64,000 nucleotides of DNA, taken from Bordetella flabilis. GTDB lineage: Bacteria > Pseudomonadota > Gammaproteobacteria > Burkholderiales > Burkholderiaceae_B. Of this stretch, positions 1 through 64,000 are shown piece by piece; position 1 is the stretch's first letter; each line of letters starts with the position of its first letter. A program made the translations under genes and the position numbers. Location of the stretch: the NCBI RefSeq assembly GCF_001676725.1, contig NZ_CP016172.1:2170001-2234000 (forward strand). The letters run 5' to 3'. The notes beneath the pieces are model-generated. The model was not told the DNA's origin. It saw only the letters and a program-made list of their open reading frames with translations, and made no database searches.

Positions 1-215
1 TCGCGTCCGTCCACGGAGACGGAGATCAGTTCGAGATCGCTGCCGTCGAGCTCCAGCGGCGCGCCGTCGCCGGGCGTCCGGCGCCGTACCGCCAGGCGCG
101 ACCGCACCGTCGTTGCTTCCGGGTCCAGGTCGAATACCAGGGAGACTTCCGGGATGTCGAAGGGATAGGGTAGATAGTCCTTGCGGTAGACGGTGACGGA
201 GGTTTCTGTGCGCAT
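1..215 (-). CDS. pepN: Aminopeptidase N, 5' end only (partial)
   Basis: Only the first 71 codons lie in the window; the gene runs off the left edge. The translation starts MRTETSVTVYRKDYLPYPFD and continues with a FDLDPE segment, which is the usual N-terminal strand of bacterial aminopeptidase N (M1 family zinc peptidase that removes N-terminal residues from peptides in the cytoplasm). The catalytic HEXXH region is outside the window, so activity cannot be judged. The ATG at 213-215 is the first in frame. The divergent lipoprotein gene starts about 150 bases away, so the two probably have separate promoters in that gap. Confidence 0.85.
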   Translation of the reverse strand, partial: MRTETSVTVYRKDYLPYPFDIPEVSLVFDLDPEATTVRSRLAVRRRTPGDGAPLELDGSDLELISVSVDGR

Positions 216-367
216 GGCGTTGCTGTCCAAGGATAGATAGCTCTTATTGTATGGGGGCCCTCGAGGCCCTCCGCAAAACTTTGCGTTCGGTTGCCTGTCC
301 AATCCGGAAGGCACCCATTATGATGCTTTCATGGGCGGTGACGCCTCGTCGTTTTGCAGGAGTTGCT

Positions 368-1009
368 ATGTATCGCGCCACGTTGTTCCCCGCACGCCTT
401 GCGCAGGCATTGCTGGCCTTGCTGATCGTCGGCGTGCTCGCCGGATGCGCCACGACCCAATCGGTATCGGCCCGCGTCACGTCATTCCAGCAGTGGCCGC
501 CGGACAGCACCGGTCAGCGCTATCGCTTCACGTATGCGGATCCAAGCCAGCAGAACAACCTGGAATACCAGAGTTTCGAGGACATGGTACGTAGCGGTAT
601 CAGTCCGACGGGGCTGGTGGAAGCGCAGGCCGGCCAGCCGGCCCGTTTCGACGTCTCGTTCAAATACGGCGTAACGCAGACACAAACCATGGTGCGACGC
701 CCCTATGATCCGTATTTCTATGGTGGTTACGGGCCCGGTTTCTATGGCGGCCGTTATTGGGGCCCTTGGGGCGGTTACTGGGGCCCGGACTGGGTCGACG
801 TGCCGACGGTCGCGTACCGCAATGCCTTGACCGTGGAAATCCGTGATGCCAGCCAGGGCGGCAAGGAAGTCTACCGGGCCACCGCGTATAGTGTGTCGGA
901 GGGAGACCAGCTCCTGAAAGTCATGCCATACCTGGTGCGGGCGATCTTCGACAATTTCCCTGGCAACAATGGTTCGGAACGGCGGGTCAGCTATACGGTG
1001 GGCCGATGA
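368..1009 (+). CDS. DUF4136-type outer-membrane lipoprotein
   Basis: Predicted lipoprotein of 213 residues. The first 26 residues form a signal peptide ending in a lipobox LAGC, with the lipidated cysteine at position 27. The mature part has a central Gly/Tyr/Trp-rich stretch (residues about 115-140, with repeated YGG and GPWGGYWGP units) and a final beta-rich part ending in RRVSYTVGR, as in the DUF4136 family. The ATG at 368 was chosen because AGGAG lies five bases upstream; an in-frame ATG at 251 has no such site and would bury the signal peptide. Members of this family have no known enzymatic role; envelope location is predicted, function is unknown. Confidence 0.8.
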   Translation: MYRATLFPARLAQALLALLIVGVLAGCATTQSVSARVTSFQQWPPDSTGQRYRFTYADPSQQNNLEYQSFEDMVRSGISPTGLVEAQAGQPARFDVSFKYGVTQTQTMVRRPYDPYFYGGYGPGFYGGRYWGPWGGYWGPDWVDVPTVAYRNALTVEIRDASQGGKEVYRATAYSVSEGDQLLKVMPYLVRAIFDNFPGNNGSERRVSYTVGR

Positions 1010-1084
1010 ACAGCAGCAGGGGCCGCTCCGGCGAGCGCCGGTTGCGAGCCAGCGTGCCCTGGCATGCCGGCCTTGGCGGAATGG

Positions 1085-1115
1085 AAAAACCCCGCGGCAC
1101 ATCCGTGCCGCGGGG
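1085..1115 (-). terminator. Rho-independent terminator of the H-NS gene
   Basis: An 11-bp perfect stem (1090-1100 with 1105-1115, loop ATCC) is followed on the minus strand by five T. It lies 45 bases past the stop codon of the H-NS-like gene. Confidence 0.8.
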
Positions 1116-1160
1116 GGGCGGGAAAACGATCAAGCGATAGTGCAACGCCCGGGCAGGCAG

Positions 1161-1523
1161 CTACTGAATAAGGAAACTGTCCAAGGTGGCACCGGCGGCT
1201 TCCGCAGCGGTCAACCAGCGGGGGCGCTTGCCGCGGCCGCTCCAGGTTTCGCCGGTTTCCGGGTGCCGGTATTTCGGCGCCACCGGGCGCTTGCTGGGTG
1301 CAGCAGCTACGGTAGCCTTGCGTCCAGGGCCGCGCCGGGTGGCCGGCTTGCCGTAAGCCGCGACGATCTCTTCGGGAGTTATCTGGTATTCGCGCATGGA
1401 CCGGATGATCGAGGCAACTACGGGCTTGCGGCGCTTCAACTGCAGGGCTTCCGCCTTTTTGCGTAGCTTGTCGATCTCTTTTTCGATTCTGGCTTGCTGC
1501 GCTGAGTAGGTCTCTCTGGGCAT
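1161..1523 (-). CDS. H-NS family nucleoid protein (BpH3 type)
   Basis: Small basic nucleoid protein of 120 residues. Residues 8-32 are a charged helix rich in Lys, Glu and Arg, suited to a dimerisation coiled coil. Residues 84-103 contain YRHPETGETWSGRGKRP, the C-terminal H-NS DNA-binding motif (core GRGKRPRWL). Between them is an Arg/Lys/Ala linker. The length and arrangement match BpH3, the H-NS-like protein of Bordetella. It should bind curved AT-rich DNA and silence it. The ATG at 1521-1523 opens the conserved helix; the longer in-frame reading adds 48 residues with no family similarity. It is read away from the nit-tldD genes and has its own terminator. Confidence 0.9.
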   Translation of the reverse strand: MPRETYSAQQARIEKEIDKLRKKAEALQLKRRKPVVASIIRSMREYQITPEEIVAAYGKPATRRGPGRKATVAAAPSKRPVAPKYRHPETGETWSGRGKRPRWLTAAEAAGATLDSFLIQ

Positions 1524-1640
1524 GGTATATCGATCCTTATTATGAAATTGATTTTCCGAGGAGATTATAGTTATTTTGTCGACAATAGCACGAAACGAGC
1601 TGGGAATTAACCTTGGAATTCTTGAATCTAGTTGTTTCCG

Positions 1641-2468
1641 ATGACTGCTCCTTCTACTGACACCCACGCCGCTGCCCGAGTCGCTGCCGTCCAGATGGTT
1701 AGCACGCCGATTGTCCGGGAGAATCTCGATGCTGCGTCCCAGTTAATCTCAAAAGCGGCCGAATCTGGGGCCGGTCTGATAGCCTTGCCCGAGTATTTCT
1801 GTTTCATGGGGCAAAAAGATCACGATAAGCTGGCCGTCAGGGAAACCGCTGGCGCCGGTCCGATCCAGGAATTTCTTTCTGCTCAGGCCAGGCAATACGG
1901 AATATATCTGGTGGGCGGAACCTTGCCGCTGGCCAGCCCTGACGCCATGCGCGTGTACAACACCTCGATGGTATACGGGCCGGACGGCAAGCTGGTCGCG
2001 CGCTATGACAAAATTCACCTATTCAATTTCAAGCGCGGCGCGGAAGCCTATGACGAATCCATCGCCATCCGGCCGGGCACCGAAGTGCGCGTATTCGACG
2101 CTCCATTCGGTCGGATCGGTTTATCGGTCTGTTATGACGTGCGATTTCCGGAGCTTTATCGGGCCTTGGGCCAGGTCGATCTGATCCTAGTCCCTGCGGC
2201 GTTCACGTACACCACGGGCCGGGCGCATTGGGAACTGCTGCTCCGCACGCGCGCCATCGAAAACCAATGCTATGTGCTGGCGCCTGCCCAAGGTGGCGTT
2301 CATCCCAACGGCCGCCGTACCTGGGGACACTCCATGCTCATCGACCCCTGGGGCGATGTTGTGGAAGTGTTGCCGGAGGGGCCAGGGGTGGTAGGGGGTA
2401 ACATAGACGGCTCACGCCTGAACGAAGTGCGGGCCGCCTTGCCTGCCTTGCGCCACCGCGTCATGTGA
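1641..2468 (+). CDS. Nitrilase-family amidase (Nit1/omega-amidase-like)
   Basis: Carbon-nitrogen hydrolase of 275 residues. The three catalytic residues of the superfamily are visible: Glu51 in LPEYF, Lys124 in YDKIHLF and Cys164 in [10 protein letters not shown]. The motif around the cysteine and KIHLFNF point to the branch that includes Nit1 (deaminated-glutathione amidase) and omega-amidases, which repair or recycle alpha-keto amides. I chose the ATG at 1641 over a TTG nine bases upstream; neither has a strong ribosome site. It is followed after 22 bases by tldD, a pairing common in beta-proteobacteria, so the two are probably co-transcribed. The exact substrate cannot be told from sequence. 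Confidence 0.9.
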
Positions 2469-2490
2469 ATCCGCTTACCGAGTTGTCGAC

Positions 2491-3951
2491 ATGAAAATCA
2501 CCGACCCCGATATCCAATCCCTGGCCACCGCCAAATCGCTGCTGCTGGACCCTTGGGGACTGAGCGAGGCCGATATGGCCCGCGCCCTCGGTGAAATCTT
2601 CACCCACAAGGTCGATTACGCTGACCTTTATTTCCAGTACACGCGCAGCGAGGGCTGGAGCCTCGAAGAGGGCATCGTCAAGACCGGCAGCTTCTCCATC
2701 GGCCAGGGTGTAGGCGTGCGGGCCATCAGTGGCGAGAAAACCGCATTCGCTTACTCTGATTCGCTTTCCGTGGACGCCTTGCTGTCGTCGGCGCGCGCGG
2801 TCCGCGGTATCGCGCGCCAGGGCGCGGGCAAGGTCAAGGTGCGTTCCCGCGCCGAGCCGTTGCCGGCACACGCCCTTTACCCGGCTGTCGACCCCTTGTT
2901 GACGTTGACTGCTGCCGACAAAGTCGCTTTGCTCGAACGCGTGGAACGCATGGCGCGCGCGCGGGATCCGCACATCATCCAGGTCATGGCGGGCTTGGGC
3001 GCGGAATATGACGTCATTCTCGTTGCGGGCAGCGATGGCCGGCTGGCCGCTGACGTGAGGCCCCTGGTACGGCTGTCGCTCACCGTCATCGCGGAACGCG
3101 ATGGACGGCGCGAGATGGGACACGCCGGCGGCGGTGGCCGGTCGGGGCTGGCGTATTTCACGGACGAAATCCTGCGGGGATATGTCGACCATGCGGTGCA
3201 CGAGGCATTGGTAAACCTCGATGCCCGGCCGGCGCCGGCCGGCGAGATGACGGTGGTGCTGGGTTCCGGATGGCCGGGCATATTGCTGCACGAAGCGGTC
3301 GGCCATGGCCTGGAAGGGGATTTCAATCGCAAGGGCTCCAGCGTGTTTTCCGGACGCATCGGCGAACGGGTCGCCGCCAAGGGCGTCACGGTCATCGACG
3401 ACGGTACGTTGCCGGATCGGCGCGGGTCCCTAAACGTGGATGACGAAGGCAACGCCACGCAGCGCAATGTCCTTATCGAGGACGGCATCCTGCGCGGGTA
3501 TATGCAGGACACCATGAACGCGCGGCTGATGAAAACTGCCGCCACGGGCAATGGGCGGCGCGAATCCTTTGCCCATCTGCCGATGCCGCGTATGACCAAT
3601 ACCTATATGCTGGGCGGCGACACGCCGCCAGAGGAAATCATCGCCTCGGTCAAGCGTGGTTTGTATGCCGTGAACTTCGGCGGCGGCCAGGTCGACATCA
3701 CCAGCGGCAAGTTCGTGTTTTCAGCATCCGAGGCCTATATGATCGAAAACGGCAAGGTCACGTATCCGGTCAAGGGCGCCACGCTCATCGGCAATGGTCC
3801 GGACGCCATGACGCGAGTAAGCCTGATCGGCAACGACATGCGCCTGGACTCGGGTGTCGGGACCTGCGGGAAGGAAGGGCAGAGCGTGCCGGTGGGCGTC
3901 GGCATGCCGACCATCCGCATGGAAGGGTTGACGGTCGGCGGCACGGCCTAG
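2491..3951 (+). CDS. tldD: TldD metalloprotease subunit
   Basis: TldD of 486 residues, close to the 481 of E. coli. TldD and TldE/PmbA form a zinc protease in the cytoplasm that degrades unfolded peptides, matures peptide antibiotics such as microcin B17 and degrades the CcdA antitoxin. The metal motif HEAVGH (HExxxH, His267, Glu268, His272) is visible. The C-terminal part holds the conserved GVGMPTIRM stretch. No tldE is in the window; it is normally unlinked. It follows the nitrilase gene by 22 bases and is followed by the aroG leader region, which has its own control, so this is probably the last gene of its transcript. Confidence 0.95.
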
Positions 3952-4040
3952 AAACGAACTGTCGCGCGCATGCCGCATTCCCGTCAACGCCCCTGCGCTT
4001 TTTGTGCTAGGATTTGTCGCGCCGTGAATTGCAACCTGCC

Positions 4041-4133
4041 ATGACCTACGCCACTACCCGCGGGCTAGCCGCCCGATTTTATTTTTATGGCTTTCCGATG
4101 CCGCTGGCGGAGGAAGGGTTGCGCGCATACTAA
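4041..4133 (+). CDS. Phe/Tyr-rich leader peptide of the aroG attenuator
   Basis: Open frame of 30 codons starting at an ATG and ending at TAA (4131-4133), just before a terminator hairpin and aroG. Residues 13-18 read FYFYGF, and in total seven of 30 codons are Phe or Tyr. That is the signature of a leader peptide whose translation senses charged tRNA-Phe or tRNA-Tyr. The control codons lie at 4077-4094, directly upstream of the antiterminator strand at 4102-4110. No clear Shine-Dalgarno site is visible (upstream bases are GCAACCTGCC), which is the weak point. I have seen no annotation of this peptide; the call rests on the codon run plus the RNA structures next to it. Confidence 0.75.
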   Translation: MTYATTRGLAARFYFYGFPMPLAEEGLRAY

Positions 4134-4181
4134 GGTTTGCCAAAACACCCCAAAAGCCGCCAGCGATCTGGCGGCTTTTTT
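4102..4181 (+). promoter_or_regulatory. Transcription attenuator in front of aroG
   Basis: Two mutually exclusive structures are visible. Terminator: 4152-4163 pairs perfectly over 12 bp with 4168-4179 (loop CGAT), giving a stem that ends in six U. Antiterminator: CGCTGGCGG at 4102-4110 is the exact complement of CCGCCAGCG at 4157-4165, which is the 5' arm of the terminator. A ribosome stalled on the Phe/Tyr codons at 4077-4094 would leave 4102-4110 free to form the antiterminator; a ribosome reaching the stop codon at 4131 would cover it and let the terminator form. A short 1:2 stem (4069-4073 with 4106-4110) is also possible. Confidence 0.8.
4152..4181 (+). terminator. Rho-independent terminator of the aroG attenuator
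   Basis: A 12-bp perfect hairpin with a four-base loop and a run of six T at 4176-4181, ending 41 bases before the aroG start codon. It also could serve as the end of the upstream tldD transcript. Confidence 0.9.
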
Positions 4182-4222
4182 CATGCCCGCCAGCCTGGCC
4201 TTCAATCCAGGAAGGAGCTTTC

Positions 4223-5293
4223 GTGTCCCACAATACCGATGACCTGCGTATCCGAGAAATAAAGGAATTGACGCCGCCCGCGCATGTGATGCGTGAATTT
4301 CCATGTGGCCAGGCGGTGTCGGACACGGTCTATTCCGCACGCCAGGCGCTGCACCGGATCCTGCACGGCATGGACGACCGACTCGCGGTGGTGATCGGTC
4401 CCTGCTCCATACACGACACGAAGGCGGCATTGGAGTACGCGTCCCGACTGAAGCCGGTGCGCGAGCGCCTGAAGGCAGATCTCGAAATCGTGATGCGCGT
4501 TTATTTCGAAAAGCCACGCACCACGGTGGGCTGGAAAGGATTGATCAACGATCCAGACCTGGACGGCAGTTTCAATATCAACAAGGGGGTGCGTATTGCG
4601 CGCGAACTGTTGTTGGAAATCAATACCTTGGGTCTTCCCGCGGGTTGCGAGTTCCTTGACATGATCACGCCGCAATATATCGCCGACCTGGTGTCCTGGG
4701 GCGCCATCGGGGCGCGCACTACCGAGAGCCAGGTGCATCGGGAATTGGCCTCCGGCCTTTCGTGTCCGGTCGGATTCAAGAATGGTACCGACGGTAATGT
4801 GAAGATCGCCGTCGACGCGATCAAGGCGGCTTCGCAGCCGCACCATTTCCTGTCAGTTACAAAGGGCGGTCATTCCGCCATCGTTTCTACCGCCGGCAAC
4901 GAGGACTGCCATGTCATTCTCCGGGGGGGTAAAACGCCCAATTATGACGCCGCCAGTATCGGCGCGGCGAGCCAGGAGTTGGCAAAAGCCGGCCTGGCGC
5001 AGCGCCTGATGATCGACACCAGCCATGCCAACAGCAACAAGAATTTCCAGAACCAGCCGTTGGTGGCACAGGACATTGGAGCGCAGATCGCCGGCGGGGA
5101 CGCGCGCATCGTGGGCTTGATGGTGGAAAGCCATCTGCTGGCAGGACGGCAGGACCTGGTGCCCGGCAAGCCGCTGACATATGGCCAGAGCATCACGGAC
5201 GGCTGTATAGATTGGGACGCGTCCATTTCGCTGCTGGAAGGGCTGGCTGCGGCTGTACAGGAGCGCCGCCGGGGGGCCAGCAGCGGGAAATGA
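4223..5293 (+). CDS. aroG: 3-deoxy-7-phosphoheptulonate (DAHP) synthase, class I
   Basis: Condenses phosphoenolpyruvate and erythrose 4-phosphate, the first step of the shikimate pathway, in the cytoplasm. The protein is 356 residues (350 in E. coli AroG). The metal-binding cysteine is at the same position as in E. coli, Cys61 in IGPCSIHD. Other class I blocks are FEKPRTTVGWKGL, GARTTESQ, GFKNGTDG and DTSHANSNK. The start is GTG at 4223 with AAGGAG six bases upstream. The gene lies directly after a Phe/Tyr attenuator, so its transcription should follow the supply of charged tRNA-Phe or tRNA-Tyr. Which amino acid inhibits the enzyme allosterically cannot be decided from what I can see. Confidence 0.96.
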   Translation: MSHNTDDLRIREIKELTPPAHVMREFPCGQAVSDTVYSARQALHRILHGMDDRLAVVIGPCSIHDTKAALEYASRLKPVRERLKADLEIVMRVYFEKPRTTVGWKGLINDPDLDGSFNINKGVRIARELLLEINTLGLPAGCEFLDMITPQYIADLVSWGAIGARTTESQVHRELASGLSCPVGFKNGTDGNVKIAVDAIKAASQPHHFLSVTKGGHSAIVSTAGNEDCHVILRGGKTPNYDAASIGAASQELAKAGLAQRLMIDTSHANSNKNFQNQPLVAQDIGAQIAGGDARIVGLMVESHLLAGRQDLVPGKPLTYGQSITDGCIDWDASISLLEGLAAAVQERRRGASSGK

Positions 5294-5465
5294 TCGGCGG
5301 GCCCGCCGCCGCCAGCACGTTGCCGGTCCTCGGCCTGGCGGCCTCTCCGTCGCCAGGGGCTGGCGTTGCGGCGTACGGACACTGGTGCGGCGCCGCATGC
5401 GCTGTGGCCGATGCGGGACAAGGCGCGGCGTAGAATGACAGACTGACTCCGGCCCGGACGACCAG

Positions 5466-6875
5466 ATGAACGACATGACCTCTCCCACGGCCTTGCGCCG
5501 ACCGTTCCCCGATGCATGCCTGGCGGCGTTGCGCGCAATCGTGGGGGATCGCCTGTCCGTGGCTCAGGCAGTGCGCGAACACCACGGCCACGATGAATCT
5601 CCCTATCCCGATGTGTTGCCGGACGCCGTCATTTTTGCGCAGTCCACGGAAGAGGTGGCCGCCGTGGCGCGCATCTGCAACACCTATCACGTTCCCATTG
5701 TCGCGTACGGAGCCGGCTCTTCGCTGGAAGGACATCTACTGCCCGTGCAGGGGGGCGTTACGCTCGATATGTCGGGCATGAATGCGGTCGTTGCAGTGAA
5801 TGCGGGCGACTTCACGGCGACCGTGCAGGCCGGCGTGACGCGCAAGCAGCTCAATGAATACCTGCGCGATACCGGTTTGTTCTTTCCGGTCGATCCTGGC
5901 GCTGACGCCAGCCTGGGCGGCATGGCCGCCACGCGGGCGTCCGGAACCAACGCGGTGCGCTACGGGACCATGCGCGAGAACGTGGTTTCTTTGACGGTTG
6001 TCACGGCCGATGGCCGGGTGGTCCGCACGGCACGGCGGGCTCCGAAATCGTCCGCGGGCTATGACCTCACGCGGATTTTCGTCGGCAGCGAAGGAACCCT
6101 GGGCCTCATCACCGAAGTTACCGTCAAGCTGTATCCCCAGCCGGAGGCCGTTTCCGCCGCCGTGTGCAACTTCCCTTCGCTCGGCGAGGCGGTGGATAGC
6201 GTTATCGAAATCATGCAGGCGGGGGTGCCGGTTGCACGGGTCGAGTTCATGGATGAACACGCCGTACGCTCGGTGAACCGGTACAGCAAGCTCGATCTGC
6301 GCGAAACGCCGCTGCTCCTTTTTGAATTTCACGGCAGCACCGCGGGCGTGCAGGAACAGGCGGCGGCGGTACAGGCGATCGTGCATGAGCACGGTGGCAT
6401 GGACTTCGAGTGGGCGCATCGGCCTGAAGAGCGCAATCGCCTGTGGGCGGCGCGGCACAACGCGTATTTTGCCGGCCTGCAATTGCGCCCCGGCTGCCGT
6501 TCCAGCACCACGGACGTATGCGTGCCGATCTCCGCACTCGCCGAATGCGTCCGGGAAACGGCGCGCGACCTCGCCGCGGCGCCGTTTCCGACCACCATTG
6601 TCGGCCACGTTGGCGACGGTAATTTCCACGTGTTGATGCTGCTCGATCCCGACAGCGAGGACGAATGGCAGGCGTCGGAGCGGATCAACCATGCGCTGGT
6701 CCGGCGCGCCATCGCGGCCGATGGCACCTGCACGGGTGAACACGGGGTAGGGTTGCACAAGATGGGTTTTCTCGCCGAGGAGCATGGCGAGGACGCCCTG
6801 GAACTGATGCGCGGGCTCAAGCATGCGTTCGATCCGAACAACATACTCAACCCCGGGAAAATCATAAGCTGGTAG
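5466..6875 (+). CDS. FAD-linked oxidase, D-lactate/2-hydroxyacid dehydrogenase type
   Basis: Flavoprotein of 469 residues with an N-terminal PCMH-type FAD-binding domain (about 50-230; PIVAYGAGSSLEGH and GGMAATRASGTNAVRYG) and a C-terminal FAD-oxidase C domain (about 231-469; GHVGDGNFH, the metal-ligand motif, and CTGEHGVG). The layout is that of membrane-associated D-lactate dehydrogenases (Dld/LDHD) and GlcD. It is a paralogue of GlcD, which follows 76 bases later, and oxidises an unidentified D-2-hydroxyacid. The start ATG at 5466 has a poor ribosome site; a second ATG is four codons on. It may share a transcript with glcDEF. Confidence 0.9.
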   Translation: MNDMTSPTALRRPFPDACLAALRAIVGDRLSVAQAVREHHGHDESPYPDVLPDAVIFAQSTEEVAAVARICNTYHVPIVAYGAGSSLEGHLLPVQGGVTLDMSGMNAVVAVNAGDFTATVQAGVTRKQLNEYLRDTGLFFPVDPGADASLGGMAATRASGTNAVRYGTMRENVVSLTVVTADGRVVRTARRAPKSSAGYDLTRIFVGSEGTLGLITEVTVKLYPQPEAVSAAVCNFPSLGEAVDSVIEIMQAGVPVARVEFMDEHAVRSVNRYSKLDLRETPLLLFEFHGSTAGVQEQAAAVQAIVHEHGGMDFEWAHRPEERNRLWAARHNAYFAGLQLRPGCRSSTTDVCVPISALAECVRETARDLAAAPFPTTIVGHVGDGNFHVLMLLDPDSEDEWQASERINHALVRRAIAADGTCTGEHGVGLHKMGFLAEEHGEDALELMRGLKHAFDPNNILNPGKIISW

Positions 6876-6951
6876 CTCGGCCTGAGCGATGTTTCCCCTT
6901 GGGGTAAATCCCTGACTGTGCGTTTGAGCGCCCCGCGCTATTGTTGAAAGA

Positions 6952-8454
6952 ATGGACACTCTCGTAGAGACCGACCTCACGGATGCGCAGGCGGCGCCGC
7001 CGGCCGTGCAGGATCTCGTCGCGGCACTGCAGGCCGTATTGCCGGCGCACTGCATCCTATATCGCGAGGAAGACACGCGGCCCTACGAATGCGATGGCCT
7101 GTCGTTGTATCGCGCCTTGCCCGCTGTCGTCTGCCTGCCCGAAACCGAAGTCCAGGTGCAGCAGGTAATGCGTGTGTGCCGGCGGTTGAACGCCCCCGTC
7201 GTGCCGCGGGGCGCCGGTACGGGGCTTTCCGGCGGTGCCATGCCGCATACCCAGGGCGTTCTGCTGGGGCTCTCCAAGCTGAACCGTATCAAACGCATCG
7301 ACCCGGACAATGCCCTGGCGGTCGTCGAGCCCGGCGTGCGCAACCTGGCGATCTCGGAAGCGGCGGCGTCGTATGGGTTCTACTACGCACCGGACCCGTC
7401 CAGCCAGATCGCATGTTCCATCGGCGGTAACGTGGCGGAGAACTCCGGCGGCGTGCGCTGCATGAAGTACGGCTTGACCGTACACAATATTCTGCGCGTG
7501 CGTATCGTCACCATAGACGGCGATATCGTCGAGCTTGGCAGCGAGGCGCCCGATGCGCCCGGGCTGGATCTGCTTGCAGTCTTCATCGGGTCCGAAGGCA
7601 TGCTCGGCATCGTGACCGAGGTGACCGTCAAGCTGTTGCCCAAGCCAGCGTGCGCCCAGGTGGTACTGGCCAGTTTCCCCAGCGTGGAGGCAGCCGGCAA
7701 CGCCGTCACGCGGGTGATTGCCGCCGGCATTATTCCCGCCGGCCTGGAGATGATGGACAAACAGGCGATCCACATGGTGGAGCCATTTGTGCAGGCCGGC
7801 TACGACATGGCTGCGCAGGCCATCCTCCTGTGTGAATCCGACGGCACGAAGGAAGAGGTCGCGCATGAGATCGCGCGCCTGGAGGCGGTGCTTGGGGAGG
7901 CTGGCGCGACGCGGTTGCAAGTGTCCACCTCGGAGCCGGAACGGCTGAGATTCTGGGCAGGCCGCAAGAATGCCTTTCCGGCCGCTGGTCGCGTATCGCC
8001 GGACTACTACTGCATGGACGGCACAATTCCGCGGCGCCATCTGGCCCGCGTGCTGAGCGCCATCGAGCAGATGGAGGACGAGTACGGCCTGCGCTGCGCC
8101 AACGTATTCCATGCGGGCGACGGCAATCTTCATCCGCTGATCCTTTTCGATTCCAACAAGCCGGACGAGACCGAGCGCGCCGACAAGTTCGGCGTCGCCA
8201 TTCTCGAACTGTGTGTACAGGTGGGAGGCACCGTGACGGGAGAGCATGGTGTGGGTATGGAGAAAATCAATCAGATGTGCGTGCAATTCTCGCGAGAGGA
8301 ACTGGATGCCTTTCTGGCCGTAAAGCGGGCTTTCGACCCGACCTGCCTGCTCAACCCGCAGAAGGTAATTCCGACGCTGGCACGTTGCGCGGAGTACGGC
8401 AAGATGCACGTGCACGGCGGCGAACTTCAATTTCCCGATTTATCTCGGTTCTGA
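6952..8454 (+). CDS. glcD: Glycolate oxidase, FAD subunit GlcD
   Basis: Catalytic FAD subunit of the glycolate oxidase complex, which oxidises glycolate to glyoxylate and passes electrons to the membrane. It is 500 residues, against 499 for E. coli GlcD. The FAD domain shows VPRGAGTGLSGGA and GGNVAENSGGVRCMKYG, and the C-terminal domain has FHAGDGNLHP and TGEHGVGMEK. glcE follows 10 bases later and glcF two bases after that, giving the standard glcDEF order. No GlcC-type regulator is nearby. Confidence 0.95.
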   Translation: MDTLVETDLTDAQAAPPAVQDLVAALQAVLPAHCILYREEDTRPYECDGLSLYRALPAVVCLPETEVQVQQVMRVCRRLNAPVVPRGAGTGLSGGAMPHTQGVLLGLSKLNRIKRIDPDNALAVVEPGVRNLAISEAAASYGFYYAPDPSSQIACSIGGNVAENSGGVRCMKYGLTVHNILRVRIVTIDGDIVELGSEAPDAPGLDLLAVFIGSEGMLGIVTEVTVKLLPKPACAQVVLASFPSVEAAGNAVTRVIAAGIIPAGLEMMDKQAIHMVEPFVQAGYDMAAQAILLCESDGTKEEVAHEIARLEAVLGEAGATRLQVSTSEPERLRFWAGRKNAFPAAGRVSPDYYCMDGTIPRRHLARVLSAIEQMEDEYGLRCANVFHAGDGNLHPLILFDSNKPDETERADKFGVAILELCVQVGGTVTGEHGVGMEKINQMCVQFSREELDAFLAVKRAFDPTCLLNPQKVIPTLARCAEYGKMHVHGGELQFPDLSRF

Positions 8455-8464
8455 ACGGGGCATC

Positions 8465-9574
8465 ATGGATTTCGTCCTGTCGGAGTTGTGCGATCAGGTC
8501 ATGACCGCGCGCGCCGGGCACAAGCCGCTGTTCATCTGCGGTGGCGGCAGCAAAGCCTTCTATGGCAACCACCGGCCCTTGCGGCCGGAAGACGGCCATT
8601 GCCTGCTGGATATCACCGCCTATCGCGGCATCGTGAATTATCAGCCGTCCGAGCTGGTGGTCACGGCGCGTGCCGGGACGCCGCTGCGCGAGCTCGAAGC
8701 CGCGCTCGCCGAGCACAACCAGATGCTGGGCTTCGAGCCGCCGCACTATGAAGAGAGCGCCACCGTCGGCGGGTGCGTGGCGGCCGGCCTGGCCGGACCG
8801 CGCCGCATGGCCGCGGGCAGTGTGCGGGACTTCGTTCTGGGGGCCCGCCTGCTGGATGCCCACGGGCGTGTCCTGAATTTCGGTGGCGAGGTCATGAAGA
8901 ACGTCGCTGGCTATGACGTATCGCGGTTGCTGGCGGGATCCCAAGGGATTTTCGGTGCGCTGCTGGAGGTTTCGCTGAAGGTGCTGCCGCGGCCTGCCGA
9001 CGAACGGACCCTGCGGCTGGATGCAACGGAGCCGGAAGCCTTGGCGGCCTTCGCGCAATGGCGGCGGCTGCCCATGCCGATCTCCGCGGCATCCTGGATC
9101 CCCGCCGGGGAAGAGGGCAAGGGCGAGCTTTGGGTGCGCCTGTCGGGCGCGCCGCCGGCCATCGATGCGGCCCGCGCGCGCATCCGGGGGGACGCTATCG
9201 ATGCCCCGCAGGCGCAGGCCTTCTGGCTCTCGCTGCGCGAACAGACGCATGCGTACTTCGACCGGACACGCGCCTTGTGGCGCGTCGCGGTACCGCCGGC
9301 TGCGCCGTCACTGGGCCTGGGAACGACGCTCATCGAATGGGCGGGCGGGCAGCGCTGGTTGCGAGGCCCCCTGGAGCCCGACTCTGTACGGCAGGCGGCG
9401 CAGACCCGGGGTGGTCATGCCACCCTGTTTCGCGCCGTACGCCACGAAGACATGCCGCACGATGGTGTCTTTCATCCGCTCGCGCCCGGTATCGCGACGC
9501 TTACCCGCCGCCTGAAGCAGGAGCTGGATCCGTCCGGCCTGTTCAATCCAGGGCGGCTGGCGCTGGAGCTATAG
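8465..9574 (+). CDS. glcE: Glycolate oxidase subunit GlcE
   Basis: Second FAD-binding subunit of glycolate oxidase, 369 residues (E. coli 350). It keeps the FAD-binding part (ICGGGSKAFYG, VTARAGTPLRELE, ATVGGCVAAGLAGPRR, DFVLGARLLD, NVAGYDVSRLLAGSQG) but lacks the metal-ligand HxGDGN motif seen in GlcD, as is normal for GlcE. The C-terminus ends LDPSGLFNPGRL, common to the family. It lies between glcD and glcF with spacers of 10 and two bases, which suggests translational coupling. Confidence 0.95.
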   Translation: MDFVLSELCDQVMTARAGHKPLFICGGGSKAFYGNHRPLRPEDGHCLLDITAYRGIVNYQPSELVVTARAGTPLRELEAALAEHNQMLGFEPPHYEESATVGGCVAAGLAGPRRMAAGSVRDFVLGARLLDAHGRVLNFGGEVMKNVAGYDVSRLLAGSQGIFGALLEVSLKVLPRPADERTLRLDATEPEALAAFAQWRRLPMPISAASWIPAGEEGKGELWVRLSGAPPAIDAARARIRGDAIDAPQAQAFWLSLREQTHAYFDRTRALWRVAVPPAAPSLGLGTTLIEWAGGQRWLRGPLEPDSVRQAAQTRGGHATLFRAVRHEDMPHDGVFHPLAPGIATLTRRLKQELDPSGLFNPGRLALEL

Positions 9575-9576
9575 CT

Positions 9577-10836
9577 ATGCAAACCCAAATCGCTTCCTGG
9601 GCGCGGGATACGGATTACGGCCGCGAAGCCGATGCCATCCTGCGCCGCTGCGTGCATTGCGGCTTCTGTACCGCGACGTGCCCCACCTACCAGGTCCTGG
9701 GGGACGAGCTCGACGGCCCGCGCGGCCGTATCTACTTGATCAAGCAGATGCTGGAAGGCGCGGAGCCGACGCAGTCCACGCAGACGCACCTGGACCGCTG
9801 CCTGACCTGCCGCAACTGTGAAACGACGTGCCCGTCCGGTGTCGAGTACGGCCATCTGATCGATATCGGGCGCAGTCTGGTCGAACAGCGTGTGCGTCGG
9901 CCTTTGCCGCAGCGCTTGAAGCGTGCACTGCTGCGCCGCGGGCTGACATCGCGCTGGTTCGCGCCGGCCATGCGGCTGGGACAGGTCCTCAGGCCCATGC
10001 TGCCGGCGGCGCTGCGCGCCAAGGTGCCGGAGCGCAGGGCCGTCGGGACGCTGCCGGATCCGCGCCTTCATGGTCGACAGGTCCTCATGCTGGCCGGGTG
10101 CGTACAGCCTGCCATGATGCCGACCATCGATGCGGCGACCGTAAGGGTGCTGCACGCGCTGGGTATCGGCGCCACCGTCGCACGGGGCGGCGGTTGTTGC
10201 GGTGCGATCAATCTGCACCTGGACGACCCCTCGACGGCCCTGGCGCAGATGCGCGCCAACGTGGACAGTTGGTGGCCCTTCGTCGAAAGCGGCAAGGTCG
10301 AAGCCATCGTCATGAACGCCACCGGCTGCGGCGCCATGGTGAAAGAGTATGCATATCACCTGCGCAACGATCCCGCGTATGCCGAGCGCGCCGCACGCAT
10401 TGTGGCCCTGGTGCGCGATATCTCCGAAGTGCTCGCGCCGCATGCGGGCGTCTTGCGCGAGCGCCTGGGACAGCCCGTCAAGGCGGCATTCCATCCGCCT
10501 TGCACGCTGCAGCATTGGCAAGGCCTGCGTCCTCTCGCGGACACTTTGCTGACAGACCTGGGCTTTGAATTACAGCCATTCGCCGACCGCCATTTATGCT
10601 GCGGGTCGGCGGGCGCGTACTCCGTCATGCAGCCCGAGATGGCGACAACCTTGCGCGACCGCAAGCTCGCTGCCATTGGACCCACGGCCCCGGATGTGAT
10701 CCTGTCCGCCAACATAGGATGTATCACGCACCTGCAGAGCGGGACGTCCACACCGGTGCGTCATTGGATCGAAGTGCTGGACGAGCGGCTGCGGGAGGCC
10801 GGTACTCCCGCCCCCGCGGCTATTCCACAGCCTTGA
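9577..10836 (+). CDS. glcF: Glycolate oxidase iron-sulfur subunit GlcF
   Basis: Iron-sulfur subunit of 419 residues that carries electrons from GlcD/GlcE. The N-terminus has two 4Fe-4S motifs: CVHCGFCTATCPTY (about residues 24-37) and CLTCRNCETTCPSG (about 73-86). Two cysteine-rich CCG domains follow, each with GGGCCGA or LCCGSAGAYS motifs and HPPCTLQH. The ATG at 9577 was chosen because the family motif begins shortly after it; a much longer in-frame reading from 9058 only overlaps glcE. Its 3' end overlaps the convergent pntB by 17 bases. Confidence 0.95.
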   Translation: MQTQIASWARDTDYGREADAILRRCVHCGFCTATCPTYQVLGDELDGPRGRIYLIKQMLEGAEPTQSTQTHLDRCLTCRNCETTCPSGVEYGHLIDIGRSLVEQRVRRPLPQRLKRALLRRGLTSRWFAPAMRLGQVLRPMLPAALRAKVPERRAVGTLPDPRLHGRQVLMLAGCVQPAMMPTIDAATVRVLHALGIGATVARGGGCCGAINLHLDDPSTALAQMRANVDSWWPFVESGKVEAIVMNATGCGAMVKEYAYHLRNDPAYAERAARIVALVRDISEVLAPHAGVLRERLGQPVKAAFHPPCTLQHWQGLRPLADTLLTDLGFELQPFADRHLCCGSAGAYSVMQPEMATTLRDRKLAAIGPTAPDVILSANIGCITHLQSGTSTPVRHWIEVLDERLREAGTPAPAAIPQP

Positions 10837-12259
10837 CCATGTCCTCGATGGCCTTTTTGGCATCGCCAAAGACCATCATGGTGCGGTCCATATAGAACAA
10901 TTCATTGTCCAGGCCGGCATAGCCGGCCGCCATCGAACGCTTGTTCACGATGATGGTGCGGGCCTTGTATGCCTCCAGGATAGGCATGCCGGCGATGGCG
11001 GAGCCCGGGTCGTTTTTGGCGGCCGGGTTGACGACATCGTTGGCGCCCAGGACCAGAGCCACGTCGGTCTGGCCGAATTCCCCGTTGATGTCATCCATCT
11101 CGAACACCTGGTCATAGGGCACTTCCGCCTCGGCCAGCAGGACGTTCATATGGCCCGGCATGCGGCCCGCCACCGGATGGATGGCGTACTTCACCGTCAC
11201 GCCTTTCGCGGTCAGCTTCGCGGCCAGTTCCTTCAGTGCGTGCTGCGCGCGCGCCACCGCCAGTCCGTAGCCGGGCACGATGACCACCGTTTCGGCGTTC
11301 ATCATGACAAAGGCCGCGTCCTCGGCACTGCCGGATTTCACGCTGCGCTGCGGACCACCGGCTTCAGCCGCTGCGCTGCCCCCACCGTTGCCGAAGCCGC
11401 CCAGCAGGACATTGAAGAACGAGCGGTTCATCGCCTTGCACATGATGTACGAGAGGATGGCGCCGGACGATCCCACCAGCGAACCGGCGATGATCAGCAT
11501 CGGGTTGTTCAGCGAAAAACCAATGCCCGCCGCCGCCCAGCCGGAATAGCTGTTCAGCATGGATACCACGACCGGCATGTCGGCGCCGCCGATGGGGATG
11601 ATGATCAACACGCCCAGCACGAACGCGATGAGCGTCATCGCGATGAACGGCGTCCATTGTTGCGTCATGACAAACGCGATGCCGCAGCCGAGCATGACGA
11701 GGGCGAGCACCAGGTTGACGATGTGCTGGCCGCGAAACACCACAGGCGCGCCCTGGAAAAGCCGGAAGCGATACTTGCCCGACAGCTTGCCAAAGGCGAT
11801 GACGGATCCCGAGAACGTAATGGCGCCCACGAAGGTCCCGATAAAGATCTCCACGCGGTTGCCGGTCGGCAAGGCGGTCCCCATGGGCGCGATGCCGAAC
11901 GCGTGCGGCTCGGCCACGACCGCGACCGCGATGGCCACGGCCGCCAGACCTATCATGCTGTGCATGAAGGCCACCAGTTCGGGCATCTTGGTCATCTCGA
12001 CGCGGCGCGCCATGATGGTGCCCGCCGTCCCGCCGATCAGCAGGCCCAGCAGCACCCAACCCAGACCCAGGCCGGCAATGCCCGGTCCGGCCAGGGCGAC
12101 GATCAAAGCCCCGGTGGTGATGACGGCGATTGCCATGCCGGCCATGCCGAAGGCGTTGCCGATGCGCGACGTGGCCGGATGGGACAGTCCCTTCAACGCC
12201 TGGATAAAACATACCGACGCGACCAGGTAGAGCAGCGTGACGACGTTCAGTGAAATCAT
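10820..12259 (-). CDS. pntB: NAD(P) transhydrogenase beta subunit
   Basis: Beta subunit of the proton-pumping nicotinamide nucleotide transhydrogenase, 479 residues. The N-terminal half is a run of membrane helices (from MISLNVVTLLYLVAS on); the C-terminal third is the NADP(H)-binding domain III with VPGYGLAVARAQHA, HPVAGRMPGHMNVLLAEA, NDVVNPAAK and SMAAGYAGLDN. The ATG (12257-12259) shares one base with the stop codon of pntAB (TGATG), so translation is coupled. The enzyme uses the proton gradient to reduce NADP+ with NADH. The gene is convergent with glcF. Confidence 0.96.
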   Translation of the reverse strand: MISLNVVTLLYLVASVCFIQALKGLSHPATSRIGNAFGMAGMAIAVITTGALIVALAGPGIAGLGLGWVLLGLLIGGTAGTIMARRVEMTKMPELVAFMHSMIGLAAVAIAVAVVAEPHAFGIAPMGTALPTGNRVEIFIGTFVGAITFSGSVIAFGKLSGKYRFRLFQGAPVVFRGQHIVNLVLALVMLGCGIAFVMTQQWTPFIAMTLIAFVLGVLIIIPIGGADMPVVVSMLNSYSGWAAAGIGFSLNNPMLIIAGSLVGSSGAILSYIMCKAMNRSFFNVLLGGFGNGGGSAAAEAGGPQRSVKSGSAEDAAFVMMNAETVVIVPGYGLAVARAQHALKELAAKLTAKGVTVKYAIHPVAGRMPGHMNVLLAEAEVPYDQVFEMDDINGEFGQTDVALVLGANDVVNPAAKNDPGSAIAGMPILEAYKARTIIVNKRSMAAGYAGLDNELFYMDRTMMVFGDAKKAIEDMVKAVE

Positions 12260-12570
12260 CACGCAGCCTCCCGGGATTTCTTTTCCTTCTTCTTGAACAT
12301 CTCCAGCATGCGGCGCGTCACGAGGAAGCCGCCGAAGACATTGACCGCCGCCAGCGCCACCGCCAGCACGCCCATGCCGCGCGCGAGATTGCCTTCCGTG
12401 AGGGCCGCCGCTAGCATCGCACCGACGATGATGATGGCGGAGATCGCGTTGGTGACCGCCATCAGCGGGGTGTGCAATGCCGGGGTGACGTTCCAGACGA
12501 CGTGGTAGCCGACATACACGGCGAGGACGAAGATGATCAGGTTGATGAGTGTCGGGCTGAGCGCGTCCAT
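12259..12570 (-). CDS. pntAB: NAD(P) transhydrogenase, membrane part of the alpha subunit
   Basis: A 103-residue membrane protein equal to the C-terminal part of E. coli PntA (domain II). Three or four hydrophobic helices are visible (about 10-25, 36-58, 65-85), with HTPLMAVTNAISAIIIVGA as the conserved helix. The C-terminus is a Lys-rich tail. The ATG at 12568-12570 follows GGAGG with good spacing and comes immediately after the pntAA stop codon (TGAATG). In this lineage the alpha subunit is split in two genes, as in Rhodospirillum; it is not a frameshift. Confidence 0.93.
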   Translation of the reverse strand: MDALSPTLINLIIFVLAVYVGYHVVWNVTPALHTPLMAVTNAISAIIIVGAMLAAALTEGNLARGMGVLAVALAAVNVFGGFLVTRRMLEMFKKKEKKSREAA

Positions 12571-13689
12571 TCAAGACCTCCGAACTGCATTGCCGGCCTC
12601 GCAGATCAGGCAGGCGGCGACGATTTCATCCTCGCGCTGGATGGCGAGGGCGCCTTCCTTGTCGATGATGAGCTTCAGGAAATCGAGTACGTTGCGGGCG
12701 TAAAGCGCCGACGCGTCCGTAGGAACCAGGGCAGGGAGGTTGGTAAGCCCGACCAGCGTCACGCCATGCTTTTCCACGACCTTGCCTTTTTCCGACAGCG
12801 GGCAATTGCCGCCGCGTTCCACGGCAAGGTCTACCAGTACCGAGCCTGGCCGCATGGCTTCGACGGTTTCCTGGGATACCAGCGTGGGCGCTGGCCGGCC
12901 AGGAATTAGGGCGGTGGTGATGACAATATCCGCCTGCTTGCAGCGTTCGGCGACCAGGACCGCCTGGCGTGCCATCCACGCGGCGGGCATGGGCCGCGCA
13001 TAGCCCCCGATGCCCTGCGCGATTTCACGTTCCTCATCGGTCTCGAAGGGCACGTCGATGAATTTCGCACCCAGCGATTCGACTTGTTCCTTGGCCGCGG
13101 GGCGTACGTCGGAGGCTTCCACCACGGCGCCAAGGCGTCGCGCCGTCGCGATCGCCTGCAGGCCGGCCACCCCGGCTCCCAGCACGACGGCCCGCGCAGC
13201 CTTCAGGGTGCCGGCCGCGGTCATCATCATGGGGAAGAGGCGACCGTAGTAGTGGGCCGCCAGCAGCACGGCCTTGTAGCCGGCAAGATTGGCCTGGGAC
13301 GACAGGACGTCCAGGCTCTGTGCCCGCGTAATCCGTGGTGCGGCTTCCAGGGCGAAGGCGGTTATGCCCGCCGCGGCCATTCGGTCGATGCCCTCCGTGT
13401 CGAACGGATCGAGCATGCCGACCAGAACCGCCTGGGGCGTCATGGCGGTCAACTCCTGAACGGAAGGCGCCCGCACCTTCAGCACCAGTTCCGTGCCGAG
13501 GGCATCGGTCGCCGATCCCAGCGTGGCGCCGGCCGCCTCGTAGGCACTATCCGGATAGCGGGCCGCGGCGCCGGCGCCGCGTTCCACAACGACGGTATGC
13601 TTGCCCCCCACGTACTTCTTGACGGTTTCGGGTGTTGCCGCAACGCGCGTTTCCCCCTCCAGGGTCTCCCGCGGAATGCCGATACGCAT
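12571..13689 (-). CDS. pntAA: NAD(P) transhydrogenase, soluble NAD-binding part of the alpha subunit
   Basis: Domain I of transhydrogenase, 372 residues, related to alanine dehydrogenase. Visible blocks are [18 protein letters not shown] at the start, [20 protein letters not shown] (the NAD-binding GxGxxG), [20 protein letters not shown] and the RQD-type loop replaced by RKDI-like surroundings near ALIPGRPAP. It binds NAD(H) in the cytoplasm and hands hydride to domain III of PntB. The ATG at 13687-13689 follows GAGGAG with proper spacing; an in-frame start 14 codons upstream has none. First gene of the pntAA-pntAB-pntB operon, divergent from mnmA. Confidence 0.95.
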
Positions 13690-13842
13690 GCGTTCTCCTC
13701 GTCGTATATCGGACCGCTGACACTTATACACGACTTGCCGCCCGTCGCGTTAGGAAAACCGCCGGGTAAAATGGCCCATCCGCTCGCCGCTCGCCCCCGG
13801 GGCCGGCGGTTCGAACCCCTAACCCGCACTGCTTGTTTCCCC

Positions 13843-14958
13843 ATGTCCTCCATTACTCCAACCAAGGGCCGTGTCGTCGTCGGCATGTCCGGTGGTGTCG
13901 ATTCGTCCGTGACCGCGTGGCTGCTCAAGCAGCAGGGCTACGAAGTGATCGGGCTCTTCATGAAGAACTGGGAGGACGATGACGATTCCGAATACTGCTC
14001 CAGTCGGCAGGATTGGCTCGACGCGGCCAGCGTCGCGGATTCCATCGGCGTCGATATCGAGGCGGTGAACTTTGCGTCGGAATACAAGGACCGCGTGTTT
14101 GCCGAGTTCCTGCGCGAGTATTCGGCCGGCCGCACGCCCAACCCCGACGTGCTGTGCAACGCCGAAATCAAATTCAAGGCGTTCCTGGATCACGCGATGA
14201 GCCTGGGCGCTGAACGTATCGCCACAGGACACTATGCGCGGGTACGGGCGGTCGAGGGGAGGGCGGGGCTGCGTTACGAATTGCTCAAGGCCCTGGACGC
14301 CACCAAGGACCAGAGCTACTTCCTGCATCGGCTGAACCAGGCGCAGCTGTCGCGCACGCTCTTCCCGCTCGGCGAAATACCCAAGGTCCAGGTGCGGCGC
14401 ATCGCTCATGAGATCGGCCTGCACAACGCGGCCAAGAAAGACTCGACGGGTATCTGTTTCATCGGCGAACGGCCCTTCCGCGCATTCCTGAACCGTTATC
14501 TGCCCACTGCTCCCGGTCCGATCCTGACGCCCGAAGGACAGCACGTCGGCACGCATTCCGGCCTGTCCTTCTACACGCTGGGACAGCGCAAGGGCATAGG
14601 AATCGGGGGCGTCAAGGGGCGGCAGCGCGATGACGGCACGGCCGAAGCCTGGTACGTGGCACGCAAGGACATCGCCGCCAATACCCTGTATGTGGTGCAG
14701 GGGCACGACCATCCCTGGCTCTTGGCGGGATCATTGGACGCTCAGGACGCCAGCTGGATCGCGGGGACTCCGCCCGCGCCCGGCGGGTACGGCGCCAAAA
14801 CCCGCTATCGCCAGGGCGATGCGCCCTGCACGCTGCGGGGCGGGACCTCCAGCGGGTTCACGCTGCGGTTCGAACAGCCCCAATGGGCGGTGACGCCGGG
14901 CCAGTCCGCGGTGCTCTACGACGGCGAGATCTGCCTGGGGGGCGGTATCATCTCGTAG
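13843..14958 (+). CDS. mnmA: tRNA-specific 2-thiouridylase MnmA
   Basis: Adds sulfur to uridine 34 of tRNA-Lys, -Glu and -Gln. The protein is 371 residues (368 in E. coli). The ATP PP-loop SGGVDSS lies at 16-22. The two catalytic cysteines are Cys105 in [12 protein letters not shown] and Cys205 in [11 protein letters not shown]. The beta-barrel C-terminal part ends in [13 protein letters not shown]. The start ATG 13843 is the first that gives the conserved [11 protein letters not shown]; the much longer in-frame extension upstream is antisense to pntAA and has no family match. It is divergent from pntAA across about 150 bases. Confidence 0.96.
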
Positions 14959-15073
14959 TTGCGCGTCGGGGAGGGCGTCGCTGCGTCGCCGACCGCATGG
15001 CCGCGGGCCGGACGCCGCGGCCTGTCCGTTTTCGTGTGACCGTTACTTGAACAACCATAATGACGGAGCGGAT

Positions 15074-15889
15074 GTGGACATAGCTATGTTGGTTTTCCTG
15101 TTGCTGCTGGGCGCGGGCGCAGGATTCGCGGCGGGTTTGCTGGGTATAGGTGGCGGTATGGTGCTGGTGCCTTTCCTCACCATGCTGTTCGGCTGGCATG
15201 GCATGGCCGATGACCTGATCGTGCATGCCGCCATCGCCACCTCGATGACATCGATCCTCTTCACCTCCATCTCCAGCGTGCGGGCGCATCACGCCGCCCG
15301 CGCCGTGGTGTGGCATGTGGTGGCCGTCATGGCCCCTGGCCTCATCATTGGCGGCCTGCTGGCGGGCGGCGCCGTCTTCGCGGCCTTGCACACAGGCTGG
15401 CTATCCGCCTTCTTCGCCGTGTTCGTGGCGTATTCCGGTTATTCGATGCTGCGCAATACCAAGCCCAAGCCGACGCGGCAGTTGCCCGGCATGGTCGGCA
15501 CGTCGGCAGCCGGAGCAGGCATCGGTTTTATCTCCGGGCTGGTCGGCGCGGGCGGCGGCTTCCTGTCCGTTCCGTTTATGGTGTGGTGCAATGTCCCACT
15601 GCGTAACGCCGTGGCCACGTCCGCGGCGCTCGGGTTCCCGATCGCGCTGGCGAATAGCGCCGGGTATGTCATTTCCGGGCTGCGGGAAGCCAATACCACG
15701 CCCGGGATGATCGGCTATATCTATTGGCCGGCCTTGTTGGCCCTGGTGTGTACGAGCGTGCTGACCGCACCGATGGGCGCACGGCTGGCCCATCGTCTGC
15801 CGGTGGGCACCGTCAAGCGCATTTTCGCGATTCTGCTTTTCGCGCTGGCAATATTTATGGCCTACAAGGCGTGGCGTGCCTTTGCCTGA
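15074..15889 (+). CDS. TauE/SafE (TSUP) family permease
   Basis: Membrane protein of about 271 residues with eight or so hydrophobic segments. Both copies of the TSUP repeat motif are visible: AAGLLGIGGGMVLVP near the N-terminus and ISGLVGAGGGFLSVPFMV near residue 160. The family exports or imports small sulfonates and sulfur anions; the substrate here is not known. The start is uncertain: I prefer GTG 15074 because GGAG lies five bases upstream; ATG 15086 lacks such a site. It stands alone, convergent with the glutathione transferase gene. Confidence 0.85.
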   Translation: MDIAMLVFLLLLGAGAGFAAGLLGIGGGMVLVPFLTMLFGWHGMADDLIVHAAIATSMTSILFTSISSVRAHHAARAVVWHVVAVMAPGLIIGGLLAGGAVFAALHTGWLSAFFAVFVAYSGYSMLRNTKPKPTRQLPGMVGTSAAGAGIGFISGLVGAGGGFLSVPFMVWCNVPLRNAVATSAALGFPIALANSAGYVISGLREANTTPGMIGYIYWPALLALVCTSVLTAPMGARLAHRLPVGTVKRIFAILLFALAIFMAYKAWRAFA

Positions 15890-15910
15890 ACGTCCATTCC
15901 GCCTCGCCGC

Positions 15911-18081
<2,171 letters not shown>

Positions 18082-18100
18082 CGGCAGAAGCCCCGCCACA

Positions 18101-18131
18101 AGCCGGCAGGTGTTCCTGCCGGCTTTTTTTC
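18101..18131 (+). terminator. Rho-independent terminator of purB
   Basis: Ten-bp perfect stem AGCCGGCAGG with CCTGCCGGCT (loop TGTT) followed by a run of T at 18124-18130, 20 bases past the purB stop. Confidence 0.92.
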
Positions 18132-18248
18132 GCCTTGCGGACGCCCGTGCATGGCGGCTGGCGGGCGCTTTTGCCTGGAGTCGTCATCTGCCGGATGCGA
18201 GTCGTCGGCGTTACGATCGTACACGCCTTTGTATCTATTTCATGCCCC

Positions 18249-18296
18249 TTTTTCGCCGGTACGGCAAGACGGCCCCGTTTTTTCGCCGGCACGGCA
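18249..18296 (+). repeat. Tandem 18-bp repeats, candidate activator binding sites
   Basis: TTTTTCGCCGGTACGGCA at 18249-18266 recurs at 18279-18296 with one change (T to C), exactly 30 bases apart. Each copy contains a small palindrome GCCG-N3-CGGC. They lie about 113 and 83 bases upstream of the start predicted from the sigma-54 promoter at 18345, the usual distance for enhancer-binding-protein sites. I could not find clear copies before the other sigma-54 promoters. Confidence 0.5.
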
Positions 18297-18344
18297 GAGG
18301 TCTCGCGCTGTTCTTTCCCCGGGCAACGCCGCTTCATCGGACGC

Positions 18345-18360
18345 GGGCACGACACTTGCT
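18345..18360 (+). promoter_or_regulatory. Sigma-54 (-24/-12) promoter of the 74-residue protein gene
   Basis: GGGCAC-GACAC-TTGCT matches the consensus TGGCAC-N5-TTGC at nine of ten positions, with the invariant GG and GC exactly ten bases apart. Predicted start about 18371, 24 bases before the ATG at 18395. Confidence 0.75.
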
Positions 18361-18394
18361 GTGAGTAGAACATCCATCTGACCGGCGATACGCA

Positions 18395-18619
18395 ATGGAA
18401 GTTTTCGCAAAAGTCTTCAACGCGTGGGGCGCGACGCTGACCGTCGACCCGGACGGCAAGGGCAAGTTCAGTTGGAAGATCCTCGTCGAGGATCGGCGCC
18501 CGGGACGTCAGCGCTCCCGTTGTATCTCGTCGCCCGTCGGGTTTCCATCGGTTGGAGAAACCATCACGGATGGGCGCGCGGCCTTGGAGGTGCTTACTCC
18601 AGAGCAGGACCCCGATTAA
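18395..18619 (+). CDS. Small conserved-type hypothetical protein (74 aa)
   Basis: I do not recognise this protein. It is 74 residues, soluble, with a short N-terminal beta-like stretch (EVFAKVFNAWGATLTVDPDG) and many charged residues, ending LEVLTPEQDPD. No signal peptide or membrane segment. Support for it being real comes from outside the frame: a nine-of-ten sigma-54 promoter ends 35 bases upstream and tandem repeats suited to an activator lie further up. The ribosome site is weak. The Cys-rich protein gene follows after 95 bases and may share the transcript, which would then end at the terminator at 19042. Confidence 0.55.
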   Translation: MEVFAKVFNAWGATLTVDPDGKGKFSWKILVEDRRPGRQRSRCISSPVGFPSVGETITDGRAALEVLTPEQDPD

Positions 18620-18714
18620 TTCTATTCCCGGTGACGGGCGCAGCACGGCCCCCGGCAACGGTTCCATCGTCTTCAACAAGTATTGCTATTTCAAACCTAT
18701 CCTGGAGAACAACA

Positions 18715-19017
18715 ATGAGCGCCATGATGTGCCTTCCCTGCCAGAGCATCACCCTTGCAACCGCCGGGTTGCAGGCCCACCAGAGCCTGGTGCATGAAGG
18801 TTTCGTGCGACCCACCGAAAAGCACCGGGAAAACCACCGCGAGGACCGTTTCCGCTGCTCGTGCTGCCATACCCAGTGGATCCGCGAAACCGACCGTTGG
18901 GGCATGGACTTGGGGTTCCGGCTTGCGCCGGTGCAGTCCGGCGCACGTCCACGCTTCGCCTATTCCGAAAATACCCCCCGTGCCGGCGTTCGCGTATACC
19001 AGGTGTCCGCGGGCTGA
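18715..19017 (+). CDS. Small cysteine-containing protein (100 aa), unknown function
   Basis: Protein of 100 residues with a CLPC motif at 6-9 and a CSCC cluster at 48-51 (Cys48, 50, 51). This arrangement could bind a metal such as zinc, but spacing does not fit a standard zinc ribbon, so this is only a suggestion. The rest is basic and polar (KHRENHREDRFR). GGAGAA lies ten bases before the ATG, a good ribosome site; the longer in-frame reading upstream has none. A strong terminator follows. It may be the second gene of the sigma-54-driven unit that starts at 18371. Confidence 0.6.
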   Translation: MSAMMCLPCQSITLATAGLQAHQSLVHEGFVRPTEKHRENHREDRFRCSCCHTQWIRETDRWGMDLGFRLAPVQSGARPRFAYSENTPRAGVRVYQVSAG

Positions 19018-19041
19018 GCGCACGGTCCGGAGATATCGGAA

Positions 19042-19089
19042 AGCGGACCAGCCGCAATCTCTTATGGTTGCGGCTGGTCCGTTTTTTTA
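19042..19089 (+). terminator. Rho-independent terminator after the Cys-rich protein gene
   Basis: A 14-bp perfect stem (19044-19057 with 19068-19081, ten-base loop) followed by seven T at 19082-19088. Confidence 0.92.
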
Positions 19090-19111
19090 AAAGTCCATCG
19101 CGAGGCACATG

Positions 19112-19450
19112 CTAATGCAGTTCAGTGTCTGGCCGTGCCGGGTCGTAGCCCAGCACTTGCAGCGCAGCTTCATATGCTGCGGTGGACGCGCACAGGAACA
19201 CGGCGATGTCGCCCGGATTCACGTTGTCCAGCACGTCGCCCACCTGTTCGGGAGCGGAAGTCGGGTCATTCACCGCGGTGGCATGGATTTGACCGCCAGC
19301 CTCGACCTCGCTGCGCGGCACGATATCCGCGATGGCGTCCAGGTCAGGCGGGCTAACTACCACGTAGCTGCGTATGAACTCGCCGTCCAAGGTCGTCCGC
19401 AGGGCCATGCCGGCCTTCAGGTCGGCAAAACGAGCGCTGATAATGGTCAT
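19112..19450 (-). CDS. Hypothetical protein (112 aa)
   Basis: I do not recognise this 112-residue protein. It starts MTIISARFADLKAGMALR and has alternating hydrophobic and charged segments (YVVVSPPDLDAIADIV, GDIAVFLCAS) that suggest a small alpha/beta fold; there is no signal peptide or membrane helix. A single cysteine is near residue 88. The ATG at 19448-19450 has AAAGG eight bases upstream, and the longer in-frame reading has no such site. It is read towards the Cys-rich protein gene and away from cspA. Confidence 0.6.
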   Translation of the reverse strand: MTIISARFADLKAGMALRTTLDGEFIRSYVVVSPPDLDAIADIVPRSEVEAGGQIHATAVNDPTSAPEQVGDVLDNVNPGDIAVFLCASTAAYEAALQVLGYDPARPDTELH

Positions 19451-19662
19451 TGATGGGCCTTTCAGTTGCCGGGCTGTTGTAAAAGCGCCTCGTGCATTGT
19501 CGGAAAATATACGGTTCGTATGGTGCATGAATTCCCGTCGCGCCGGCTCGGCGCCCGGCATTCACAATCGTCATGTGCAACGTCAGGTAAGACGGCGCGC
19601 AGTTTTTGCGCTGCAATGTAGCAATTAGTTTCAACTGCGGGGGGCTGGAGAATAAATTGTTT

Positions 19663-19693
19663 TTGACTTAAGGGCAGGTCCCGTTCATAGTAT
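19663..19693 (+). promoter_or_regulatory. Candidate sigma-70 promoter and long leader of cspA
   Basis: The 377-base gap 19451-19827 holds no gene I can support. TTGACT at 19663 is followed by CATAGT (17-base spacer) or TAGTAT (19-base spacer). From there a leader of about 130 bases runs to the cspA ATG. Long leaders are usual for cold-shock genes, where RNA folding senses temperature. The distal part on the minus side should hold the promoter of the 112-residue protein gene, which I could not pinpoint. Confidence 0.45.
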
Positions 19694-19827
19694 CTGTGAG
19701 ATTTTCAAGCGGCGCGATCTTTGTACAGTTCAGAGTTCTTCCCGGTCTCCGCTATTGTTCTTGGCCCCATGCTTGAACGTCTCGTGTCCCGGGCTTTTTG
19801 CCCAGTTTAATTGCAAGGAATATCAGT

Positions 19828-20037
19828 ATGGCTCAGGAAACCGGCGTCGTTAAGTGGTTCAACTCTGAAAAAGGCTATGGCTTTATCACCCCGGAAGCGG
19901 GTGGCAAAGATCTGTTCGCGCACTTCTCCGAGATTCAAGGTAGCGGCTTCAAGTCGCTCGAAGAAAACCAGCGCGTGAGCTTCACGACCGCGAATGGCCC
20001 CAAGGGCCCGCAGGCCACGAAGATCCAAGTGCTCTAA
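19828..20037 (+). CDS. cspA: Cold-shock protein, CspA family
   Basis: Single cold-shock domain protein of 69 residues. Both RNA-binding motifs are present: RNP1-like KGYGFITP at about 16-23 and RNP2-like DLFAHFS at about 30-36, after the usual GVVKWFN start. It binds single-stranded nucleic acid and acts as an RNA chaperone or antiterminator. The start ATG 19828 gives the standard length; ten more in-frame codons upstream have no family match. It has its own long leader and a terminator 20 bases past the stop, so it is a single-gene unit. Whether it is cold-induced or constitutive is not shown by sequence. Confidence 0.96.
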
Positions 20038-20052
20038 GTTGAATACTTGAGC

Positions 20053-20080
20053 AAAGAGCCCCGCTTCGGCGGGGCTTTTT
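20053..20080 (+). terminator. Rho-independent terminator of cspA
   Basis: Eight-bp stem AGCCCCGC / GCGGGGCT with a TTCG tetraloop and a T run at 20076-20080. Confidence 0.9.
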
Positions 20081-20257
20081 GTTGTCTGCCGCCCATACCA
20101 GCCATAGTACTTCGCCGGGATTCCCCGGTTCGGCAAATGTGGACCACCCAGTGGCGCCCGCCCGGCAACCTGTCGCAGGACAGCCGGTGACCTGTGCGTC
20201 CATACGCACCGCGGCTGCGGCACGTCGACACGCTTTCACGTAAACCGGCGTGGCTGC

Positions 20258-20291
20258 AAAAATAAAGCGGCCCGCGTTGCCGCGGGCCGCT
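20258..20291 (-). terminator. Rho-independent terminator downstream of tRNA-Met
   Basis: An 11-bp perfect GC-rich stem (20266-20276 with 20281-20291, loop four bases) followed on the minus strand by TTTATTTTT. It lies ten bases past the tRNA 3' end. Confidence 0.85.
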
Positions 20292-20300
20292 GAAACATCC

Positions 20301-20377
20301 TGGTGGCGCATCCCTGATTCGAACAGGGGACCTGCGGATTATGATTCCGTCGCTCTAACCGGCTGAGCTAATGCGCC
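20301..20377 (-). tRNA. tRNA-Met (anticodon CAT)
   Basis: A full cloverleaf of 77 bases including the encoded CCA: acceptor GGCGCAT/ATGCGCC, D-arm GCTC-GAGC, T-arm CCCTG-TTCGAAT-CAGGG. The anticodon loop ATCATAA carries CAT. The acceptor is fully paired at its first base, so it is not initiator tRNA. I take it as elongator Met; a tRNA-Ile2 whose C34 becomes lysidine cannot be excluded from the anticodon alone. Confidence 0.88.
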
Positions 20378-20557
20378 AAATCCCATGAGCCGACGTCGGT
20401 GCGTTGGCAGAGCTTTGCAAGCGTCTACCGCCACGCGGCCCCTGGAAAGAGCGAGATTCTAGCACGCGATTTTGCCGCTTGCCAAATGTGCCCGGCAGGG
20501 TCGCATCCTCACTGTGGAGGCGGCACTGCTATCGCGCCACGTGGCCGAAACGCGTGT

Positions 20558-21862
20558 TCAGGCATCGCGCGCCAGCCTGAAACCCGAGAATTGCCACCGC
20601 GCGTCGGGTGGAAAGAAATTGCGATAGGTCGGCCTGATGTGGGTGCGAGGCGTCGCGCAGGAGCCACCCCTCAGCACGTACTGGTTGCACATGAACTTGC
20701 CGTTGTACTCGCCCACTGCGCCGGGGGCGGCGGCGAATCCGGGGTACGGTTCATATGGACTGCACGTCCATTCCCAGACGTCGCCATACAGTTGCAGCGC
20801 CGATACACCGTCGTCATGTGTCGCTGCCCGCGGATGCAGCAATCCGGACTCGACCATGTTGGCGTGCGTGTCCGGGCCCGCGTAGCGCCGCGCCACTTGC
20901 TCCCATTCCGCTTCCCTGGGCAACCGGGCGCCAGCCCAGCGCGCGTAGGCGTCCGCCTCGAAATAGCTGATGTGCACCACAGGCGCCTCGAGGTCCAGCG
21001 GCTCCATGCCGTGCAAAGTAAAGGCATGCCAGGTATCGTCCTGTTGCTCCCAGTAGAGCGGCGCATGCCAACCGTGCGTGTTGATCGCATCCCAGCCCAG
21101 GGATAGCCAGAACTCAGGTCGACGGTAGCCGTCGTCCTCGATAAAGGCGAGATACTCGCGCTGCGTGACTGGTCTGCGTGCAAGCTCATACGGCCGCAGC
21201 AAGACCTCGTGGGCCGGCATTTCGTTATCGAAGCAGAAACTGGCCTCGGCATGGCCCGTTCGTACGATGCCGCCCGGATGGTGCAGCCAGCCATTGGTGG
21301 TCGCCGGCCTGATCGCGCGCGGACGCGCGCCCTGCGCATAGGCGGGGCGCAGCGGATTGCACGCCAGCAGATGCTTCACGTCGGTCAGGATCAGTTCCTG
21401 ATGCTGCTGCTCATGATGCAGTCCCAGTACCACCAGGGCCTCGAACTCGGTATTCCCGCGCATGCGCGCCGTCAGCTCAACCATGGCGGTGTCTACATGA
21501 TCCCGGTACGCGACGATGTCGCGATACGGCGGGCGCGTCAGCAAGCCGCGCTGCGGGCGGGGATGCCGTTGGCCGATGGCGTTGTAGTACGAATTGAAGA
21601 GATAGCCGTACTGTGGATGAAAGGGCACATAGTCGGCCGCGTAACGTTGCAGCAGAAAGGTTTCGAAGAACCAGGTGGTATGAGCCAAGTGCCATTTGAC
21701 CGGGCTGGCATCGGGCATGGACTGGGCCTGGCAGTCTTCCGGCGACAGGGGCTCTGCAAGGGCCAGACTGGCGTGGCGCACGGCGGTATAGTCGGTCGCG
21801 CCGGGGCAAGCGGAAGTGTCGAGGGCGCTCGCACGCGATGTAGCGGGATGAATCGTATCCAT
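20558..21862 (-). CDS. egtB: Ergothioneine biosynthesis sulfoxide synthase EgtB
   Basis: Non-heme iron enzyme of 434 residues that joins trimethyl-histidine (hercynine) to a thiol and oxidises it, the central step to ergothioneine. The N-terminal DinB-like domain shows the expected iron ligands: His61 in WHLAH and His150/His154 in HHEQQH. The C-terminal formylglycine-generating-enzyme-like domain (from about 195) has ISYFEADAYARWAGARLP and YNGKFMCNQYVLRGGS and ends RPTYRNFFPP...GFRLARD. The ATG at 21860-21862 was chosen as the first giving family length. It follows egtD by 38 bases. No egtA or egtC is present, as in other two-gene systems, so the thiol donor is not known. Confidence 0.93.
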   Translation of the reverse strand: MDTIHPATSRASALDTSACPGATDYTAVRHASLALAEPLSPEDCQAQSMPDASPVKWHLAHTTWFFETFLLQRYAADYVPFHPQYGYLFNSYYNAIGQRHPRPQRGLLTRPPYRDIVAYRDHVDTAMVELTARMRGNTEFEALVVLGLHHEQQHQELILTDVKHLLACNPLRPAYAQGARPRAIRPATTNGWLHHPGGIVRTGHAEASFCFDNEMPAHEVLLRPYELARRPVTQREYLAFIEDDGYRRPEFWLSLGWDAINTHGWHAPLYWEQQDDTWHAFTLHGMEPLDLEAPVVHISYFEADAYARWAGARLPREAEWEQVARRYAGPDTHANMVESGLLHPRAATHDDGVSALQLYGDVWEWTCSPYEPYPGFAAAPGAVGEYNGKFMCNQYVLRGGSCATPRTHIRPTYRNFFPPDARWQFSGFRLARDA

Positions 21863-21900
21863 GAAGAAGCTTCTCCTGGGGCAGGGGCGGGCTGTGGTGC

Positions 21901-22920
21901 CTAAGCCCTGGCACAAAAGACGGCAAACCATTCACGCGCATCGGTCCAATATCGAACCTGACCGAAGCCTGCACGTGCCAGCATGGCCTTGAACGCCTGC
22001 GGCCGGTACTTGTAGGAGTCCTCGGTGTGGATGCGCTCGCCTGCGGCAAATCTTCGCTGACCGCCCGGCCAGGTAAGCGTCACATCGGTGCGCGCGCGCA
22101 GGTGCATTTCGATGCGGGACCGCGCCTCATTGAAGTAGGCGACATGCTGCCATTGGGACAGATCGAAATCGGTACGAACGATGCGGTTCACATGCCGCAG
22201 CAGGTTCAGATTGAAAGCCGCCGTTACTCCCACGGCGTCGTCATACGCCGGCTCAAGGATATCGCGTGGCTTTACCAGATCCACCCCTATGATGATGGCA
22301 CCACCCTCGGACTGCCTGCGAATGCGATGGAGCAGCGCCGCCGCATCATCCGGCGCCAGGTTGCCAATGCTGGAACCGGGATAAAAGAAAACACGCTGGT
22401 CCGTGTGTATGTCGGCGGGCAAGGCGAGATCATGGAAGAAATCCATGCCGACGCCGACGATGTCGAGTTCCGGATAACGTCCCGCGATACGTTTGACGGC
22501 GCTGCGCAGGTACTCGATGGAGATGTCTACGGGTGCGTACTGCGGGGGATTCAAATAAGGCAGCAGGCGTTCCGCCTTGGCACAGTCCCCCGCGCCCAGA
22601 TCGACCAGCACCTGCGCAACACCGGCGTGAGCCGCGATTTCCGCGGCATGGCGGCTAAAGATCTCGTTTTCGCAACGGGTGGGGTAATACTCGTCGAGCA
22701 AGGTGATGGCTGTGAACAGGCTCGAGCCGAGTTCGTCGTAAAGGAACTTGGGGCTGATGTGGGCCTGGGGCAGGGCCAGACCTTGAAGCAGTTCATTCGT
22801 GACCGTATCGCCCGCTTCCGTGTGCAGCTGATGGAAGCGTGGCTCGCGCGATGGCGCGGGGCACGCCGACGACGGCGAAACGTTATCGGCGAGCGAGGGC
22901 GAGTAGGAGGGAGATCGCAT
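21901..22920 (-). CDS. egtD: L-histidine N-alpha-methyltransferase EgtD
   Basis: Makes hercynine from histidine and three S-adenosylmethionine molecules, the first step of ergothioneine synthesis. The protein is 339 residues. The SAM-binding motif VLVDLGAGDCAKAERLL and the block YAPVDISIEYLRSAVKRI are visible, as are FFYPGSSIGNL and SGGAIIIGVDLVKPRDILEPAYDD-like segments of the EgtD family. The ATG at 22918-22920 fits a predicted sigma-54 start at about 22957; an in-frame start 40 codons upstream would lie above that promoter. egtB follows, so egtD-egtB form one operon. Confidence 0.93.
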   Translation of the reverse strand: MRSPSYSPSLADNVSPSSACPAPSREPRFHQLHTEAGDTVTNELLQGLALPQAHISPKFLYDELGSSLFTAITLLDEYYPTRCENEIFSRHAAEIAAHAGVAQVLVDLGAGDCAKAERLLPYLNPPQYAPVDISIEYLRSAVKRIAGRYPELDIVGVGMDFFHDLALPADIHTDQRVFFYPGSSIGNLAPDDAAALLHRIRRQSEGGAIIIGVDLVKPRDILEPAYDDAVGVTAAFNLNLLRHVNRIVRTDFDLSQWQHVAYFNEARSRIEMHLRARTDVTLTWPGGQRRFAAGERIHTEDSYKYRPQAFKAMLARAGFGQVRYWTDAREWFAVFCARA

Positions 22921-22967
22921 GCAGAGTTGGTCCTTGTAGGCCGGGAACGCGGCCGAGCAGGGGTGGA

Positions 22968-22983
22968 AGCAAACCCCGTTCCC
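22968..22983 (-). promoter_or_regulatory. Candidate sigma-54 promoter of egtD-egtB
   Basis: On the minus strand GGGAAC-GGGGT-TTGCT matches TGGCAC-N5-TTGC at eight of ten positions, with GG and GC ten bases apart and a perfect -12 box. Predicted start about 22957, 37 bases before the egtD ATG. The -24 box is weaker than in the neighbours. Confidence 0.5.
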
Positions 22984-23142
22984 GGTGCATGATGGGACGG
23001 AGTAAGCAGTTCGTCTCGCCTGAAATAGGGCTTTACCCATCGTTTCGAAAGAATAGGGCCTTGGCCACAGTCAAGCTCGACAATGGGTCATACGGTACGC
23101 CGTCCCCTTTGTCACCCGCAAGGGCTTTTTCGAGGAGAGACC

Positions 23143-23481
23143 ATGAATAGCAATTCGCATAGCGCCGAGCTTCTGGCCAGCAAGGACCGGGTAGCAAGCA
23201 GCTTACGTGAACTGATGGCAGGTACCGAGGAACTCCTGCGTTCCACGGCCTCGTACACGGGTGAAGAAATCGACATCGCACGCAAGCGGCTGAAGAGCCA
23301 ACTGGAGTCCGCACGCAATATGGCAGGCGAATGGGAAGGCACCGCTGCCGAACGCTATCGGCGCGTGTCCGCCGTCACGGACGAATATGTCCATGAGAAT
23401 GCCTGGAAGTCCATCGGCTTGGCGGCTCTGGTGGGGCTATTGCTGGGGGCCTGCCTGGCCTCCGGCAGCGATCGCCGCTAG
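23143..23481 (+). CDS. DUF883/YqjD-ElaB family membrane-anchored protein
   Basis: A 112-residue protein with the DUF883 layout: an amphipathic helical N-terminal part (about 10-85, rich in Glu, Arg and Ala) and a single C-terminal membrane helix (about 89-107) in the family context YVHENAWKSIGLAALVG. E. coli relatives YqjD and ElaB sit in the inner membrane, bind ribosomes in stationary phase and are stress-induced. The ATG at 23143 follows GAGGAGAGA. It starts a row of closely spaced genes (23527, 24089) that look co-transcribed. A weak -24/-12-like sequence upstream (six of ten matches) was not accepted as a promoter. Confidence 0.85.
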   Translation: MNSNSHSAELLASKDRVASSLRELMAGTEELLRSTASYTGEEIDIARKRLKSQLESARNMAGEWEGTAAERYRRVSAVTDEYVHENAWKSIGLAALVGLLLGACLASGSDRR

Positions 23482-23526
23482 CGGTCTCCAGGATCCTGGA
23501 CGCGCATCTGCGAGCGGTATGTCGCC

Positions 23527-24078
23527 ATGTCGTTGATTATCATCGCGCGTTTTGATAGCTTGCCGGCCGCGGCAAGCGCTGCGCATGCGCTCGTGACGGA
23601 CGGTTTCCACGAGGACGCTGTCAGCGTCTTCCGTGCGGGGGACAACCGCATGTCGGGGCGGCGTGGGGAGCGCTGGCCGGGGCGTCTGGTGTACGCGGCG
23701 ATGGCCAGGACCGCGGCCCTGGCCGCGGCAGGGGCGGCGGTTGGCGCCACGGTATCGGCGTTGATGGGGATTCCCGACGCCTACGGCGTCGGGATCACTG
23801 CGGTTGGTGCGCTGGTGGGTTCTCTCGCCAGCACGTTGCTTGTGCTGTTCGAGCGCCATGCGGCGCGAGGTGACGGCAGCGTGCCGCCTCAGGCCGCGTT
23901 CGTGGCAGTCATTGCAGAACCGGGCGAGGAAGTGCAAGGCGCGCAGTTGCTGCGCGACGCGGGCGGGCAAGGCATTGAACGAGTGCGCGGTCGTCATCTG
24001 TCGCGAGTGCCTGCGCAAGACGAAACGCGTACCGACAGGGGCGGCCTGCGGACCGGGCTGTCCGATTCCATGATGTAA
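23527..24078 (+). CDS. Hypothetical membrane protein (183 aa), stress-protein-like
   Basis: Protein of 183 residues whose first 35 residues (SLIIIARFDSLPAAASAAHAL) form a small alpha/beta unit, followed by two Ala/Gly-rich membrane helices at about 61-81 and 87-107. The C-terminal part begins with AFVAVIAEPGEE and contains a second beta-like strand. This half-and-half arrangement, a ferredoxin-like fold split by membrane helices, resembles general-stress proteins of the DUF1269/YflT kind, but I am not certain. It lies 45 bases after the DUF883 gene and ten bases before the hydrophilin-like gene, so the three are likely one operon. Confidence 0.7.
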   Translation: MSLIIIARFDSLPAAASAAHALVTDGFHEDAVSVFRAGDNRMSGRRGERWPGRLVYAAMARTAALAAAGAAVGATVSALMGIPDAYGVGITAVGALVGSLASTLLVLFERHAARGDGSVPPQAAFVAVIAEPGEEVQGAQLLRDAGGQGIERVRGRHLSRVPAQDETRTDRGGLRTGLSDSMM

Positions 24079-24088
24079 GGAGATGACC

Positions 24089-24409
24089 ATGAAAGCCGCA
24101 CGTACCGATGAACGTGACAAGACCGCTGGCAGCGACACGCACCCCGCCGGCGAACAGGCGGAAACGCACAGGGAAGGGCCGCCGCGCGTATCCCACGAAC
24201 TGGACAAACAGGAGGAATGGGACACCGCCGCGAAGGACCGTGGCTTCCAGAAGGGAGACCAAGGCGGCTACAAGGGCGACTACGACCACGGCAAGTATGA
24301 GGATCGCGACTTCGGCTTTCCCAAGAAGGAGGATGCCGAGCGTAATCAAGGGTCGCGCCAGGCAACCCCGTCGCTGGCCGAGGGCGAGCGCAAGAACAAG
24401 AACGGATAA
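24089..24409 (+). CDS. Hydrophilin-like, intrinsically disordered small protein (106 aa)
   Basis: Protein of 106 residues with almost no hydrophobic residues. It is dominated by Lys, Glu, Asp, Gly and Gln, and has a Gly/Tyr-rich repeat block QGGYKGDYDHGKYEDRD near residues 62-80. There is no cysteine and no signal peptide. Such proteins (hydrophilins, GsiB- or LEA-like) protect against drying and salt stress; that role is inferred from composition only. The second of two nearby ATG codons (24089) was chosen because AAGGAG lies six bases before it but directly touches the first. The gene follows the 183-residue membrane protein by ten bases. Confidence 0.7.
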   Translation: MKAARTDERDKTAGSDTHPAGEQAETHREGPPRVSHELDKQEEWDTAAKDRGFQKGDQGGYKGDYDHGKYEDRDFGFPKKEDAERNQGSRQATPSLAEGERKNKNG

Positions 24410-24479
24410 GGCGCGCACGATGTCCCGAGCGGTTCGCTTCGTGTAAGGGCCGCGGCTTTCGTCATCGCGTCCAGTATGC

Positions 24480-24495
24480 GGCACTTGCCGAGCGC
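24480..24495 (+). promoter_or_regulatory. Possible sigma-54 promoter of the phospholipase D-family gene
   Basis: CGGCAC-TTGCC-GAGC has a good -24 box but only two of four -12 bases (seven of ten overall), with GG and GC correctly ten apart. Predicted start near 24517. Weak; listed because it is placed and oriented like the stronger sites nearby. Confidence 0.25.
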
Positions 24496-24539
24496 CACGA
24501 GCGGCGCTTCGGCCGTGTCGGTTCGTCCAGGGAGTCATC

Positions 24540-25991
24540 ATGAAACGGTCTTTGCGGGCCCTCGTGCTCGCGGGGCTTGGCTGCCTCATTGCCGCGTGCG
24601 CGACGGTGCCGGACGCCAGCGAGGTCAGCGCCTCTCAAAGCCAGATTCGTATCGCCACGCAGGCGGGTTGGCTCAGCTATCAGCGCAGCCAGGAACTCGT
24701 CAAGAAACTCGACGAAGGCCAAGGTACCCCGGGGCAGGCGGCGCCAGCCGTATCCGGCGATCCCGAATCCGGTTTCCTGCAACGCCATCTGCAGGTCGAA
24801 GAGGCAATCAACGGATCGCCGCTGGTTGCGGGCAACCGCGTTGCGCTGCTTGCCGACGGTCCAAACACGTATCGCGCCATGCTCGAGGCGATACGGGGCG
24901 CGCGCCAGTACGTCCACATGGAAAGCTACATCTTCGATGACGACGAGGCTGGCAGAACCTTCGCGGATGCTCTCATTGCCAAGCGGCGGCAGGGTGTTGC
25001 CGTTGCGCTCATGGTGGACGGCGTCGGGACGCTCGGCACGCCGGCAACGCTATTCGACCGCATGCGGGACGCGGGCGTTCAGGTCGTTATCTTCAATCCC
25101 GTCAATCCTGCCAAGGCCCGCGCCGGCTGGGCTCCCAACAACCGCGACCACCGCAAGCTATTGGTGGTGGACGGCAAGGTCGGATTTCTCGGCGGCATCA
25201 ATATCAGCGACGTGTATGAGTCCTCTTCATCCGGCGGTTCATCGGCTGCGCTCATAAGAAGCGGCAAAGCAGAAGGCCAGCGGCCGAATCCCAAAGAGGT
25301 ACCCTGGCGCGACACGCAGATACGGGTCGACGGGCCGGCCGTCGCGGACATCGAGCGGGTGATGCAAGCGGGATGGCAGGAGCAGCATGGGCCACCGCTG
25401 GACGCTCGCGAATTCTTTCCCGCGGCCAGGCCGCAGGGCGACACGATCATGCGCATCATCGCGAACCGGCCCGGAGACCGCGATGGCTATAACCTGTATT
25501 TGACTCTCATGTCGGCCATCCAGTCCGCACAGCAGTCCATCCACATCACGATGGCCTACTTCGTGCCGGACCCCGCTTTCGTCCAGGCCTTGATGGATGC
25601 CGCGCGCCGCAAGGTCGATGTGGTCATCGTCCTGCCGGGCTTCACGGATTCGTCACTGGTGTTTCATGCCGGCCGATCTCACTACACCGCGCTGCTGGAG
25701 GCTGGCGTGAAGATCTATGAGCGTCGCGACGCGTTGCTGCACGCGAAGACAGCCGTCATAGACGGCGTCTGGTCAACGGTGGGTTCCAGCAACCTTGATT
25801 GGCGCAGTTTCGCGCTGAACTATGAGCTGAACGCCGTCATCCTCGGACGCGAGTTCGGCGATCAAATGGAGGCGTTATTCGCGGACGATGTCGCGCGCTC
25901 CACGCGCATCGACGAGCAAGCCTGGTCCGATCGCGGCATCAAGGCCCGTTTCATGGAGACCATATCGCGTTTGTTCGAGCGATGGCTGTGA
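24540..25991 (+). CDS. Phospholipase D-family lipoprotein, cardiolipin synthase-like
   Basis: A 483-residue protein with two HKD catalytic motifs: HRKLLVVD (in NNRDHRKLLVVDGKVGFLGG) near residue 207 and HAKTAVID near 402, each followed by the usual GSSN or GGIN turn. This is the two-domain layout of cardiolipin synthases (ClsB/ClsC). Unusually for those, it begins with a lipoprotein signal: hydrophobic stretch then LIAAC, with Cys20 as lipidation site, so it should be anchored on the periplasmic side. It may remodel phospholipids in the envelope under stress. Its neighbours are stress-type genes. It converges on the 122-residue periplasmic protein across a two-way terminator. Confidence 0.88.
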   Translation: MKRSLRALVLAGLGCLIAACATVPDASEVSASQSQIRIATQAGWLSYQRSQELVKKLDEGQGTPGQAAPAVSGDPESGFLQRHLQVEEAINGSPLVAGNRVALLADGPNTYRAMLEAIRGARQYVHMESYIFDDDEAGRTFADALIAKRRQGVAVALMVDGVGTLGTPATLFDRMRDAGVQVVIFNPVNPAKARAGWAPNNRDHRKLLVVDGKVGFLGGINISDVYESSSSGGSSAALIRSGKAEGQRPNPKEVPWRDTQIRVDGPAVADIERVMQAGWQEQHGPPLDAREFFPAARPQGDTIMRIIANRPGDRDGYNLYLTLMSAIQSAQQSIHITMAYFVPDPAFVQALMDAARRKVDVVIVLPGFTDSSLVFHAGRSHYTALLEAGVKIYERRDALLHAKTAVIDGVWSTVGSSNLDWRSFALNYELNAVILGREFGDQMEALFADDVARSTRIDEQAWSDRGIKARFMETISRLFERWL

Positions 25992-26072
25992 GGCCGCACG
26001 CGCTACGGTGGCGTTGACGCGGTGCTTGGCACCGGACCGCCGCCTCGGCAGGCATGGGATAGGGCTCAGACG

Positions 26073-26107
26073 AAAAAACCGGGCTGCGCGAAGCAGCCCG
26101 GTTTTGC
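26073..26107. terminator. Bidirectional terminator between convergent genes
   Basis: A 13-bp perfect stem (26075-26087 with 26093-26105, loop GCGAA) bounded by a run of A on one side and T on the other, so it works in both directions. Confidence 0.88.
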
Positions 26108-26130
26108 ACGCCTGCAAGTCTCAGGAATGG

Positions 26131-26499
26131 CTACTTGCCGAAGCGCGTCTTGGCGTCCGCCATGCAGGCGTCCTTCGCATTGCCCGACATCGCGTCGCAC
26201 TTTTCCTTGGCGACGTCGTACTCGGATTTGCGTTTCTCCTTGGTGGCTTCATGCCGGGCTTCCGCCTTTTCCTTCGCCTGCTTGGTGTCGGCCTTGGCGC
26301 TGTCTCGCGTTGCCTTCGCCTGCTTTTCGCAGACGTCCTTATCGTTGCCCTTCAATGCGTCGCACTTCTTCTGGTCGGCCCGATACTGCGCATCGATTTC
26401 CTTGTTGGTCATGGGCGCTTGCGTCTGGGCATGTGCTGTGAAAGCCAGTGCCGGGATGCTGACGAACACGGCGCTGAGGGCGAGTTTGATGGGGCTCAT
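26131..26499 (-). CDS. Periplasmic Lys/Ala-rich protein with two Cys-x10-Cys repeats (122 aa)
   Basis: Secreted protein of 122 residues: signal peptide 1-24 ending AHA, then two related segments, KKCDALKGNDKDVCEKQAKA (Cys46 and Cys57) and EKCDAMSGNAKDACMADAK (Cys101 and Cys112). Each has a Cys-x10-Cys pair, probably one disulfide each, 55 residues apart. They are joined by a highly charged helix of Ala, Lys and Glu. I know this type only as an uncharacterised family in Burkholderiales. A nine-of-ten sigma-54 promoter lies 54 bases upstream of the ATG. Internal duplication and disulfide-capped helices suggest an envelope structural or binding protein, but function is unknown. Confidence 0.8.
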   Translation of the reverse strand: MSPIKLALSAVFVSIPALAFTAHAQTQAPMTNKEIDAQYRADQKKCDALKGNDKDVCEKQAKATRDSAKADTKQAKEKAEARHEATKEKRKSEYDVAKEKCDAMSGNAKDACMADAKTRFGK

Positions 26500-26562
26500 G
26501 GGCGGTACTCCTTCTACGTTAGATTGACCGGTTGGCCTTACCCTTGTTGGGTACTGTGGAGC

Positions 26563-26579
26563 TCGCAAGCGTTGTGCCC
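26563..26579 (-). promoter_or_regulatory. Sigma-54 promoter of the Cys-x10-Cys periplasmic protein gene
   Basis: On the minus strand GGGCAC-AACGC-TTGC matches nine of ten consensus bases with exact spacing. The 15 bases GGCACAACGCTTGCG are identical to those of the promoter at 33234-33250. Predicted start near 26553. Confidence 0.75.
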
Positions 26580-26660
26580 ATGCGTAGAGCGCAATCCAGG
26601 GGCCAGGCCACGCGATGCGGGCGTACCCATAAACCGCGGATTGGATCGGAGCAATAGGAT

Positions 26661-26676
26661 GGGCATGCAGTTTGCT
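26661..26676 (+). promoter_or_regulatory. Candidate sigma-54 promoter of the Pro/Thr-rich secreted protein gene
   Basis: GGGCAT-GCAGT-TTGCT matches eight of ten bases, with a perfect -12 box and GG/GC ten apart. Predicted start near 26687, 29 bases before the ATG at 26716. It is divergent from the promoter at 26563. Confidence 0.6.
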
Positions 26677-26715
26677 GTACACGGTGTCCATACTTGTCAC
26701 CCAAGGGAGAACACT

Positions 26716-27048
26716 ATGAAGCTGAGTCGCCTGACATCCATGTTGATTCTTGCCACGGCCATTGGCTCCAGCGCCGCGCTGGCGCAGCAGAGCGCGCCCA
26801 CGACGCCGACCACCACGCCGAACGATTCGACGGCCACGCCGCCGAATAACAGCAAGGTGCCTCCCGGTACTCCCGCGCCCGCACCCTACTCGTCACAGCC
26901 GACCACGACTGCGCCGGTCAACCGCGATGCCTCCGGCAGTGATCTCAGAAAGGACGGCGAGCCTCGTTTGCCCTCCGACATGAAGAACACGAACGTGTCT
27001 CCTACCCAGGGTGGCGGTGCGCCGTATACGGCTCCTGACAAGAAGTAG
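26716..27048 (+). CDS. Secreted Pro/Thr-rich small protein (110 aa)
   Basis: Protein of 110 residues with a signal peptide (1-23, cleavage after ALA) followed by a low-complexity mature region rich in Pro, Thr, Ser and Asn (repeats of PTTP and TATPP) and a polar tail with PSDMKNTNVSP. It has no cysteine and no predicted fold, so it is probably a disordered periplasmic or envelope protein. AAGGGAG lies eight bases before the ATG. It is divergently paired with the Cys-x10-Cys protein gene, and both have sigma-54-like promoters in the shared 216-base gap. I do not recognise a family. Confidence 0.72.
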   Translation: MKLSRLTSMLILATAIGSSAALAQQSAPTTPTTTPNDSTATPPNNSKVPPGTPAPAPYSSQPTTTAPVNRDASGSDLRKDGEPRLPSDMKNTNVSPTQGGGAPYTAPDKK

Positions 27049-27085
27049 GGCCTCGCCACGCCTGTACCCAGGCGATGTGATGTGA

Positions 27086-27120
27086 ACGACAAGGGGGCGC
27101 ATCGAGCGCCCCCTTGTCGT
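27086..27120. terminator. Strong hairpin between convergent genes, probable terminator
   Basis: A 15-bp perfect stem (27086-27100 with 27106-27120) separates the secreted protein gene from rpoN. The T run is short on both sides, so efficiency is uncertain. Confidence 0.6.
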
Positions 27121-27138
27121 TTCCGCTACGAGTGACCG

Positions 27139-28623
27139 TCAGTACTGGCGACGCATTTCCGCAGGCGGGTACTTCAGTTGGCCGCGGTATTTGGAGACCG
27201 TTCTACGTGCCACCATGACCCCTTGCTGGCCCAGCAGATGCGCAAGGTCGACGTCCGACAAAGGTGTGGACGCGTCTTCACCGTCGATCATTTCCTTGAT
27301 CAGCGCACGCACCGCGGCGGCCGAGCAGCTTCCGCCTGTATCCGTGTAGAGCTCGCGCGAGAAGAAATGCTTGAATTCGAAAATGCCGCGTGGCGTGGCC
27401 ATGTATTTGTTGCTGGTCGCGCGCGACACGGTGGATTCATGGATCTCCAGCTCGTCGGCGATCTCGCGGAGCATCAAGGGGCGCAGGGCGATTTCGCCGT
27501 ATTCGAAGAAGGTCTGCTGCCGTAGTACGATCGCCTCCGCGACGCGCTGTATGGTGCTGTAGCGCTGCTCCACGTTACGGATCAGCCAACGCGCCTCCTG
27601 CAGCTCCTGAGCCATCGGAGACCGATCGCTGTAGCGCGCATTGCGGAACAGGTCGGCATACGCGCGATGCAACCTTGCGCGCGGCATGGCTGCCCGGTTC
27701 GGTGTGACGATCCATTGGCCATTGAACTTCTGTACGACGACGTCCGGCACGACATAGCTGGAGTCCGGTTTTGCATAGCGCAGGCCGGGCCGGGGATCGA
27801 GCCGCCGAATCAGTGCGCAAGCCTGGCGCAACTCGTCGTCGCTACACTGGCATACGCGCGTGAGTCCGGAGAAATCGTGCTTGCCCAGTCGTTCCAGTTG
27901 CTGCTCGACGATGTGCATCGCCAGCGTGCGTCCCGGCGTGTCTTCCTCCATTGCGGTCAACTGCAGGCGCAGGCACTCCGCCAGGTTGCGGGCGCCCAGT
28001 CCCGGCACATCCAGCTGCTGCACCAGCTTGAGCGCGACCTCCCATTCTCCCGGTTCCGGTGCGGGGTCGAATACGCCCTCACCGGCGAGATCGGTCAAAT
28101 CGGTGCGCAGGTAGCCTTCCTCGTCCAGGCCTTCGATGATGTATTCGGCCATCAGGCGATCCCTGGGCGCCAGCCGATAACTGCATAGTTCGGTGCGCAA
28201 GCGGTCGCGCAAGTCCTCCATGCTGCGTGCCCATTGCCCGACGTCACTGTCCCCATCGCCGGTCGCCCGCGCGGCGGGGTAATCGCCGGAGTATTCCGAC
28301 TGCATGTCGGGCAACTCGGGCAGTTCGGTAATTACCTCCGCAGGTGCCTCGGTAAGGGCTGGTGCTTGCATATCGCCAGCCGCCGATATGGTGTCGTTCA
28401 GCACCGTTGTCGCGGGACCCGCCGCCATGGCCGCGTCGTCGGCCGCCGTGGCGACGCCTTCTTCATCCCCTTCCTCCAGAAATGGATTCGTTGCCAGTGC
28501 CTGCTCGATCTCGCGGGTGAATTCCAGCGCGGACATCTGGAGCAGTTTTACCGACTGTTGGAGCCGCGGCGTCAGGCTGGTTTGCTGGCGCGCCCTGAGT
28601 TCGTACGTGGCTTGATGTGTCAA
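27139..28623 (-). CDS. rpoN: RNA polymerase sigma-54 factor RpoN
   Basis: Sigma-54 of 494 residues. Region I at the N-terminus is Gln/Leu-rich (RARQQTSLTPRLQQSVKLLQ), a middle acidic linker follows, then the core-binding part, the helix-turn-helix (ADELEIHESTVSRATSNKY) and the RpoN box ARRTVSKYR at 472-480 that reads the -24 element. I chose a TTG start at 28621-28623: GGAG lies seven bases upstream and the encoded start matches the family, while the longer reading begins upstream of a perfect sigma-54 promoter. It is not in the lptB-rpoN-hpf-ptsN cluster usual in proteobacteria; it sits among stress genes and two sigma-54 activators. Confidence 0.96.
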   Translation of the reverse strand: MTHQATYELRARQQTSLTPRLQQSVKLLQMSALEFTREIEQALATNPFLEEGDEEGVATAADDAAMAAGPATTVLNDTISAAGDMQAPALTEAPAEVITELPELPDMQSEYSGDYPAARATGDGDSDVGQWARSMEDLRDRLRTELCSYRLAPRDRLMAEYIIEGLDEEGYLRTDLTDLAGEGVFDPAPEPGEWEVALKLVQQLDVPGLGARNLAECLRLQLTAMEEDTPGRTLAMHIVEQQLERLGKHDFSGLTRVCQCSDDELRQACALIRRLDPRPGLRYAKPDSSYVVPDVVVQKFNGQWIVTPNRAAMPRARLHRAYADLFRNARYSDRSPMAQELQEARWLIRNVEQRYSTIQRVAEAIVLRQQTFFEYGEIALRPLMLREIADELEIHESTVSRATSNKYMATPRGIFEFKHFFSRELYTDTGGSCSAAAVRALIKEMIDGEDASTPLSDVDLAHLLGQQGVMVARRTVSKYRGQLKYPPAEMRRQY

Positions 28624-28679
28624 TTGCTGTCTCCGTAAAAAGCCGGAACGGAAACTCCCATCCCATCCAATGAAGACGT

Positions 28680-28696
28680 AAGCAAAGGGTGTGCCA
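28680..28696 (-). promoter_or_regulatory. Perfect sigma-54 promoter of rpoN (autoregulation)
   Basis: On the minus strand TGGCAC-ACCCT-TTGCTT matches the consensus at every position, GG and GC ten bases apart. Predicted start near 28670, 47 bases before the TTG start codon of rpoN. RpoN should therefore drive its own gene. Confidence 0.85.
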
Positions 28697-28761
28697 GTTT
28701 TTTTGTGCGGCGCGCTTGATTGCAACGCAAGCTCCAAACCCGCGTATTCATTGGTTTTCCG

Positions 28762-28777
28762 GGGCACGCCTCATGCT
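28762..28777 (+). promoter_or_regulatory. Candidate sigma-54 promoter of the PRC-barrel gene
   Basis: GGGCAC-GCCTC-ATGCT matches eight of ten bases with GG and GC ten apart. Predicted start near 28788, about 120 bases before the ATG at 28908. It is divergent from the rpoN promoter in the same gap. Confidence 0.55.
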
Positions 28778-28907
28778 GTCCCTTGCCGCTGGGGTTGTGC
28801 GCCGTCGGCCGCATGACCCTGTCGGTCTGGCGGAATTACGCATTCATGTAATTACTTCCCGCAGCCGGCCGATCCGTTTTTGTCCGGCTACCGCAGGAGA
28901 CATTGTC

Positions 28908-29360
28908 ATGGATCATGGCCGCGATACCGCGCCGCCGACGGGCGTCGCCGCGGCGGGCTCGCCCGCCGAAACCCGCATCGTTGGATCGGCAAAAAAAACC
29001 GGCTCGGGCCCGGGGCCGGAAATCATGGCCGCCGCCACCCTGGAGGGCAACGACGTGTTGAACCTCGCGGGCGAGAAGCTGGGTACGCTGCAAGACATCA
29101 TGGTGGACGTGCCCAGCGGGCGTGTGGCCTACGCAGTCCTGGCACGGGGAGGCGTCATGGGTATAGGCGACAAGCTGTTCGCCATCCCCTGGAGCGCCTT
29201 GACGCTGGATACGGACCGCAAGTGCTTCCTGCTGGATATCGATTTGGAGCGGTTGCGGAATGCCGCCGGTTTCGACAAGGAAAACTGGCCCCGCATGGCC
29301 GATCCCGCGTGGGCGGCGGACATCCACGAGTATTACGGACAGCCGCCGTACTGGTCATGA
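28908..29360 (+). CDS. PRC-barrel domain protein (150 aa)
   Basis: Soluble protein of 150 residues. Residues about 45-120 form a PRC-barrel: EGNDVLNLAGEKLGTLQDIM, then VAYAVLARGGVMGIGDKLFAIPWSAL with the usual alternating strands. PRC-barrel proteins of this small type are common among stress-induced genes in Burkholderiales; a binding or scaffolding role is assumed. The first 40 residues are a Pro/Ala/Gly tail without signal peptide. AGGAGA lies eight bases before the ATG. It is divergent from rpoN, with a sigma-54-type promoter facing it. Confidence 0.85.
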   Translation: MDHGRDTAPPTGVAAAGSPAETRIVGSAKKTGSGPGPEIMAAATLEGNDVLNLAGEKLGTLQDIMVDVPSGRVAYAVLARGGVMGIGDKLFAIPWSALTLDTDRKCFLLDIDLERLRNAAGFDKENWPRMADPAWAADIHEYYGQPPYWS

Positions 29361-29397
29361 GGGCGGGGTAGGGCGTGCCGCGCCCTGCGCGGTCGCC

Positions 29398-30411
29398 TTA
29401 TCCCGAATGCGAGGCCGTCGAGGCGTCGTAAGTGCCCAGACGGTTGTAGAGGGTCTTCAGGCTGATGCCCAAGGTGCGCGCAGTGCGCCGTTTGTCGCCC
29501 TGGTGATGGGCCAGCGTCGCGAGGATCAGTTCGCGCTGCGCCTGCAGCAAAGAAGTTCCCACGCACATCTTCAAGGTGCCTTGAGCAACCTGTGTTTTCG
29601 GCGTCCGCCGCGATAGCGCCGGGCCGGCAATCTCCACGACATTGTCGGCCAGGATAAAAGCGCGATGTATGGTGTTCTTGAGCTCACGGACGTTGCCGGG
29701 CCAGTCGTAAGCCGTCAGAGTCTCCATGGCTCGCTTCGAGAAGACCTTTTTGGTCGATTCCGCCGCATTGAAGCTGTCCAGGAAACGCTGGGCCAGATAC
29801 GGTACGTCTTCCAACCGCTCCCGCAATGGCGGCACACGCAGGGGCACGACGGCCAATCTGTACAGCAAGTCTTCGCGGAACCGGCCTTCGGTGACGGCGG
29901 TGTAGGGGTCGCGATTGGTGGCGGCCACGATACGGACGTTGACCCGCACCGGCTGCAGGCCGCCCACGCGGTGGAATGTCCCGGTTTCCAGCACCCGCAG
30001 CAGCTGTACCTGCATGTCCAGCGGCATTTCCGTGACTTCATCAAGGAACAGCGTGCCGCCGCTGGCGTGTTCGAAATAGCCGATATTCTGGGCGATCGCG
30101 CCCGTGAAACTGCCTTTTTCGTGCCCGAACAATTCCGCTTCGATCAAGCTGGCGGGAATGGCGCCGCAATTCACCGGGACGAAGGGCTGGTCGGCGCGCG
30201 CACTACGGGCGTGGACGGAACGTGCGACCAGTTCCTTGCCTGTGCCGCTCTCGCCTACGATCAGCACACTGGCTTCCGTTCCCGCCACTTTGTCGATCTG
30301 CTCGGCCAGCTTCTGCATGGCTTCGCACTTTCCCATCGCGGACGGGTCGGGCAGGTTGTTGTAGTCGGCGCGCGCTCCAGGCGCGCGCACGGACGCGGAA
30401 GCGTTGGGCAT
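29398..30411 (-). CDS. Sigma-54-dependent activator without receiver domain (337 aa)
   Basis: Enhancer-binding protein made of an AAA+ domain and a DNA-binding domain only. Walker A GESGTGKE is at 53-60, the sigma-54 contact loop GSFTGA (a variant of GAFTGA) at 100-105, Walker B GTLFLDE at 119-125, and a Fis-type helix-turn-helix with [12 protein letters not shown] at about 314-325. The first 25 residues are a disordered tail, so nothing visible switches it on; control by level or partner protein is likely, as with PspF. The ATG at 30409-30411 follows AGAGGA with six-base spacing; a start 16 codons earlier has no such site. Divergent from the two-domain activator at 30742. Confidence 0.92.
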
Positions 30412-30741
30412 TCGGGTTCCTCTTGATGATGCCAAACTGCCGGGACGCGGCATGGTCATGATTTGGCGCTATGTTTGTTGATCGTACTCAGCGAGCATAC
30501 CCGCCATTGCAAGCACTTGAAAGTGGATGAAATCGTTAGCCAACTGTACGAATTGATTACGTTTATAGGCGGTACGCCGGGATAAGCTTCGCTCCCACAA
30601 ATCGCCTGCCTTATGCATACGCATCCGTCTTTATTGCGATGCGTCGTCTGGTCAGCAGCGGATAGAATGGAGGCGGCGGGGACGCCGGCCGGGGCGCCGC
30701 GTCTTCGAAAGCCCGAAACTCGAATTCTACGGAAACTGCGC
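30412..30741. other. Intergenic region between the divergent sigma-54 activators
   Basis: 330 bases without a gene I can support. The middle (30500-30580) is distinctly AT-richer than the surroundings and holds CAAGCACTTG, a 10-base palindrome, near 30507. I see no -24/-12 sequence on either strand, so both activators are probably read from ordinary promoters here, possibly with shared control. Confidence 0.4.
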
Positions 30742-32133
30742 ATGCCACATGTTTTGATCGTCGATGACGAATCTCCCGTGCGAACGGCGCTGGCCGAGAT
30801 CGTCAAGGACGAAGGATTCACTGTTGCTCAAGCGAGCGACCTGCGCGAAGCAAAAATACAGATCCTGCGCCAGTCGCCCGACCTGGTCTTGTCCGACCTG
30901 CAATTGCCCGACGGCAACGGCCTCGATATTTTCCAGGCGCTCAGCTCGCCCAATGTGGACGTCGTTTTCATTACCGGCCACGCCAGCGTGGAAAGCGCCG
31001 TGGATGCTCTGCGGTTGGGCGCCATCGATTATCTGCTCAAACCCGTTAATATCCAACGGCTGAAAATGGTGTTGGGCCGCATGCCGCGCAACGCCGATCT
31101 TTCGCCCTGGGGCGGGCCGTTCGAGGACGAGGACCGTTTCGGCAAGATGCTGGGACGATCGGCGCCGATGAAGCAGCTGTATCGGCAGATCGCCAAGGTG
31201 GCGCCCACCGAAGCGACTGTCTTCCTGATGGGCGACAGCGGGACAGGGAAGGAACTCGCCGCACAAGCCATCCATGAGCTCAGCGCGCGGCGCAAGGGGC
31301 CTTTCCTGCCGGTGAACTGCGGAGCGATTTCGCCCAACCTCATCGAAAGCGAAATGTTCGGGCACGAGCGTGGCAGTTTCACGGGTGCCGACCGCCAGCA
31401 TAAGGGCTATTTCGAGCGCGCGGCCGGCGGTACCCTTTTCCTGGACGAGATCACGGAAATGCCGATCGATCTGCAGGTCAAGCTCCTGCGCGTGCTCGAG
31501 ACCGGCCTGTTCATGCGGGTGGGCACCAACCGGGAGATTGCCAGCGATGTCCGCGTCGTGGCGGCGACCAACCGCAGCCCCGAAGAAGCGGTGGCCGAGG
31601 GCAAGCTTCGAGAGGATCTGTACCACCGTTTGAATGTGTTCCCTCTGGAGCTGCCGCCCCTTCGCGAACGCGGCGACGACGTGATTCTGATCGCCCAGCG
31701 TTACCTGGATATGCTGAACCAGGAACGTGGCGCCCAGAAAAAATTTGCCGCGGATACCCTTGAAAGCCTGCGCGCCCACACTTGGCCCGGCAATGTGCGC
31801 GAACTCAAGAACTATGTGCACCGGGCCTTCATCCTCGCCGACGACAACGAGATCCGCGCGGGTATTGTGCCTTTGCAGATGTCGCCCGAAAAAGCTGCCA
31901 CCGGGACGCAGATTACGGTTCCGGTTGGTGTTCCGCTGGCCGATGCCGATCGCCGTTTGATCTTCGCGACGCTGGAGCAGTGCGGCGGCGTCAAGAAGCA
32001 CGCAGCCGAGATCCTGGGAATCAGCCTCAAGACGCTGTACAACCGGCTGGAAGAGTATGCGGCCGCCGGCCATTATCCCAAGGTGAACGGCGAGGCTGCC
32101 GCCAAGGCAGAAGCCTCCGGCCGGGCCAAGTAA
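30742..32133 (+). CDS. NtrC-family response regulator, sigma-54 activator (463 aa)
   Basis: Receiver domain 1-115 with acidic pocket Asp8/Asp9, phosphorylation site Asp52 in VLSDLQLPDG, Thr78 and Lys100; AAA+ domain about 135-370 with Walker A GDSGTGKE (163-170), GSFTGA (210-215) and [10 protein letters not shown]-terminal Fis-type helix-turn-helix with [12 protein letters not shown]. That recognition helix is identical over 12 residues to the one in the neighbouring receiver-less activator, so both should read the same sites. No histidine kinase gene is adjacent: it is an orphan regulator. The ATG at 30742 opens the receiver domain; the longer frame upstream has no homologous part. The PfpI gene with a sigma-54 promoter follows. 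Confidence 0.94.
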   Translation: MPHVLIVDDESPVRTALAEIVKDEGFTVAQASDLREAKIQILRQSPDLVLSDLQLPDGNGLDIFQALSSPNVDVVFITGHASVESAVDALRLGAIDYLLKPVNIQRLKMVLGRMPRNADLSPWGGPFEDEDRFGKMLGRSAPMKQLYRQIAKVAPTEATVFLMGDSGTGKELAAQAIHELSARRKGPFLPVNCGAISPNLIESEMFGHERGSFTGADRQHKGYFERAAGGTLFLDEITEMPIDLQVKLLRVLETGLFMRVGTNREIASDVRVVAATNRSPEEAVAEGKLREDLYHRLNVFPLELPPLRERGDDVILIAQRYLDMLNQERGAQKKFAADTLESLRAHTWPGNVRELKNYVHRAFILADDNEIRAGIVPLQMSPEKAATGTQITVPVGVPLADADRRLIFATLEQCGGVKKHAAEILGISLKTLYNRLEEYAAAGHYPKVNGEAAAKAEASGRAK

Positions 32134-32186
32134 GCTGCGCCGCCGTCGCCCGGCGGCAGCCGCCCTTCAGGGGCGGGACGGCCAAG

Positions 32187-32202
32187 TGGCATTGCGCTTG
32201 CT
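32187..32202 (+). promoter_or_regulatory. Sigma-54 promoter of the PfpI/DJ-1 gene
   Basis: TGGCAT-TGCGC-TTGCT matches nine of ten bases with GG and GC ten apart, followed by a pyrimidine tract. Predicted start near 32213, 55 bases before the ATG at 32268. Confidence 0.75.
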
Positions 32203-32267
32203 CTTTTCCGAGAGCGATTGCCGGTTCCCCGGCGACTGGACCAACGCGCAATTCACGAGGTGCAAAT

Positions 32268-32828
32268 ATGGCTGATGCCTTGAAAGACGTTACCGTGGCG
32301 ATTCTCGCCGTCGATGGTTTTGAACAAGCCGAGTTGCTGGAGCCCCGCAGGGCGCTGCAGCAGGCGGGGGCGAGAGTAGTCGTCATTTCCGCCAAGCAGG
32401 AGCCGATCCAAGGCTTCAAGCATACGGACAAGGGCGACAAGGTGGACGTGGACCTGACGTTCGCGGAGGCGGACCCTCAGCATTTTGCCGCCGTCCTGCT
32501 GCCTGGCGGCGTGGTCAATGCCGATGAGATCCGGCAGCATCCCAAGGCTCAGGATTTCGTCCGCCGCATGACGGAAGCACGCAAACCGTTGGCGGTCATT
32601 TGCCATGGTGCCTGGCTGCTCGTGTCGGCCGGGCTGGTGCGCGGCCGGACGATGACGAGCTGGCCGTCGTTGCAGGACGACCTGCGCAACGCCGGCGCTC
32701 AGTGGGTGGACCGGGAAGTGGTAGTCGACCAGAACTGGGTAAGCAGCCGCAAACCGGATGACATTCCGGCTTTCAATCGGGAATTCCTGGCCTTGCTTTC
32801 GAAGGCCGCCCACCGCCAGGCGGCATGA
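32268..32828 (+). CDS. PfpI/DJ-1 family protein
   Basis: Class I glutamine-amidotransferase-like fold of 186 residues. The nucleophile elbow AVICHGAW carries the catalytic cysteine (about residue 112), preceded by LLPGGVVNADEIRQHPKAQDFVR and followed by TSWPSLQDDLRNAGAQWVDREVVVD, all typical of PfpI/YhbO/YraA proteins. Relatives act as chaperone or deglycase-type protein repair enzymes and are induced by stress; the exact activity is debated. The ATG at 32268 begins ALKDVTVAIL. It has its own sigma-54 promoter 55 bases upstream of the start codon, and follows the NtrC-type activator. Confidence 0.92.
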   Translation: MADALKDVTVAILAVDGFEQAELLEPRRALQQAGARVVVISAKQEPIQGFKHTDKGDKVDVDLTFAEADPQHFAAVLLPGGVVNADEIRQHPKAQDFVRRMTEARKPLAVICHGAWLLVSAGLVRGRTMTSWPSLQDDLRNAGAQWVDREVVVDQNWVSSRKPDDIPAFNREFLALLSKAAHRQAA

Positions 32829-32888
32829 ACGAGGACGGGCCGCCAGGCCCGTCCGTTCCTTCTCATCGCGATTGGCTGACCTGTCTGC

Positions 32889-33170
32889 TCAGCCGCCGTT
32901 GCGGGTAGGATCCGGCGGGGTGTGCGCCAGGCCGGCGCTTCCTTCATCCACGATGTTGTCGGGGGCAATATCGTCGGCCATCGGGCCGTCCGGCTCGCCT
33001 TCCACGTCCGCCCTCTCACCCGTCCCGGCCGCGTCGGTGTCTGTGTCGGGCGCCCCCGGACCTACATCGCTGGCCGAGTCGGATGAGTCGCTTGGTCCCA
33101 ATGCGCGGTTGCCGTGCCCCGGCGGAGACACGTCCGCCAAGTCCGCGTCGGGGTCATATCGTGTTGCCAT
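32889..33170 (-). CDS. Small acidic disordered protein (93 aa)
   Basis: Protein of 93 residues dominated by Asp, Pro, Ser, Gly and Ala (DADLADVSPPGHGNRAL, then repeated DSSDS and DTDTD-type stretches), with no hydrophobic core, signal or cysteine. It is probably disordered. I do not know its function. The ATG at 33168-33170 follows AAGGAGG, a perfect ribosome site, and a nine-of-ten sigma-54 promoter lies 54 bases further upstream, so the frame is well supported as a gene. Confidence 0.75.
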   Translation of the reverse strand: MATRYDPDADLADVSPPGHGNRALGPSDSSDSASDVGPGAPDTDTDAAGTGERADVEGEPDGPMADDIAPDNIVDEGSAGLAHTPPDPTRNGG

Positions 33171-33233
33171 GTGAGCCTCCTTGGTCAATGTGCCGGGATG
33201 CCGGCGCAGTGCCGTCCCAGCCTTGCCCACACC

Positions 33234-33250
33234 CCGCAAGCGTTGTGCCG
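33234..33250 (-). promoter_or_regulatory. Sigma-54 promoter of the small acidic protein gene
   Basis: On the minus strand CGGCAC-AACGC-TTGC matches nine of ten bases. Its core GGCACAACGCTTGCG is identical to the promoter at 26563-26579. Predicted start near 33224. Confidence 0.75.
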
Positions 33251-33302
33251 TCCGGAACGGTACGGACCTGACGGCGCCGTAGTGGGCGCTGTCTGGGGGC
33301 GC

Positions 33303-34964
33303 TCAGGCCGCTACGTCGGCGGCTGGCCTGTCCGCCACGGCCAGCGCCGCCGTGATGTCGCGGGCCGGCTGGAATGAGTCGGCACGGGCCATGGACCAGC
33401 CAACCTCGAATACCCGGTGCCGGAATTTGCCCTCGAGCAGTTCGCCGGGCGCGAGCTCGGGGAAGATCGCCGATAGCAGGCGTACTTCGGACGACGAGAT
33501 GCGGCGTGCGATGTGATGCGGACGCAGGACGCTGGGGTGCGTCAGTCCGGCGGCCCCGAGCAGCTCGGCCAGCGCATGCAAGGTGTTGCCATGAAAGTTC
33601 GCCACGCGCTGGGCCTTATCCGGCACCACCAGGGCACGTTGTCGTATCGGATCCTGCGTCGCCACCCCGGTGGGACATTTGTCGGTATGGCAGGATTGCG
33701 CCTGGATACAGCCGATGGCGAACATGAAGCCACGGGCGGCGTTGCACCAGTCAGCACCCAGGGCCATGGCGCGTGCCATGTCGAACGCCGTGATGATCTT
33801 GCCAGATGCGCCGATGCGTATGCGTTCCCGCAGGTTCACGCCGACCAAGGTGTTGTGCACGAGTCGCAGGCCTTCCCGCAGCGGCGTGCCGACATGGTCC
33901 ACGAACTCCACAGGAGCGGCGCCGGTGCCACCCTCCGCCCCGTCCACCACGATGAAGTCGGGCGTAATGCCCGTTTCCAGCATTGCCTTGACGATCGCGA
34001 ACCATTCCCATGGGTGTCCGACGCAAAGCTTGAAGCCGACGGGTTTTCCTTCCGACAGTGCGCGCAGGCGCGCAATGAAATGCATGAGGCCGACGGGTGA
34101 GTCGAAGGCGCTGTGTCCGGCCGGCGAGTTGCAGTCCTTCCAGGGGGCCACGCCGCGCGTGTCGGCGATTTCCAGCGTAACCTTGGCGCCCGGCAGGATA
34201 CCGCCGTGGCCGGGCTTGGCGCCTTGCGACAGCTTGATTTCTATCATCTTGACCTGCGGCAGGCGGGCGTTGCGCACAAACGCCTCGTCCGAGAAGTTGC
34301 CCTGTTCATCGCGGCAGCCGAAATAGCCGGAACCGATGTTCCAGATCAGCGATCCTCCCGGTTTGCGGTGATAGGGACTGATGCCGCCTTCACCGGTATC
34401 GTGCGCGAAGTTGCCGATGCGGGCACCCTCGTTCAGCGCGGTGATGGCGTTGCCGGACAGGGCGCCGAAACTCATTGCCGAGATATTCAGCGCCGAGATG
34501 GAATATGGCTGTTTGCAGTCGGGCCCGCCTACGGTGACCCGGAAATCGCTGTCGGCCACGTGCGCCGGTACCAGCGAATGGTTCATCCATTCGTAGCGGT
34601 CGTTGTAGACCTCTTCCTGCGTGCCGAAAGGTCGCTTGTCCACCTGTTTTTTTGCGCGCTGGTAGACGATGGACCGTTGTGCCCTGGAGAACGGCGTGGC
34701 CTGCGTGTCGTCTTCCAGGAAGTACTGCCGGATCTCGGGGCGTATGGCTTCGAACAGGAAGCGCAGATTGCCCAGGATCGGATAGTTGCGCCGGATCGCG
34801 TGCCGGGTCTGGCTCAGGTCATAAATTCCCAGCAGCATCAAGCCAAGCAGCGGCACGGCGGCCCACAGCCACATGAGCGTATTGTGCAGGCTCAATGCCA
34901 GGGCGATGATCGCACCTGCAGTGACCAGGGCGAACGTTGAAAATCTTATGGCAAACCAGGACAT
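33303..34964 (-). CDS. Membrane-anchored glutamate-synthase-like FMN protein
   Basis: A 553-residue protein with two N-terminal membrane helices (about 5-25 and 29-47) followed by a domain like the FMN-binding central part of the glutamate synthase large subunit. Visible blocks: ALNISAMSFGALSGNA, HDTGEGGISPYHRKPGG, KPGHGGILPGAKV, VDGAEGGTGAAPVEF and the Cys-rich CIQAQSCHTDKCPTGVATQ that in GltB binds a 3Fe-4S cluster. It lacks the amidotransferase domain, so it is not a full glutamate synthase. This type occurs widely without a known reaction. GGGAAG precedes the ATG at 34962-34964. Not obviously in an operon. Confidence 0.9.
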   Translation of the reverse strand: MSWFAIRFSTFALVTAGAIIALALSLHNTLMWLWAAVPLLGLMLLGIYDLSQTRHAIRRNYPILGNLRFLFEAIRPEIRQYFLEDDTQATPFSRAQRSIVYQRAKKQVDKRPFGTQEEVYNDRYEWMNHSLVPAHVADSDFRVTVGGPDCKQPYSISALNISAMSFGALSGNAITALNEGARIGNFAHDTGEGGISPYHRKPGGSLIWNIGSGYFGCRDEQGNFSDEAFVRNARLPQVKMIEIKLSQGAKPGHGGILPGAKVTLEIADTRGVAPWKDCNSPAGHSAFDSPVGLMHFIARLRALSEGKPVGFKLCVGHPWEWFAIVKAMLETGITPDFIVVDGAEGGTGAAPVEFVDHVGTPLREGLRLVHNTLVGVNLRERIRIGASGKIITAFDMARAMALGADWCNAARGFMFAIGCIQAQSCHTDKCPTGVATQDPIRQRALVVPDKAQRVANFHGNTLHALAELLGAAGLTHPSVLRPHHIARRISSSEVRLLSAIFPELAPGELLEGKFRHRVFEVGWSMARADSFQPARDITAALAVADRPAADVAA

Positions 34965-35202
34965 TTTCTTCCCTTTCCGACGGTCTTCCGCTGTCTTTAG
35001 AACGGAACGCGGCAAACCATAACAGAAAGCGGGCTGTCCGCTCGTTCAAAAACAGCCTGGCGGTTTGCGAAATGCCCGGCGCACGAAGGGCCGGGGTAGC
35101 ATGAAGAAAGCCTCCCGAAGGCTGGCGCAATGCCGGTTCTTGGGGTGAGGCATCCAGTTGCGCGCCTTCCGACGCGCTACGCCGGGGCGTGGGCGGGCCG
35201 AT

Positions 35203-36429
35203 TCAGCAACTGCTGGGCGGTGGCGACTTTTCCACGGCCAGGCCAAAAAGAGGGCGCAGGCGGACGCCCAGCGCGCTGCCGGCGAAGGCGGCAGGCAGCC
35301 ACAGCCAGGCGTGCAGGCTGCCGGAGAGGATGCCGCTGAAATATGCACCGATATTGCATCCGTACGCCATGCGTGCGCCGAAGCCGAGCAGCAGGCCGCC
35401 CACGACGGCCCCCGCCAGGGAGCGGGCGGGCAGCTTCCACACCGGCGCGAACTTGCCCGCTGCCGCCGCTGCAGCCAGTGCGCCCAGCATCAGGCCGATG
35501 TCCATGACCGTCGTGATGTCCTCGCGCAGCGGCGCGGCCAAGGCCTTGGATTGCTTGACCCAATACGCCCAACCGGCGACGTCGCCGCCCATGGCGTCGT
35601 ACGCCTTGGCGCCCCATAGCGCGAAGGCCGACGTGATGCCCCAGGGGCGGCCGGCGAGGGCCAGGGTTACCAGGTTCAACGCCACCAGGGCGACCCCACC
35701 CCAGACCATGGGCCAGGGACCGCGCAGAAGGCCGGCAGGTCGATCGGTGCGCGAGGCGGACGAAATCAGGCGGCCGTGACGCCGGCGTTCCAGCCGCGTC
35801 GCGGCCCATGCGATCAATCCGAACACCGCGAGATTGGCGACGATGGCTGGCAGCGGTCCCCAGGACAGCACAAAGGACGTCGGCTTGATGGCCGGTAGCG
35901 CGGACCACCAGGGAAATGTATACGTGCCGACGACGGAGCCGGCCACGAAGAAAAGCAGGGTGACGATCATGCGGGTATTGCCGCCGCCCACTGCGAACAG
36001 GGTGCCTGACGCGCAGCCACCGCCGAGCTGCATGCCTATGCCGAACAGGAAAGCGCCCAGCAGCACCGAGGTGCCGGCCGGAGACACCAGCCCGGCTACG
36101 GTCTGGCCAAACAGCGAGCCCTGCGCCAGGATGGGAAAGAAGAGCAGTACGCCGACGGCGAGCATGGCCATCTGGGCTCGGAGGCCCGCCGCACGCCGGT
36201 CCGAAACGAACACCCGCCAAGCCTGGGTGAAGCCGAAGGACGCGTGGTATAGCGTTACGCCGAGCAAGCCACCGGTGATCCATAGGCCTGCCTGCCGCCA
36301 GCCGACCGTACTGTCGAGGTACCACGTTCCCAGTACCAGCAGGAGGAGTGCGAGGCATAAGGGCAGGCTGTTTACGCGCGAAGGTGCGCGGGTACCGCTG
36401 AAGTCGAGAGTCGTTGCGTTGGAAGACAT
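35203..36429 (-). CDS. YeeE/YedE (TsuA-type) sulfur-compound transporter
   Basis: Membrane protein of 408 residues with about ten helices. Both conserved cysteine motifs of the YeeE/YedE family are present: GGGCASGTL (Cys139) and YGCNIGAYFSG (Cys358), plus FGFTQAWR. In TsuA these cysteines line the path for thiosulfate. The likely role is uptake of thiosulfate or a related sulfur species into the cytoplasm. No TsuB/TusA-like partner is next to it. The ATG at 36427-36429 precedes the first helix; 18 more codons upstream have no match. An AT-rich imperfect inverted repeat lies in the gap upstream. Confidence 0.9.
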   Translation of the reverse strand: MSSNATTLDFSGTRAPSRVNSLPLCLALLLLVLGTWYLDSTVGWRQAGLWITGGLLGVTLYHASFGFTQAWRVFVSDRRAAGLRAQMAMLAVGVLLFFPILAQGSLFGQTVAGLVSPAGTSVLLGAFLFGIGMQLGGGCASGTLFAVGGGNTRMIVTLLFFVAGSVVGTYTFPWWSALPAIKPTSFVLSWGPLPAIVANLAVFGLIAWAATRLERRRHGRLISSASRTDRPAGLLRGPWPMVWGGVALVALNLVTLALAGRPWGITSAFALWGAKAYDAMGGDVAGWAYWVKQSKALAAPLREDITTVMDIGLMLGALAAAAAAGKFAPVWKLPARSLAGAVVGGLLLGFGARMAYGCNIGAYFSGILSGSLHAWLWLPAAFAGSALGVRLRPLFGLAVEKSPPPSSC

Positions 36430-36507
36430 GGTCTGAAGCCCGAAATTGCAGCGGCCGCGCTCACCGGCGCGGCCGAAAGGCACACTGTAAGCCGCAGCGT
36501 GTTATTT

Positions 36508-36542
36508 CCATAAATAATGAATTTTGATGTGTTTATTATTGG
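36508..36542. promoter_or_regulatory. AT-rich imperfect inverted repeat upstream of the TsuA-type gene
   Basis: Arms CCATAAATAAT (36508-36518) and TTTATTATTGG (36532-36542) pair at eight of 11 positions around a 13-base centre. It stands out in a GC-rich background and lies 80-110 bases upstream of the transporter gene, so it may be an operator or a promoter. Confidence 0.3.
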
Positions 36543-36569
36543 CTGGAATAAAGTGGTGTAGCCGGTCGA

Positions 36570-37847
36570 TCACCCCAGCCGCACAGCCAGCGCCGCCAGC
36601 GTAATAAGCAGCACGGGGAGGGTCAGCAGCACACCGACGCGAAAGTAATACCCCCATCCGATGTTCAGGCCCTTGCGGGCAAGGACGTGCAGCCAGAGCA
36701 GCGTTGCCAGACTTCCGATCGGCGTTATTTTCGGACCCAGGTCGCTGCCGATCACGTTTGCGTAGATCATGGCCTCGCGCACTACGCCTGTCGTCGCCGT
36801 GTCGGCAATGGACAGCGCACCCACCAGGACGGCAGGCAGATTGTTCATCACTGACGACAGCACGGCCGCTGCGATCCCCGTACCCAGCGCCGCGCCCCAG
36901 GTGCCGCCGAGTGCGCACCAGGACAGGAACGCCGTCAGGTGGTTGGTGAGGCCGGCATTGCGCAGCCCGTAGACGACCAGGTACATGCCTAGGGAAAAAA
37001 CGACGATATGCCAGGGCGCCTGGCGCATGATGCGGCGGGTGCCGACCACATGGGTGCGCCCTGCGACCGCCAGAAGGCCCAATGCGCCAGCCGCGGCGAT
37101 CGCGCTCACCGGAATGCCGGCCGGCTCCAGGACGAAGAACCCCGCCAACAGAAGGACCAGGACCACCCAGCCTGCCCGAAAAGTGGCCTGATCGCGTATG
37201 GCGGTGCGAGGTTCGGGCAGTTCACCATCTTCATAGCGCTGCGGAATCGTGCGCCTGAATACCAGCCACAGCATGCCGAGCGAGGCCGCAACCGAGACCA
37301 GGTTCACCGGCACCATCACGGCTGCGTACCGCACGAAGCCGATATCGAAGAAGTCCGCCGAGACGATATTGACCAGATTGGAGACGATCAGCGGCAGGCT
37401 GCCTGTGTCGGCGATGAAGCCGGCCGCCATGACGAAAGCCAGCGAGGCGCCGGCTCCGAATCCCAATGCCAGCAGCATTTCCATGACGATGGGCGTGAGG
37501 ATAAGTGCCGCGCCGTCGTTCGCGAACAGCGCCGACACCGCGGCGCCCAGCAGCACGATCAGGGCAAAGAGGCGCGGCCCGTGCCCGCGTCCCCAGCGTG
37601 CCACATGCAGGGCACACCACTTGAAGAAGCCAGCTTCGTCCAGGATCAGGCTGGTGATGATGATGGCAATGAACGTGGCGGTGGCGTTCCAGACGATGTG
37701 CCACACCACCGCGACGTCTCCAAGGTGCACCACCCCGGTGGCCAGCGCAAGTAGCGCGCCGCCCGCGGCGCTCCAGCCGACACCCAGCCCACGCGGTTGG
37801 ATGATGACCAGGGCCAGAGTCAGGACGAAGATGAAGGCGGCCAGCAT
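36570..37847 (-). CDS. arsB: Arsenite efflux pump ArsB
   Basis: A 425-residue membrane protein very close to E. coli ArsB (429): [100 protein letters not shown] and [19 protein letters not shown] are all present. It exports arsenite or antimonite, alone with the proton gradient or with an ArsA ATPase. No arsR, arsC, arsA or arsH is adjacent, so how it is induced is unknown. The ATG at 37845-37847 gives the E. coli start; the longer reading upstream adds an unmatched tail. Confidence 0.95.
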
Positions 37848-37928
37848 GTCTTGGGTAGGAAGGGAATCATGGGGGAAAGGGTGGGGCCTCGGTCGCGCCT
37901 TTCGGCGGGACATCAGGACATCAATACA

Positions 37929-38873
37929 TCAACGCAGGCCATGCCCTTCTATCCATGCGATCAGCGCGGATATGGTGAGCACGGATGCCAGCGTGGACAG
38001 CAGGATCGCGCGCGACGCCACGCGTGCGTCGCGGCCGTACAGCTGCGCCAGCATGAAGGGGCCCGTGCCGATGGGAAGCGCGCTGAGCAGCACGGCCGTC
38101 CATGCCCAGACGGGTGGCATGGAGAAGACGCCAAAGGCCAGGAGGGCCGTCACGCCAGGTTGCACCAGCAGCTTCGCGACCACGACCCGCGTCACCGCGG
38201 TGCCGTCGCTGGCGGCTTCCGTCTGTGCCAGGAAAAGGCCGATGGCGATAAGCGCGCAGGGGCTGGCGGCATTGCCGAGCAGCACCATGAAGCGGTCGAT
38301 GGGTTCAGGTAGCGCCACGCCGGTGGCCGACCAGGCGAGACCCAGGACAGGGGCGATCAGCAGCGGGTTGCGGATCAGGGCACGGCCGACCTTGGCGGCG
38401 GTCTTGCCCAGATTCTGGCCTTGTTGCTGGTCGAATTCGATCAGGGCGATAGACACCCCAAATAGCACGCATGCCGTCATCAGCGTGGCGACCACCGCCG
38501 GCGCAAGGCTTTGCGGGCCGAAGACGACAAGGCAAAGCGGAATACCCATGAAGCCGGCGTTCGCATAGGAATTGCTCAGGGCCTCGATACTGATGTCGGT
38601 GAGCGGCGTGCGCTTTCCCCGATGCGCGGCAAGGGCAACGGCAAAGGCGGCGGCGATGCCGCCTGCGAAAGAGGCCACGTAGCCGCCATGTCCCAGTTCC
38701 GACCAGCTTACCTGTGACATCGCATGGAATAGCAGGGCAGGCAGCGACAGGTAAATGACGAAGCGATTAAGGACGTCGCTGGCCGCGATGCCGAGCAGGC
38801 GCCTGCGCGCCGCCAGCCAGCCGACCAGAATCAAGGCAAATACCGGCAATGCGGCGGTGACGACAGCGTGCAT
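37929..38873 (-). CDS. AEC-family permease
   Basis: Membrane protein of 314 residues with about ten helices in two five-helix halves, typical of the auxin-efflux-carrier/malate permease family: ALPVFALILVGWLAARRRLL at the start, YANAGFMGIPLCLVVFG in the middle and a late LPIGTGPFMLAQLYG. Relatives export or take up malate, malonate or other carboxylates; the substrate is not known. It is 81 bases upstream of arsB on the same strand and may be co-transcribed with it. Confidence 0.88.
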   Translation of the reverse strand: MHAVVTAALPVFALILVGWLAARRRLLGIAASDVLNRFVIYLSLPALLFHAMSQVSWSELGHGGYVASFAGGIAAAFAVALAAHRGKRTPLTDISIEALSNSYANAGFMGIPLCLVVFGPQSLAPAVVATLMTACVLFGVSIALIEFDQQQGQNLGKTAAKVGRALIRNPLLIAPVLGLAWSATGVALPEPIDRFMVLLGNAASPCALIAIGLFLAQTEAASDGTAVTRVVVAKLLVQPGVTALLAFGVFSMPPVWAWTAVLLSALPIGTGPFMLAQLYGRDARVASRAILLSTLASVLTISALIAWIEGHGLR

Positions 38874-39096
38874 GGGGACGCGGGACGAAAAAAGGAGCTC
38901 ATTCTAACGGCACGCCGCCGCCCCCCGCGCAATCCTTGACCTTGGCTCCGGGGGCCCCTCACTTTGGTCGCAGTCGCGGGCGATCGGGGGGTACGGGTGC
39001 CGGCGAACGGGGCAGGCGAAAATCGTGAACAGCGATTTGCGTACATTGGTCGAGGTGAGCAAAATCGCGGTTTGCGTAAGGGATAAGGAGCCGGGC

Positions 39097-39546
39097 ATGA
39101 CCCAGCAATCCATAGCTGTCACCGTGGGCGACTGGCGTCGTCTGCGCGAGGATGCATGCGCCGTCCGGCATGCCGTTTTCGTCGTGGAGCAAAATGTGCC
39201 GCCCGAGATCGAGCTGGACGAATTCGATCCGGTGTCCGTCCATGCCGTCGCATACGACGCGGACGGCAGGGTGCTGGGTACGGGCCGGTTGCTGCCGGAT
39301 GGACACATAGGCCGCATGGCGGTGCATCGCCATTCGCGGGGGATGGGAGTAGGCGCGCGTCTGCTGCAAGCGCTTGTCGACGCGGGACATGCCGCCGGAC
39401 ACGCCAGGCTGGTATTGAACGCGCAGGTACATGCCCGCGGCTTCTATGAGGCCCACGGATTCGTGGTGGAGGGAGAGCCCTTCATGGAGGCCGGGATTCC
39501 GCACGTCACGATGAGCCGCGCGTCGCAGGTCGGCCGAGGCGTTTGA
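39097..39546 (+). CDS. GNAT-family N-acetyltransferase
   Basis: Acetyltransferase of 149 residues. The acetyl-CoA-binding motif A reads RMAVHRHSRGMGVGARLLQ (R/Q-x-x-G-x-G/A present as RGMGVG), and motif B includes LVLNAQVHARGFYEAHGF. The N-terminal part RRLREDACAVRHAVFVVEQ resembles ElaA/YjdJ-type GNAT proteins. The acceptor substrate is not known. The ATG at 39097 follows AAGGAG with eight-base spacing; an upstream GTG lacks a site. It converges on the tRNA-Leu pair across a terminator. Confidence 0.9.
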   Translation: MTQQSIAVTVGDWRRLREDACAVRHAVFVVEQNVPPEIELDEFDPVSVHAVAYDADGRVLGTGRLLPDGHIGRMAVHRHSRGMGVGARLLQALVDAGHAAGHARLVLNAQVHARGFYEAHGFVVEGEPFMEAGIPHVTMSRASQVGRGV

Positions 39547-39562
39547 GGCTGTCCCGCAAAAC

Positions 39563-39592
39563 AAAAACCCCGCAAGCGTATGCTTGGCGGGG
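39563..39592 (-). terminator. Terminator downstream of the first tRNA-Leu
   Basis: Stem CCCCGC/GCGGGG extended by AAGC/GCTT (one bulged base), followed on the minus strand by five T. About 58 bases past the tRNA 3' end. Confidence 0.7.
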
Positions 39593-39650
39593 CTCGACTA
39601 CAAGGACTTGACTGAAGAGGCTCAGGCCGCGAAGCCTTGCCTTGATCTGC

Positions 39651-39735
39651 TGGTGCCCAGGAGAGGACTCGAACCTCCACACCTTGCGGCACATGGACCT
39701 GAACCATGCGCGTCTACCAATTCCGCCACCTGGGC
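39651..39735 (-). tRNA. tRNA-Leu (anticodon CAG), copy 1
   Basis: 85 bases including encoded CCA: acceptor GCCCAGG/CCTGGGC, D-arm with AATTGGTAGAC, long variable arm GTGCCGCAAGGTGT-like as in class II tRNAs, T-arm GGAGG-TTCGAGT-CCTCT. Anticodon loop TTCAGGT carries CAG. Identical to the copy at 39924. Confidence 0.93.
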
Positions 39736-39881
39736 CCGTTCGCCGTGCTCGTGAAACTGCCGCAGCGAAGAGAGGCGCGATTATGCACATTTTTTCCGGA
39801 TGCCGCAAGCTGGTTACTCAACATGGCGATTGTCCTCCAGCGGCCCGTGCGGAACCCATTTGCGAATCCGCAGTGCAAAGC

Positions 39882-39915
39882 AAAAACCCCCGCTGCGTTT
39901 CCACACCGGGGGTTT
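39882..39915 (-). terminator. Terminator between the two tRNA-Leu copies
   Basis: Nine-bp stem (39884-39892 with 39907-39915), followed on the minus strand by five T. It lies directly after copy 2, so each tRNA has its own end. Confidence 0.75.
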
Positions 39916-39923
39916 GCAATTCG

Positions 39924-40008
39924 TGGTGCCCAGGAGAGGACTCGAACCTCCACACCTTGCGGCACATGGACCTGAACCATGCGCGTCTACCAATTCCGCC
40001 ACCTGGGC
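39924..40008 (-). tRNA. tRNA-Leu (anticodon CAG), copy 2
   Basis: Identical in all 85 bases to the copy at 39651-39735, 188 bases apart. Same arms and anticodon CAG. Confidence 0.93.
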
Positions 40009-40152
40009 ACTGTGTATTTCGTTAGAATACCGCCTTTGCACTTGAGTTCGAAGCAGGCTTCGAACCAACCATGCGGTCGACTTTTTGGGTCGGCGTTTTG
40101 GCGGTTTTCTGCGAAAGACAGAAGCTGCGCATTATAAACAGGATTTTCGACT

Positions 40153-42618
40153 TTGGCAAAACGATCGAGCAGCGACTCCAATAACAAAAACAGACCCACG
40201 GTCGTGCCCGAGGCGCCGCCGGACTTCGATCCCGACGTTCCGAGCCGCGAAGACATCCTGCGTGCGTTACGCTCCGCCGGCGCGCCGCTGTCGCCGGCTG
40301 AGCTGGCCGAACGCATGGGTGTCCACCGGCCCGCCACCCTGGTCGGTTTCGAGCGGCGGCTGGGGGCCATGGAGCGGGACGGCCAGTTGATGCCGAATCG
40401 CAAGGGTGTACTGCTGTTGTCCACCAAGCTCGACTTCGTCGCGGGCCGCGTACAGGGCCATCGCGACGGCTTCGGTTTCCTGGTGCGCGACGACGGCGGT
40501 CCGGATATCTTTCTGTCGCCGCGCGAGATGCTCAAGGTCCTGCATGGGGATCGCGTGCTGGTCAAGCCCAATGGTGAATATCGCGGCAAGCCGGAAGGCA
40601 ACATCGTCGAAGTCATCGAGCGCCGCACCAACAAGCTGGTGGGGAGGTTCCTGCACGAGCATGGCTTGTCCATCGTGGTGCCCGAAGACCAGCGCATCAA
40701 GCACGATATCCTGGTCCCGCCCAGCGATACCAACGGCGCCCAGCACGGCCAGGTGGTCGCCGTCGAAATCATGGAGCAGCCCACGCGGCATACCCAGCCG
40801 CTCGGACGCGTGGCCGAGGTCCTCGGCGAGATCGATGATCCCGGCATGGAAATCGAGATCGCGGTCCGGAAGTTCGACGTGCCCGTCGAGTTCACTGAAC
40901 CTGCGCGCAAGCAGGCGGCGCGGCTGCCGGATGCCGTCCGCAAGTCCGATCTGAAGGACCGGATCGACCTGCGCGACGTTCCGCTTATCACGATCGACGG
41001 GGAAGACGCCCGCGATTTCGACGACGCCGTCTATTGCGAGCCGGTAGAGCTGGGCTCGGGACAACGCAAGCGGCCCGCCTGGCGGCTGCTGGTCGCGATC
41101 GCCGATGTGAGCCACTATGTTCAGCCCAACGATGCATTGGACGAGGACGCCGTCGAACGCGGGACCAGCGTGTATTTCCCGCGCCGCGTCATTCCCATGC
41201 TTCCGGAAACGCTATCGAACGGATTGTGCTCGCTGAATCCGCAGGTGGACCGGCTGGTACTGGTTTGCGACATGGTGATTCCGGCCACGGGAACCAAGGC
41301 CGGTACGGTGACGGCCTACCAGTTCTACAACGCAGTGATGCATTCGCACGCCCGTACCACCTACACCAATGTGTGGGCGGCGCTGCAGCAGCCCGGCGGG
41401 CCGGCGGCGCAGGCGATGGCGGACGTGCTGCCACAGGTCCAGCACTTGTACGAGCTCTACCAGCTGCTGGCGCAGGCCCGTCGCAAGCGCGGCGCCATCG
41501 ACTTCGATACGGTCGAAACCAAAATCGTGTGCAACGAACTCGGCCGCATCGAGCAGATCGTTGGCGTGGTGCGCAATGACGCGCACAAGCTGATCGAGGA
41601 ATGCATGCTGGCGGCCAACACTTGCGCTGCCGAATTCATGGCGCGCAGCAAGCACCCTGGGCTGTACCGCATTCACGAAGGTCCGACGCCCGACCGCCTG
41701 CAATCGTTGCGCGAGTTCCTGCGCACGCTGGGGTTGACGCTGGGCGGTGGCGATACGCCGACGGCAAAGGATTACGGCGAGTTCCTCGACAGCGTCCGCG
41801 GAAGGCCCGACTACCCCCTGCTCCAGACCATGTGCCTGCGTTCCATGCAGCAGGCCATGTACAGCCCGGAGAACGTGGGTCACTTCGGCCTGGCTTATCC
41901 CGCCTATACCCATTTCACGTCGCCGATCCGACGCTATCCGGATCTGCTTACCCACCGCGTAATCAAGGCGCTCTTGGTGGGGCAGCGCTATGTGCCCCGC
42001 CTGGAGGACGAGCCCGTCGTGATCGGGCGGTCGCACAAAGAGCACGAGCACGCTATCTGGGAGAAGCTCGGCCTGATCCTGTCGGCCAGCGAGCGCCGCG
42101 CCGACGACGCGTCGCGCGATGTCGAGGCGTGGCTGAAGTGCTGGTTCGTCAAGGAGCGCGTCGGTGAGGATTTCAGCGGAACGGTCACCGGCGTGGCCAG
42201 TTTCGGCATTTTCGTCACCCTCGACATGCTGCATGTCGAAGGATTGGTCCACGTTTCCGAACTCGGGGGCGAATACTTCCAGTTCAACGATGCCTTGCAC
42301 GAGTTGCGCGGCGAACGCACGGGCATGCGGTACCGCCTGACCGACAAGGTTCAGGTGCAGGTCGCGCGGGTCGACCTGGAAGCGCGGCGCATCGAGTTCC
42401 GCCTGGTCAAGGGCACCAGTTTCGAGTCGCTGCGCAAGGCCGCGTTGCGTGGGCCGGAAGAGCCGCCGCGGCGCGTGAAGAAGGCGGCCAGCACCAAGCC
42501 GCAGGCCCTGAAAGGCCAGACGGCCAAAGTGCGGCGCGCGCAGGCCAAGAAGGCCGATCGCGTCGCTGCACGGCAGGCGCAGGGCGCCAGCAAGTCCGCC
42601 GCGCGCAAGCGGCATTGA
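40153..42618 (+). CDS. rnr: Ribonuclease R
   Basis: 3'-to-5' exoribonuclease of 821 residues that degrades structured RNA and helps tmRNA quality control. N-terminal winged-helix part (about 30-95, [22 protein letters not shown]), cold-shock domains (about 95-250), RNB catalytic domain from about 270 with [15 protein letters not shown] (metal-binding aspartates) and [17 protein letters not shown]1 domain (about 670-755) with [12 protein letters not shown], and a Lys/Arg/Ala-rich tail. The start is TTG at 40153 with CAGGA nine bases upstream; no ATG gives the conserved N-terminus. rlmB follows 46 bases later, the usual rnr-rlmB pair. Confidence 0.96.
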
Positions 42619-42664
42619 TTGCTGCCCCGCCCGGGCGGGGCACACCATACGAGGTATCGGTTTT

Positions 42665-43402
42665 ATGGCGTCAACCCAGGTTCTTGCAGGGTTTCACGCG
42701 GTCGTGGCGCGCCTGCGCCATGCGCCGTCGTCCATCAAGGAAATTTATGTGGAGGCATCCAGGCGCGACAAGCGCATGGTTGCGCTGATCGAGCAGGCGG
42801 GCCACGCCGGCTGCAAGGTGCATCCGGTCTCCAGCGAAAGGCTCGACGGAATGGCGCGGGGCACGCGCCATCAGGGCGTGATCGCACTCGCGGAGCCGGC
42901 GCAATTGGCGGTGGATGTCGACGATGTGCTCGATGCCATAGAAGGCCCAGCTTTCTTGCTGGTGCTGGATGGTGTGACCGACCCGCACAACCTGGGCGCC
43001 TGCCTGCGCACTGCCGATGCCGCGGGCGTGCACGCCGTCATCGCACCGCGGGACCGTGCGGTCGGGCTCAATGCCACGGTCCAGCGCGTTGCTTGCGGCG
43101 CGGCCGATACGGTGCCTTATGTCATGGTCACGAATCTCGCGCGCACCATGCGCGAATTGAAGGAACGTGACGTGTGGCTGGTCGGTACCGACGACAAGGC
43201 CACCACATCGCTACACGGCATCGATGCCCGACGCCCCATGGCGTGGGTCATGGGCGCGGAAGGCGAGGGCATGCGGCGCCTGACGCGCGAGACCTGCGAT
43301 GAGCTCGTGAATATTCCCATGCTGGGCTCGGTGGAAAGCCTGAACGTCAGCGTCGCCAGCGCCATTTGTTTATACGAGACTGTTCGCCAGCGCCAGGGGT
43401 AA
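42665..43402 (+). CDS. rlmB: 23S rRNA (guanosine-2'-O-)-methyltransferase RlmB
   Basis: SpoU-family methyltransferase of 245 residues that modifies G2251 of 23S rRNA. N-terminal substrate-binding domain (1-75, [16 protein letters not shown]). The trefoil-knot catalytic part has [20 protein letters not shown] (motif 1), [21 protein letters not shown] (motif 2) and [18 protein letters not shown] (motif 3). E. coli RlmB is 243 residues. It follows rnr closely and precedes the PLP enzyme by 45 bases. Confidence 0.95.
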
Positions 43403-43447
43403 AATTCAACGCCCCTCCCGCATTGGCTTATTCAGCGCCCAGACACC

Positions 43448-44692
43448 ATGGAAAAGACCGGCTTTACCACGACCATCCTTCATTCCGACCGGCGCGATGC
43501 CGTCGAGCACGGCGCCGTGCACAAGCCCATGCATGTGTCCTCGGAATATGGATATGGAGACGCAAGGGAACTGGCGGCGGTTTTTCAGGGCAAGGCTGGC
43601 TACTCGTATGCGCGCCAGGGTACGCCGACCACAACTGCTCTGGAAGCCAAGATCACGAAGATGGAGGGCGGGGTCTCGACAGTAAGCTTCGCGACCGGTA
43701 TGGCGGCCCTTGCAGCGGTGTTCACCACCTTGCTGCGGGCGGGAGACCACCTGGTGTCAAGCCAGTTCGTCTTCGGCAATACCACCAGTCTGTTCAGTAC
43801 GCTGGCGTCCCTCGGCGTCGAAGTCAGTTTCGTCGATGCCACCGACGCTGCCCAGGTGCGAGAGGCGGTACGGCCCAACACGCGCATGGTATTCGTCGAG
43901 ACCATTGCCAATCCTGGCACTCAGGTCGCCGACCTTGCCGCGATCGGGAAACTGTGCAGCGACCGGGGGCTGGTCTATGTAGTCGACAACACGCTGACAT
44001 CGCCGTGGCTATTGCGTGGCATCGATGTCCGGGCGTCCCTGGTCATGAATTCGCTGTCCAAGTACATCGGAGGCCATGGCAATGCGCTGGGCGGCTCGAT
44101 CACCGACACCGGACTGTACGACTGGGCCGGATACGACAACATCTATGACTCGTATCGCAAGGGCCCATCGACCAGTTGGGGACTGTTGCAGATCAAGAAG
44201 AAAGGTTTGCGCGATATGGGCGGTACGCTCGCCGCCGAACCTGCGCATCGTATCGCGGCAGGTGCAGAAACTTTGGCCTTGCGCATGCGCAAGCACTGCG
44301 ACAATGCGTCGGCATTGGCGCATTTCCTTGCCGGCCATGCCGGCGTGTCCAAGGTCTATTACCCTGGGCTGGTCTCCCATCCGCAGCACGAGCGGGCCAA
44401 TAGCTTGTTCAAGGGCCGCTTCGGCGCCTTGCTGGGCGTGGAACTGATCGACGGTATCGACTGCTTCGATTTCCTGAATCGCCTGCGCGTCGTCATCCTG
44501 GCGACGCATCTGGGGGATACCCGCACCCTGGCCCTGCCGGCCGCGCACACCATCTACTACGAAATGGGCGCGGCCCGGCGTGCGCAGATGGGCATCGCCG
44601 ACAGTTTCATCCGGGTCTCGGTCGGCATCGAGGATGAGGAAGACCTGCTGGGCGATTTCGATCAGGCGCTGCGCGGCTGTATGCATGCATAG
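43448..44692 (+). CDS. Cys/Met metabolism PLP-dependent enzyme (cystathionine synthase/sulfhydrylase type)
   Basis: PLP enzyme of 414 residues. The PLP-binding lysine is Lys205 in [40 protein letters not shown] and [12 protein letters not shown] are other family blocks. This fits the gamma family: cystathionine gamma-synthase, O-succinyl/O-acetylhomoserine sulfhydrylase or methionine gamma-lyase. Which one cannot be told from what I can see. It probably works in methionine or cysteine synthesis. Start ATG 43448 is the first in frame with the conserved [11 protein letters not shown]. Confidence 0.9.
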
Positions 44693-44706
44693 CGTGGAGG
44701 CGCACG

Positions 44707-45387
44707 ATGTTGATCCAGATTGCCGATTTGTTTACCCCTGCGGAAGCTGCTGATATCAGGCGCCGGCTGGATGCCGCCGAATGGGTCGACGGCAAGGTGA
44801 CTGCGGGCTACCAGTCCTCTCAGGTCAAGCAGAATCGGCAGCTGCCTGAAGGCCATCCCCTGTCACAGGAGCTGGGCAACCTGATCCTGCAGCGGCTGGG
44901 TCGCAATAATCTCTTCATGGCGGCCGCCCTCCCGCGCAAGATCTTCCCGCCGCTGTTCAATCGTTACGAGGGCGGGGAAGCCTTCGGCTATCACGTGGAT
45001 AACGCGGTTCGTCCGGTCGCCGGTACGGCGGAACGGGTGCGTACCGACTTGTCGGCCACGCTATTTTTATCCGAGCCCAATAGCTACGATGGCGGCGAGC
45101 TGATTATCGATGACGTGTACGGGGCGCGTCATGTCAAGCTGCCCGCGGGACATATGGTGCTGTATCCCGGCACCAGCCTGCACCGTGTAAATCCGGTCAC
45201 GCGTGGCGCACGTATCAGCTCATTCTTCTGGATCCAAAGCCTCGTGCGCGAGGATAGCCAACGTACTTTATTGCTGGAGCTGGATGTCGCCATACAACGC
45301 CTGAACCAGGACGTCCGTGACCATCCGGCTCTGGTACAGCTTACCGGCGTCTATCACAACCTGCTGCGCCGCTGGGTCGACGTGTAG
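44707..45387 (+). CDS. PKHD-type Fe(II)/2-oxoglutarate hydroxylase (PiuC/YbiX family)
   Basis: A 226-residue dioxygenase. Iron ligands His96 and Asp98 (GYHVDNAVR) and His159 ([13 protein letters not shown]) are visible, with the 2-oxoglutarate-binding Arg following. In Pseudomonas and others piuC lies next to siderophore receptors and is iron-regulated; here no receptor gene is adjacent. The substrate is unknown. GTGGAGG lies nine bases before the ATG. It follows the PLP gene by 14 bases, so they are probably one transcript, ended by a weak terminator at 45495. Confidence 0.92.
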
Positions 45388-45494
45388 TCATGTACGGCGT
45401 GATGCCTCGACGGCATCGTGCTGGCGTCCCGGCATCGTGACGGGGGCATGGGTGGCGCGGCAAGTGGCTTCCGTGCCGCAACGCCAGCAATGGC

Positions 45495-45516
45495 GCGGGT
45501 TTCAGCCCGCTTTTTT
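45495..45516 (+). terminator. Weak terminator after the PiuC-type gene
   Basis: Five-bp stem GCGGG/CCCGC with a six-base loop followed by six T. Short stem but a good T run, about 110 bases past the stop. Confidence 0.45.
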
Positions 45517-45517
45517 C

Positions 45518-45548
45518 TTGACAGCATGTTGCCGGCGATGCCTAATAC
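45518..45548 (+). promoter_or_regulatory. Candidate promoter of the HU gene
   Basis: A perfect -35 TTGACA at 45518-45523 with CCTAAT (17-base spacer) or TAATAC (19-base spacer) as -10. The 330-base gap 45388-45717 holds this, the weak terminator before it, and a leader of about 165 bases; I see no gene in it. Confidence 0.5.
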
Positions 45549-45717
45549 GCCTCTGCGTCGCTCCTGGTTTGCCCGTTTTCATGCCGGCAAGATCATGGGC
45601 GGCGTAGCAATTTAAACGCCGCGGTTTGCGACGCAAACGCGCTGAAGAAGAAGCCATTCGAAGTCTTTCCGGCCGGTCGGGCCGCTACGACGCCATACCT
45701 GTGAGGGGTAATCCTAC

Positions 45718-45990
45718 ATGAACAAAACTGAACTGATCGACCACATCGCCAGCAAGGCCGATATCTCGAAAGCCGCCGCCGGCCGCTCCCTCGATGCGCT
45801 GATCGGCGCTGTGAAGTCGACGCTGAAGAAGGGTGGTACGGTAACGCTGGTCGGCTTCGGCACGTTCGCCGTTTCGGCCCGTGCTGCACGTACGGGGCGC
45901 AATCCGCGTACGGGTGAGAGCATCAAAATCAAAAAGGCCAAGGTACCGAAGTTTCGCGCCGGCAAGGCACTGAAGGACGCGGTCAACTGA
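45718..45990 (+). CDS. hupB: HU family DNA-binding protein
   Basis: Histone-like protein of 90 residues. The full HU pattern is present: [34 protein letters not shown], then the DNA-gripping arm [14 protein letters not shown] and [16 protein letters not shown] at the end. It compacts and bends DNA as a dimer. No ribosome site stands out before the ATG; GAGGGG lies 12 bases upstream. A hairpin without a T run follows the stop near 46010. Confidence 0.96.
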
Positions 45991-46182
45991 TTGTCCTGTG
46001 GCCCTGGCTGCCCCGGTATCGCCGGGGCACATGAAGCGCCGCGGTATCGCGAGCGCAGCGTCGTGCTCGTACCGCCCCGGCCCTTGCGCGGATTGCCTTG
46101 GCAGGCGGTGCAAGGGTGTTCCGCCGCCCCGGTCCGGACTATCGGCTGGGCCGGAGGCGGCGCTCAGCGAAATGGGAAACGC

Positions 46183-46620
46183 CTACGCAGCGTCGGATGG
46201 AGATGCGGGCGCAACCGTATATCCGATGTCCGCGGCCATTTCGCGCAGAATGTTCTGCGCCAGATTGAAGGCCGTGTTGGCGGCGGGCACGCCGGCATAG
46301 ATGGCATTCTGCAAAAGCACTTCCTTCAGCTCGTCAGGCGCCAGTCGGGTTTCGTCGCGAGCGCCCAGGGCGGCACGCACGTGCAGTTCGAATTCCTCCC
46401 AGCGGCCCAAAGCCATGGTCGTCGTCAGCACCATGACCCGGCGCATCTTGCGCGGCAGGCCCGGACGACTCCAGATCTCGTCCCAGGCGTAGCGGGTGAT
46501 CAGGTTCTGGAACTCGGCGGTGAAGGTGGTTGCACGCGCCAGCGAACGGTCGACCCAGGCGTCGCCCAGCACTTCGCGGCGGTTGCGCATTCCTTTTTCG
46601 AAACTGTCATCTGTGCTCAT
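46183..46620 (-). CDS. pcaC: 4-carboxymuconolactone decarboxylase PcaC
   Basis: Protein of 145 residues of the carboxymuconolactone decarboxylase family, close to true PcaC: RREVLGDAWVDRSLARATTF, FQNLITRYAWDEIWSRPGL, ALGRWEEFELHVRAAL and ELKEVLLQNAIYAGVPAANTAF. PcaC decarboxylates 4-carboxymuconolactone in the protocatechuate branch of the beta-ketoadipate pathway. No other pca gene (pcaGH, pcaB, pcaD) is nearby, so it may be part of a dispersed pathway or a paralogue with another role. GAGGAAAG lies seven bases before the ATG at 46618-46620. Confidence 0.88.
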   Translation of the reverse strand: MSTDDSFEKGMRNRREVLGDAWVDRSLARATTFTAEFQNLITRYAWDEIWSRPGLPRKMRRVMVLTTTMALGRWEEFELHVRAALGARDETRLAPDELKEVLLQNAIYAGVPAANTAFNLAQNILREMAADIGYTVAPASPSDAA

Positions 46621-46724
46621 GTTGTCTTTCCTCAAAGGCGTGAGGCGGGCCGCGACGTGGCCGGCGGCGAAACGGATGGTGCGGTATGGCGTCGCCCGGC
46701 CCGGCAATGTTCGCAGCGTCTGGT

Positions 46725-46753
46725 TTGCTGACCGCCTGCGCAATCGCTATAAT
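46725..46753 (+). promoter_or_regulatory. Sigma-70 promoter of tRNA-Val
   Basis: TTGCTG-N17-TATAAT, a full consensus -10 box with correct spacing, about 70 bases before the tRNA. Confidence 0.75.
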
Positions 46754-46822
46754 GCTCGGCTTGCAGCGGCCAACTCGTTGGCGTTACGCGGCTTGCATCC
46801 AGAGTGGTCCCACTCGTTCCGG

Positions 46823-46898
46823 GGGTGCTTAGCTCAGCTGGTAGAGCGGCGCCCTTACAAGGCGTAGGTCGGGGGTTCGAACCCCTCAGCACCCACCA
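46823..46898 (+). tRNA. tRNA-Val (anticodon TAC)
   Basis: 76 bases including encoded CCA: acceptor GGGTGCT/AGCACCC, D-arm GCTC-GAGC, anticodon loop CTTACAA with TAC, T-arm GGGGG-TTCGAAC-CCCTC. Confidence 0.95.
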
Positions 46899-47010
46899 TT
46901 CCCCGGAATTCGGAACCAAGTCTTTTGCGGTTCCCCGCAATATTCCCAGATAGTTCCCCGGCAATTGGCGCGGGCCGCATTGCGGCCCGGTTGCGTGACT
47001 GGACGGGGAT

Positions 47011-47988
47011 TCAGTTCACCGTGATGTTGTTGGCTTTTGCCACCTCGGCCCATCGCTTTTCTTCGGAATCGACGAAGCTGGCGAATTCGGCCGATGTGCT
47101 GCCGACCGGCGTCAGGCCGAGCTTGGCAAGCTTCTCCTTCACGTCAGGGCGCGCCAGCGTCGTCTGCACGAGGGTTTGCAGGCGATTCACGACGGCCTCC
47201 GGTGTGCCGGCGGGCAGGAAAAATCCGTTCCATTCGACGACATTGAAGCCCTTGATGCCGCTTTCGGCCATGGTCGGCACATCGGGCAATTCCGCCATCC
47301 GCTTGTCCGACGTGACGGCCAGTGCGCGCAGCTTCTTGCCGGCGATGTAATTCAGGCTGGAAGCGGCGTTGGCGAAATAGACATCGACCTGGCCGCTCAT
47401 GACGTCGACCAAGGCCGGTGCACCGCCCTTATATGGGATGTGAACCAGGTCCAGCGATGCGTCCTTCTTCAACAATTCGCCTGCCATCTGCGCCAGGCTG
47501 CCCGGCCCGTACGAAGCAAAGGTGTGCTTGCCGGGATGCTGTTTGGCGGCGTTGATGAAGTCCTGCACGGTTTGGAACGGGGAGTTGGCGGCCACCACCA
47601 TGATGTTGGGCACGCTCACGGCCTGCGACACCGGGATGAAATCCTTCTTGAAGTCGTACGGGAGCTTGCGGGTCGCGGCATTGATGGAAAACGCCGATGC
47701 GTCGTACAGCACCGTATAGCCGTCCGGTGCCGCGCGCGCGACGAAGGCCGCACCGATGGAGCCGCTGGCGCCGCCCTTGTTTTCGATGACAATGCTTTGG
47801 CCCGAGACTTCGCCGAGTCCCTGCGCGATGATACGTGCCGCGTTGTCGGCGCCGCCGCCGGCCGAGTAGGGCACGACGAGCGTGATCGGCTGGGCCGGAT
47901 AGTCGGCCGCTGCGGCGGTGGCGACACTGCCCAGCATCGCCAGCGCGACGGCGAATCCGGCGGCAGGTTTGCGTCGTTGTAGATTCAA
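47011..47988 (-). CDS. Bug-family tripartite tricarboxylate-type binding protein
   Basis: Periplasmic solute-binding protein of 325 residues of the Bug (TctC) family, greatly expanded in Bordetella. Signal peptide 1-27 ending TAAAADYP. Family blocks: ITLVVPYSAGGGADNAARII, VIENKGGASGSIGAAFVA, LVHIPYKGGAPALVDVM and RALAVTSDKRMAELPDVPTM. It should bind a carboxylate for a TctAB membrane pair, which is not in the window. The start is TTG (47986-47988) with GGAGAAG six bases upstream. It is the most downstream gene of the cyclase/CoA-transferase/lyase cluster and probably shares its transcript and substrate. Confidence 0.92.
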   Translation of the reverse strand: MNLQRRKPAAGFAVALAMLGSVATAAAADYPAQPITLVVPYSAGGGADNAARIIAQGLGEVSGQSIVIENKGGASGSIGAAFVARAAPDGYTVLYDASAFSINAATRKLPYDFKKDFIPVSQAVSVPNIMVVAANSPFQTVQDFINAAKQHPGKHTFASYGPGSLAQMAGELLKKDASLDLVHIPYKGGAPALVDVMSGQVDVYFANAASSLNYIAGKKLRALAVTSDKRMAELPDVPTMAESGIKGFNVVEWNGFFLPAGTPEAVVNRLQTLVQTTLARPDVKEKLAKLGLTPVGSTSAEFASFVDSEEKRWAEVAKANNITVN

Positions 47989-48035
47989 GGTCTTCTCCAG
48001 TGGAATTTATAAAGGGATAGATAACGCCCGCGGTG

Positions 48036-49040
48036 CTATACCGTGGCGATGGGGTTCACGGGCGCCCCTACGAGGCCTGGCAGGTACATCGGGGCAGCAG
48101 TGAGGAAAAAGGCGTGGCGGTCGTTCTGGCGCAGCCAGGCGGCAAGCGCCGTCAGGTGCCACAGTTCGCCCAGCGGAAGGCCCAGTTTGAAAAGGCAGAG
48201 TTCGTGCAAGGGCAGCAGCGGCCCGCTGTCGGCATCCAGGGTGTGGTTGCGCCGTTCAACGGCATGGTTGTCCGCCGCGATGGCCGCAATCTTGCTATTG
48301 GCGATCCAGTTCAGCAGATCGGCGTCGCGGCCGTCCAGCATGCAGCAACTGTGTTTCAGGCGATCCAGTTTGGCGTCCGGCAGGCGCAAGGCCAGGTCGG
48401 CCAGTCCGGTGTGCAGGCACAGCACATCGCCCTGGCGCACTTCGACGCCATCCGTATCCATGACCTGCATCAGATCGCGGTATGACACCAGGCGGAAATC
48501 GTCGCCGAAGTGTGCGCGTAGGTCGACCAGCACGCCGCGTCCTTGGATGCCATGCCGCGCCATTGGCGCAATGGACAACTCCTGCGTGCCGTTGAAGTCG
48601 GGGCCGTGCGGTTCGCTTACCTGGAAACCGTTGTAGCCCGTCGGCACGGGATGGCCGTCACCGTGGGGGTCGAACATCGCGCCGATGTGGCCCAGGGCGT
48701 CCCATTGTGTCGAGTACTGCGGCGACAGCGTTACGCTGTCGTCGCTGACGACGTCGGTTGCGCCCGGGACGTCCGACGCCAGCGGATAGCGGTAGACCGG
48801 TACGCCGTTCTTTTCAGACGGCCGGATCACGGGGCCCTTGCGGCGGGGATTGAGCACGGGCGCGCGCGGCACGTCCAGCGGCAGGCTCAGCGAAAACGAC
48901 AGGCCGGCGCGGATTTCGGCGACCGCGGCCAGGCGTTGCGCGTGTTGGATGTAGTTCAGCGTGCCGAGGCGGTCATCGGGGCCGAAGTCGCCCCAGTTCG
49001 AACCTTCCGGCCGTACGCGCCAGCGTCGGGTGTTTGTCAT
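48036..49040 (-). CDS. Cyclase-family (kynurenine formamidase-like) hydrolase
   Basis: Protein of 334 residues of the cyclase family. The metal-binding region appears as QYSTQWDALGHIGAMFD, corresponding to the HxGTHxD-type motif, and GVLVDLRAHFG and GDVLCLHTGLADLALRLP are other family segments. Relatives hydrolyse cyclic or N-formyl substrates with a metal ion. Its place between a Bug protein and a CoA-transferase suggests it opens or deformylates the substrate before CoA activation, but this is inference. ATG at 49038-49040; the CoA-transferase gene ends 24 bases upstream. Confidence 0.85.
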   Translation of the reverse strand: MTNTRRWRVRPEGSNWGDFGPDDRLGTLNYIQHAQRLAAVAEIRAGLSFSLSLPLDVPRAPVLNPRRKGPVIRPSEKNGVPVYRYPLASDVPGATDVVSDDSVTLSPQYSTQWDALGHIGAMFDPHGDGHPVPTGYNGFQVSEPHGPDFNGTQELSIAPMARHGIQGRGVLVDLRAHFGDDFRLVSYRDLMQVMDTDGVEVRQGDVLCLHTGLADLALRLPDAKLDRLKHSCCMLDGRDADLLNWIANSKIAAIAADNHAVERRNHTLDADSGPLLPLHELCLFKLGLPLGELWHLTALAAWLRQNDRHAFFLTAAPMYLPGLVGAPVNPIATV

Positions 49041-49064
49041 GTGGTGATTCCAGTGTCGCGCGTA

Positions 49065-50270
49065 TCAACGCACCGCGGCCGAGGCAATCAAGTCCTCGAC
49101 GGCCTGCTGCGGATAGCCCAGGTCCAGCAGAATCTGCCGCGTATGCTGGCCCAGCGCCGGCGCACCGTCCGCGAGGTCGGCAGGCTTGCTTGCGGCCGCC
49201 TCGTTGCCGAAGTGCGCCCAGCGAGCCAGGCCCAGATAGGCGCCTGCCTGCGGGTTCGTGTATTGCCGCATGAATCCCATGGACTGGACTTGCGGATGGT
49301 CGAACATGTCTTCCACGCGATTGACCACCGCGCAGGGTACGCTCTGGCCGAAGCGTTCCGCCCATGTCGGTGCGGTTTCGCGCGCCAGGGCGGCGCGTAC
49401 GCGCGGAATGAGGTCGGCCGCCCGCGCGGCGCGCTTTTTGACGCTGTCGTATTCCGGGTCGTCCGCCAGTTCCGCCAATCCCAGGTGTTCGCACAGGGCT
49501 CGCCAGAAATGCGGCGTGTTCGCGGAGATATAAAGATAGCCATCGCGCGTCGGATGGATCCCCGTGATGCCGCCCGACCGCATGTCGCGTTCGATATGCC
49601 GCGGCTCACCCTCGGCCCAGACCAGGCGAGCCGATTGCATGGCCAGTGCGCTACCCAGCAGCGATACGTCGATCGCCTGGCCCATGCCTGTTTTCTCGCG
49701 GCGGTAGAGGGCAGCGGCCACGCTGTTGGACAGCAGGGCGGCGCCGTAATAGTCGACCACGGATCCATACAGGATTTCGGGCGGGCCATCGGCCTTGCCC
49801 TGGGCCGAGCACATGCCAGTCATGGACTGCAGCACCTGATCGTAGCCGGCATGCTTGGCAAGGGGACCAGTACTGCCGTATCCCGTCATGGCGCAATAGA
49901 TGAGCCGGGGATTCAAGGCCTGCAAAGTCGGGAAATCGATGCGCAGCCGCTCCGGTACGCCGGGGCGGAAGTTGTGCACCAGGACATCGGCCCTGGCCAC
50001 CAGCGCGCACAGCACGTCATACCCTGCCTGCGTCTTCAGATCCAGGCAGATGCCGCGTTTGTGGCGGTTGATGCCCAGGAAGGCGCGGCTCTCCGCCGCG
50101 AGCGTCGACGGGTACTTGCGCAGGTTGTCGCCTTCGGGCGGTTCCACCTTGATGACGTCGGCACCCAGATCGCCCAGCAGGGCACAACCGTAGGGACCCG
50201 CGATGTAGGCACTGAGATCGAGTACCTGTATGCCCGACAAGGGGCGTTCGGAATAAGCTTGTTGCGTCAT
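49065..50270 (-). CDS. CaiB/BaiF (class III) CoA-transferase
   Basis: CoA-transferase of 401 residues. Typical blocks: IQVLDLSAYIAGPYGCALLG, KVEPPEGDNLRKYPS, NRHKRGICLDLKTQAG, the catalytic-Asp region RADVLVHNFRPGVPERL, and GPPEILYGSVVDYYGAA. It moves CoA between organic acids without covalent acyl-enzyme exchange as in class I. Next to a CitE-type lyase, it should activate a hydroxy-dicarboxylic acid (for example citramalate or a relative) for cleavage. The start ATG 50268-50270 lies 22 bases after the lyase stop. Confidence 0.92.
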   Translation of the reverse strand: MTQQAYSERPLSGIQVLDLSAYIAGPYGCALLGDLGADVIKVEPPEGDNLRKYPSTLAAESRAFLGINRHKRGICLDLKTQAGYDVLCALVARADVLVHNFRPGVPERLRIDFPTLQALNPRLIYCAMTGYGSTGPLAKHAGYDQVLQSMTGMCSAQGKADGPPEILYGSVVDYYGAALLSNSVAAALYRREKTGMGQAIDVSLLGSALAMQSARLVWAEGEPRHIERDMRSGGITGIHPTRDGYLYISANTPHFWRALCEHLGLAELADDPEYDSVKKRAARAADLIPRVRAALARETAPTWAERFGQSVPCAVVNRVEDMFDHPQVQSMGFMRQYTNPQAGAYLGLARWAHFGNEAAASKPADLADGAPALGQHTRQILLDLGYPQQAVEDLIASAAVR

Positions 50271-50292
50271 GGGGTGTCTCGGAACCGAAAGC

Positions 50293-51132
50293 TCATTGGC
50301 GGCCGCAGGCCAGCAGGATGTCCTCGGCGCGGCGCACGAAGGGGGCGTCGATCATCTTGCCGTCGAGCAGGAACGCGCCCGTGCCCGGGTGTGCGCGGGC
50401 GGCGTCGACGATGTGCTGTGCCTGCGCGATTTCCTCGGGGCTGTACCCGAATACCTCGTTCGCAATAGCGATCTGGCTGGGGTGGATGCAGGATTTGCCC
50501 AGGAAGCCCAACGAGCGGGATAGCCGCGCTTCGGTGCGAAAGCCGTCGCGGTCCGCCACATTCGGGTAGGCGCCGTCCAGCACGTATTTGCCGCTGGCGC
50601 CGGCCGCCAGGCGCAACGCAAGCATTACATGCCTGAGCGTCTCCGGCTCGTAGCGCGCAATGCCCAGCGGCTCGAAGAGGTCCGCCAGGCCAAGCTGCAG
50701 GCCGCACACGGTTTCATGGGCGCTGGCGATTTCTGCCGCCATGGCGAGGCCGCGCGGCGTTTCGATATTCACCAGCAATCCACCTTGAAAGCCTGCCGCC
50801 GCGAGCGCCGCCACCGCGGCTCTCACATCGGCGGCGTTTTCGATTTTCGGAACATTGAGGATGTCGACGGGTGCCAGGCCGAGCGCGGCCAGATCGGCCG
50901 CGAAATGCACACTGTCCACGCCATTGACGCGAACGATAATTTTTTTGCCGTGTGCAGGATAGAGCCGCGGCATGTCTGCCGTCAGCCAGTCGGCAAGGAC
51001 GCGACGCGCCTCGTCCTTGCGCTCGGGCGCCACGGCGTCTTCGAGGTCGAAGGATATGGCGTCGGCCTGGCTGGCCATGGCCTTGGCGAACAGTTCCGGG
51101 CGCGATGCGGGAACGAAGAGCTTGCTTTTCAC
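50293..51132 (-). CDS. CitE-type CoA-ester lyase (HpcH/HpaI family)
   Basis: A 279-residue lyase of the citrate lyase beta-subunit family. Blocks: KSKLFVPASRPELFAKAM, ISFDLEDAVAPERKDEAR (metal-binding acidic pair), IIVRVNGVDS, ILNVPKIENAADVRA, LVNIETPRGLAMAAEIA, GLQLGLADLFEPLG and GFLGKSCIHPSQIAIANEVFG. Stand-alone CitE-like enzymes cleave malyl-CoA, methylmalyl-CoA or citramalyl-CoA into acetyl- or propionyl-CoA and a keto acid. The start is GTG (51130-51132) after AAGGAGA. First gene of the cluster; a divergent LysR gene lies 88 bases away. Confidence 0.9.
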   Translation of the reverse strand: MKSKLFVPASRPELFAKAMASQADAISFDLEDAVAPERKDEARRVLADWLTADMPRLYPAHGKKIIVRVNGVDSVHFAADLAALGLAPVDILNVPKIENAADVRAAVAALAAAGFQGGLLVNIETPRGLAMAAEIASAHETVCGLQLGLADLFEPLGIARYEPETLRHVMLALRLAAGASGKYVLDGAYPNVADRDGFRTEARLSRSLGFLGKSCIHPSQIAIANEVFGYSPEEIAQAQHIVDAARAHPGTGAFLLDGKMIDAPFVRRAEDILLACGRQ

Positions 51133-51197
51133 CGTTGTCTCCTTTTCCGGGCATTGTGACAAACAAGCGGCCCCCATTGCATCGGGCTGGCTGCGAT

Positions 51198-51222
51198 ATA
51201 ACGATAGAATCTCTATCGTTAT
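51198..51222. promoter_or_regulatory. Perfect palindrome at the lysR start, probable operator
   Basis: ATAACGATAGA (51198-51208) and its exact reverse complement TCTATCGTTAT (51212-51222) flank a 3-base centre. It sits in the shared gap of the LysR gene and the lyase cluster and covers the first two bases of the lysR ATG, so a protein bound there would block lysR. Confidence 0.65.
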
Positions 51223-52129
51223 GAATACCGATTATCTCAAGACGCTGCTGGCTGTGTCGCGCCATGGGTCCATGGCGGCGGCTGCACGCCGGCTCGGCCT
51301 GACTCATGGGGCGGTCGCGCAGCAAATCCGCGTCCTGGAGAAGGAATTGGGCACGGTACTGGTGGCCCGCGCGGGCCGTACGGTGCACATGACCGAAAAC
51401 GCCGCACGGCTGTTGGAGTCGGTGGAGCAGGTGTTGGAACAGGTCGAACGCCTGCATTACCTGGCGCGGTCCAGCCAGACCGTGGGGCAACTGCGGCTGG
51501 GCGCCGGCCACACGGCGCTGAACACCACGGTCCCGAGCATCCTGGAGCAACTGGTAAGGCGGCACCCCGGAATCAGCGTCGATATCCATCCGGGTCATTC
51601 CGCCCAGTTCTATCCCAGCATCGAGAACGGCGATCTGGACGCCGCCATCGCCCTGGAGGCGCCGTATCCGCTGCCCAAGAGTCTGGCCTGGCATCTGCTG
51701 CGCGAAGAACCGCACGTCCTGGCGGTGGCGCCGCACCACGCCGGGCGGGATCCTCACACGCTGCTCGCGACGCAACCATTCATCCGGTATACCCGCAGTG
51801 ATTGGGGCGGGCGCCATGCGGATGATTACCTGCGGCGAGTCGGCATTCGGCCCCGCGAACGGTTCGAGCTCAATGCCATCGAGTCCATCGCGGTGATGGT
51901 CAGCCGTGATCTGGGCGTCGCCATCCTGCCCATGTCGACCAGTGGGGTGATCTCGCGGTTGAATATTGTGGCGCTGCCGCTGCCCGCGCCTTGTGAACCA
52001 CGGCGGTTCGGCCTGATCTGGTCGCGCGGATCTTCGCGGATCAGCGTTATCCAGGCGTTCCTGGCGATCGCGGTGGCGGAATACCGCGAGCTGGGCGCGC
52101 CGCATTCCGCCCTCGGTGCGGAGCGCTGA
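51221..52129 (+). CDS. LysR-family transcriptional regulator
   Basis: LysR-type regulator of 302 residues. N-terminal winged helix (1-60): MNTDYLKTLLAVSRHGSMAAAARRLGLT-type with recognition helix HGAVAQQIRVLEKELG. The rest is the periplasmic-binding-like effector domain (about 90-295; ILEQLVRRHPGISVDIHPG). It is divergent from the CitE-CoA-transferase-cyclase-Bug genes and most likely activates them with the substrate or a breakdown product as inducer. No ribosome site is visible before the ATG because the palindrome occupies that position. Confidence 0.92.
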   Translation: MNTDYLKTLLAVSRHGSMAAAARRLGLTHGAVAQQIRVLEKELGTVLVARAGRTVHMTENAARLLESVEQVLEQVERLHYLARSSQTVGQLRLGAGHTALNTTVPSILEQLVRRHPGISVDIHPGHSAQFYPSIENGDLDAAIALEAPYPLPKSLAWHLLREEPHVLAVAPHHAGRDPHTLLATQPFIRYTRSDWGGRHADDYLRRVGIRPRERFELNAIESIAVMVSRDLGVAILPMSTSGVISRLNIVALPLPAPCEPRRFGLIWSRGSSRISVIQAFLAIAVAEYRELGAPHSALGAER

Positions 52130-52164
52130 GTCCATACAGTACGGGGCGCCGTCCCGGCAATGGT

Positions 52165-52183
52165 TTTGCGAATAATTCGCATT
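52165..52183 (+). promoter_or_regulatory. Fur-box-like 7-1-7 palindrome before tonB
   Basis: TGCGAAT-A-ATTCGCA is a perfect 7-1-7 inverted repeat, matching the Fur consensus TGATAAT-n-ATTATCA in ten of 14 arm bases. It lies 75-90 bases before tonB, where iron control is expected. Confidence 0.6.
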
Positions 52184-52255
52184 TGGGATAGCATATCGGA
52201 CTCACTCCGCGTAGGGCTTCCCGGTTTCCGGGTAGTCGCACGGCACATATACGTC

Positions 52256-53089
52256 ATGGCATCGGGCTGGTTCATGCCTCGCAACAAGAGCGGTTGGTCC
52301 ACTTCGTCGAAATCTTCCCTGGGCATCCGGTTAACCGCCGCCGTTACGGTCGTCGCCTTGCATGCGATCGTGGCGGCCGGCATGTTGTCCACGGAAGAGG
52401 TAAAGCCGGTATTGCCGGAGAGCCAGCCCATTATGGTGAGCGTGGTGGAAGCTCCCGTACCGCAAGTGGCAAAAGCGCCGGAAACGGAACAGCCGCCGCA
52501 GCCCGCGGTCCAGCCTCCGCCGCCGCAACCGGAGCCGGAGCCGGAGGTCAAGCCGGAGCCTGAACCGGATCCGGCACCGCCTGAAAAGATCGAGCCCACG
52601 CCCGAACCGGAGCCGGTTGTCGAGAAGCCACCCGTGCCCGCCCCCCAGCCGAAACCCAAGCCCAAGCCCAAGCCGCGTCCACCGGTGCAGCAGGCCCCTG
52701 CGCCCAAGCCTGTGGAGCAGCCGCCGACCCCGGCACCGCCCGCGGGTGCGCCGGATGGCGCGACGATGACGCAGGCGCCGCGCCAGGGTCCGCCTCGCGA
52801 CCAGCCCGAAACGGTCTCCAATATCGAGTACCTGGGCGCAGGTCCGGCCCCGGTCTATCCGGCGGCGTCGAAGCGGCGCCGTGAGGAAGGCAGGGTGATG
52901 GTGCTGGTCGTCGTCAATCCGCAGGGCCTGGTGGAAAAAGCCACGGTGGTGTCTTCCTCTGGCTATCCGCGCCTGGACGAGGCGGCGCTGGATGCGTTGC
53001 GCCGCGTGCGCTTCAAGCCCTACACCCGCAACGGTGTCGCCTACACCGTGCAGGCTCGAATTCCATTCGATTTCAATATAAGGAACTGA
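52256..53089 (+). CDS. tonB: TonB energy-transducing protein
   Basis: Protein of about 277 residues: a membrane helix near the N-terminus (about 23-43, GIRLTAAVTVVALHAIVAA), a long Pro/Glu/Lys-rich periplasmic spacer (about 75-180, with repeated PEPEP and KPKPKPKP), and the C-terminal TonB domain (about 195-277; VYPAASKRRREEGRVMVLVVV and PRLDEAALDALRRVRFKPY). It couples the proton gradient to outer-membrane receptors for iron chelates. Start uncertain: ATG 52256 or 52274; neither has a good ribosome site. exbB follows one base after the stop and exbD directly after that. Confidence 0.93.
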   Translation: MASGWFMPRNKSGWSTSSKSSLGIRLTAAVTVVALHAIVAAGMLSTEEVKPVLPESQPIMVSVVEAPVPQVAKAPETEQPPQPAVQPPPPQPEPEPEVKPEPEPDPAPPEKIEPTPEPEPVVEKPPVPAPQPKPKPKPKPRPPVQQAPAPKPVEQPPTPAPPAGAPDGATMTQAPRQGPPRDQPETVSNIEYLGAGPAPVYPAASKRRREEGRVMVLVVVNPQGLVEKATVVSSSGYPRLDEAALDALRRVRFKPYTRNGVAYTVQARIPFDFNIRN

Positions 53090-53090
53090 C

Positions 53091-53996
53091 ATGTCCATCG
53101 CACACCACATCGCCATGGTGCTGGCGCAGGCCACGCCCGCCGCGCCTGCCGATCCTGGCGCCGGACAGGCTGCCGCGGCCGCCGCGGCGCAGGCGCCGAA
53201 CGCCGCGCCCCTGGCCAGTAGCGTTCTCCAGGCCGGCACGCCCCCGCTTGCAACGCCCGATATGGGGATGATGCATTTCATCGGGCAGAGCGACATCGTC
53301 GGCAAGACTTTGTTCGTCATCCTGCTGTTGATGTCTCTGGTGACGTGGTACCTGATACTGGTCAAGGCGGCCAACGGCATGGTGGTGCGCAAGCGGGCGC
53401 AGGACTTCCTGAACAAGTTCTGGAACGCCGGCTCCCTGGAGCAGGTGGAGCACGAGATAAGCACTCATGGCGCGCGCGACCCGTTCTCCCATCTGGCCGC
53501 CCATGCCATGCACGCACAGGCCCATCATGCGCGGTACGGCGCCACCAAGCTGGCCGAGACCGGTTCGAACAGCGAATTCGTCACGCGAACCATGCGCAAG
53601 GTCATCGACGAGGAGACCGCCAAGCTCGAGAACGGCTTGACCGTGTTGGCGTCAGTCGGGTCCACGGCACCGTTCGTCGGGCTGTTCGGCACGGTGTGGG
53701 GCGTCTACCACGCCTTGGTCGGTATCGGGATGGCCGACGGCGTCACCATCAACCGCATCGCCGGGCCCGTGGGCGAAGCATTGATCATGACAGGCCTGGG
53801 CCTGGCCGTGGCCATTCCCGCCGTACTGGCCTACAACACCTTCGTGCGCAAGAACCGGGTGCTGCTGTCCCGGCTGGACGCGTTCGCGCATGATCTGTTC
53901 GCCTTCCTGACGACCGGGCAGCAGGTCGCAGTATCGGACGGCAAGGTGCGCGCCATGCGGCGTTCCGGCGCGCCGGCCGTGCGCGGGAGCGAATAA
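53091..53996 (+). CDS. exbB: ExbB proton-channel protein
   Basis: ExbB of 301 residues, partner of TonB. A long Ala/Pro-rich N-terminal segment (about 1-55) precedes the first membrane helix (about 72-92, TLFVILLLMSLVTWYLIL). The conserved second and third helices lie at about 180-270: GLTVLASVGSTAPFVGLFGTVWGVYHALVGIG and GPVGEALIMTGLGLAVAIPAVLAYN. The gene begins one base after the tonB stop, so the unit is coupled. Confidence 0.95.
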   Translation: MSIAHHIAMVLAQATPAAPADPGAGQAAAAAAAQAPNAAPLASSVLQAGTPPLATPDMGMMHFIGQSDIVGKTLFVILLLMSLVTWYLILVKAANGMVVRKRAQDFLNKFWNAGSLEQVEHEISTHGARDPFSHLAAHAMHAQAHHARYGATKLAETGSNSEFVTRTMRKVIDEETAKLENGLTVLASVGSTAPFVGLFGTVWGVYHALVGIGMADGVTINRIAGPVGEALIMTGLGLAVAIPAVLAYNTFVRKNRVLLSRLDAFAHDLFAFLTTGQQVAVSDGKVRAMRRSGAPAVRGSE

Positions 53997-54470
53997 ATGG
54001 CGTTCGGCGGATTCGACAACAAAGGCTCCGGCGGGCAGGCGATGTCGGAAATCAACATGGTGCCGCTCATCGACGTGATGCTGGTGCTGCTGGTGATTTT
54101 CATCATCACTGCGCCTCTGCTGGCGCATTCCATCCGTATCAATATGCCGCAGGTCAGCGCCGAGCCGGTCAAAGAGGAACCGAAGACGATCGACCTGGCC
54201 ATCGATGCGGCAGGGCAGTTGTTCTGGGACGAAACGCCCGTGGCGGAGCCCGATCTGGCGGCACGGTTTGCGGCGGCCGCGGCGAGCCAGCCGCAGCCTG
54301 AACTCCGTATCCGTGCGGACTTGAACACTCGTTACGAGACCTTGGCGAAAGTAATGGGCGCGGCACGCCGGTCGGGACTGGGCCGCATCGGTTTCGTCAC
54401 CAATCCGGCGCCCGGCGGGCAGGGCACGGCGGAGCCGGCTTCCACGCCTTCGGCCGCCCCCGTGCGCTAG
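53997..54470 (+). CDS. exbD: ExbD proton-channel protein
   Basis: ExbD of 157 residues. A single N-terminal membrane helix (about 22-42) holds the key aspartate in MVPLIDVMLVLLVIFIITAP; the rest is the periplasmic domain (VDLAIDAAGQ-like strands and RADLNTRYETLAKVMGAARR). It forms the proton path with ExbB. The ATG directly follows the exbB stop. A 10-bp hairpin lies 20 bases past the stop but has no T run, so readthrough into the two-component genes is possible. Confidence 0.95.
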   Translation: MAFGGFDNKGSGGQAMSEINMVPLIDVMLVLLVIFIITAPLLAHSIRINMPQVSAEPVKEEPKTIDLAIDAAGQLFWDETPVAEPDLAARFAAAAASQPQPELRIRADLNTRYETLAKVMGAARRSGLGRIGFVTNPAPGGQGTAEPASTPSAAPVR

Positions 54471-54541
54471 CCTGAAGAAATTTCGCCTGGGGAGCGCAAC
54501 ACGCTAGCGCGTTGCGCTCCGGATCGCGCTAGAATCGCGCC

Positions 54542-55213
54542 ATGCGAGTACTCGTAATCGAAGACGACACAACCCTGGGCCACGCGCTGCAGGAGTTTCT
54601 GGCCGACCAGGGGTATGCGGTCGATTGGCTCACTGACGGCGACAAGGTTCTGGGCGCCCTGGCGGGCCAACCTTACGATCTGCTTCTGCTCGATCTCAAC
54701 CTGCCCGGCACCAGCGGCCTGGATGTCCTGCGCCAACTGCGCACGGACGGCAACCAGGTGCCCGTGCTTATATTGACGGCGCGCGACGGCATCGAAGACC
54801 GCGTGGCCGGTCTGGACGCAGGCGCGGACGATTATGTGACCAAGCCGTTCGAATTGCCCGAGCTGGCGGCGCGCGTGCGCGCCTTTGGCCGGCGGCGCGC
54901 CGGGCAGGCTCAACCCTTGATCGAGGTCGGACCGCTGGTCTTTGATACAGTGGGCCGCGAGGTCCGCGTGCACGGCGAACGGCTGTCCCTGTCCGTGCGC
55001 GAACTCTCCGTCCTCGAGATGCTGATGGCGCGTGTTGGGCGCGTGGTGACCAAGCGCCAGATCGTCAACTCCTTGTCAGCCTGGGACGCCGACTTCAGCG
55101 AAAACGCCGTGGAAGTCTATGTCTACCGATTGCGCAAGCGCCTGGAAGGCACCGGTGCCAGCATCCAGACGGTGCGTGGCTTCGGATACCTGCTGGACGT
55201 GGAAGCAGCCTGA
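54542..55213 (+). CDS. OmpR-family response regulator (TctD/QseB-like)
   Basis: Response regulator of 223 residues: receiver domain 1-115 with Glu7/Asp8/Asp9, phosphorylated Asp51 in LLLLDLNLPG and DDYVTKPFE (Lys near 101); winged-helix DNA-binding domain about 125-220 (LSVRELSVLEMLMARVGRVV, ENAVEVYVYRLRKRLEG). Sequence style matches TctD/QseB. The partner kinase gene follows after 63 bases, then kup. The tctCBA genes usually linked to TctD are absent, so citrate control is unlikely; K+ or envelope signals are possible by position. Confidence 0.92.
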   Translation: MRVLVIEDDTTLGHALQEFLADQGYAVDWLTDGDKVLGALAGQPYDLLLLDLNLPGTSGLDVLRQLRTDGNQVPVLILTARDGIEDRVAGLDAGADDYVTKPFELPELAARVRAFGRRRAGQAQPLIEVGPLVFDTVGREVRVHGERLSLSVRELSVLEMLMARVGRVVTKRQIVNSLSAWDADFSENAVEVYVYRLRKRLEGTGASIQTVRGFGYLLDVEAA

Positions 55214-55276
55214 GAGCGCACGGCCTTCGTTACCGGATAACCGGGCTGTATCGTCCGGCCGGCTTGGCCAACGATC

Positions 55277-56413
55277 ATGAGCGTGGATATCCAGTCCGAA
55301 CGTATCCGTAGCCTGCAAAGCCAGAGTACCTATCGCCCTGGTCTGCTGCCCAAAGGGTCTTTGGCGCGCTACCTCGTCGTTCGGCTGTTGCCCGCGATCC
55401 TGTTGCTTGTGCTGTTGGACCTGGCCGCGACCTGGGTCATGACGCACAAGATCGACATGGCGATCTGGATGCTGGAGGACTTCTTCCTGCTCATGGTGCT
55501 GGGCCAGGTCGCCTTGATGGGATTGTTCGCCTGGGTCGTCGTGCATGGCGTCCGCTCCGGACTGCGTTCGGTGAACCTGCTGTCCGAGGAAATCCGGCAG
55601 CGTTCCATCGACGATATGCAACCCCTCGAAGTCGCTGGCGTGCCCGCGGAAATGGAGCCGCTGGTGTTGCATACCAACGACCTGCTGGCCCGGCTCGATG
55701 CGTCCCTGGCGGCGCAGCGCCGCTTCATCGGCCATGCCGCGCATCAATTGCGCACCCCACTGAGCGGCCTGCGGCTGGAATCGGAACTGATGCTCGCGCG
55801 GCCTCTGCCCGACGATGTCCGGGCCCGCGCCGAGCGCATCAAGGCGGTAAGCGACCGCATGATACGCCTGGGCCAGCAGTTGCTGGTGCTCGCCCGCGCC
55901 GATCCGAATGCCCGGCCGCAGGATAGTTTCGTGCGCGTCGACCTGTGCGAATGGGTGCGCGCCAGTGGCGCCGAGTGGATACCGCGTGTGCGCGCGGCGC
56001 AATTCGAACTTGACCTGGTCGCGCCCGACACGCCGGTATGGATCGACGCCGATCCGCTGCTGCTGGATGAGCTGCTGGGCAACCTCATCGACAACGCATT
56101 GCGTTATGGCAATCCGGCGGGGCGCATCACGCTGAACGTGGGCGGCACGCCCCCCAGCCTGACCGTCATGGATGATGGTCCTGGCGTCCCCCCGGAAGAC
56201 CAGGACCGCGTATTCGAGGCCTTCTATCGGTCCCCCACCGCAACGGTGGGCGGTTCGGGCCTGGGACTGGCCATCGTGCGCGAGATTGCGCACGCGCATG
56301 GCGCATGGTGGAAGCTCACCAGCCGCCCGGATTTCCCCGGCACACGGTTGACGGTGGTGTTTCCCGGGCCCCGCAAAGGCACCCAATTGACCCGACACGA
56401 CATTCAGGTATGA
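55277..56413 (+). CDS. Histidine kinase of the TctE/QseC type with very short periplasmic loop
   Basis: Membrane kinase of 378 residues. Two membrane helices (about 33-55 and 69-90) are separated by only about 13 residues, so it lacks the roughly 100-residue periplasmic sensor domain usual in TctE. A HAMP-like linker follows, then the dimerisation helix with phosphorylated His156 in HQLRTPLSG, and the ATPase domain with N-box LIDNALRYGNP, VMDDGPGVPP and GSGLGLAIVREIAHAHGA. Sensing inside the membrane or through another protein is therefore likely. Its stop codon overlaps the kup start (ATGA), so the two are coupled. Confidence 0.9.
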   Translation: MSVDIQSERIRSLQSQSTYRPGLLPKGSLARYLVVRLLPAILLLVLLDLAATWVMTHKIDMAIWMLEDFFLLMVLGQVALMGLFAWVVVHGVRSGLRSVNLLSEEIRQRSIDDMQPLEVAGVPAEMEPLVLHTNDLLARLDASLAAQRRFIGHAAHQLRTPLSGLRLESELMLARPLPDDVRARAERIKAVSDRMIRLGQQLLVLARADPNARPQDSFVRVDLCEWVRASGAEWIPRVRAAQFELDLVAPDTPVWIDADPLLLDELLGNLIDNALRYGNPAGRITLNVGGTPPSLTVMDDGPGVPPEDQDRVFEAFYRSPTATVGGSGLGLAIVREIAHAHGAWWKLTSRPDFPGTRLTVVFPGPRKGTQLTRHDIQV

Positions 56414-58326
56414 CGACAGGAACCGCAAGCGCCAGTGCCTCTTCCGCTCCCGCGGCGGTCTCCGCGTCTTCTTCTCGGGCGGCCATGGTCATCGGTGCCC
56501 TCGGCGTCGTCTATGGCGATATCGGGACGAGCCCCCTCTACACCCTGCGCGCATGCCTGGTAGGCTATGGCGACCTGCGGCCCGAGCATGTCCTGGGCGT
56601 ATTGTCCATCCTGTTCTGGATGCTCATGCTGGTCGTTTCCTTCAAGTACATCATGCTGGTGCTGCGCGCGGATAACCGCGGGGAAGGGGGCACGCTGGCG
56701 TTGCTGGAGCTGGCGATACGCGGGCGCTCCGGCCGTATGCGCACCTTCCTGATCGGGCTTGCGATTTTCGGCGCGGCGCTGTTCTACGGCGATAGCATGA
56801 TTACGCCTGCGATATCCGTGCTCTCTGCGCTGGAGGGTATCAGCGTGGTGTCGAACCGCTTCGAACATTGGGTGGTCCCGCTATCCCTGCTGATCCTGAT
56901 TGGCCTGTTCATGATCCAGTCCCGCGGCACAGGGACCATGGGCAAGCTATTCGGGCCCATCATGACGGTGTGGTTCGGCACCCTGGCCGTGCTGGGAATC
57001 TGGCAGATCGCCCAGGCGCCGGGCGTACTGGCCGCGCTCAATCCCATGTGGGGCCTGCATTTCGTGGTGGAATCGCCGCGCGCGAGTTTCGTGTTGCTGG
57101 GCTCCGTGGTGCTGGCCCTGACGGGGGCCGAGGCGCTGTACGCCGACATGGGGCATTTCGGTCGCGGCGCGATACAGCGGGCGTGGTTCTGGATGGTCAT
57201 GCCGGCGCTTACGCTGTGCTACTTCGGCCAGGGTGCATTGTTGCTGCGCGACCCGGAAGCGATCGCGAATCCCTTCTTCCTGATGGCGCCGGATTGGGGC
57301 ATTGCACCGCTGGTGGGATTGGCCACGTTGGCGACCATCATTGCCTCGCAGGCCGTGATATCCGGGGCCTATTCGATGACCCGCCAGGCGGTTCAGCTGG
57401 GTTATTGGCCCCGCATGGAGATCCTGCACACTTCCGCCGTGGAGAAGGGGCAGATCTACCTGCCACAGGTGAATGCCTTGTTGCTGGGGGCCGTACTGCT
57501 GCTGGTCCTGGTGTTTCGCAGTTCGGACAATCTGGCGGCAGCCTACGGCTTCGCGGTCACCGGCACGATGCTCACCACGTCCGTGCTGCTGTTGTCCCTG
57601 ATGCCGCGCGCCGCGGTCAATGGGCCGCGGCGGGCGATGTGGTGGGGCATATTGGGCTTTCTCCTGGTGTTCGATATGCTGCTGTTCTCGGCGAACGCGC
57701 TGAAGGTGGAAGAGGGCGGGTGGCTGCCCTTGATGGTGGGGATCATCGTCTTCACGCTGATGGGCACCTGGCGACGCGGCCGCTATCTCCTGAACGCGTT
57801 GCAGCAGCGCGACCGCCAGCCCTTGGCCGAGTTCATGGAGCAACTGGAGCAATATCCGCCGGCACGCGTACAAGGGACCGCCATCTTCATGACGATGAGT
57901 CCCGGGAATGTTCCGCCGGCCTTGCTGCACAACCTGAAGCACAACAAGGTCCTGCACGACCATGTGGTGTTCCTGACCATACACAGCGCGGATGTGCCGT
58001 ATGTGTCGGCCGAAGAGCGCTTCTCCGTGACGAAACTCAGTGCGTCGAGCTGGCAGGCCGTGGTGACGTACGGGTTCAAGGAAGAGCCCAACGTGCCGGA
58101 CGCCCTCCGGGAGGTGGCGGAGGCATATCCGGAACTGGACCTGGAGCCGATGCGGACCTCGTACTACCTGTCGCGCCAGACCGTCGTCGCGGCCAAGCGT
58201 CCGGCGATGCGCCGCTGGCGGCGAGCGTTGTTTGCATTCATGTCGCGTAATTCGACCCGCAGCACGAAGTTCTTCAAGATTCCGCCCAACCGGGTTGTCG
58301 AGATGGGAATGCAGGTAGAACTCTGA
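56410..58326 (+). CDS. kup: Low-affinity potassium uptake protein Kup
   Basis: K+/proton symporter of 638 residues (622 in E. coli). About 12 membrane helices fill residues 20-450, with the family opening VIGALGVVYGDIGTSPLYTLR, DNRGEGGTLALLELA, GDSMITPAISVLSALEG and GAYSMTRQAVQLGYWPR. A soluble C-terminal domain of about 180 residues follows. The ATG shares four bases (ATGA) with the stop codon of the kinase gene, so regulator, kinase and kup are probably one transcript. It converges on argG across a strong two-way terminator. Confidence 0.95.
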   Translation: MTTGTASASASSAPAAVSASSSRAAMVIGALGVVYGDIGTSPLYTLRACLVGYGDLRPEHVLGVLSILFWMLMLVVSFKYIMLVLRADNRGEGGTLALLELAIRGRSGRMRTFLIGLAIFGAALFYGDSMITPAISVLSALEGISVVSNRFEHWVVPLSLLILIGLFMIQSRGTGTMGKLFGPIMTVWFGTLAVLGIWQIAQAPGVLAALNPMWGLHFVVESPRASFVLLGSVVLALTGAEALYADMGHFGRGAIQRAWFWMVMPALTLCYFGQGALLLRDPEAIANPFFLMAPDWGIAPLVGLATLATIIASQAVISGAYSMTRQAVQLGYWPRMEILHTSAVEKGQIYLPQVNALLLGAVLLLVLVFRSSDNLAAAYGFAVTGTMLTTSVLLLSLMPRAAVNGPRRAMWWGILGFLLVFDMLLFSANALKVEEGGWLPLMVGIIVFTLMGTWRRGRYLLNALQQRDRQPLAEFMEQLEQYPPARVQGTAIFMTMSPGNVPPALLHNLKHNKVLHDHVVFLTIHSADVPYVSAEERFSVTKLSASSWQAVVTYGFKEEPNVPDALREVAEAYPELDLEPMRTSYYLSRQTVVAAKRPAMRRWRRALFAFMSRNSTRSTKFFKIPPNRVVEMGMQVEL

Positions 58327-58390
58327 GCTCGCTCTCCCGTCAGGGCCGGTGCAGAGGGATCCCCGAGGAGCGTGCGCCCCTCACCGAACG

Positions 58391-58428
58391 CCAATAAAAA
58401 ACCGCGCGGACGCGCGGTTTTTTATTGG
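58391..58428. terminator. Bidirectional terminator between kup and argG
   Basis: Perfect 18-bp arms (58391-58408 and 58411-58428) with A6 on one side and T6 on the other, ideal for both directions. Confidence 0.95.
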
Positions 58429-58438
58429 CGGAAGCGGC

Positions 58439-60523
<2,085 letters not shown>

Positions 60524-60532
60524 GACGGCCTG

Positions 60533-61471
60533 CTACTGCTTGCCCAGGAGGAGAAACTCCATCAGTGCCTTCTGCACGTGCAGGCGGTTTTCAGCCTCGT
60601 CCCAGACCACGCTCTGCGGTCCGTCGATGACTTCCCCGGTGACTTCTTCGCCACGGTGGGCAGGCAAGCAGTGCATGAAGACGGCATCCGCCGCCGCAAC
60701 GGCCATCATGTCGGCGTCCACGCACCAGTCAGCGAACGCCGCGCGCCGCTGTTCGTTTTCGGCTTCGTAGCCCATGCTGGTCCACACGTCGGTGGTGACC
60801 AGATGCGCGCCGCGGCAGGCGTCCATGGGGTCCTTGAACTGCCGCAGCACGGAGGCCGGCGGCGTGCCCGTGCGGAGCGGGTCCAGCTCATAGCCGGACG
60901 GCGTCGATACATGCAGCGTGAATCCAAGCATCTCCGCCGCCTGCAGCCAGGTGTATGACATGTTGTTGGCGTCGCCGACCCAGGCGACCGTCTTGCCCGC
61001 AATGGGCCCGCGATGCTCGACATAGGTGAAGATATCGGCGAGTATCTGGCAGGGATGGAATTCGTTGGTGAGGCCGTTGATCACCGGCACGCGCGAATGC
61101 GCGGCAAAGCGTTCGATGCGGGTCTGCTCGAAGGTCCGGATCATGACGATATCCACCATGCGCGAGATCACCCGTGCGGTGTCCTCGATGGGTTCGGATC
61201 GTCCCAGCTGCGAGTCGTTGGATGTCAGGTTGATGACCGAGCCACCCATTTGATACATGCCCGCTTCGAAAGACACGCGCGTCCGCGTGCTGGCCTTCTC
61301 GAATACCATTGCCAACGTCCGATCGTGCAAGGTCATGTGCGGCTCGTAGCGCTTGAACTTGTCCTTGATCAGGCGGGCGCGCTCCAGCACGTAGTGCATT
61401 TCGGCGGCGGAGAAATCACGGAATTGCAGGAAGTGGCGCAAGGGGCCGTTCTGGGTGCTTGCTATGGTCAT
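60533..61471 (-). CDS. argF: Ornithine carbamoyltransferase
   Basis: Makes citrulline from ornithine and carbamoyl phosphate. The protein is 312 residues. The carbamoyl-phosphate motif STRTR (in FEKASTRTRVSFEAG) and the ornithine motif HCLPAHRGEEV are present, with NGLTNEFHPCQILAD (HPxQ) between. The ATG at 61469-61471 was chosen over one five codons upstream for the usual TIASTQNG-like start; either is possible. It lies on the same strand as argG with the barrel protein gene between, and divergent from the DUF3579 gene, a common pairing. Confidence 0.96.
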   Translation of the reverse strand: MTIASTQNGPLRHFLQFRDFSAAEMHYVLERARLIKDKFKRYEPHMTLHDRTLAMVFEKASTRTRVSFEAGMYQMGGSVINLTSNDSQLGRSEPIEDTARVISRMVDIVMIRTFEQTRIERFAAHSRVPVINGLTNEFHPCQILADIFTYVEHRGPIAGKTVAWVGDANNMSYTWLQAAEMLGFTLHVSTPSGYELDPLRTGTPPASVLRQFKDPMDACRGAHLVTTDVWTSMGYEAENEQRRAAFADWCVDADMMAVAAADAVFMHCLPAHRGEEVTGEVIDGPQSVVWDEAENRLHVQKALMEFLLLGKQ

Positions 61472-61734
61472 GGTGGGTCTGCACATCGTTGGTCCGGCAC
61501 GCTGCGGCGGCCGGGCGCATCATTATGCCTGTTCTTTTGAAAACAAGTCCGTTGCAGCGGCGTTGCGAGGAAAAGCCGGCGTAAAGCATGCAATTCGACC
61601 GCGCGGTGGTCCCTCGATACAATCGAAAAGCACCAATCATATACAATCGGCGCCGCGGCCCTCGAAGCCTCGGGCCACGTCTTTGACGGCGCGCCGCGCG
61701 CTCGTCCCCGGGTGCAAAACCAACGGTATTCCGC

Positions 61735-62025
61735 GTGCGACAACTCGTTATTCTCGGTGTTACGGAAGAAGGTCAACGCTTTCGCCCCAGCGATTGGGCG
61801 GAGCGGCTGGCGGGCGTCATGGCGCAATTCCGGCCGCCCGGTAGCGCACCGAGCCATCTGGGTTATTCGCCTTACTGTTCGCCTGTCATCATCGACGGCG
61901 AACGCAGTGTGGTGGTCGATGAACGCCTGCGCGAGCTCGAGCCATTGGCGTGGAAATTCGTGGTGGACTTCGCCCGGGATAATCGCCTGAAGACCCAGGA
62001 GCGCGAAATCGCGCATCCGCTGTAG
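61735..62025 (+). CDS. DUF3579 family protein (96 aa)
   Basis: Small protein of 96 residues that matches DUF3579: LVILGVTEEGQRFRPSDWAERLAGVM at the start, HLGYSPYCSPVIIDGERSVVVDERL in the middle and a C-terminal FVVDFARDNRLK. The family is nearly confined to beta-proteobacteria and often lies next to argF, as here; its role is unknown. It starts with GTG. It is divergent from argF over a 263-base gap that should hold both promoters. Confidence 0.88.
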   Translation: MRQLVILGVTEEGQRFRPSDWAERLAGVMAQFRPPGSAPSHLGYSPYCSPVIIDGERSVVVDERLRELEPLAWKFVVDFARDNRLKTQEREIAHPL

Positions 62026-62091
62026 GGGCGGACATGCGAGGCGGCCGATAGGGGCCGGGATACGCCGGACACCAGGCCAGCCATCAAAAGG

Positions 62092-62117
62092 CGATGCCGG
62101 GAAGACGCCCGGCATCG
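62092..62117. terminator. Hairpin between DUF3579 and the dehydrogenase gene
   Basis: Ten-bp perfect stem (62092-62101 with 62108-62117, loop six bases) between convergent genes; four T follow after two bases on the minus strand. Probable but not strong terminator. Confidence 0.5.
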
Positions 62118-62132
62118 ATTGGACCCGATCGG

Positions 62133-63092
62133 CTACTCCGTGACCGGCGTGATGACCTTGCCGGTTGCCAGGAAAGATTCCAGGTTGGCGATCATCAGGT
62201 TTTCCATTTCGCTGCGCGTCTCGTAGGTGGCACTGCCGATGTGCGGAAGCAGTACGAGGTTGTCGTTGGCCTTCAGTTCGTCGGGAACCTTGGGTTCGTG
62301 CTCGAACACGTCCAGCGCCGCGCTGCCTACCTTGCCGGCCTGCAGTGCCTGGATCAGCGCGGCCTCGTCGATGACCGGCCCGCGCGCGATGTTGATAATG
62401 GTGCCCTTCGGGCCCAGGGCTTCCAGGACTTCACGGGAAATCAGATGGTAGGTCGCGGGACCGCCCACGGTGGCCACCACCAGGAAGTCCGCCCATGCCG
62501 CCAGGTCCACGAGCGACGCCTCGTACCGGTAGGGCGCATCATCGCGGGGGCGCCGGCTATGGTAACGCACGTCCATGTCAAAGCCGGTACCCCGCTTGGC
62601 GATGGCCTGTCCGATGCGGCCCAGCCCGACGATCCCGAGCTTCTTCCCGCTGACCCGGGAGCCCAGCGGGATACTGCCGTGCACCTGGCCCCAGGCGCCG
62701 CTGCGCACGAAGCGATCGCCATAGGCGATCCGGCGCGCGGCCGCGATCATCAGCCCCCATGCCAGATCGGCCACGCAGTCGGTCAGGACGTCCGGCGTGT
62801 TGCTGACCTGGATGCCGCGTCGCTGGGCGGCCGCGATATCCAGGGTCTCGTAGCCCACGCCCCAGCTGCAGATGGCCTTGAGGTCGGGCAGCGCTTCGAT
62901 CATTTCCGCGGTGCAGCCGAAGCTGGCGGAGGTCACCAGCGCCGTGATGCCCGTGCCATGCTCGGCCAGCGCCGCTTTGCGATCCGGGTACTTCCATAGC
63001 TCGACGACGTCGTAGTCCCGCGCCAGGCGGTCGTTGGCGGTGGGAGAGCCGGCATAGGAGCCGACCTGGATGATGCGTTGCTTGGCGGTCAT
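62133..63092 (-). CDS. D-2-hydroxyacid dehydrogenase (glyoxylate/hydroxypyruvate reductase type)
   Basis: NAD(P)-dependent dehydrogenase of 319 residues. Rossmann motif GIVGLGRIGQAIAKRG; catalytic Arg in ATYHLISREVLEAL to NIARGPVIDEAAL region, Glu in DVFEHEPKVP and His in LLPHIGSATYETR. It reduces a 2-keto acid such as glyoxylate or hydroxypyruvate, or runs in reverse. The next gene upstream is a Bug binding protein 38 bases away, so the pair is probably one operon and the enzyme may act on the transported acid. Confidence 0.92.
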   Translation of the reverse strand: MTAKQRIIQVGSYAGSPTANDRLARDYDVVELWKYPDRKAALAEHGTGITALVTSASFGCTAEMIEALPDLKAICSWGVGYETLDIAAAQRRGIQVSNTPDVLTDCVADLAWGLMIAAARRIAYGDRFVRSGAWGQVHGSIPLGSRVSGKKLGIVGLGRIGQAIAKRGTGFDMDVRYHSRRPRDDAPYRYEASLVDLAAWADFLVVATVGGPATYHLISREVLEALGPKGTIINIARGPVIDEAALIQALQAGKVGSAALDVFEHEPKVPDELKANDNLVLLPHIGSATYETRSEMENLMIANLESFLATGKVITPVTE

Positions 63093-63130
63093 GTCGTGGT
63101 TCGCTCGCAGGGAAAATCAGCAGCGCAATG

Positions 63131-64000
63131 CTACTCCAACTTGATGTTGGCCTTGCTGATGACGTCTTGCCAGCGCTTGACTTCGCCCTGCTGGAACTTG
63201 GTGAATTCGTCGGGACTGCTTGCGACGACCTCGAAGCCGAGCCCTTGCAGGGTCTTTTCCACGGCAGGGTCGCGCAGCGTCTTGCGCAAGGCATCGGAGA
63301 GCTTGCCCACGATGTCGGCCGGCGTGGCCGCCGGCACGGCAAAGCCTTGCCAGGAGTAGACCACCATGTCCTTGATGCCCGTTTCACCGATGGTCGGGAC
63401 ATTCGGCAGGTCCGGGATGCGCGCATCGCCTGTGGTGGCCAGGGCTTTCAGCTTGCCGGCCTTGATATGGGTCAGCACGGCGCCCAGGTTCTGGAACGAG
63501 ACGTTGACCTGGTTGCCCAACAGGTCGCTGATGGCAGCCGCGCCGCCGCGGTAAGGCACATCGACACCAGTGGTATCGGTCTTCTGGCGGAACAGCACCG
63601 CGGAGAGGTGATCCGACGATCCCGTGCCCGAGGATGCATAGGAGACTGCACCCGGGTTCTTCTTGGCATAGGCCACCAGTTCCTCGACCGAATTGGCGGG
63701 GAAGTTGGGCGAGGCCACCAGTACGTTCGGGTTGCGCACCGCCATGGTCAGGTAGCGGAAGTCTTTGCTCGGGTTGTAGGAGAGGTCCTTGTACAGCGCC
63801 TGGTTGATCGAGAAGGTGCCGATGGAGCCGACCATCATGGTGTAGCCATCCGCCGGCGCGCGGGCCAGCGCCTGGGCGCCGATCGCGCCGTTCGCTCCCG
63901 GCTTGTTTTCGACCACGAAGGTCTGGCCGAGGATCTTGTTCAGGCCGGGCAGGACCGAGCGTGCGGTGATGTCGGAAGATCCGCCGGGCACGAAGGGCAC
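63131..64000 (-). CDS. Bug-family solute-binding protein, 5' end missing (partial)
   Basis: The gene runs off the right edge; the visible part is 289 codons ending at a stop near 63131. It begins inside VPFVPGGSSDITARSVLPG, the usual first block after the signal peptide, so only about 30-35 residues are missing. Other Bug blocks are VVENKPGANGAIGAQALARAPADGY, VPYRGGAAAISDLLGNQVNV and LKALATTGDARIPDLPNVP. Binds an unknown carboxylate in the periplasm. Likely co-transcribed with the hydroxyacid dehydrogenase. It differs clearly from the Bug gene at 47011. Confidence 0.92.
   Translation of the reverse strand: MPFVPGGSSDITARSVLPGLNKILGQTFVVENKPGANGAIGAQALARAPADGYTMMVGSIGTFSINQALYKDLSYNPSKDFRYLTMAVRNPNVLVASPNFPANSVEELVAYAKKNPGAVSYASSGTGSSDHLSAVLFRQKTDTTGVDVPYRGGAAAISDLLGNQVNVSFQNLGAVLTHIKAGKLKALATTGDARIPDLPNVPTIGETGIKDMVVYSWQGFAVPAATPADIVGKLSDALRKTLRDPAVEKTLQGLGFEVVASSPDEFTKFQQGEVKRWQDVISKANIKLE

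Follow-up and report, generated by a model that had tools for sequence, protein, structure and literature searches.

Organization of the rpoN2 locus

The familiar general stress responses depend on sigma factors of the sigma-70 type, and the question raised by this locus is whether an activator-dependent sigma-54 may do the same job. In the window (the whole 64,000-nucleotide stretch of Bordetella flabilis DNA that was analyzed), the initial annotation had placed rpoN, two sigma-54 activators, and a set of small stress-type genes together, with the set under predicted sigma-54 promoters, and conservation, synteny, and co-occurrence across genomes support both observations. The features are as follows.

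18345..18360, plus strand: p74 -24/-12 site GGGCACGACACTTGCT, 9/10 positions; present in locus L001 too
18395..18619, plus strand: p74, 74-residue protein gene; ORF, no Pfam match
20558..22920, minus strand: egtB and egtD, ergothioneine-type genes (PF03781, PF12867, PF10017)
22968..22983, minus strand: weak candidate egtD site GGGAACGGGGTTTGCT, score 9.8
23143..25991, plus strand: DUF883, 183-aa, 108-aa, and cardiolipin-synthase-like (PLDc) genes (Pfam)
26131..26499, minus strand: CCperi, Cys-x10-Cys periplasmic-type gene; gene call, no Pfam match
26564..26579, minus strand: CCperi -24/-12 site GGGCACAACGCTTGCG, 9/10
26590-26605, minus strand: second CCperi -24/-12 site, 9/10
26661..26676, plus strand: PTsec -24/-12 site GGGCATGCAGTTTGCT, score 12.7; kept in loci L002 and L003
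26716..27048, plus strand: PTsec, Pro/Thr-rich secreted-type gene; ORF, 15 upstreams compared
27139..28623, minus strand: rpoN2, second sigma-54 paralogue (Sigma54 AID, CBD, and DBD domains); start from codon-usage script
28681..28696, minus strand: rpoN2 -24/-12 site TGGCACACCCTTTGCT, T at -26, 10/10
28762..28777, plus strand: candidate PRC-barrel gene -24/-12 site GGGCACGCCTCATGCT, score 11.5
28908..29360, plus strand: PRC-barrel gene (PF05239)
29398..30411, minus strand: EBP1, sigma-54 activator without receiver domain, GSFTGA (Pfam Sigma54_activat, HTH_8)
30742..32133, plus strand: EBP2, response-regulator sigma-54 activator, GSFTGA (Pfam Response_reg, Sigma54_activat, HTH_8)
32187..32202, plus strand: PfpI -24/-12 site TGGCATTGCGCTTGCT, 9/10, conserved block; T at -26, unlike other loci
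32268..32828, plus strand: DJ-1/PfpI family gene (PF01965)
32889..33170, minus strand: acidic protein gene; no Pfam match, site found for its family at 38 loci
33235..33250, minus strand: acidic protein gene -24/-12 site CGGCACAACGCTTGCG, 9/10

The longest rpoN2 ORF (542 aa) extends to 28767 and begins upstream of the gene's own -24/-12 site; the true start is therefore expected close to 28623. The DUF883, 183-aa, 108-aa, and PLDc genes have no good -24/-12 site within the window; they accompany rpoN2 at several loci.

The claim that the cluster surrounds its own sigma factor stood insofar as the gene encodes a sigma-54, but it is a second, diverged paralogue (RpoN2) and not the general sigma-54 gene. 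Two rpoN copies were found in 20 of 20 relatives examined, and RpoN2 and the other copy, RpoN1, form separate groups in a tree. RpoN2 exceeds the cut-offs for PF00309, PF04963, and PF04552 (region I, core-binding, and DNA-binding) and matches solved sigma-54 chains, e.g. 8f1i. The two paralogues have disjoint residues in region I and in the RpoN box, the element that binds -24 (PMC7057263). The box reads ARRTVSKYRG in the window versus ARRTVAKYRE, and its last E is replaced in all 81 RpoN2 rows.

Placement and conservation of the -24/-12 sites

Strong sites were defined as strings that keep GG and GC in register, fit 9 or 10 of the 10 positions, point toward the gene, and lie at most 150 nt from its start codon. 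Six such sites stand before 5 of 17 genes, namely p74, the Cys-x10-Cys gene (two sites), rpoN2, PfpI, and the acidic protein gene, whereas 0.10 would be expected (Poisson p about 8e-8); the wrong strand gave one. This confirms the earlier observation of sites of this quality before these five genes. Over the whole window, 10 strings fit at least 9 of 10 positions (5.6 expected), which is near chance, so the evidence lies in the placement and conservation of the sites and not in their number.

Conservation was assessed by counting orthologue upstreams, the window itself included, that scored at least 11 with a sigma-54 matrix, which only approximates the published consensus; genes in the relatives' loci were called with our own codon-usage script, which missed p74. 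Sites were retained before rpoN2 (80/81), PfpI (39/41), the acidic gene (11/15), PTsec (8/15), the PRC-barrel gene (10/18), and p74 (2/2). Control upstreams all gave zero (ebp1 0/26, ebp2 0/62, purB 0/2, g149 0/3, csp 0/4, egtB 0/3, GltB 0/3, Sulft 0/1, and arsB 0/3), and scores were low for duf883 (1/23), g183 (1/11), cls (1/7), and g108 (3/6). Where genes diverge, the wrong strand scores too (rpoN2 43/81, PRC 13/18, PTsec 5/15, acidic 5/15, and PfpI 5/41). Gene families with a site extend to 23 loci for CCperi, 12 for the PRC-barrel gene, and 5 for egtD. Among the sites originally listed as weaker, that of PTsec is well supported, that of the PRC-barrel gene moderately so, and that of egtD weakly.

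That the sites are chance matches would accord with the count at up to two mismatches, which equals the shuffled expectation across the window (88 versus 89.8). We regard a chance origin as having virtually no probability and reject it: five genes carry strong sites against 0.10 expected, the sites are kept at orthologues while control genes are without them, and a conserved block stands inside diverged intergenic DNA.

The base at -26 distinguishes rpoN2 from its putative targets

Of 525 sites, 51 were set aside as intragenic and 70 because no gene had been called behind them. In the remainder, T occupies -26 in 55 of 63 rpoN2 sites (the other 8 carry A or G) versus 20 of 341 sites of neighboring genes. 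Most targets thus carry G, A, or C there and most rpoN2 promoters T, a split that holds across genera. At this position, T is depleted and G enriched relative to neighboring DNA.

Elsewhere in the genomes, non-T sites precede genes for KatE, Mn-catalase, Ku, glycogen synthase, DUF892 (YciF-type), hemerythrin, OtsA, CsbD, and topoisomerase IB; T sites precede glnA, glnK/P-II, amidases, and transport genes. The Pfam scan took in 31 of 33 non-T targets, and the survey covered all but 3 of the 27 T sites of genome G001, all but 2 of the 20 A/C sites of G011, and part of G007. Several observations speak against a clean split: the PfpI site in the window has T; transketolase, cytochrome c7, and molybdopterin oxidoreductase are non-T targets outside the stress classes; the site of an iron permease differs between two genomes, with T in one and G in the other; and transfer of labels between genomes was mixed in 10 of 61 cases. 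C-type sites are mixed with chance matches, 12 of 25 being intragenic. Of the 69 G-type sites counted in five genomes, 15 are found no more than 10 kb from rpoN2 (0.2 expected) and the other 54 elsewhere, so the regulon is not the compact one that had been claimed.

Activators and upstream elements

GSFTGA is present in 57 of 59 loci for each of EBP1 and EBP2, a slight overcount because both queries matched one gene at least at L030 and L047; 11 of 12 other activator loci in two genomes have GAFTGA. EBP2 occurs in 61 of 63 genomes with RpoN2 versus 1 of 88 others. A histidine kinase partner was also sought: a GAF-PAS hybrid kinase is absent from the window. Such a kinase adjoins rpoN2 in 22 of 80 loci.

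The NtrC-type dyad (GCAC-N7-GTGC) was found in 22 of 64 T upstreams versus 2 of 61 non-T upstreams, so that non-T targets lack the upstream mark of the NtrC/RpoN1 nitrogen regulon; before rpoN2 it was seen in only 2 of 81 upstreams. Dyad counts on the 61 non-T upstreams gave nothing above shuffles. Expectation-maximization, which recovered the NtrC-type dyad in the T class, found no enhancer in 61 and 84 non-T upstreams: its scores were somewhat above two shuffles each, but the words behind them were GC-rich, inconsistent, or a further -24/-12 site. The lack of a motif counts against the circuit proposed below.

Co-occurrence across genomes

Over 151 genomes, the excess of G-type sites tracks RpoN2 (p 1e-14, by a test that ignores kinship), whereas the T-type excess does not. 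Independent pairs from the tree agree; this pair test covered 80 of 131 genomes with a median split of our choosing, and apart from it the Fisher and rank tests take no account of relatedness. RpoN2 was called at 55% identity from a match table scoring at most 10 candidates per genome. Against this link, some G-type excess over the backward control is also seen in RpoN1-only genomes (2.0-fold) and in genomes with no RpoN (2.7-fold).

The RpoS general stress regulon includes katE, otsA, glycogen, and BON/OsmY-type genes, and the putative RpoN2 targets fall into such classes. RpoN2, however, is a sigma-54 and RpoS belongs to the sigma-70 family; none of the 151 genomes of the host's family had an RpoS at the TIGR02394 cut-off, versus 6 of 6 Burkholderia-type control genomes. 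An activator-dependent sigma-54 seems to do the general-stress job in this family, in whose 151 genomes RpoS was not detected.

A proposed sigma-54 stress circuit and its alternatives

Read from sequence, the paralogue, conserved sites, -26 split, target gene families, and co-occurrence suggest that a second sigma-54 and two activators run a broad stress-protection program via a slightly different promoter code. We consider it probable that this is a stress circuit under sigma-54, with a promoter variant peculiar to it, GSFTGA activators, and a cascade. The locus would provide RpoN2, the response regulator EBP2, and its receiver-less partner EBP1, both with GSFTGA. RpoN2 RNA polymerase would transcribe a dispersed regulon of oxidative, osmotic, DNA-protection, and storage functions, which its gene families lead us to infer is a stress response, from -24/-12 promoters in which -26 is rarely T and preferably G, with A or C occurring too. 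RpoN2 presumably reads these non-T sites, and its changed RpoN box and region I may cause the selectivity. Housekeeping RpoN1 probably activates the canonical T-type promoter of rpoN2, giving a cascade RpoN1 -> RpoN2 -> stress genes. More tentatively, and at somewhat under an even chance, RpoN2 may serve Alcaligenaceae that lack RpoS as their general stress sigma factor, with the housekeeping sigma-54 turning it on, and be separated from the nitrogen circuit by the -26 base (read by the changed RpoN box) and by the activator interface (GSFTGA and altered region I).

It is also conceivable, although unlikely, that RpoN2 runs the stress set while selectivity comes from the activators, their enhancers, and expression timing, the -26 difference being a by-product. 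The GSFTGA activators and region I changes would fit this, and in Cereibacter sphaeroides promoter base and activator are both reported to matter (PMC11999139). Moreover, the RpoN2 proteins of Ralstonia and Burkholderia pseudomallei complement an E. coli rpoN mutant (PMC4676750, PMC4745423), which implies that RpoN2 can use T-type promoters. Against a by-product stand the depletion of T and enrichment of G relative to neighboring DNA, the consistency of the -26 split across genera, and the change, in every RpoN2 row, of the box that binds -24. Less probable still is that non-T sites are weak ordinary RpoN1 promoters and RpoN2 is redundant or antagonistic. An antagonistic role has been proposed in Ralstonia, where no rpoN2 phenotype was detected (PMC4676750), but the G-type excess is tied to the presence of RpoN2, RpoN1 being found in both groups, the NtrC-type dyad is missing from non-T sites, and a B. 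pseudomallei rpoN2 mutant loses katE expression (PMC4745423).

Relation to known systems

The stress set had been put forward as undescribed. The novelty is partial: Burkholderiales with a second rpoN have been described, as has the control of katE by rpoN2 in B. pseudomallei (PMC4371752, PMC4745423), and among the open-licence matches listed on stress and rpoN in Achromobacter, on rpoN2 in individual genera, and on a general stress response under sigma-54, nothing was on point. If the more tentative reading is correct, a general stress response would have an activator-dependent sigma factor to itself. The proposed circuit would assign a function to the second rpoN of many Burkholderiales, whose role "remains enigmatic" in Ralstonia (PMC4371752), and would fit B. 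pseudomallei, where katE expression 48-72 h into growth requires rpoN2 (PMC4745423). The two paralogues would also be a natural pair in which to test promoter sorting by a single base at -26, and TGGCAC-based scans, such as that in Ralstonia (one mismatch allowed), would down-rank much of the regulon.

The B. pseudomallei protein is likewise a second sigma-54 controlling katE; it is likened here by description, and the accessible text gives one known target and neither promoter variant nor regulon (PMC4745423). In C. sphaeroides, RpoN1-RpoN4 are specialized paralogues distinguished by a promoter base and cognate activators (PMC11999139). As there, a second copy stands here beside a housekeeping copy with a distinct promoter sequence that it would recognize; the C. 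sphaeroides base is at -11, not -26, and the functions described are nitrogen fixation, flagella, and XrpA, not stress. Campylobacter jejuni, without RpoS, relies on RpoN for stress resistance; the factor is described as RpoN, and the portion of the report available mentions neither a second sigma-54 nor a promoter variant (PMC12322963).

Among the matches listed from a plasmid collection, the best identity was 48.6% (B. multivorans), and Ralstonia RpoN2 was not among the 40 of 232 matches listed. Ralstonia solanacearum RpoN2 (RSp1671), likened by description and not by its sequence, is a second sigma-54 with a T-type site before its gene, whose expression needs rpoN1, and the GSFTGA activators Rsp1667 and Rsp1668 have adjacent locus numbers; the difference is that the available text assigns it no regulon or function (PMC4371752, PMC4676750). 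Two observations there go against the proposed circuit: a third GSFTGA activator, Rsc3129, is linked to an rpoN1-dependent function, and RSp1674, near rpoN2, has a T-type site (PMC4676750, PMC4371752).

A second sigma-54 paralogue in the window

The rpoN gene of the window lies beside genes for two sigma-54 activators (EBP1 and EBP2), as follows.

27139-28623, - strand: rpoN (rpoN2), with all three sigma-54 domains
29398-30411, - strand: activator without a receiver (EBP1)
30742-32133, + strand: response-regulator activator (EBP2)

These genes are surrounded by PfpI, PRC-barrel, DUF883, cardiolipin-synthase-like and egtB/egtD genes and by several small genes without an assigned family. The rpoN nearest to that of the window was from Achromobacter aloeverae (79% in the best segment), and many rpoN2 loci of Achromobacter, Bordetella, Pusillimonas, Verticiella and Caballeronia retain at least one of the two activators along with part of this small-gene set. 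Paraburkholderia stretches contain PfpI, PRC-barrel or a 183-aa gene, and no close activator match was found in the Paraburkholderia rpoN2 stretches compared.

All 20 genomes tested (20/20) contain two PF04552 genes, and a tree of rpoN copies, midpoint-rooted for drawing only, separated two groups (47 and 15 rows; SH-aLRT 100). Housekeeping RpoN1 and RpoN2 have non-overlapping residues at nine positions, two of which are in region I (Q68 to R/K, and L or M at 96 to F). Another of the nine is the final RpoN-box residue, which is E in 15/15 RpoN1 rows and one of G, H, A, T and I across the 81 RpoN2 rows, that of the window included. The RpoN box is reported to bind the -24 element (PMC7057263). 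We conclude from sequence comparison that the window rpoN is the second paralogue.

Conservation of the -24/-12 sites

The initial annotation had placed sigma-54 sites before genes of this locus, and we found correctly oriented matches to at least nine of ten consensus positions at 5 of 17 genes, with 0.10 expected. Because counts over the whole window were near chance (10 strings with at least nine of ten matches versus 5.6 expected; 88 versus 89.8 when two mismatches were allowed), conservation decides whether the sites are real. With the window included, a score of at least 11 on an approximate sigma-54 matrix was reached at rpoN in 80/81, PfpI in 39/41, the acidic protein gene in 11/15, the Pro/Thr-rich secreted-type gene in 8/15 and the 74-residue protein gene in 2/2 cases, and upstream of the two activator genes in 0/26 and 0/62. 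At diverging genes the opposite strand also scores (rpoN, 43/81; PRC-barrel, 13/18). The PfpI and Pro/Thr-rich gene intergenic regions have diverged, and the site stands out there as the most clearly conserved block. Judged by this conservation, the -24/-12 sites are real.

The base at -26 differs between rpoN2 and most other genes

The 80 rpoN2 loci yielded 525 sites, 404 of them intergenic and facing a called gene. The first base of the TGGCAC element (-26) was T in 55/63 sites before rpoN2 versus 20/341 before other genes (Fisher p 5e-42, with loci counted without correction for relatedness). Before genes other than rpoN2, T was depleted and G enriched compared with neighbouring DNA, and the majority base, at one vote per gene family except rpoN2, was G in 23, C in 11, A in 10 and T in 3. 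The -26 profile was 113 G, 29 A, 9 C and 5 T for RpoN2 with G as the box residue, and 50 G, 29 A, 73 C and 13 T with H; this relation could be co-variation or shared descent and is confounded with phylogeny. We also note that the window PfpI site (32187-32202) has T at -26, and 38/38 PfpI-family sites elsewhere have G, A or C.

Excess of G-type sites co-occurs with RpoN2

Among 151 genomes of the A. aloeverae family, 63 have RpoN2, 68 have only an RpoN1-type match and 20 have none or a very weak one. In these three groups, respectively, forward/backward counts were 785/162, 322/161 and 56/21 for GGGCAY-N5-TTGCT, and 1295/277, 1312/265 and 167/50 for TGGCAY-N5-TTGCW; the backward control is imperfect because forward counts exceed it in genomes without RpoN too. 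RpoN2 genomes differed from RpoN1-only genomes in their G-type excess (p 1e-14; p 2e-9 for 3-5 Mb genomes only) and not in their T-type excess (p 0.54). For 8 independent pairs on supported branches of an RpoD tree of 80 genomes from this set, the direction was the same in 6.9/8 on average, and no pair went the opposite way (median p 0.016, range 0.008-0.06). Clustering near rpoN2, a check suggested in the initial annotation, was seen for G-type sites in five genomes, where 15/69 lie within 10 kb versus 0.2 expected.

Genes faced by the two site classes

In A. aloeverae and A. dolens, we inspected the surroundings of almost every G-, A- and C-type site, and in A. aloeverae of most T sites as well; 16/18 G, 6/9 A, 12/25 C and 21/25 T sites were intergenic and gene-facing. 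The family scan covered 31 of 33 non-T and 19/19 T targets. Non-T targets include KatE, Mn-catalase, Ku, two glycogen synthases, DUF892, hemerythrin, DUF883, entericidin, iron permease, CinA, a GAF-HisKA protein, and proteins of endonuclease and nucleotidyl-transferase type. They extend, however, to transketolase, cytochrome c7, a molybdopterin oxidoreductase, a pyridine nucleotide-disulphide oxidoreductase and phosphatidylserine decarboxylase; 9/31 scanned had no family match. T targets are glutamine synthetase, P-II, two amidases, periplasmic binding and transport proteins, formate/nitrite transport, aldehyde dehydrogenase and others, with an iron permease as an exception. Families with sites at rpoN2 loci include BON lipoprotein (39 loci), topoisomerase IB (20), trehalose-6-phosphate synthase (20), SDR (16), CsbD (8) and Ku (6). 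For 125 sites of A. aloeverae, A. dolens and part of A. sp. Root83, best cross-genome partners were T to T in 40, non-T to non-T in 11, and T to non-T and non-T to T in 5 each (p 3e-5, directed counts). GCAC-N7-GTGC occurred in 22/64 T versus 2/61 non-T upstream regions (p 6e-6). A second non-T cluster of A. dolens, distant from rpoN2 (contig C64:16464-25610), faces glycogen synthase, iron permease and endonuclease-type genes.

The target list resembles an RpoS regulon. RpoS reached the TIGR02394 cut-off in 0/151 genomes of the A. aloeverae family, with RpoN2 present or absent, and RpoN2 could therefore take the place of RpoS in 63/151. Burkholderia-type RpoN2 genomes have both factors, the cut-off being reached in 6/6. 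B. thailandensis is reported to show little rise of RpoS in stationary phase, with RpoS-independent networks suggested, and C. jejuni is described as relying on RpoN instead of RpoS (PMC12322963). Expression of katE is reported to be lost in a B. pseudomallei rpoN2 mutant (PMC4745423).

The reading that fits most of the evidence is a cascade with a -26 code, in which RpoN1 would act on RpoN2 and RpoN2 on the stress genes. Sequence comparison shows the paralogue, the sites, the split at -26 and the co-occurrence; we infer the selectivity, signal and transcription of the cascade. In R. solanacearum, TGGCACAGCCTTTGCA is reported upstream of rpoN2, rpoN2 is no longer expressed in an rpoN1 mutant, RSp1674 near rpoN2 has a T-type site, and the role of rpoN2 "remains enigmatic" (PMC4371752). 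Several points speak against this cascade: RpoN2 of relatives complements E. coli, an enhancer is missing, the PfpI site of the window itself has T, and a minority of sites is mixed in cross-genome label transfer. In C. sphaeroides, RpoN1 is reportedly told from RpoN2 by the -11 base and activators (PMC11999139). Among the literature matches listed, no paper connected RpoN2 with a stress regulon or with the -26 base.

Activators and a possible sensor

EBP2 was found in 61/63 RpoN2 genomes versus 1/88 others; one further genome gave a partial match. EBP1 has GSFTGA at 57/59 loci (motif not found at 2), and EBP2 has GSFTGA at 57/59 and GAFTGA at 2; at other activator loci of two genomes, 11/12 have GAFTGA and one has no motif. 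GSFTGA is not diagnostic, because it is also reported in D. vulgaris (PMC4641369) and in Ralstonia Rsc3129, which is linked to ethanol growth requiring rpoN1 (PMC4676750). A hybrid GAF-PAS histidine kinase with a receiver, absent from the window, adjoins rpoN2 in 22/80 loci and is a possible sensor for EBP2.

L021:12058-15060: hybrid GAF-PAS histidine kinase
L006:12238-15261: hybrid GAF-PAS histidine kinase
20 further loci: hybrid GAF-PAS histidine kinase
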